Shown piece after piece: positions 1 through 21,789 of a stretch of DNA of 21,789 nt (positions within the stretch are counted from its first letter, which is position 1; each line of letters starts with the position of its first letter). The DNA comes from a virus: IMG/VR virus record IMGVR_UViG_3300035703_000433, positions 1 through 21,789 of that record; one strand, 5' to 3'. The position numbers and the translations under genes were made by a program. Under the pieces are notes generated by a model. That model was not told where the DNA came from, did not search any database, and saw only the letters and a program-made list of their open reading frames with translations.

Positions 1-127
1 CCGCTCCCAAGGCTGATTCGAGCGGATGCCTAGGCATCCGCTCCCAAGGCTGATTCGAGCGGATGCCTAGGCATCCGCTCCCAAGGCTGATTCGAGCGGA
101 TGCCTAGGCATCCGCTCCCAAGGCTGA
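1..127. repeat. Tandem 37-bp repeat with embedded 24-bp palindrome
   Basis: Three full copies of a 37-bp unit (1-37, 38-74, 75-111) and a partial fourth (112-127) run head to tail with no sequence between them. Each junction carries a perfect 24-bp palindrome (20-43, 57-80, 94-117) centred on GCCTAGGC, separated by a constant 13-bp spacer. The array begins at base 1, so its true length is unknown. The regular spacing of symmetric sites suits binding by a dimeric protein, an origin-type iteron, or cruciform extrusion; these are inferences. Confidence 0.95.
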
Positions 128-445
128 CCTACCGCACATAAGAAACCTTATCAGACGTTATCAGTTTTACTAATAGGGGGGGGGTCAGACTTGGCAAGGG
201 GTGGGGGGGGGCCGTAGGCCCGGCGGAGCCGGGCCGCCCAGCTACGCATATAATTTTCAAAATTTTTAGAAAACCCAAACCCGCGATCCGCTTCGCGGAT
301 CGCTCAAAGACAAGCAACCCGCTTCGCGGGTTGCTAAACACAGCGGTTTTCCCATACGGGAAAACTGCCATAGAAACGAAAAAGCCCCGGCTTGCCGGGG
401 CTTTGCTACACGACTTGTGGCATTGCTACATGGTTTGTAGCAATG
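128..445. other. Noncoding region with G-runs and a hairpin cluster
   Basis: I see no convincing gene here. Two runs of nine G lie at 176-184 and 203-211. Then come closely spaced hairpins: 217-224/228-235 (8 bp), 283-291/295-303 (9 bp, loop TTC), 314-322/326-334 (9 bp, loop TTC), 343-353/358-368 (11 bp with one G-T pair), the terminator at 381-404, and 421-430/436-445 (10 bp). The second and third share the core CGCTTCGCGG. The last one abuts the stop codon of the gene at 446. An open frame on the minus strand at 129-371 consists mostly of these hairpins and is not a credible protein. Confidence 0.8.
379..404 (-). terminator. Rho-independent terminator
   Basis: A GC-rich stem of 10-11 bp (381-391 paired with 394-404) with a tiny loop is followed, on the minus strand, by a run of T (complement of 379-383). 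It lies 40-65 bases downstream of the stop codon of the small membrane protein at 446-679 and would end that leftward transcript. Confidence 0.8.
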
Positions 446-679
446 CTACTCAGAATCGGGATCTCGGTTGAACATCTGGGAGAAGATGGTGTCGATGTTC
501 TGGAACTGCTCTGCGGTAAGCTGCCAGCGGTCGTTCTGGTAGTCCCATAGGTACTCGAACTCGTCATCGTGGTCATCGAGGACGGCTTCTGCATCTTGGA
601 GACGACGGGATAGAGAGGCCGAGTGCGCCCAGAGGGCCAGGAGGGCTACTACTAGGAGAAGGGTTTGCAGATCGATCAT
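446..679 (-). CDS. Small single-helix membrane protein, unknown
   Basis: This 77-residue protein has a hydrophobic segment at residues 5-20 (LLLVVALLALWA core), a short basic stretch SRR, and then an acidic, probably helical tail rich in D and E. It would sit in the inner membrane with one helix. I do not recognise a family. The start is supported by AAGGA ending about 10 bases upstream of ATG. The gene stands alone between two terminators (755-783 and 379-404) with its own candidate promoter, so it is a separate leftward transcription unit. Such isolated small membrane proteins in phages can act in superinfection exclusion or lysis, but nothing here decides this. Confidence 0.65.
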   Translation of the reverse strand: MIDLQTLLLVVALLALWAHSASLSRRLQDAEAVLDDHDDEFEYLWDYQNDRWQLTAEQFQNIDTIFSQMFNRDPDSE

Positions 680-717
680 GGGATGGGGTTCCTTATAGGG
701 GGATGGGATCTGCTATT

Positions 718-746
718 AGTGTAGTCTTGTGGGGGATGGTTGTCAG
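718..746 (-). promoter_or_regulatory. Candidate sigma70-type promoter for 446-679
   Basis: On the minus strand CTGACA (741-746) and TACACT (718-723) are separated by 17 bases; they match the -35 and -10 consensus at 5/6 and 4/6 positions. The -10 lies about 38 bases before the ATG. It is positioned just after the upstream terminator, as expected for an independent transcript. Confidence 0.4.
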
Positions 747-754
747 TTAAACGA

Positions 755-783
755 AAAAACCGGCAGGGTTAGTGCCGGTTTTT
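755..783 (-). terminator. Bidirectional rho-independent terminator
   Basis: A perfect 11-bp stem (755-765 paired with 773-783), loop of 7, starts with five A and ends with five T, so it works on either strand. It lies 30 bases past the stop codon of the 651-residue gene and ends the leftward operon. Confidence 0.85.
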
Positions 784-812
784 AGGGGTGGTTGGGGTTG
801 TCGGATCTCAGG

Positions 813-2768
813 TTAATCGTCCAACGGCTCGATTTGGTATTCCGAGTCGGGGTCGTTGGGGTTGATGTACAGGATATCGTGGAAGCAGTCGGTCGGGCTA
901 CGACCGACGTTGTATTCGACGATATCGGGTCGATTCTTACGAATCGTGATGCCCTTCAAAATCCTGACAAAGCTGCTCTCGAACCCCTTTAATCGCTGAG
1001 TTACGAGTACCTGCTTACCGATATGATAAGCAGTTACCGGAGCCTTTACGGGCTTTTGTGGGGCCTCTGGCTGAGGCTCAGGAGCCTCAGCCGGGGCTAC
1101 CGCAGGTGACAGCCACTCGAAGGCGAAATCCCAAAAATGCCCCTCAAAATCACACACTCTGCGGCGATTGCACACACGGTATACCTGAAACACCGTACCG
1201 TCGTATCTATCCATACTATCAACATAGGAAGGGCGGCCTTCAATCTTTCGGGTTTCAGGCTTAGTGACCTTTACCCAATCTCCCTCCTTGGGTTCCCAAG
1301 GCTTGAGCCACGCCAGATTGAAGTAATACCCCCCTGGGCCAATAGACCAGGGGTTACCCTGGGAATCCGGCCTAAACTCTCCGTTAAACTGGAATGTCTC
1401 GCCATCGTACTCGTCCATGTACGGAGACACCCACCCTCTATGGGCGTGTGTAGGCTTGGTGATTGTTACCCAATCACCCCCCTTCGGCTCCCAAGCTGGC
1501 TTGGGAGCCTCAGTGACCTCAGCAGGAGCCTCTGCCTCCGGCTCTGCCGGAGGCTCCACAGCGACGACGATAGGGGCATCAGGAAGGGCAAATTGGACAA
1601 ACTCCACGCCAAGGGTAGTAGTTACCTCCACCGGCCTATCGCACACCAGAGACGGGAACCAGTCGTTCGCTAGGTAGACAGGGCCATCTTCGGACACCAA
1701 ATCCCCACCCTTCGGGTACTCGATGATCGGAGAATCTGTTTGCGGAGCAAACAGATTCTTATCGAAAATCAGGCTTTCGTACACGTCACCTTCGCCCTGC
1801 TTGTCCTTGTGCCTACGCACAAGGACTCGCAAATGCGCGTCGATCCACACGAGTTTTCGCGTGAAATCGACTTCTCGGACGATCCAACTGAGGATCTTGA
1901 ACATGCGGTCGCCGTTGGCGGTGCGTAGATGCCCGTCCGATGGGGGAGCCGAGATGATCTTGGCGACGGCATCCCGCCATGCCCTCGTAGGAGCATCTGG
2001 GAAGATGCTTGATACGATCTGCTCTGCTTGGACAGACGGCTTGGGAGCCTCTGTGACGACGGCTTCCCCCTCAGTTTTCCCCTCAGTCGCGGTTCGCCTG
2101 CGGTAGACGGCCTCACTAGCTTGTTTCCGACCGATGTTACCACTAGCCCACCAATCAACAACATCGCGTAAATAAGCCAATGCACAGAACTTGTCACCTG
2201 CGGCGACGAGTTCATCGGGTTGGAGATACCTCCAACCCTCAGGCAGATCCGGCAATGGCGTAAGCCATGCCGGATCAAACGACCAGGATAGACCTTCGAG
2301 GTAGACCAAACCGCCAATGACTAAGTGATCTGGGGAAATGTGGCGAACACGAAAAATCCCACCATCGTACTTATCCATGAACTCGGAGTTCCAGTGGACT
2401 GCGCCTTCTTGTGCAGGCTTCTTGACCTTCACCCATTGGCCTACGGCCAATGGGTGATCGGAGTCCTCGGAGTCCTCGGAGTCCTCGGAGTCCTCGGAGT
2501 CCTCGGAGTCCTCGGGCTTAGCCACGACGAGTTCGCCATCCTCAACCGAGAATAGCTCTGGGTACTCTGCCGCTAATTCTTCGCTTCCTGATGCGATCAG
2601 CGATTCGGAACTATCATTCGACTTCCGAATGATCTTCGCAAGTTCCTCTAGGGCATCGGCAACAATGGCCCTAGATTCCACCGCCACTTTGCAAGATTCT
2701 ACCAAATTCTCAATCGTTTTTGCCAACACCAACTCGCGTTGGGTTGGCTTCACCTTCTCATTTGCCAT
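813..2768 (-). CDS. Modular protein with three SH3-like GDWV modules
   Basis: This 651-residue protein is the last gene of the leftward operon. It carries three copies of a module of about 60 residues with the pattern (G)xWVxVxKP, then MDxYDGxxFxV, then WxF and WLxP: residues 109-171, 429-490 and 494-555. The pattern suggests a small beta-barrel (SH3-like). A helical N-terminus (residues 10-70) is followed by a pure acidic D-S-E repeat (86-103). Residues 178-225 (GWRYLQPDE onward) and 245-400 look like further domains. The linkers are rich in P, E and A. I know no experimentally assigned function; repeated beta-barrel modules on flexible linkers suggest a binding protein. The start has AGGAAAG 8 bases upstream, and the first 11 bases overlap the preceding gene. 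Confidence 0.8.
   Translation of the reverse strand: MANEKVKPTQRELVLAKTIENLVESCKVAVESRAIVADALEELAKIIRKSNDSSESLIASGSEELAAEYPELFSVEDGELVVAKPEDSEDSEDSEDSEDSEDSDHPLAVGQWVKVKKPAQEGAVHWNSEFMDKYDGGIFRVRHISPDHLVIGGLVYLEGLSWSFDPAWLTPLPDLPEGWRYLQPDELVAAGDKFCALAYLRDVVDWWASGNIGRKQASEAVYRRRTATEGKTEGEAVVTEAPKPSVQAEQIVSSIFPDAPTRAWRDAVAKIISAPPSDGHLRTANGDRMFKILSWIVREVDFTRKLVWIDAHLRVLVRRHKDKQGEGDVYESLIFDKNLFAPQTDSPIIEYPKGGDLVSEDGPVYLANDWFPSLVCDRPVEVTTTLGVEFVQFALPDAPIVVAVEPPAEPEAEAPAEVTEAPKPAWEPKGGDWVTITKPTHAHRGWVSPYMDEYDGETFQFNGEFRPDSQGNPWSIGPGGYYFNLAWLKPWEPKEGDWVKVTKPETRKIEGRPSYVDSMDRYDGTVFQVYRVCNRRRVCDFEGHFWDFAFEWLSPAVAPAEAPEPQPEAPQKPVKAPVTAYHIGKQVLVTQRLKGFESSFVRILKGITIRKNRPDIVEYNVGRSPTDCFHDILYINPNDPDSEYQIEPLDD
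2461..2514 (-). repeat. Six copies of a 9-bp repeat (acidic linker)
   Basis: Six exact head-to-tail copies of GAGTCCTCG encode the D-S-E repeat at residues 86-103 of the 651-residue protein. The copies are identical even at synonymous positions, which points to recent slippage, and the copy number is likely to vary. The repeat directly follows the 13-bp hairpin at 2429-2457. Confidence 0.95.
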
Positions 2769-3114
2769 CTGAAATCTTTCCTAACCACTCGGAAAACTCG
2801 TTTTCCGAGTAAAAAACAACCAAATCTGAGAGGTTCGGAGCCTTCAAAGTCTCCGAACTGCCTTGCATACGCAGCACGACACCACCCTCAACATACTCGT
2901 AATCCCACCGTCTGCCAATACAGTCCTTGTAACCAACCAAGTCTAACTCGGTGCTGGTATACCCAAACATCGATCCGACCTTCCATTTCCACTGCGGATC
3001 GGTCACTGGAACCCGAGTATCCTCGGGTTCCATCTGCAAAAAGCTCCGAACAAGTTGGAGCTTTGAATGATAATACTGGCTGACCGTACACAAAATGCTC
3101 GGATGAAGCACCAT
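2758..3114 (-). CDS. Hypothetical protein, 118 residues
   Basis: I do not recognise this protein. It is soluble, with a basic start, a central stretch with WKWKVGSMFGY and RRWDYEYVEGG, and an acidic end. The start is supported by AGGGAAA upstream, contained in the last codons of the preceding gene, whose stop lies 4 bases before the ATG. The end overlaps the 651-residue gene by 11 bases, so translation of the three genes is probably coupled. Three hairpins lie within it: 2787-2797/2800-2810 (11 bp), 2833-2840/2851-2858 (8 bp) and 3007-3017/3022-3032 (11 bp). Confidence 0.7.
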   Translation of the reverse strand: MVLHPSILCTVSQYYHSKLQLVRSFLQMEPEDTRVPVTDPQWKWKVGSMFGYTSTELDLVGYKDCIGRRWDYEYVEGGVVLRMQGSSETLKAPNLSDLVVFYSENEFSEWLGKISDGK

Positions 3115-3118
3115 TTTG

Positions 3119-3598
3119 CTATTTCCCTTCCTTAGCGTAGTAATTATGCGAAAACTTTCTCACCCATTTATGCTTCACGCCAATAGGTTGGTCGCTTCTC
3201 CTAACTTTACCGTCCGTGTGCTTCCACTGACCGCCACCACATTCCCCAACAAACGTGAATCCACAAGCTCGCATAGAAGCCCCGCCCTCCTCAGGTAGCG
3301 TGTATGTCTGAACGGTATGGAATCCCATAGCATCGGCGGCGCGACACACTGCGCCGTACAATTTGGATATGGCATTTTTTGTGCCGTTCGATGCACATCG
3401 CAGGATTTCCAAAGTTCCGTAGGGATCACATTTTCTAGCCACTGGCCTACCGCAAATGACAACCGCCACTAAGGCATCGCCACTGTACAGAGCCAGACTA
3501 AATCTGTGACCACGACAAGGCTTGTGATGTCTATGCAGGGCGGTGACTAGATCATTGGCTTGTTTCAAAGTACAAGGAACAACTCGCAATTTACCCAT
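3119..3598 (-). CDS. XF1762-family GNAT-like protein
   Basis: This 159-residue protein matches a phage family (XF1762 type): HRHHKPCRGHRFSLAL near the start, VAVVICGRPVARK, the LEILRCASNGTKNAISKLYG block, and TYTLPEEGGASMRACGF. The alternation of a strand-rich core, an arginine/cysteine strand and a following helix resembles GNAT acyltransferases, the fold also used by the Mu Mom DNA-modification protein. The substrate is unknown, so a DNA-modification role is only a possibility. I start it at the ATG at 3596-3598, which overlaps the preceding stop as TAATG; an upstream in-frame ATG would lengthen it by 15 residues into the previous gene. Homologues begin near RVVPCTLKQAN, supporting the shorter form. 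Confidence 0.75.
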   Translation of the reverse strand: MGKLRVVPCTLKQANDLVTALHRHHKPCRGHRFSLALYSGDALVAVVICGRPVARKCDPYGTLEILRCASNGTKNAISKLYGAVCRAADAMGFHTVQTYTLPEEGGASMRACGFTFVGECGGGQWKHTDGKVRRSDQPIGVKHKWVRKFSHNYYAKEGK

Positions 3599-3870
3599 TA
3601 CTTCACTTTTCCTTCCGAAATATCTGAGGTTTCTTCTACCCACCAGCGAAGATCGCCCGGACTAAATGTTTCCCAGTCCATTTCGTCCCAATTTTTTGTC
3701 TGCGCCTCGCACTCAGGGTGCATAGCTTCCGACACAATACCGGCATCTTCGTCAACGCCGGTTCTCCGCAAGTAGGATGTTCCTTTGGGGATCTCCTTGC
3801 CGCATAGGTAGCAACTATGCGACCTGCGAGCCTTCTTGACGAGTGTGTCGTCTAGGTGCGTCCAACTCAT
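3598..3870 (-). CDS. Small zinc-ribbon-like phage protein
   Basis: This 90-residue protein has a CYLCGKEIPKG knuckle near residue 20 and a HPEC pair about 30 residues later, a CxxC...HxxC arrangement that probably binds one zinc ion. The C-terminal half is acidic and rich in tryptophan (KNWDEMDWETF, RWWVEE). Small proteins of this layout are common in phage early or accessory regions with no assigned role. The start chosen overlaps the previous stop as TAATG; a longer in-frame start would run 55 residues into the nuclease gene with arginine-rich, out-of-character sequence, so I reject it. The last codons encode GKVK and contain the ribosome-binding purines for the next gene. Confidence 0.75.
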   Translation of the reverse strand: MSWTHLDDTLVKKARRSHSCYLCGKEIPKGTSYLRRTGVDEDAGIVSEAMHPECEAQTKNWDEMDWETFSPGDLRWWVEETSDISEGKVK

Positions 3871-4268
3871 TACTTCACTTTCCCCTTGCCATCGTAGGCA
3901 TCTGCGATGCCTTGTGAGTACAAATCGTAGTTGATGCTGTAGTTTTCGCCCAATTCGAGTGCCTCTACCGACAGGTAGAGGCACACCAAGTACCGACCGT
4001 ACTTCTCTCGACGGTCTTTGACCGTCTCGATCCACACTTGCGAGCCTTTAGGCAGCTTTGACTGCAAGAAAGCCTTGGCTTTCTTGCCGTTTTCGGTGTC
4101 CATCTCGGGCGTGTTGATGCCCTTGAGACGCATTTTCTCCCGAGAGTAGTTATCCCGGCCATCGTCGATCATCAGAACGACGGTATCGCCGTCTGTGACT
4201 TCCACTACCGTCGCTCTGCGACGGTAGAGCCACGATGGATCAGGTGTTTTGGTTGCTTTTTTTGGCAT
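3870..4268 (-). CDS. Thermonuclease (SNase-like) family protein
   Basis: This 132-residue protein belongs to the staphylococcal-nuclease-like family. The recognisable signatures are VVEVTDGDTVVL (calcium-binding acidic strand), EKMRLKGINTPEM, which supplies the catalytic arginine and glutamate, and KDRREKYGRYL, which carries the second catalytic arginine. It has no signal peptide, so it acts in the cytoplasm if active. Family members cut DNA or RNA in a calcium-dependent way; in a phage it could degrade host nucleic acid or serve replication. It overlaps both neighbours by single bases (TAATG), so it is translated as part of the coupled set. Hairpins with 10-11-bp arms lie at 3959-3984, 4064-4087 and 4205-4227. 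Confidence 0.88.
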   Translation of the reverse strand: MPKKATKTPDPSWLYRRRATVVEVTDGDTVVLMIDDGRDNYSREKMRLKGINTPEMDTENGKKAKAFLQSKLPKGSQVWIETVKDRREKYGRYLVCLYLSVEALELGENYSINYDLYSQGIADAYDGKGKVK

Positions 4269-4870
4269 TACCGCTTGCCTCCCTTGGCTTGTGGGAACAT
4301 CTGCGTCAAACGAGTCACGACTTCCTTGAGCTTTTCCTTGCTGGTGTCATGGACATGTTCATAGAACTCGTTGAGGATAATGTCCCACAATTCTTCGGAG
4401 ATCAGATGGGCAAACGGAGCCAAAGACATACGCAGGTACGCCTGGATATATGTTCGGCGAACGACGAACATAACTCGATCCAAGAACGCCACAGCTTCCG
4501 GATGGGAATCCGGATCGAATATCGCCTTCGAGATGTCGAATGACCGCATTTTGGTGTAGAGCAGATTGTCCAACCGCACGAACAACTCGTCGAGTTGTTC
4601 GGGTGAGTTCTTGAGGGCGTTCTCGTCACACAGCCACACAGTATCCGAAACTGCATCGAAGATCGTGCCTGAGTGCTGTACGTTGTACAGCATCTTTTCA
4701 GGCGACTGGTCAGCATCGGAAATCTGATTTGCCGCCGCCGCGACGGTGGCAACGCCACGGATAAACGCTGTCATGGCGTTGTTGATTCCTTCGGAACTGT
4801 TGAAATCAACAGATTTCTTGATAAGTTGCTCAACCGCAATCTCGATTGCGGAGGGGGATTCGGTAGTCAT
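4268..4870 (-). CDS. Hypothetical protein, 200 residues
   Basis: I do not recognise a family. The protein is soluble and looks mostly helical, with an alanine-rich segment (FIRGVATVAAAANQ) near residue 40, a central region with PEQLDELFVRLDNLLY, a moderately hydrophobic stretch (residues 128-155) and a C-terminus ending in KGGKR. The ATG at 4868-4870 has AGAAAGG 6-7 bases upstream. The stop overlaps the nuclease start as TAATG. It is the second gene of the leftward operon, after a 48-base gap with no terminator, so it is probably cotranscribed with the gene at 4919-5359. Short hairpins occur at 4579-4601 (10 bp), 4674-4692 and 4834-4851 (8 bp). Confidence 0.75.
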   Translation of the reverse strand: MTTESPSAIEIAVEQLIKKSVDFNSSEGINNAMTAFIRGVATVAAAANQISDADQSPEKMLYNVQHSGTIFDAVSDTVWLCDENALKNSPEQLDELFVRLDNLLYTKMRSFDISKAIFDPDSHPEAVAFLDRVMFVVRRTYIQAYLRMSLAPFAHLISEELWDIILNEFYEHVHDTSKEKLKEVVTRLTQMFPQAKGGKR

Positions 4871-4918
4871 CGTAAACCTTTCTAACAGGGTGTGCCCTAG
4901 AAACGGGCTATCCCAAGG

Positions 4919-5359
4919 TTATACGTCCCCGTTTGTGCGATTTTTAGGGTTTTTTCGCCTATCAGGCTCGAAGATTTCATCTTCTTCGCTAGCACAATCC
5001 TCAAGAAATTCCTCCTCCGGCCAGTCCCCCTGCCAGAGAATTAGGTTCACGAACAAGTCTTTCAGACTTGTTCCAGTCACTACGATCTTCCCTTTGGAAG
5101 ATCGTAGTCGCCAAATGCCGTCGTTTTCCAAGGAAAACGACGCACCATGCTGGCGAACCTCAGCTTCCATCATTGAAAAGCAGGGGTAGATCGAGTCTGC
5201 GTACCGATCCACCTGCGAAACCCACTTGATGAAGTTCTTGCACAGGACACGGATGTCTTGATCCTTACTGCGAGTCAAGATCCGGCGCGCCAACTTCTCG
5301 TCGGCGGCCATTTCTTGTCTGGTTGGCGGTTCAATCATTTCTTCTGCTGCGTTTTTCAT
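4919..5359 (-). CDS. Hypothetical protein, 146 residues, first gene of leftward operon
   Basis: I do not recognise this protein. It starts with a charged helical part (residues 1-50), has a middle section with KNFIKWVSQVDRYADSIYPCF, and ends in an acidic stretch (EEDEIFEPD) followed by a basic tail (RRKNPKNR). I place the start at the ATG at 5357-5359, preceded by AAGGA about 6 bases upstream; a longer frame reaching 5461 would cross the divergent promoter region and overlap the terminase start. Three strong hairpins follow one another inside it: 5051-5073 (10 bp), 5079-5108 (13 bp) and 5119-5142 (11 bp). Being the first gene of an operon divergent from the late genes, a regulatory role is possible but not shown. 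Confidence 0.7.
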   Translation of the reverse strand: MKNAAEEMIEPPTRQEMAADEKLARRILTRSKDQDIRVLCKNFIKWVSQVDRYADSIYPCFSMMEAEVRQHGASFSLENDGIWRLRSSKGKIVVTGTSLKDLFVNLILWQGDWPEEEFLEDCASEEDEIFEPDRRKNPKNRTNGDV

Positions 5360-5366
5360 GGAATCC

Positions 5367-5395
5367 TTGTAAATTAGAAGAACTAATGGTATCTT
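5367..5395 (+). promoter_or_regulatory. Candidate rightward promoter for late genes
   Basis: TTGTAA (5367-5372) and TATCTT (5390-5395) are separated by 17 bases, each a 4/6 match. The -10 falls on the same bases as the -10 of the leftward candidate. If transcription begins near 5402, the ATG at 5386 lies outside the transcript, supporting the GTG at 5431 as terminase start. Confidence 0.35.
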
Positions 5396-5418
5396 ACCTA
5401 CTATTAGGGAATTGTCTA
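5391..5418 (-). promoter_or_regulatory. Candidate leftward promoter
   Basis: On the minus strand TAGACA (5413-5418) and TAAGAT (5391-5396) are 16 bases apart, with 5/6 and 4/6 matches to the sigma70 elements. The -10 lies about 31 bases before the ATG of the first leftward gene. Confidence 0.4.
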
Positions 5419-5430
5419 CAGGGCCATTTT

Positions 5431-6849
5431 GTGAAATTAGACTACTACGACCTACTTGCATCGACTTGTCGCGACTCGTATTTCGAGTTCGTTAAGCATT
5501 TCTGGCACACCATCGTCAAAGATCCCTTGGTTTGCAACTGGCATATTAAGTACCTCTGCGACACCATACAAGAGGCGATGGAGCGAGTTTTCCGTGGGGA
5601 AAACTCGCCACATGACCTTCTGGTGAACATCTCCCCCGGTACGAGCAAATCGACGCTCTTTAGCGTGATGCTCGTACCCTGGGCTTGGACTCGGATGCCC
5701 CACCTTCGGATGATCGGTGCGTCCTATACCGACGCTCTGGCCCTGGACTTGTCTGGCAAGTCCAGGCAGATCGTCGAATCGCCCCTGTACCAAAAGACCT
5801 TCCCCAACATCCGGCTCAGCAAAGACACCAACAGCAAGTCCCACTGGGCCAATACCTACAACGGCGACCGCTACGCAGTAGCGGTCGGCGGGTCGGTGAC
5901 CGGTATGCACGCCCACGTCATCGTCATCGACGATCCGATCAACCCGAGGGAAGTTCGGTCGAAGGCCGACTTGGAGACGGCGAAGAACTGGTGTAAGGAA
6001 ACGATTTCGTCGCGTAAGGTCAACAAAGACCTTACGCCGACGTTCGTCGTGATGCAACGACTTCACCAAGATGATCCATCCACCTTGTATATCGAACGGG
6101 GCGAAGCCGCCGTTCGGCACATTTGCCTGCCGGGTGAGATCACCCCGGCAGTCAAACCAATAAGCCTACAAGACTACTATCAGAATGGCTTATTCGACCC
6201 GGTTCGGTTGTCTCGTCCGACGCTCGACCGGATGCAGGTCGAGCTAGGGCAGTTCGGCTACTCCGGTCAGATCCTCCAAGATCCGATTCCTCTGGGTGGG
6301 GGTATGTTCAAGCCTGAACGGATCAACATCGTCGAATATCCGCCAGGAGTGGATTCTTTCACGAAAATCGTGCGTTACTACGACAAATCTGCCACTAAAA
6401 ATGGCGGAGACTATACCGTGGGCGTTAAGATGGGCTTGCATAAGGATGGCTCATACTGGATTTTGGATATAATTAGAGGGCAGTGGGCATCTGATGAACG
6501 CGAGCGACAAATCGTCGCTTGCGCACACAGAGACGGAAAATCCGTCCGGATTGGGATTGAACGAGAACCAGGATCGTCTGGGATTGACTCCGTAAAGGAT
6601 TCCGTCAAGCGATTAGCAGGATTTCGCGTTTATCCCAATTTAGCCTCCGGTAAGAAGGAACTCCGGGCAGACACTTTCAGCGTTCAGGTGAACGCTGGCA
6701 ATGTCTACATGGTCAAGGGAGCCTACAACAACCCATACCTCGAAGAACTCGCGTACTTCCCTAACGGGAAGCACGACGACCAAGTAGACGCAAGCTCGGG
6801 CGCGTTCTCCATGCTTGATAAACAACGAACCAGACTGGGAATACTATGA
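5431..6849 (+). CDS. terL: Terminase large subunit (DNA packaging ATPase-nuclease)
   Basis: This 472-residue protein drives DNA into the prohead and cuts it. The ATPase domain has a Walker A-type loop, SPGTSKST, at residues 68-75 and a Walker B strand, VIVIDD, at 163-168. The RNase H-like nuclease domain shows YYDKSAT (Asp318), the IEREPG acidic site (Glu378) and KHDDQVDA (448-454). This is the architecture of TerL with a terminase_6C-type end, and the length is normal. The start is a GTG with AGGG upstream; the alternative ATG at 5386 would lie upstream of the predicted transcript start. No small terminase gene is visible in this window. The stop overlaps the portal start as ATGA. Hairpins sit in both domains; one (5638-5647/5669-5678) spans the Walker A codons. 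Confidence 0.95.
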   Translation: MKLDYYDLLASTCRDSYFEFVKHFWHTIVKDPLVCNWHIKYLCDTIQEAMERVFRGENSPHDLLVNISPGTSKSTLFSVMLVPWAWTRMPHLRMIGASYTDALALDLSGKSRQIVESPLYQKTFPNIRLSKDTNSKSHWANTYNGDRYAVAVGGSVTGMHAHVIVIDDPINPREVRSKADLETAKNWCKETISSRKVNKDLTPTFVVMQRLHQDDPSTLYIERGEAAVRHICLPGEITPAVKPISLQDYYQNGLFDPVRLSRPTLDRMQVELGQFGYSGQILQDPIPLGGGMFKPERINIVEYPPGVDSFTKIVRYYDKSATKNGGDYTVGVKMGLHKDGSYWILDIIRGQWASDERERQIVACAHRDGKSVRIGIEREPGSSGIDSVKDSVKRLAGFRVYPNLASGKKELRADTFSVQVNAGNVYMVKGAYNNPYLEELAYFPNGKHDDQVDASSGAFSMLDKQRTRLGIL

Positions 6850-8369
6850 ACAAGTTCGATACCCTCGTCACCAACGCCTTGCTGTCGCGCGCGGCGTTCT
6901 ACAACAGTCTGCTTGACGGCAAGAACGAGGATCGGAACATCGACGATGAAGTCGGCTACCCAGAGTCGATCTCCATCGATGACTACGTTCAGATGTATCG
7001 CCGTCAAGACATCGCACAGCGAGTCGTGACGCTCGAACCTGAGGAATCCTGGTCGGAATACCCAGACATCTACGAGACTGACGAAGGCCGCGAGACGGCC
7101 TTCGAGAAGGCCGTCTCTACGTTCGTCGTGGAGACGAGTCTCCACGAATACTTGGCGAAGGTCGATACCGTATCCGGTATCGGCCAGTACGCCGTCCTGT
7201 TCATCGGACTGGACGATGGCGGGGAGTTTGATACCCCTGCTCCGGGTTTCACTGATGGTGGCTTGGCCGACACGCCCGGCCAAGCCAACGTCCTGTACTA
7301 CCGAGTTTTCGATCAGTCATCGGCTCGAATCTCCGAGTACGAGAGGGATCGAAACAACCCCAGGTACGGCCAACCAAAGGTATACGAGTTGGATTTTCAA
7401 GATACTATCGACTCGACCCTCGACACCAACGCCACCCCCGTAACAGATACCATCCAAGTCCACTGGTCGCGAGTCATCCACGTTGCGGATACTCGCCTGA
7501 CCACCAGCGAAATCTTTGGTTTTCCAAGGATGGAGCCGGTTTTCAACCGGCTCTTTGACGTGCGAAAGATCAACGCAGCTTCGGGGGAAGCCTACTGGAA
7601 GGGAGGCTTTCCAGGATACGCCTTCGAGGTAGATCCCCAGAATGGGGAGCTATCCGAGGAGGATCGAGAAAACATCAAGGACGAAATCTACAAGTACGAG
7701 CAAGGATTGTCTCGGTACTTCGCCGGTGTGGGTGTCCAGGTCAAGCCCTTGACCCCCACCCTAGTTTCGCCCCAACCATTCATCGACAACGCGCTGCGAA
7801 TGATCGCAGCGGCCAAGGGATACCCGATCACCAAGCTGGTTGGCAACTACGGTGGCAACCAAACCAATGAGCAGGACGAAGATGCTTGGAAGAAAAAGAT
7901 CGCTCAGCGGCGCGAGCTTTTCGTCACCCCGAAGATCATTCGGGCCACTATCAACCGCATCCAACAGTTCGGCGCGCTCCCACCGACCAAGAAACAGAAC
8001 GGCAAGCCCCGCCCCTATATCGTCAAGTGGAAACCACTTGCCGAGATGACCGAAGGCGAGAAGGCAGAAATCGGACTCAAGCGTACCGAAGCCTTGGCTC
8101 GGTACACGACTGCCGGGGCCGAGTCTGCTGTCCCATTGGTCGAATGGCTGACGAAGTTCATGGGCCTGCGGTTCGAGGAAGCCGAGGCGATAGCCAAGGC
8201 TGAGCGATCCGAGTTTTCGCCAGTTCTGAAAGAACTGGCGGCGGGTATGTCCGGCCAACAGAACAACACGCCATCGAGCATCCCCGCAGTCCCCAAACCG
8301 ACCGATACGAAAGATCCCAGCAAGACACCACCCAACCAAGTCCAGAAGGAGAACCCTGCCAATGCGTAA
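6846..8369 (+). CDS. Portal protein (DUF1073 type)
   Basis: This 507-residue protein forms the dodecameric portal ring at the head vertex through which DNA enters and leaves. The N-terminal block YVQMYRRQDIAQRVVTLEPEESW and the following WSEYPDIYE, then SGIGQYAVLFIGLDDG, are characteristic of the DUF1073 portal family. The position directly after the terminase fits. A second conserved area is YPITKLVGNYGGNQTNEQDEDAW near residues 325-345. The C-terminus is low in complexity, rich in P, T and N. Translation is coupled to the terminase by ATGA overlap and to the next gene by an 8-base overlap. Two competing hairpins at 7082-7117 and others at 7126-7147 and 8218-8240 lie within the gene. Confidence 0.9.
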   Translation: MNKFDTLVTNALLSRAAFYNSLLDGKNEDRNIDDEVGYPESISIDDYVQMYRRQDIAQRVVTLEPEESWSEYPDIYETDEGRETAFEKAVSTFVVETSLHEYLAKVDTVSGIGQYAVLFIGLDDGGEFDTPAPGFTDGGLADTPGQANVLYYRVFDQSSARISEYERDRNNPRYGQPKVYELDFQDTIDSTLDTNATPVTDTIQVHWSRVIHVADTRLTTSEIFGFPRMEPVFNRLFDVRKINAASGEAYWKGGFPGYAFEVDPQNGELSEEDRENIKDEIYKYEQGLSRYFAGVGVQVKPLTPTLVSPQPFIDNALRMIAAAKGYPITKLVGNYGGNQTNEQDEDAWKKKIAQRRELFVTPKIIRATINRIQQFGALPPTKKQNGKPRPYIVKWKPLAEMTEGEKAEIGLKRTEALARYTTAGAESAVPLVEWLTKFMGLRFEEAEAIAKAERSEFSPVLKELAAGMSGQQNNTPSSIPAVPKPTDTKDPSKTPPNQVQKENPANA

Positions 8370-8775
8370 TTTCAATCCAGAACTCGCCGCCGAAGTCGTC
8401 GAACTGCTCGAACAGGGAGAAGTATTCCTTGGCAGTGGCAGACTCCAAAAGCTCGCCAAAGAAGCACAACTCGAAGCATGTTGTCAAGGCCAATGCGTCG
8501 AAAATTGCGACCATTGCAGCATAAGTTATAATGATTCTGTGTTGGCGTTGCGTCAGATCCTATCTGACGCTCAATCCGCCCCATTCGATCAAGCCTATGG
8601 GGTGCTATTCCCCAAGTTTGTTTGCATCGCCTCCAAGGCTTTCGCGGGAATCGAACTCCCTGTACAGGAATCTCAAGATGGAAACACTGGTAGCGAATCT
8701 AGCTCTGAGCAAAGTCCAGAAGAAAACTCTGGCGGGTCGAAGCTATCTCGTCGCTCCCGTGGCGATGATCGTTGA
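8362..8775 (+). CDS. Cysteine-rich hypothetical protein overlapping the protease
   Basis: This 137-residue protein is not recognised. Residues 38-51 hold a tight cysteine cluster (ACCQGQCVENCDHC), which could bind a metal. The last 35 residues are low in complexity, rich in S, E and G, and end in basic SRRSRGDDR. The start is well supported: AAGGAG lies about 9 bases before the ATG, and the ATG overlaps the portal stop. The 3' end overlaps the prohead protease gene by 98 bases in a different frame, an unusually long overlap here; the low-complexity tail is what the overlap encodes, so it may be tolerated rather than functional. The position between portal and protease is often taken by minor head proteins. 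Confidence 0.65.
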   Translation: MRNFNPELAAEVVELLEQGEVFLGSGRLQKLAKEAQLEACCQGQCVENCDHCSISYNDSVLALRQILSDAQSAPFDQAYGVLFPKFVCIASKAFAGIELPVQESQDGNTGSESSSEQSPEENSGGSKLSRRSRGDDR

Positions 8776-9850
8776 GGGCGTATTCGCCGGTAATCAAGGG
8801 CCGATTCTCTACGAACAGTCCGACATTACCAAGTCCGTCGCTTCTTGGAACCACAAGCCAATCACCGTAGGCCACCCCAAACGGGGTGAGCAGTTCGTAT
8901 CTGGATGCCTCCCCGAGTCCATTGAGGACTTCGGGGTCGGCATGGTTCTCAACACTTCTTGGAACGCCCGCACGAAGAAACTTCGTGCGGAAGCGTGGTT
9001 TGACGAATCACGACTTGATGTCGTGCCGGGCGGATCGGCGATCAAAGCGGCTCTTGCGAAGCAAGAGCCGATGGAAGTCTCTACCGGCCTTTTCGTTGAT
9101 AAAGAACTATCCTCCGGTCAGTACAACGGCAAGGAATTTACGGGCAAAGCCCGTAATTTCCGTCCAGATCACCTTGCAGTAATCGTCAACGGCGTAGGGG
9201 CTTGTTCCCTCAAGGATGGGGCTGGTTTGCTGGTCAACAAAGACTCTCAAGCAACAGATGTCAACCCCCAATCAGATGAAAATTTGGCGACGACTGATGC
9301 AGAGGGTAAACTATTAGAGAATCGAATACAAGAAGTTCGAGAATCAAAACCTCTTATAGTCAATGAGAAGGTCAAAATGAAACGTGATGAAATTCTCGCC
9401 GTCTTGGGCGACGACCACAAAGACTTTGTGACCAACCTCTCCGATGTTCAGGTTGAGGCACTTGCGAAGCTACAGCGAACCGTGACTGTCGAAGTCCCGG
9501 TTGCCAACGAAGCACCGAAGAATCTCGACGAGCTTCTTGCATCGGCTCCTGCCGATGTCAAGGCGAAGATCGAAGAAGCCTTCGCAGTCAACACCGCACA
9601 CCGCGATGGCTTGATCGAGCAGATCGTAGCCAACGAAAAGAATCAATTCAGCAAGGAAGAACTTGCAGTGTTGCCAACGGCAACCCTCAGCAAGATGGCA
9701 GTTTTCGCGGTCAATGCTGCACCTGCTCCTGCTGCGGGCTCGGCTCCGGCTCCTTTGTATGCCGGATCTGCTGCCCCCACCGATCCAAAGCCTTCGACCT
9801 CGGCGGTCAAAGGATTCCTACCTCCGTCCACCTTCTCAGCAAAGGCTTAG
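8678..9850 (+). CDS. Prohead protease fused to scaffold (DUF2213)
   Basis: This 390-residue protein has an N-terminal DUF2213 protease domain (residues 1 to about 190) and a C-terminal scaffold part. The N-terminal block GRSYLVAPVAMIVEGVFAG, the SWNHKPITVGHP block (His66) and EVSTGLF (Ser135) match the expected serine protease pair of herpes-assemblin-like prohead proteases. The enzyme would cut scaffold and capsid N-termini during head maturation. Residues 195-233 are a linker with AT-richer codons. From residue 234 the sequence is helical, ending in an A/P-rich tail. I start at ATG 8678 with AGGA about 10 bases upstream; a longer frame from 8531 reads through the overlapping gene and lacks homologous character. 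An internal start at 9377 probably yields free scaffold. Confidence 0.85.
   Translation: METLVANLALSKVQKKTLAGRSYLVAPVAMIVEGVFAGNQGPILYEQSDITKSVASWNHKPITVGHPKRGEQFVSGCLPESIEDFGVGMVLNTSWNARTKKLRAEAWFDESRLDVVPGGSAIKAALAKQEPMEVSTGLFVDKELSSGQYNGKEFTGKARNFRPDHLAVIVNGVGACSLKDGAGLLVNKDSQATDVNPQSDENLATTDAEGKLLENRIQEVRESKPLIVNEKVKMKRDEILAVLGDDHKDFVTNLSDVQVEALAKLQRTVTVEVPVANEAPKNLDELLASAPADVKAKIEEAFAVNTAHRDGLIEQIVANEKNQFSKEELAVLPTATLSKMAVFAVNAAPAPAAGSAPAPLYAGSAAPTDPKPSTSAVKGFLPPSTFSAKA
9365..9379 (+). promoter_or_regulatory. Internal ribosome binding site for nested scaffold
   Basis: GAGAAGG is followed six bases later by ATG at 9377, in frame with the protease gene. It is one of the better Shine-Dalgarno matches in the window and lies exactly at the boundary between the protease linker and the scaffold domain. 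Confidence 0.65.
9377..9850 (+). CDS. Nested scaffold protein (internal start)
   Basis: Starting at the internal ATG (residue 234 of the fused gene) gives a 157-residue protein beginning MKRDEILAVLG. Its helical middle, with repeated charged and leucine positions (VQVEALAKLQ, NLDELLASAPADVKAKIEEAF), and its A/P-rich tail suit a capsid scaffold. In phage lambda, protease C contains scaffold Nu3 by the same trick, so the arrangement is known in principle; here it is inferred from the ribosome-binding site and domain boundary. The scaffold would be made in excess over the protease fusion and digested during maturation. Confidence 0.6.
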   Translation: MKRDEILAVLGDDHKDFVTNLSDVQVEALAKLQRTVTVEVPVANEAPKNLDELLASAPADVKAKIEEAFAVNTAHRDGLIEQIVANEKNQFSKEELAVLPTATLSKMAVFAVNAAPAPAAGSAPAPLYAGSAAPTDPKPSTSAVKGFLPPSTFSAKA

Positions 9851-9856
9851 TGACAA

Positions 9857-10291
9857 ATGACGATTGCTGCTGCAAACACGATTCGACTGGCTGGGCCTGA
9901 TGGAGTCCAAGAGGAATTCTTGGTCGCCTCCGGCGCAACTCTCCGTCCTGGCATGTTGGTTCGCCGAACCTCGGCGACCGAGTGCAATGTTCACAACGTC
10001 TCCGGTGGAGACGGCGCGACTCTCATTCTCCATGAGGATGCCTTACAAGGCTTGGGATCAGATGATCCCGCTGCCGCAGGTACTCGGGTCTATGCCGAGT
10101 ACGTCATCCCAGGAGCCAAGCGATACGCTCGCCTACAGGCGAACGTCAACGTCTCGGTTGGGGATCTCTTGATCTCTGGCGGTGACGGAACCCTCATCAA
10201 AACCACCGGATCACCAGTTAAGGTGTTTGCGATCTGCGAGGAAGCCTCGAACGTCGCAACCCAAAACCTGATCGCAGTTCGTTTCATCTAG
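9857..10291 (+). CDS. Head decoration / DUF2190-like protein
   Basis: This 144-residue protein sits between scaffold and major capsid genes, where small capsid-stabilising proteins are found. It is beta-rich and glycine-rich (ATLRPGMLVRRTS, VSVGDLLISGGDGTL) and resembles DUF2190 or head-fibre/decoration proteins, which bind the outside of the shell. It has no membrane segment. The ribosome-binding site is weak (AAAGG too far upstream), and only six bases separate it from the preceding stop, so reinitiation may supply translation. Short hairpins of 6-7 bp lie at 9961-9977, 9997-10013 and 10081-10101. Confidence 0.7.
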   Translation: MTIAAANTIRLAGPDGVQEEFLVASGATLRPGMLVRRTSATECNVHNVSGGDGATLILHEDALQGLGSDDPAAAGTRVYAEYVIPGAKRYARLQANVNVSVGDLLISGGDGTLIKTTGSPVKVFAICEEASNVATQNLIAVRFI

Positions 10292-10309
10292 TAAGGGACA
10301 CCGACTCTC

Positions 10310-11386
10310 ATGGAAAACATTGAATTTGTTTTGAACAACGCAGCGTCGGGAAGCATCTCGTCCCAACTGCTCGCAAGTGGATTCGACACCAACGTCCTTC
10401 GCCCATTCGTGGGTGCTGACGGTCGATCCTACATCAACCACAACACCGGCAAGCTCGATGACAATGGCAACCCCATCGTCAACGCATACGTCACCAACGC
10501 AGGTGCTACCTTGCGTAAGGACGAATGGGAGTATGTCGATGACGTGGTTGTCAAGGCGGCTCGCAAGCGACTCAAGATCGTCAACTGGCTGCGAAGCTCC
10601 GGCCTCTCGGTCAACTTGCCGAACGGGTTCGGCAAGACGGTTTACCAATACGAGCGTCAGTCCGACATCAGCGCGGCTCGCATCTCGATGGATGCTTTGT
10701 CTCCTGGTGACAACGACCGACCGGTTTACGACTTGGTAAACCTTCCTTTGCCGATCATCAGCAAGGAAGTCACCATGTCGAGCCGTCAGTTGGCTACCAG
10801 CCGAAACGGCAACACGCCACTCGACACTTCGATGTTGGAATTGGCCGCTATCAAGGTCGCAGAAGAAGCTGAAAAGCTCCACTTGGGAACCTTTGGTACG
10901 TTCACCTTCGGCGGGGCAACCCTCTACGGGTTGACCAACTTCCCGAACCGGCTCACCGGTTCGGTAGCCAACCCAGCAGGTGTTGGTTGGGTTCCAAACG
11001 ACACCTACACGAACGTCTTGGCGATGATCCAAGCAGCTTACGACAAGCTGCACTACGGGCCGTTCAAGCTGTGGTACTCGACGGGCTTCCTGCAATACAT
11101 GCTGCGTCCGTTCTCCACCAGCTACGATTCGACCTCGTTGCAACGGATGATCGAGCAGATCCCACAAATTTCGAGTGTCGAAATTTGTGACTACTTGACC
11201 GGCAACCAACTGTTGCTCGTTCAAGAGGATTCCAGCACCGTTCGCACCATCATCGGAATGGACATTCAAACCGTCCAATGGCAAGAGCGCGGCGGCTTGC
11301 TTGAGAAGTTCCGAGTCATGGCGATGATGGTTCCACAGATGAAGGTTGACATCAACTCCAACTGCGGAATCGTCCACTACAGCTAA
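10310..11386 (+). CDS. Major capsid protein, HK97 fold, encapsulin-like
   Basis: This 358-residue protein forms the icosahedral shell. Diagnostic features are ATLRKDEWEYVDDVVVKAARKRL near residues 65-85, the phrase VYDLVNLPLPIISKEVTMSSRQLATSRN around 140-165, and LAAIKVAEEAEKLHLGTFG at about 180, a series typical of the linocin/encapsulin-like branch of HK97-fold shell proteins. The C-terminus ends in an antiparallel strand region (IGMDIQTVQWQERGG onward). The position after protease/scaffold and decoration genes and before a strong terminator agrees, since capsid is needed in high amounts. AAGGGA precedes the ATG. Hairpins at 10943-10964 (9 bp) and 11163-11189 (12 bp) lie inside, and one covers the stop codon (11377-11394). 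Confidence 0.9.
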   Translation: MENIEFVLNNAASGSISSQLLASGFDTNVLRPFVGADGRSYINHNTGKLDDNGNPIVNAYVTNAGATLRKDEWEYVDDVVVKAARKRLKIVNWLRSSGLSVNLPNGFGKTVYQYERQSDISAARISMDALSPGDNDRPVYDLVNLPLPIISKEVTMSSRQLATSRNGNTPLDTSMLELAAIKVAEEAEKLHLGTFGTFTFGGATLYGLTNFPNRLTGSVANPAGVGWVPNDTYTNVLAMIQAAYDKLHYGPFKLWYSTGFLQYMLRPFSTSYDSTSLQRMIEQIPQISSVEICDYLTGNQLLLVQEDSSTVRTIIGMDIQTVQWQERGGLLEKFRVMAMMVPQMKVDINSNCGIVHYS

Positions 11387-11416
11387 CGCTGTAGCGACAA
11401 TCTGACCACCCGCTGC

Positions 11417-11464
11417 ACCCCGACTGTACGCTAAGCCCTTGGCGTATAGTCGGGGTTTCTTTTC
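11417..11464 (+). terminator. Rho-independent terminator after capsid gene
   Basis: A 15-bp stem with one G-T pair (11417-11431 with 11442-11456) and a 10-base loop is followed by TTTCTTTT. It lies 31 bases past the capsid stop and would reduce transcription into the membrane/peptidase section. Confidence 0.9.
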
Positions 11465-11489
11465 GCAAAGGGCTTTAGGGCTATAGCTC

Positions 11490-11672
11490 ATGGCTAAGTA
11501 CGAATTACTTGAAGGATCACACGTCGTTCAGAACGAACCGCTTGTGTTCGCATCAAAGGGTGAAGTCGTCGAATCAGATCGCGATCTAGTCGCGATCTTC
11601 GGCGAACAGAAGTTCAAGTTGGTTGAGGGCGACAAGAAGCCCGAAGCCAAGAAAGGCGCGAAGGCCGAGTAA
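11490..11672 (+). CDS. Small acidic/basic phage protein, 60 residues
   Basis: This 60-residue protein reads YELLEGSHVV, FASKGEVVESDRDLVAIFGEQKFKLVEG and a lysine/alanine-rich tail. Small proteins with the pattern KGxVVxSDxDLxxxFxxKF occur near capsid genes of several phages; their function is not known to me. It is the first gene after the capsid terminator, and no clear promoter is seen, so it may depend on read-through. AGGG lies rather far (about 13 bases) upstream of the ATG. Its stop overlaps the next start as TAATG. A 9-bp hairpin lies at 11576-11598. Confidence 0.7.
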   Translation: MAKYELLEGSHVVQNEPLVFASKGEVVESDRDLVAIFGEQKFKLVEGDKKPEAKKGAKAE

Positions 11673-11929
11673 TGTTGCGACTCCGACAACGCAGACTTGC
11701 CGTCCGACTTGCTCGTAAATACAACGAGCAATTCGACGGGGACATGGACAAGGTAAAGGCTGCGATTGAGAAGGACGAAGCATTGGTCGGGATCGACCCT
11801 GCAATGGTGATCCTAATCATCCAAATCATCATGGCCGCCATCAAATACTTCCAGAATCGAAAGACTTCGGGAGTTGAAATGGACGACGACGAGGTTCTCG
11901 TCGCCGTTGGTCAAGGAGGAGACGACTGA
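11672..11929 (+). CDS. Small membrane protein, 85 residues
   Basis: This protein starts with an arginine-rich stretch (LRLRQRRLAVRLARKY), has a short helical middle, then one hydrophobic helix at about residues 44-60 (AMVILIIQIIMAAIKYF), and an acidic end (MDDDEVLVAVGQGGDD). A single membrane helix with basic N-terminus and acidic C-terminus is compatible with a holin or spanin helper, but no family is recognised. It is coupled to both neighbours by TAATG and TGATG overlaps. A 7-bp hairpin at 11887-11903 lies in the acidic codons. Confidence 0.65.
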   Translation: MLRLRQRRLAVRLARKYNEQFDGDMDKVKAAIEKDEALVGIDPAMVILIIQIIMAAIKYFQNRKTSGVEMDDDEVLVAVGQGGDD

Positions 11930-12237
11930 TGGACATGACCACCATTTTAGGTTTGGCCCTGCTCGCTGTTGGCGGCTATTGGGCCGCCAACAACGGCAAG
12001 AAGCCAGCTTCCGACCCACAAGCCCAACTGGCTGATCTTATCAGCCAGTTGAGGCCACAGAAGCCTGTCGATGTCTTATCTCCTGGCGAACCTTCGGTCG
12101 CTAAGGTAGAGCGAGACAAGGCCGTCGATGCTGTCGAAGTCCTGGTGGACTACTTCGAGCAACGAGGAGTTGCAGAGGCGACTACGCCTCTGCAATCCAT
12201 TATCCAACTGATCTTTACTCCAACTCCAAAGGTGTAG
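11929..12237 (+). CDS. N-terminally anchored membrane protein, 102 residues
   Basis: A hydrophobic segment (TTILGLALLAVGGYWAA, residues 4-20) anchors the N-terminus; the rest is soluble, with a proline-containing linker (LRPQKPVDVLSPGEP) and a helical acidic segment (VDAVEVLVDYFEQRG). The function is unknown. It lies in a run of four small membrane proteins before the peptidase, so a joint envelope role is likely. Three long hairpins occur in only 309 bases: 11967-11992 (10 bp), 12025-12051 (12 bp) and 12170-12195 (11 bp). Confidence 0.65.
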   Translation: MDMTTILGLALLAVGGYWAANNGKKPASDPQAQLADLISQLRPQKPVDVLSPGEPSVAKVERDKAVDAVEVLVDYFEQRGVAEATTPLQSIIQLIFTPTPKV

Positions 12238-12238
12238 C

Positions 12239-12445
12239 ATGGGCGACTTCATCGGATTGTTTTTGAAATCCAAACGAAACGTGGTGGCTTTGGGCACGCT
12301 GATCCCGCTTGTTTACCAAGCGGTCACAGCGATTCAATCAGGTCAGCCGATTCCCGAGGCCGTTGTTATCGGCATCGGGGCAATCGTCTCGACTTGGATC
12401 TTGGGCGACTCTGTTCGCCCAACGATGCCAAAAACCAAGGAGTAG
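12239..12445 (+). CDS. Small hydrophobic protein, possible holin-like
   Basis: This 68-residue protein has two hydrophobic stretches, about residues 15-32 (NVVALGTLIPLVYQAVTA) and 38-55 (IPEAVVIGIGAIVSTWIL), a basic N-terminus (KSKRN) and a basic tail ending PKTKE. The size and two-helix pattern suit a class II holin, but this pattern is also found in unrelated small membrane proteins. The ATG follows the previous stop by one base and AAAGGTG lies about 7 bases upstream. Confidence 0.65.
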   Translation: MGDFIGLFLKSKRNVVALGTLIPLVYQAVTAIQSGQPIPEAVVIGIGAIVSTWILGDSVRPTMPKTKE

Positions 12446-12448
12446 GTC

Positions 12449-12832
12449 ATGGATCGCAACCGCCTCGGCCCTTGGCTGATGATTGCAGGCGGTCTGCTCC
12501 TACTATTCGGAAACAAACTGCCCCAAGACTGGGGCAGTTTGTCCACCAACGTAGCGGGTTCGACTGTCGTGCTGGTCAATGAAAAAACTGCGGCAACCGT
12601 CGATCAGACGATTGCTCTGCGTAATGCTAGCCAATTTGTTGAGGCCAACAAATTGGCCGGGTTTCGCAACGCAGATCGCGACGACGAATGGGCAAAGCCC
12701 ATCGTCGAAGCAGGACGAGTTAAGAAGCTCGAACCACCCATTGTCGCCTACGTCGATTTGAAAGACGGCTCAGTTTCCAAGGTACGCAAGGTCGTACCTT
12801 GGAAAACGTCGTTTGAGGATTCCCTGAAATGA
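12449..12832 (+). CDS. Membrane-anchored protein, 127 residues
   Basis: A hydrophobic helix at residues 8-21 (PWLMIAGGLLLLFG) is followed by a soluble region facing, probably, the periplasm (VDQTIALRNASQFVEANKLAGFRNADRDDEWAK in part). No family is recognised. It has a perfect AAGGAG site about 7 bases upstream of the ATG, so it should be translated strongly. The stop overlaps the start of the cysteine peptidase as ATGA, which suggests that both are needed together. It carries three of the strongest hairpins: 12513-12542 (13 bp), 12630-12657 (12 bp) and 12774-12805 (13 bp). Confidence 0.65.
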   Translation: MDRNRLGPWLMIAGGLLLLFGNKLPQDWGSLSTNVAGSTVVLVNEKTAATVDQTIALRNASQFVEANKLAGFRNADRDDEWAKPIVEAGRVKKLEPPIVAYVDLKDGSVSKVRKVVPWKTSFEDSLK

Positions 12833-13725
12833 GTGACCAACAAGAAATCTTTACCCTCCCAGACGGTTCCAAGGTAAGCACCGGTTGCATGGCCCCAACG
12901 CCCGCAGAGCGTGCATTGGTGGCCGATGTGCCTGTCTATGGGGAGGAGTTCTATCTCGATGCCAGCGACATCGAGAAGTCCCTTAAAAACGATGTTTACA
13001 AGCAGATGCGGAAACGTCGGCAGGCTTGGGTGATAAACCAAGCCAATCTTGGGAAGTGCAACGCCTCGGCGACTGTCAACGCCTTCCACAACCGTCGAGA
13101 ACTCGACGGTCTACCCCATATCGTCTTGAGTGATTGCTACCTCTACATGCACATCAACCGAGGCAGAGATCAGGGATCTCTGCTCCAAGATGGTATGGAG
13201 TGGTCTAAGAGGGGCATCGCCCCTCGGAAACTGAACTTGAACGGGGAATCGTACACGATTCCCCATAACATCTATCTCAAGAACCAGATGCCTGAGAATT
13301 GGTACAAGGTGGCACAGGATTCGGCCACCATGTTTACCACGTTCGAGGCATACAAGTTGCCGGTAGGTGATTACAAAACCTTCAAGATCGCCCTCGCGAG
13401 CGCGCTCGCGAGAGATCACCAAGTAGTCCATGCTTGGCACGTCGGCAACAATTCGATGAAGCTACGCAACGGCTACGCCGTTCAAGGCGGTGGCGTAGGC
13501 AACCATGCTACGCTTTTCCACTCTGGCAAATGGGTGGGTGGCGAGGATCTCGTCCACCCAGACATTGAGAACTCTTGGGGGCCTAGCCTCAACCCAATGT
13601 ACGGGCCAACAGGTACGCAGGGATGGGGGGAAGGTGGCTTCGGTTTATTTACGATGCAGGATGCTTTCCAGTGTACAAAATGGCATGACTTCTGGGTGTT
13701 TGTAGGGAATAAGGTGCGGGAATGA
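12829..13725 (+). CDS. Papain-family (C1A-like) cysteine peptidase
   Basis: This 298-residue protein has every active-site feature of papain-type peptidases: the oxyanion Gln71 and nucleophile Cys77 in QANLGKCNASA with the canonical spacing of six, the catalytic His226 in GNHATLFHSG, and Asn248 in ENSWGPSLN followed by GTQGWGEGGFGLF, the equivalent of NSWGxxWGxxGY. The first 65 residues could act as a short propeptide or binding part. There is no signal peptide, so export would need the phage lysis machinery. The substrate may be a phage protein, a host protein or a cell-wall peptide; the sequence does not decide. It is tightly coupled (ATGA) to an upstream membrane protein and a downstream redox protein. 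A perfect 20-bp palindrome lies at 13393-13412. Confidence 0.88.
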   Translation: MSDQQEIFTLPDGSKVSTGCMAPTPAERALVADVPVYGEEFYLDASDIEKSLKNDVYKQMRKRRQAWVINQANLGKCNASATVNAFHNRRELDGLPHIVLSDCYLYMHINRGRDQGSLLQDGMEWSKRGIAPRKLNLNGESYTIPHNIYLKNQMPENWYKVAQDSATMFTTFEAYKLPVGDYKTFKIALASALARDHQVVHAWHVGNNSMKLRNGYAVQGGGVGNHATLFHSGKWVGGEDLVHPDIENSWGPSLNPMYGPTGTQGWGEGGFGLFTMQDAFQCTKWHDFWVFVGNKVRE

Positions 13726-14198
13726 ACAAGAATGACAAGAACATCGTCGCAGTCTTTGGACTGCTGTTAGTGGCACTTTTTGTGTGGTCTTTTGTCGATC
13801 CCCCAGAGGGGATCGACTCCAAATGCAGCAACGCCGCCTGCCCCTGCGAGGACTGCACTTGCAAGGATTGCAAGTGCGGGATCGAGCCTGAACAGGAAGC
13901 CGGATCTCCTGGGAAGGTTCCCGAAAAGTCTTTCGGGAACACCCCCAAAAAGCCCCTGCTCAAGATGTATACGATGCAGGGATGCAAGCAATGCGAGGTT
14001 GACAAGCTGCAATTTGCAGCTTGGTTGGACAACGGCTGGCGAATCGAGGTATTCGACGACGGGGCGGGAGAAAAGGGTAAAATATATCCCTGGTACGAAG
14101 TCACCGAGACTAGCGGGAAACAATACTCGTTCGTAGGCCCCCTGTCCCCCGAAAAGGTAGAAAGAGAGCGACGAAATGCTGCTAGCACAGGTCGTTGA
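13722..14198 (+). CDS. Membrane-anchored Cys-rich glutaredoxin-like protein
   Basis: This 158-residue protein has a membrane helix at residues 8-23, then a compact cluster of seven cysteines (35, 40, 42, 45, 47, 50, 52; CPCEDCTCKDCKC), a proline-rich linker, and a thioredoxin-fold-like domain starting LLKMYTMQGCKQCEVDK with a CxxC pair at 88 and 91. The CxxC after a short strand is the redox site of glutaredoxins and thioredoxins; the domain is short and lacks an obvious cis-proline, so activity is uncertain. The cysteine cluster could bind metal (zinc, copper or iron-sulfur). It overlaps the peptidase (ATGA) and the next gene by 23 bases. It could keep the peptidase cysteine reduced or sense redox at the membrane; this is inference. 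Confidence 0.7.
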   Translation: MNKNDKNIVAVFGLLLVALFVWSFVDPPEGIDSKCSNAACPCEDCTCKDCKCGIEPEQEAGSPGKVPEKSFGNTPKKPLLKMYTMQGCKQCEVDKLQFAAWLDNGWRIEVFDDGAGEKGKIYPWYEVTETSGKQYSFVGPLSPEKVERERRNAASTGR

Positions 14199-14532
14199 CC
14201 CCGCACAAGCGAAGGAATTCCTGACCGAAACAAACTACACCGTCGCCGGTGTAGTTTTGGTCATTCTGGCCGCTTTAGCGTTCGCCGTATGGCGAACGCT
14301 GGGTTGGGTTGGTAAAGAATTGGCGATCCCTATTAGGGATCGACTATTCTTGGCCGTCGATAAGCTGCTCTCAAACCTAGAGCAGAACACCAGTACGATG
14401 CAGGATGTGTCTACCAGCTTGCAAAAGCTGGCGACGGTTCCGGATCGTTTGGATACCATCGAAGGCAAAGTCGATGGGCTATCGCAGCGAGTGGACAATA
14501 TGGATACACACCTGAATCGCCGCAATTCTTAA
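14176..14532 (+). CDS. Holin-like membrane protein with coiled coil
   Basis: This 118-residue protein has one strong membrane helix at residues 20-40 (NYTVAGVVLVILAALAFAVW) and a long C-terminal helical region with heptad spacing (LSNLEQNTSTMQDVSTSL, then LDTIEGKVDGLSQRVDNMD), typical of a coiled coil. The layout resembles small membrane proteins of XhlA or holin-associated type. It overlaps the previous gene by 23 bases, with AGAGAG upstream of the ATG. Hairpins of 10-11 bp lie at 14232-14257 and 14277-14300. It is the last gene before the AT-richer block and the last with frequent hairpins until 16822. Confidence 0.65.
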   Translation: MLLAQVVDPAQAKEFLTETNYTVAGVVLVILAALAFAVWRTLGWVGKELAIPIRDRLFLAVDKLLSNLEQNTSTMQDVSTSLQKLATVPDRLDTIEGKVDGLSQRVDNMDTHLNRRNS

Positions 14533-14544
14533 TGGAGACAGTTT

Positions 14545-15060
14545 GTGACCCCACAAGAACTCAATCAACTAATCCAATCTCTCCCAGATTGGCAGACTTC
14601 CACCCCAGAAAAAGTGTGGCAATATTTGTCTGAAAAGACAATCAAAAAAGTCGATCCTCGCAAGTGGAAGTCAATTGATCTTGCTAAGCTCATTGGGTGG
14701 GATCAAGTCGATAACTTCTTCAATTACCTAGCACAAAACAAATGTCAATGGGTAGTTGATCTTGCTGCTGGTGACGGGCTTGAAATCGGTGACGATCCTG
14801 TAAACGCTGTCTTGCGTGGGTTCAATAATCCAGTTTGCCAACAACTTGCTGATCTTGGAATCCACTACGTTTCGATGCTTGAAGATGCCGGTATCGAAAC
14901 AACAAAAGAAATAGTTGCGTGTGCTTTTACCGCAATGCTCAACGAAAGCACAATCGCAGAACGAAAGCAATCATTGCTTTTGTCTGGTTCTGTTAAGTGG
15001 AACGCTTTTGTCTCTGCTGTTGAATCTTGGAATGGTGTTGGTCAGCCACCGGAGTTGTAA
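14545..15060 (+). CDS. Hypothetical protein, 171 residues
   Basis: I do not recognise a family. The protein is soluble and mixed alpha/beta, with tryptophans spread along it (PDWQTSTPEKVWQYL, GSVKWNAFVSAVESWNG). The start is GTG with GGAG about 8 bases upstream. Codon choice changes here: A- and T-ending codons are much commoner than in neighbours (CTT, GCT, GTT, AAA). Inverted repeats of the kind found elsewhere are nearly absent; the best is 8 bp at 14964-14981. The gene sits immediately before the adhesin and may be its partner, a chaperone or a structural protein. Confidence 0.65.
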   Translation: MTPQELNQLIQSLPDWQTSTPEKVWQYLSEKTIKKVDPRKWKSIDLAKLIGWDQVDNFFNYLAQNKCQWVVDLAAGDGLEIGDDPVNAVLRGFNNPVCQQLADLGIHYVSMLEDAGIETTKEIVACAFTAMLNESTIAERKQSLLLSGSVKWNAFVSAVESWNGVGQPPEL

Positions 15061-15063
15061 ACA

Positions 15064-16263
15064 ATGGCCTGGACAGATAGATACGTACGATCCGATGCGA
15101 GTGGTTCTGGAACAGGACTTACTGACACACCATCAGATGCTTGGACTTTGCCACAAGTGATTACAAATATCGGCAATGGTGCAGCCACTGACGATTGGCG
15201 TATAAATATCCGTGGCGGTGTTTATAGCTTTGGTTCCACATCGTATTCTTTTTCAATAAATTCATCAGCTACATCGCCAAAGAAAGTTTGGTGGAGAGGA
15301 TTTGCGACGACCCCAGGAGACTTAGACAGCACTCCCGTTATTCCAAATCAAGCATGGACTGGGCCAGACATACGATTCACTACAGGAGCTGCTTCGCTGA
15401 ACGGACTGAATTCAGTTCTGTCTAATATCAAAATAGTTACCACGAGTGGTGCTAGTACGACATTAAATATGTCTCCGGCAAACATAGGTTTTGAATCGAT
15501 TATTGTTCGCTGTTGGTTAGAAAATCAAGGTACCGGAATACCCTTAACTATAGGGCAAGTCGGATTACCCCACAGAATTAGGGCTTACGGTTGTTACTTG
15601 AAAGCTTCTGCTTCTGCTGCTCGTGTAATTGCGGTTACTACATCTTCCGCAGTTCATTCGTGCATAATTGATGGTGGAGTTCATGGATATACCGCAGGTG
15701 GCGGTGGCGGAGTATCGGCATCATTTTATAACTGCATTTTTAGAAACCAGTCTGGATCATGTATGTTTCATAACGGAGTTACTGGTACGAGTTCATTCAT
15801 CGCTCTAAATAACATTTTTTATAAGCCTGGAAGTCACGGCATTGCTTTTAATCCTGCGGCTCCACCGCAAAACATCATGCCAGTAATGAACAATGTTTTT
15901 ATCGGCTGTGGAGGATACGGCATATCTTCTACAGACAATACCACTTTAAGCATAAATTATGCTGCATCAATCATACGTATAGGCAACAAATTTTTTGGAA
16001 ATGTTTCTGGAAATGAAAATTTTCTTGGTGAATATCAAGGACACGAAAATGTTCAGCTTACAGAAAATCCGTTTGTAGATGGAGACAACTGGGATTTTAG
16101 ATTAAAGTCGTCGTCATTATCAAGTATGTACGGATTTCCATACGTTTTTACTGGCCCAACCACTCAAGTCTCAAGTGATTACGCAAGTCCGTATAAAGCC
16201 TCAGCGAGTAGCGGTGGTGGTTTGATTTTACCCAGACCAATGAACGGGGGGTATTCAGCGTGA
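15064..16263 (+). CDS. Right-handed beta-helix adhesin / tail spike
   Basis: This 399-residue protein starts with a RYVRSDASGSGTGLTDTPSDAW motif and then WRINIRGGVY, a pattern common at the start of parallel beta-helix (pectate-lyase-like) proteins. Repeating short strands with asparagines, glycines and small residues run through residues 100-330 (SCIIDGG, ASFYNCIFRN, IALNNIFYK, PVMNNVFIGC), as expected for helix rungs. Such proteins form trimeric spikes that bind or cleave surface polysaccharides. No clear catalytic residues can be assigned. A GGAG site lies about 10 bases upstream of the ATG. The gene lies wholly in the AT-richer block and is likely exchanged between phages. It overlaps the next gene by 4 bases (GTGA). 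Confidence 0.8.
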   Translation: MAWTDRYVRSDASGSGTGLTDTPSDAWTLPQVITNIGNGAATDDWRINIRGGVYSFGSTSYSFSINSSATSPKKVWWRGFATTPGDLDSTPVIPNQAWTGPDIRFTTGAASLNGLNSVLSNIKIVTTSGASTTLNMSPANIGFESIIVRCWLENQGTGIPLTIGQVGLPHRIRAYGCYLKASASAARVIAVTTSSAVHSCIIDGGVHGYTAGGGGGVSASFYNCIFRNQSGSCMFHNGVTGTSSFIALNNIFYKPGSHGIAFNPAAPPQNIMPVMNNVFIGCGGYGISSTDNTTLSINYAASIIRIGNKFFGNVSGNENFLGEYQGHENVQLTENPFVDGDNWDFRLKSSSLSSMYGFPYVFTGPTTQVSSDYASPYKASASSGGGLILPRPMNGGYSA

Positions 16264-18500
16264 GCAAGCAGAAAAAATATGCTGGTGAAACCTCTGTGTC
16301 ATTGGCTGTATTTATACAAGACACTTCATCAACAACAGGTGGTGGATTGTCTGGTGTAACAAGTGCATCCAGTGGGCTTATCATGGAATATCGTCGTCAA
16401 GGACAATCCAGTTGGACAACTGTTACTCCTGTTGCTGGTAAGGTTCTAGGAACTTATCTAAGTGGAGGTATTATTGCTGACGGTTCACTCGCAGGTGCAT
16501 ATGAAGTTGACTTCCCCGATGCTGCTTTTGCTACTGGTGCTAGGGCCGTATTTATTAGGATTCGTGGTGTTGCAAACATGCTGCCAGCGTTGATCGAAGT
16601 AGAACTCGATGCAGTAAACTACCAAGACGCAAATAGATTTGGACTTACCGCATTGCCTAATGCCGCTGCTGGTGCGTCGGGAGGTTTGCCGACTGTTGAT
16701 ACCTCGAATAGAGTTAAAGCCAACACAGAGCAGATTGCAGGACAAGCAACAAGTGCATCAGCACCCGTTAGTTTTCCTGCTAGTGTCGCAAATGAAACAA
16801 CTGTTGCCAGTCGAGCAACCCAGGCGAGCGTTGACACGCTCGCCTCCTACGTCGATACCGAGGTAGGAGCCATCAAGGCGAAAACAGATAACCTACCGAC
16901 CGACCCCGCAGACGCGAGCGACATCGCGTCTGCGTTCGCAACTGTCAACAACACGCTCGCGACCATCGCGAGCTACATCGACACAGAGGTCGCAGCCATC
17001 AAGGCCAAGACCGACAACCTACCATCCGACCCTGCTGATGCGAGCGACATTGCCGCCAGCTTCGCTAGCGTCAATGCCGCCCTGACTACCATTACGGGCT
17101 ACATCGACACCGAGGTAGCCGCGATCAAAGCCAAGACTGACAATCTGCCGGTAGATCCGGCAGATGCCAGCGACATCGCCGCGAGCTTCTCCAACATCAC
17201 GACACTCCTAAACACGCTGGCATCCTACGTTGATACGGAAGTCGCGGCCATCAAGGCCAAGACTGACAACCTGCCTTCAAATCCTGCGGCAGTCACCGAT
17301 ATTCCAACAGCATCGGCTATCGCCGATGCTGTCCTAGAGGAAAGCGTTGACGATCACGACCATGTGGCACACAGTCTCGCCAAGTACATCAGCATCATCA
17401 AGAAGGCCAACACGGTCATCGAGGGTACAGTCACCTCTGCGATCACCCCAACCGCAACGGCCTTCTCCTCCGATGTTAGCTACCCTAATGGTGCTTTAGA
17501 ACACGCTGTCCTGCTTTTCATCAATGCGGCAGCAATCAACGAGCAGAACAGCCCAATCATAGGATATGTCAATACCAATGGCGTAATCACAGTAGAGGAG
17601 GCTTTTACTTCTGCTCCGACTGTAGGCGACCAATTCATCGTTATCCCGACCATCCACGTTCACGCAATATCGGATATTCAAGCCGGTCTGGCTACCAGCG
17701 CAGCGTTGGCCGCCGTGGCGGCCAACGTGACTTCGCTTGTCAACAGAATCCCCGCAACCCTATTTGCGGGGATCACCTACATGTCGCGATGGCTAGGCGT
17801 ATTGGCAGGCAAGACTGCCGATGCGACCACCCGAGCCGAGATTAACTTGACCCCAGCGGGGGCAAGTTACAACGAGACGACCGATTCGCTCGAAGCGATT
17901 CGGGATCGCGGAGATGTTGCCTGGATCACCGGCGGTAATCAAGGTACGGGCGCGAGAATCGTTACGATCACTGTCCGAGATTCCTCGGCCAACCCAGTCG
18001 AAGCGGCCACGGTTCGCGTGTACCGCGCGGGCGAAACCTACGCTGGCGTTACCAACGCCAGCGGAGTCACATCGTTCAGCCTGGATGACGCGACGTTTAC
18101 CGTCGCGATCACCGCCGCAGGGTTCAGCTTCACTCCTGTTTCGCTGGTAGTCAGCGGGAACGTCTCTCAGACGTACACGCTGACGAGTACCGGTGGAGTC
18201 ACGCCGAGCGTGGCTCCACGGACGACGGGCTTCTGGACTTGCCTGTCGGCTTTGGGGGTCGCAGAACCGGGAGCGCAGGTGACGATCCAAGCATCGTCAC
18301 CGCCGTCGGGATCTACCGGATTGGTGATGGAAGATGCTCCTCGGACGGCCACCGCCGACAACCAAGGGGTAGTACAATTTTCAAATTTGACAAAAGGCGC
18401 GACGTACATCGTATATCGCACCGGAAGTTCAAGAAAGTACAACGTAGTCGTTCCAGCGAACGCCGGGGACAGTACTCCGATGGGAAGTATAGTAGGGTAA
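16260..18500 (+). CDS. Long tail fibre with 42-residue repeats and Ig-like domain
   Basis: This 746-residue protein has an N-terminal beta domain (residues 1-120, SVSLAVFIQDTSSTTGGGLSG), a linker, four 42-residue repeats (residues about 197-355, core VDTEVAAIKAKTDNLPSDPADASDIA) that look like a fibrous coiled-coil shaft, a beta region around 395-470, an Ig/carboxypeptidase-regulatory-like domain (590-665, VTITVRDSSANPVEAATVRVYRAGET), and a C-terminal beta domain. This fits a fibre that attaches to the virion and contacts the host surface. The start is GTG, overlapping the adhesin stop. Composition changes within the gene at about 16800: AT-richer and hairpin-free before, GC-richer and hairpin-rich after. 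Confidence 0.75.
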   Translation: MSKQKKYAGETSVSLAVFIQDTSSTTGGGLSGVTSASSGLIMEYRRQGQSSWTTVTPVAGKVLGTYLSGGIIADGSLAGAYEVDFPDAAFATGARAVFIRIRGVANMLPALIEVELDAVNYQDANRFGLTALPNAAAGASGGLPTVDTSNRVKANTEQIAGQATSASAPVSFPASVANETTVASRATQASVDTLASYVDTEVGAIKAKTDNLPTDPADASDIASAFATVNNTLATIASYIDTEVAAIKAKTDNLPSDPADASDIAASFASVNAALTTITGYIDTEVAAIKAKTDNLPVDPADASDIAASFSNITTLLNTLASYVDTEVAAIKAKTDNLPSNPAAVTDIPTASAIADAVLEESVDDHDHVAHSLAKYISIIKKANTVIEGTVTSAITPTATAFSSDVSYPNGALEHAVLLFINAAAINEQNSPIIGYVNTNGVITVEEAFTSAPTVGDQFIVIPTIHVHAISDIQAGLATSAALAAVAANVTSLVNRIPATLFAGITYMSRWLGVLAGKTADATTRAEINLTPAGASYNETTDSLEAIRDRGDVAWITGGNQGTGARIVTITVRDSSANPVEAATVRVYRAGETYAGVTNASGVTSFSLDDATFTVAITAAGFSFTPVSLVVSGNVSQTYTLTSTGGVTPSVAPRTTGFWTCLSALGVAEPGAQVTIQASSPPSGSTGLVMEDAPRTATADNQGVVQFSNLTKGATYIVYRTGSSRKYNVVVPANAGDSTPMGSIVG
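16848..17315 (+). repeat. 126-bp in-frame repeats of the tail fibre
   Basis: Copies begin at 16848, 16974, 17100 and 17226, exactly 126 bp apart, the fourth being partial. They encode 42-residue units with core TEVAAIKAKTDNLP, DPADASDIA. The nucleotide copies differ mostly at synonymous sites, so the repeat is old and kept at the protein level. Confidence 0.9.
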
Positions 18501-18504
18501 TCAA

Positions 18505-18906
18505 ATGGCAAGAACAACGCTCGCTGCGGTCAATAAGATCATCCAGTACGATTCGACCAACGTGCCTGACCCTCAGTTGATGATCGACAGTGCATCGCTG
18601 ATGGTTACAAACGTCATCGGTTCGGCGTTGGATGCCTCCACCGCCGAACTGGTCGAGCGATACTTGGCTGCCCACCTGATCGCTATCAGCGATCCAAGAA
18701 TCCAGAGTGAGCAGGTCAAAACGATCCAGGCTTCGTACCAAGTCCGTCTTTCAGACGGACTTGGTATTACGCACTTCGGAAGTACCGCCATGATGCTAGA
18801 TTCCAGCGGCAAACTTGCCGTCTGGAATAACAAGGTCGTCAAGGGCATGGTCAAGTTCGACCTGTTCTGGGCCGGTAAGGCGGGGGACACCGATGTCACT
18901 TATTAA
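18505..18906 (+). CDS. Head-tail connector adaptor (DUF4054-like)
   Basis: This 133-residue protein matches the DUF4054 connector layout: a helical N-terminal half (LMIDSASLMVTNVIGSALDASTAELVERYLAAHLIAI), a middle SYQVRLSDGLGITHFGSTAMMLD, and a hydrophobic end (MVKFDLFWAGKAG). Such adaptors dock on the portal and start the neck. The position before the head-closure and tail genes agrees. The gene contains the longest perfect hairpin found, 14-bp arms at 18736-18749/18753-18766. It overlaps the next gene by 14 bases. Confidence 0.75.
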   Translation: MARTTLAAVNKIIQYDSTNVPDPQLMIDSASLMVTNVIGSALDASTAELVERYLAAHLIAISDPRIQSEQVKTIQASYQVRLSDGLGITHFGSTAMMLDSSGKLAVWNNKVVKGMVKFDLFWAGKAGDTDVTY

Positions 18907-19237
18907 GAGATGCCAGAAGCAAACCCTGGTCTATTGGCCCAGGGTTGGCACACAAAAGACCGGCGAACCCATTTGGGGTTCGCCGGTCGAATACACATGC
19001 CGGTGGGAGGAAATGCTCAAGGAAGTGATGGCCAACACCAGCACCCGAGTCATGTCTCGGGTGCAGGCAATCACGCAAATCCGCCTACCCGTAGGCGGAT
19101 TGATGCGTTTGGGCACATTGGCCGATACCGCCTACTGGGATAACCCCAAGCAGAATCCAGACGTATACGAGGTCATCGATTCGTCGATGACCCCGAACCT
19201 CCGTAACACCGAGACTCTGTACGAGGCGTGCGGCTGA
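18893..19237 (+). CDS. Head closure (stopper) protein
   Basis: This 114-residue protein follows the adaptor and is small and beta-rich (TLVYWPRVGTQKTGEPIWGSPVEYTCRWEE), the usual profile of head-closure proteins that stop DNA leakage in the neck. I start it at the ATG at 18893 with GGGGGA about 6 bases upstream; a longer frame from 18815 would overlap the adaptor by 92 bases and adds basic, serine-rich sequence unlike the family. A 13-bp hairpin (18958-18988) and an 11-bp one (19078-19101) lie inside. Confidence 0.65.
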   Translation: MSLIKRCQKQTLVYWPRVGTQKTGEPIWGSPVEYTCRWEEMLKEVMANTSTRVMSRVQAITQIRLPVGGLMRLGTLADTAYWDNPKQNPDVYEVIDSSMTPNLRNTETLYEACG

Positions 19238-19653
19238 TGAAGGTCAAGGTAGAAGGCATCAAGGAACTCGACAAGGCCCTTGGCAGGTATGTCAAGGATC
19301 TCGGGACAGCCTTTGCAAAAGGCTGCGAGGATGCCGCCGAGACGTTCTTGAACAGAACGGACGTTCTGGTCAAGTACGAAACCGGAGCCCTTCGGGAATC
19401 CGGGGTCTGGTTCCAAGAAAAGGATGGTTTCCAGACGGAAACCATCATCGGATACGGAGCCAAGATCACCACCAATTATTACCGAGACGGCAGGGATTAC
19501 CCCCAACAACCCGAATTGTACGCTCGCAGGCAGCACGATGACATCGAGGGCGCGTTGTTTCCAGTCACGACCGACAAGTGGATTGTGCATGGGATTAGCT
19601 TCTTTTCCGACGATATGTCCAACCTGATCGTACAGGAGATGTCCAGAGTATGA
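19237..19653 (+). CDS. HK97 gp10-like neck / tail-completion protein
   Basis: This 138-residue protein has an N-terminal strand-helix (KVKVEGIKELDKALGRYVKDL), a helix with AKGCEDAAETFLNRTDVLVKYETGALRESGVW, where the TGALRxS phrase is typical of gp10-like proteins, and a beta end with the basic DGRDYPQQPELYAR. Proteins of this family link the neck with the tail. The ATG at 19237 overlaps the previous stop as TGATG; GTG at 19228 is an alternative that adds three residues. Overlap with the next gene is ATGA. Confidence 0.75.
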   Translation: MKVKVEGIKELDKALGRYVKDLGTAFAKGCEDAAETFLNRTDVLVKYETGALRESGVWFQEKDGFQTETIIGYGAKITTNYYRDGRDYPQQPELYARRQHDDIEGALFPVTTDKWIVHGISFFSDDMSNLIVQEMSRV

Positions 19654-20042
19654 CCGGTGCAGAAGCATTAGCAGAAGTGATAGAAGCGAATCTCCCCAAT
19701 CTGGGGTATTCGATCTTCATCAACCACGTCCCCGACGAGCCAGACAATGCCATCCTGGTTTACGAGATCGGCAGAGGCCGACTCGAACCCAGGAATCACC
19801 GATCCGGCAAACGCGAGGAGCATCCTCGCGTTGAGGTTCGGGTTCGGGGCGTGGATTCCGCCGCAGGCGGAATCCTTAGGCAAATCTCGGACATGACGGA
19901 AGCCGTTTACGGCTTCCCGTTGACCAGCGGTCAAAAATTGCTAGTCATAACCAAATCTAATACAATAGGATTCGCAGGGCAAGAGCAACAGACCCGGCGA
20001 TACCATTACGCACAACAATTCCTGCTCACCATTTCGGAGTAG
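19650..20042 (+). CDS. Tail terminator / minor capsid protein
   Basis: This 130-residue protein has a helical start (AEALAEVIEANLPNLG) followed by strands (YSIFINHVPDEPDNAILVYEIG, PRVEVRVRGVD), a helix (ILRQISDMTEAVYGF), and a final strand with the aromatic RRYHYAQQFLLTI. This alpha/beta order is that of tail-terminator proteins that cap the tail tube and join it to the head. The place between gp10-like and tail-tube genes agrees. Hairpins at 19810-19832, 19853-19875 (10 bp each) and 19898-19917 (9 bp) follow closely on one another. Confidence 0.7.
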   Translation: MTGAEALAEVIEANLPNLGYSIFINHVPDEPDNAILVYEIGRGRLEPRNHRSGKREEHPRVEVRVRGVDSAAGGILRQISDMTEAVYGFPLTSGQKLLVITKSNTIGFAGQEQQTRRYHYAQQFLLTISE

Positions 20043-20045
20043 ACG

Positions 20046-20510
20046 ATGCCAAAGCTGAAAGACGGATTTAAGACCCTCATTGCCATCACCGGGATTACTG
20101 CGCTTTTCGAGGAAATCGAAGTAACGCCACCTGAGTTGGATGCCAACGGCGTTATCGATCAGACCACGATGCGTAACACGCGATACCGAACCAACCTCGG
20201 TAAGTCGCTTGTTACCCTCGGGCCTGTCTCGGTCGTCGTGGCCTATGACCCTGCGGTCATCGGCCAGATGCACAACATCCTCGGGTCGAATCGCCACATT
20301 CAGATTACCTTCCCAGACGGAGCCACTTTGAGCTTCTACGCCGTCGTGAACAAGTTCACGCCGGATGCCCTCAAGGAAGGCGAGCGTCCTCAGGCTACCT
20401 TGGAACTCATTCCAAGTAACCTGTCCACCGCCGCAACCCCAGTCGAAGTCGCACCAGTATTTGCGACTGGAACCACGGCAACCACGACCACCACAACGCT
20501 TGCTCCGTAA
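20046..20510 (+). CDS. Major tail tube protein
   Basis: This 154-residue protein is beta-rich (LIAITGITALFEEIEVTPPELD, HIQITFPDGATLSFYAVVNKF, ATLELIPSNL) and lies just before the tail chaperone and tape measure, the standard place of the tail tube gene in siphoviruses. The C-terminus is a threonine-rich tail (TGTTATTTTTTLAP), possibly exposed on the tube. A hairpin with 9-bp arms covers the stop codon (20493-20517), and a terminator follows, consistent with a gene that needs a high dose. Confidence 0.75.
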   Translation: MPKLKDGFKTLIAITGITALFEEIEVTPPELDANGVIDQTTMRNTRYRTNLGKSLVTLGPVSVVVAYDPAVIGQMHNILGSNRHIQITFPDGATLSFYAVVNKFTPDALKEGERPQATLELIPSNLSTAATPVEVAPVFATGTTATTTTTTLAP

Positions 20511-20536
20511 GCGTTGTAGAACACTTGTCAGTTTCC

Positions 20537-20563
20537 AGGCGAACACTTGTGTTCGCCTTTTTT
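20537..20563 (+). terminator. Rho-independent terminator after tail tube
   Basis: A 10-bp perfect stem (20537-20546 with 20549-20558) with two-base loop runs into six T (20558-20563). It lies 26 bases past the tail-tube stop. Confidence 0.85.
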
Positions 20564-20585
20564 GTAGCAGAAGGGTGAAAAGATT

Positions 20586-20945
20586 ATGTCAGACGCAGTA
20601 CGAATTTCGGTTCTCCGTAAGTCCCAACCAGTCGAACTCGAAGTCTCCGAAGGCGATGTCGTTCGATATGCCGTCAAGGAAATGACCGGCGCGCAGCGGG
20701 ATGAATACTTCAACAAGACAGCCCAACGAACTACTCGCGATGCGAATGGTGAAGTGATTGGGATGAAGGACTACAAGGGATTGTACAGCACTTTGTTATC
20801 GTTCTGCGTCTACGACGCAGACGGCAAACCCATTCCTGAATCAAAGATTCAGGAATGGCCCGATACGGCCCAGAAGGCTTTGTTCGAGATCGCTCGCGAT
20901 CTCAACGGGCTCAAGGGAGATAAGGGAGACGACGAAAAAAACTGA
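20586..20945 (+). CDS. Tail assembly chaperone, short form (gpG-like)
   Basis: This 119-residue protein precedes the tape measure gene, the site of the tail-assembly chaperone in siphoviruses. Its sequence is soluble and charged (VELEVSEGDVVRYAVKEMTGAQRDEYF), without a known catalytic site. It ends ...GDDEKN at a TGA that directly follows the slippery heptamer, so this is the unshifted product. AGAAGGG lies upstream of the ATG, somewhat far. A 13-bp hairpin at 20830-20858 lies inside. The chaperone coats the tape measure and recruits tail tube subunits. Confidence 0.8.
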   Translation: MSDAVRISVLRKSQPVELEVSEGDVVRYAVKEMTGAQRDEYFNKTAQRTTRDANGEVIGMKDYKGLYSTLLSFCVYDADGKPIPESKIQEWPDTAQKALFEIARDLNGLKGDKGDDEKN

Positions 20946-21262
20946 CCCTAACGCCAGAACAGTACCTTTGGTACAAACTGGCGCATGAAATTGGATGGCC
21001 CGTATCGCTGGTTAAGCAGTTTACCACGGTATCCGAGTTCGATGAATGGCAAGCGTATTTTGAACAACGCATGTCATACAACGACAAATCGGATTACTAC
21101 GCTGCGGCGACGATACGGGCCATTTTCGCTTCCCAGGGAGCGAAGGTGTCCCGAAACGTAAACGACTTTTTGTTGGACTTCAAAAAACCAGACCAAGACG
21201 AAGATCAGGATTCCCGAAGCCTTTGGCTTCGGGCATTGGGTGTTAAGCAGGAGACAGAGTGA
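20586..21262 (+). CDS. Tail assembly chaperone, frameshifted long form (gpGT-like)
   Basis: Slipping -1 at 20936-20942 joins the 119 residues of the short form to 106 more, read from 20942 to the TGA at 21260-21262, for about 225 residues. The added part starts LTLTPEQYLWYKLAHEIGWP and contains TTVSEFDEWQAYFEQRM, the SxxEFxEWxxY-type phrase of lambda gpT-like extensions. This part has no ribosome-binding site of its own at its beginning; an ATG at 21071 gives only a 63-residue fragment and is not needed. The stop overlaps the tape measure ATG by one base. The ratio of short to long form normally controls tail assembly. Confidence 0.85.
20936..20983 (+). promoter_or_regulatory. Programmed -1 frameshift site with stem-loop
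   Basis: The heptamer A AAA AAC (20936-20942) lies in the correct frame at the last two sense codons before TGA. Nine bases further a two-part stem-loop begins: CGCCAG (20952-20957) pairs with CTGGCG (20978-20983), and GTACC (20962-20966) with GGTAC (20970-20974). The heptamer, spacing and stimulatory structure are those expected for -1 frameshifting, and the shifted frame is open for 106 codons. Confidence 0.88.
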
Positions 21263-21789
21263 TGGCCGAAAGAGAACTACCACCAATCCGTGTTCGCATC
21301 CTTGCTGATATTTCTGATTTCCAAAAAGGGCTTGAAAAAACAAAAGATAAAGCCGATAGTGCGTTTACCGCAATTTCGGATAAAGCGGCTACCGCCAAAG
21401 CCTCTGTTCAAGCCATCACTCGGCAAATCTTGGATCTCAATGTAGCTTTGGGGGCATCCAAAAACACAGCGGCGGCAGTATCGGCAGCCTACCTTGGACT
21501 GGCTTCGACCACTGCCGCAGCGGCTGCGCCGCTGGACAGCAGTGGTCGAACATTCAAAGACCTGAGTTCTGCTTTGGGTATGGCTGTGCCTCAGGTCAAA
21601 GACCTGAGTGCAGCCTACCTTGGACTGGCTTCGACCACTGCCGCAGCGGCTGCGCCGCTGGGCAGCAGTGGTCGAACATTCAAAGACCTGAGTTCTGCTT
21701 TGGGTATGGCTGTGCCTCAGGTCAAAGACCTGAGTGCAGCCTACCTTGGACTGGCTTCGACCACTGCCGCAGCGGCTGCGCCGCTGGAC
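21262..21789 (+). CDS. Tape measure protein, N-terminal part (runs off the window)
   Basis: The frame is open from the ATG at 21262 to the end of the window, 176 codons, with no stop. It begins AERELPPIRVRILADISDFQKGLEK, typical of tape measure N-termini (a strand, then xDxSxFxxGL and a helix with lysines), and continues in an alanine-rich helix. From residue 75 it enters a 42-residue repeat rich in alanine. The protein sets tail length and lines the tube, ready to pass the host envelope. It directly follows the frameshifted chaperone. Confidence 0.85.
   Translation, partial: MAERELPPIRVRILADISDFQKGLEKTKDKADSAFTAISDKAATAKASVQAITRQILDLNVALGASKNTAAAVSAAYLGLASTTAAAAAPLDSSGRTFKDLSSALGMAVPQVKDLSAAYLGLASTTAAAAAPLGSSGRTFKDLSSALGMAVPQVKDLSAAYLGLASTTAAAAAPLD
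21484..21789 (+). repeat. Near-identical 126-bp repeats in the tape measure gene
   Basis: Copies start at 21484, 21610 and 21736, exactly 126 bp apart (42 codons). The overlap of copies 1 and 2 shows a single visible base difference (GGAC against GGGC, near 21535 and 21661). Each copy holds a two-part hairpin: CGACCACTGC with GCAGTGGTCG outside and CAGCGGC with GCCGCTG inside. The third copy is cut by the window end. Confidence 0.95.

Follow-up and report, generated by a model that had tools for sequence, protein, structure and literature searches.

Short perfect hairpins throughout the genes of a clade of tailed phages, probably maintained as single-stranded DNA structures

Distribution of the hairpins in the window and in related phages

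The stretch of viral DNA analyzed here (21,789 nt, hereafter the window) raises the question of why protein-coding genes should be filled with short perfect inverted repeats, and in which nucleic acid these repeats act. The first-pass annotation reported about fifty perfect hairpins within genes, far above chance, and all 51 of the listed coordinate pairs correspond to perfect hairpins. With arms of at least 10 and loops of 0–8, the window contains 61 such hairpins, the ten additional ones lying at 20–43, 57–80, 94–117, 313–335, 381–404, 420–446, 755–783, 7259–7287, 10615–10636 and 20537–20558, whereas base composition predicts about 0.2. Shuffles preserving the protein and codon use of each gene (n = 100) yielded 0.74 ± 0.77 hairpins, with a maximum of three in any shuffle, ruling out chance or codon bias as the cause. 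A control with loops of 20–24 instead of 2–6 gave 0–2 per arm length (arms of at least 9 bp), and the excess is therefore specific to hairpin-sized loops. It had also been proposed that codon structure does not drive the hairpins, and this agrees with the codon phases of their centers (13/16/18 in the window), which show no strict phase lock; the pooled counts for the window and two relatives (71/65/99) reveal a mild preference. The hairpins are not regularly spaced (coefficient of variation of the gaps ~1–1.5, near random or clumped), and stems, loops and flanks share no motif beyond GNA/TNC.

Most of the hairpins are genic, but seven lie in the intergenic region 20–783 and one is located between genes (20537–20558). 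The arms had been described as all different, which holds apart from the intergenic array at 20–117, where a 12-bp perfect palindrome (GAGCGGATGCCT/AGGCATCCGCTC) occurs three times in tandem, at intervals of 37 bp; in relative A, one pair is unpaired in each copy. Dispersed palindromic mobile elements (REP, RPE, MITE) were rejected, because the arms otherwise differ and the stems are almost gap-free in alignments. The other intergenic hairpins (arm/loop in brackets, here and below) are 313–335 (10/3), 381–404 (11/2) and 420–446 (11/5), all paired in A and the last two also in G1; 755–783 (11/7), with arms unchanged in A, D and G1; and 20537–20558 (10/2), unchanged in D, G1, E and H.

On the minus strand, gene 813–2768(−) carries hairpins 1069–1092 (11/2), 1486–1509 (11/2), 1731–1759 (13/3), 1803–1826 (10/4) and 2429–2457 (13/3), and gene 2758–3114(−) carries 2787–2810 (11/2) and 3007–3032 (11/4). 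Those of the SNase-like gene 3870–4268(−), at 3959–3984 (11/4), 4064–4087 (11/2) and 4205–4227 (10/3), have arms unchanged in A and G1. A single hairpin (4579–4601, 11/1) is found in gene 4268–4870(−), and three neighboring ones, 5051–5073 (10/3), 5079–5108 (13/4) and 5119–5142 (11/2), in gene 4919–5461(−). The computed folding energy of this triple hairpin (5051–5142) as single-stranded DNA (ssDNA) is −32.7 kcal/mol (z = −8.7), and its first member is unchanged in all six relatives aligned there.

On the plus strand, hairpins occur in the genes for the terminase large subunit (5323–6849(+): 5583–5608, 11/4; 5742–5766, 10/5; 5865–5887, 10/3; 6012–6037, 10/6), the portal (6846–8369(+): 7092–7117, 12/2; 7126–7147, 10/2; 7259–7287, 11/7; 8218–8240, 10/3), a DUF2213/head maturation protease-like protein (8531–9850(+): 8968–8990 and 9048–9070, both 10/3) and a major capsid-type protein (10310–11386(+): 10615–10636, 10/2; 11163–11189, 12/3). 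They continue through genes 11929–12237(+) (11967–11992, 10/6; 12025–12051, 12/3; 12170–12195, 11/4), 12449–12832(+) (12513–12542, 13/4; 12630–12657, 12/4; 12774–12805, 13/6), 12829–13725(+) (13243–13264, 10/2; 13393–13412, 10/0), 13722–14198(+) (13794–13817, 10/4; 13855–13877, 10/3; 13917–13940, 10/4; 14003–14023, 10/1) and 14176–14532(+) (14232–14257, 11/4; 14277–14300, 10/4). A lineage-specific block at 14562–16793 (GC 0.44) is free of hairpins and serves as an internal control. Beyond it, gene 16260–18500(+) contains 16822–16845 (10/4), 16907–16934 (11/6), 17307–17332 (11/4), 17704–17727 (11/2), 17748–17773 (10/6) and 18041–18063 (10/3), and gene 18505–18906(+) contains the longest hairpin of the window (18736–18766, 14/3). 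The last ones are in genes 18910–19237(+) (18958–18988, 13/5; 19078–19101, 11/2), 19228–19653(+) (19423–19446, 10/4) and 19650–20042(+) (19810–19832 and 19853–19875, both 10/3), and in a tail assembly chaperone-like gene, 20586–20945(+) (20830–20858, 13/3).

The excess is common to at least 20 contigs from separate metagenomes, often at identical positions, and extends over all of the sequence read for two relatives (52.8 kb and 60 kb). It is restricted to particular lineages: the density is 1–3.8 hairpins per kb in the clade of the window and ~0.1 per kb in sister phages, and hairpin-rich lineages were found in this clade and at two other places in the polymerase tree. In the clade, which consists of uncultured phages, a perfect 10–14 bp hairpin occurs per ~270 bases in the dense lineages and per ~520 in the sparse one. 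The unshared DNA, 3.4 kb in all, contains no hairpin, whereas ~15 would be expected if it were as dense in them as the shared DNA. Every record is a metagenome contig, and a sequencing or assembly artifact might be suspected on this account; however, the same hairpins recur in the same places in independent metagenomes, and neither sister phages nor recently acquired blocks contain them, which refutes an assembly artifact and makes this explanation practically negligible. In one rich lineage (L086/L095), conservation is weaker, the arms are longer and the GNA bias is not clear, so the cause may differ there. No gene was found that occurs in each of the three rich lineages and is lacking in the poor ones. 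A host was sought in two scans of contigs from GTDB genomes, which returned no relative; the terminase-to-capsid region gave no BLASTN match among phage records, and the loci scanned contain no tRNAs.

Conservation and covariation of the stems

Many hairpins show no change in either arm at 13–20% divergence; hairpin 9048–9070 has both arms identical in 7/7 relatives, and 10615–10636 is unchanged in 7/7 clade members. Within the clade, third-codon divergence is 2–15 times lower in stems than elsewhere in the genes (0.7% vs 11% for W–A, 7.8% vs 31% for G2–W and 10.7% vs 35% for G2–G1, W being the window), but in the comparison with the hairpin-poor sister I, stems and other sites diverge equally.

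The first-pass annotation proposed homolog alignments as a check on whether both arms change together, and this is the case: 14/15 and 15/16 of the double changes within the clade restore pairing, whereas only 14/37 do so relative to the hairpin-poor I, close to the chance value of 1/3. Hairpin 8968–8990, for example, has a compensatory pair that is C-G in the window and A-T in D/E/F/G, and 12630–12657 has three compensatory double changes relative to G1. Pairs under little coding constraint are also conserved, with 10/80 wobble:wobble pairs changed versus 34.7% expected, and 0/176 and 5/158 noncoding stem pairs changed versus 6.8% and 17.4%, respectively. The hairpins thus show two traits of genome-wide conserved DNA structure as known from ssDNA viruses, covarying pairs and fewer synonymous changes at paired positions. 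In noncoding DNA the stems are slightly longer than within genes, which would also be expected from a mutational process.

Structural signature and rival explanations

The proposal that the hairpins reflect mRNA folding, acting in transcripts through stability, pausing or translation control, would be in keeping with their mostly genic location and with their depletion, by about twofold, around gene starts, which could indicate either a cost in mRNA or constraint by start signals. It is nevertheless contradicted by several features. Among single mismatches on the coding strand, G.T is no more frequent than A.C (26 vs 31, p = 0.60), and G.T pairs are thus not maintained, as in the conserved structure of ssDNA viruses; GU pairs are maintained in RNA viruses and noncoding RNAs, but GT hardly so in ssDNA viruses (PMC6993869). 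Loops of three bases dominate (stems mostly 9–13 bp, loops 2–4), and GNA/TNC accounts for 48/100 triloops versus ~1/6 expected, an enrichment of about threefold. GNA triloops with C-G closure are enriched in the hairpins, and DNA hairpins with GNA loops have unusual heat stability and nuclease resistance (PMC4686876). These favorable triloops are equally frequent on the template strand, with no preference by coding strand (GNA 21 vs TNC 27) or by genome strand (24 vs 23). RNA tetraloops are not enriched (GNRA 3/91, UNCG 1/91), an Rfam search of the window gave no match, and a T-tract follows the stem in only 12/397 hairpins, so the hairpins are not intrinsic terminators. Action in transcripts is therefore very unlikely. 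A structure at the DNA level, as the annotation had also envisaged, is supported, but not in the cruciform version that it named. Extrusion of cruciforms from supercoiled DNA, or protein binding to palindromic sites, would account for the strand symmetry of all the features; however, the excess of 7–8 bp stems climbs with G+C, from ~2-fold to 18-fold, and stem length and G+C are anticorrelated, short stems needing high G+C. Stem G+C would be irrelevant in a cruciform, since every pair formed in its arms replaces one of the duplex. The three-base loop optimum and the GNA preference are features of a hairpin turn, and protein-binding inverted repeats were rejected because neither stems nor flanks have a consensus. 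We consider double-stranded sites very unlikely, and the dependence on stem G+C favors hairpins in single strands.

A stronger rival is neutral homogenization, in which polymerase template switching within quasi-palindromes perfects the arms and corrects mismatches, leaving hairpins without function. This process is documented in bacteria and yeast (PMC7202029, PMC8604942) and has been suggested for coding palindromes of nematomorph mitochondria (PMC6649704). The highly perfect arms are in its favor, the propensity to fold would account for the stability dependence and the GNA loops, and some gains seem to involve one arm only (e.g. W~10534 in D–G). However, it should leave the per-site rate unchanged at unconstrained pairs, and wobble:wobble and noncoding pairs are mostly 2–6 times or more conserved, in their sequence as well as in their pairing, which disfavors it; moreover, newly acquired DNA is devoid of hairpins. 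Changes are evenly divided between the arms (χ2 = 25.6, df 43), so one-arm clusters are not the rule; a few sites are compatible with them. Arm copying would give a Ts:Tv of about 1:2, but the ratio in hairpins missing from a relative (106:81) resembles the background (2452:1953), a comparison that is diluted by background divergence. Template switching, which the annotation had put forward, is thus not supported as the main cause, for which it is unlikely, and survives as a minor possibility. A neutral model in which hairpins template correction and paired DNA mutates less often could nevertheless mimic conservation and covariation.

Possible role and known systems

The explanation that we favor, and consider probable, is that selection maintains ssDNA hairpins genome-wide in this clade of double-stranded DNA (dsDNA) tailed phages. 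We infer that selection rather than mutation bias keeps the hairpins and that their active form is single-stranded. In this view, sustained selection favors short DNA hairpins with perfect pairing and high stability in all parts of the genome, genes included, and they would form whenever either strand becomes single-stranded, the likeliest occasions being the intermediates of replication and recombination. Ordinary point mutations on both sides of the stem would be the main source of the hairpins, with purifying selection removing mismatches and accepting compensatory pairs. Their role is the least certain part of this explanation: they may serve as nuclease-resistant brakes on ssDNA ends or gaps in a recombination-dependent replication cycle or, as a second choice, as sites where structure directs priming or loading. 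Proteins encoded by these phages include a RecA/UvsX-type protein, a single-strand-binding protein, an SbcC/SbcD-type pair, a 5'-3' exonuclease, a primase, a helicase and a family A polymerase. Between the rich clade and the poor sister, the N-terminal part of SbcC and SbcD have 38% and 46% identity, respectively, and the other replication proteins 52–69%; the distances to J do not place this change on the rich branch, and the divergence is a lead only.

The pattern resembles a structural code that is written in the DNA itself and covers the whole genome. It is conceivable, although we would put this at somewhat less than even, that hundreds of sequence-unrelated ssDNA hairpins form a second, structure-only code over the genes, read by shape and stability alone, by a replication or recombination factor or by a host nuclease that is evaded, and that this code arose on more than one occasion among related phages. 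Ordered structure on the scale of the genome has been described for RNA and DNA viruses with single-stranded genomes, but we know of no described dsDNA virus with genes molded into ssDNA hairpins. If true, this would suggest an unrecognized selective force on replicating phage DNA, exerted for example by a nuclease of the host or an enzyme that reads structure. The trait is present in some lineages and absent from close relatives, so its cause can be sought by comparison, and the system also offers a clean test between selection and template-switch homogenization for short inverted repeats, long ambiguous in this respect.

Among known systems, the conserved protein genes of nematomorph mitochondria are also rich in inverted repeats, few of them imperfect, that differ between species through gain and loss, but these have a mean of 43 bp, arms of up to 142 bp and long spacers, and the authors lean to repeat conversion (PMC6649704); the hairpins of this dsDNA phage have stems of 9–14 bp, loops of 2–4 bases, DNA-type triloops, strong covariation and conserved noncoding pairs. 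Quasipalindrome template switching likewise yields perfect short inverted repeats in genes, but as rare single events with changes clustered on one arm (PMC7202029, PMC8604942), whereas the phage hairpins number hundreds, are conserved and covary. Lamassu/DdmABC is a bacterial defense set off by palindromes that form hairpins (PMC10586767); its selective effect would be to remove hairpins, and this phage accumulates them. DNA mini-hairpins such as d(GCGAAGC) share the GNA triloops and C-G closure and are very stable and nuclease resistant in vitro, but they are isolated synthetic or local elements rather than genome-wide ones (PMC4686876, its references 21–24). Geminiviruses and other ssDNA viruses have co-evolving pairs at the DNA level, with GT maintained little or not at all, as here, but their genomes are single-stranded (PMC6993869); in the window, the genes for the terminase large subunit, the portal and the tail are those of a phage with typical dsDNA packaging rather than a single-stranded packaged genome, and its hairpins are stereotyped, short and perfect.

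Hairpin abundance and distribution

The window, a virus record in IMG/VR, comes from a tailed dsDNA phage; its genes include those for a terminase large subunit, a portal, a head maturation protease-like protein and a capsid-type protein. An exhaustive scan (arm ≥10, loop 0–8) identified 61 perfect hairpins in its 21,789 bases, including every one of the 51 listed in the first-pass annotation, which had judged them far above chance. Base composition predicts about 0.2, and the codon-preserving control proposed there (genes called as greedy ORFs, synonymous codons permuted inside them, protein and codon use unchanged) gave 0.74 ± 0.77. Stem lengths formed a hump at 7–13 bp, and few stems were longer. 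No comparable excess was seen for inverted repeats whose loops were 20–24 bases long; the excess is thus confined to hairpin geometry.

Loci are designated W (the window), A (L002), C or G2 (G002), G or G1 (G001), D (L014), D2 (G013), E (L015), F (L038), H (G005), I (G006), I2 (G012), J (G007) and G8–G11 (G008–G011). The window's clade (terminase identity 86–97% where the gene is present) has 1–3.8 hairpins per kb; the poor relatives I (sister, terminase identity 79%) and J (capsid identity 63%) have about 0.05–0.3. The excess spans the entire available G1 (52.8 kb; 142 hairpins versus 1.4 in synonymous-codon shuffles) and the 60 kb of G2 that were analysed, and it extends to the replication genes. 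A family A polymerase search gave 80 loci. In the polymerase tree, rich genomes occupied three places (the window's clade with L069; L116; L086 and L095), with intermediate and poor lineages between them; on this topology the trait must have changed three times or more. L116 (G008) repeated the window's features, with 60 hairpins of arm ≥10 in 31 kb and 11 of 19 triloops of the GNA/TNC type. G009 and G010 had longer arms, little GNA bias, weaker conservation and some repeated elements, and another process may lie behind their hairpins. The related phages L086 (179-692 and 8107-8545) and L095 (3666-3750 and 12113-12199) share hairpins (e.g. ATTCGGTGC) that are repeated at a distance of about 8 kb, resembling a dispersed regulatory element. 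The L085 polymerase gene (G014:16748-18127) has one in-frame TGA. A search of a partial literature collection found no precedent in dsDNA viruses, which is weak evidence of novelty.

The window also contains a tandem array at the contig edge (1-127), with a 37-bp unit of a 24-bp perfect palindrome that has one unpaired position per copy in A. A 9-bp tandem repeat (2458-2515; TCGGAGTCC, 6.4 copies), which encodes an acidic SED repeat in minus-strand gene 813-2768, adjoins hairpin 2429-2457. A 126-bp direct repeat, 98% identical, lies at the contig end (21484-21789); the gene that holds it, the last one, is tail tape-measure-like judging from its position. In locus I, an array spaced at 126 bp carries one hairpin in each unit (G006:3710-4109). 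A Mom-like DNA modification protein (PHROG 1384) is encoded at 3119-3643 on the minus strand.

Stem conservation, selection and template switching

In the terminase-to-capsid alignment, many hairpins were unchanged in both arms, with flanks differing by 13–20%. Third-codon divergence in stems versus elsewhere was 0.7% versus 11% (W-A), 7.8% versus 31% (G2-W) and 10.7% versus 35% (G2-G1), these pairwise tests sharing lineages and not being independent. The same stems showed no such difference against the poor sister I, and stem codons are therefore not intrinsically conserved. The homologue alignment suggested in the first-pass annotation revealed compensatory change: where both partners had changed, 14 of 15 pairs (W-G1) and 15 of 16 (G2-G1) re-paired, versus 14 of 37, the chance level, in the comparison with I. 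The stem at 12630-12657 survived three exchanged pairs (C-G to T-A, C-G to G-C and A-T to G-C).

Template switching, also raised in that annotation, is the serious rival, in which neutral copying perfects and corrects the arms. Doubly free pairs should then diverge at the background rate, only in concert. However, wobble:wobble pairs had changed in 10 of 80 cases versus 34.7% expected, and noncoding pairs in 0 of 176 versus 6.8% and 5 of 158 versus 17.4%, the reduction being unclear for wobble:wobble pairs in W-H and for noncoding pairs in D-G1. Between hairpins and hairpin-free homologues, changes were even over both arms with a background Ts/Tv ratio, although background divergence dilutes both of these tests. 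Furthermore, the 3.4 kb of W unshared with its relatives contained no hairpins versus about 15 expected; it includes 14562-16793, a lineage-specific low-GC (0.44) block, probably acquired recently. Taken together, these observations favour slow accumulation under selection over template switching, but a neutral model to which a lower mutation rate in paired DNA is added could account for the conservation.

Probable selected form and possible role

The first-pass annotation had also proposed folded mRNA, and this cause is not upheld. Selection on transcripts would predict more G.U (G.T) than A.C mismatches on the coding strand, a contrast established for RNA viruses versus ssDNA viruses (PMC6993869); the counts were 26 G.U versus 31 A.C, so transcripts are probably not the selected form. 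Neither GNRA nor UNCG tetraloops were enriched among the hairpin loops. The loop-length mode was 3 bases, and GNA or its complement TNC, equal on both strands, accounted for 48 of 100 non-redundant triloops versus about 17% expected (p = 4e-13) and 14–16% in the chance hairpins of I and J. For 7–8 bp stems the excess was about 2-fold at low G+C and reached 18-fold at high G+C; stem length was anticorrelated with G+C (rho -0.23, p = 4e-5). Cruciform extrusion merely trades duplex pairs for an equal number of arm pairs, so the G+C dependence suggests that the hairpins compete with single-stranded DNA. The suggested DNA-structure cause is thus supported at the DNA level, with hairpins in single strands more probable than cruciforms.

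Rich phages encode SSB, 5'-3' exonuclease, primase, DnaB-type helicase, clamp loader, a split family A polymerase, and SbcC-like and metallophosphatase (SbcD-like) proteins; by our reading of the sequence rather than family match, a RecA/UvsX-like protein and a sliding clamp are probably present. This set is of the recombination type. The poor relatives J and I2 share it, so gene content does not explain the trait, which probably answers to an external pressure, for instance from the host. Between the rich clade and its poor sister (L044:5079-7084, G002, versus G012:8190-10234), identity was 38% for the SbcC N-part and 46% for the SbcD-like protein, the other replication proteins being far higher at 52–69%; allele replacement in a hairpin-processing nuclease is possible.

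The equivalence of the two strands implies an intermediate in which either one is exposed. The hairpins might serve as spaced brakes on ssDNA, our preferred proposal, prompted by the nuclease resistance of GNA hairpins in vitro, or, as second choice, as sites of structure-directed priming; we give either specific role a low probability. GNA loops with a G-C closing pair form ultra-stable, nuclease-resistant DNA mini-hairpins (PMC4686876), and it is GNA/TNC triloops that are enriched in the phage hairpins.
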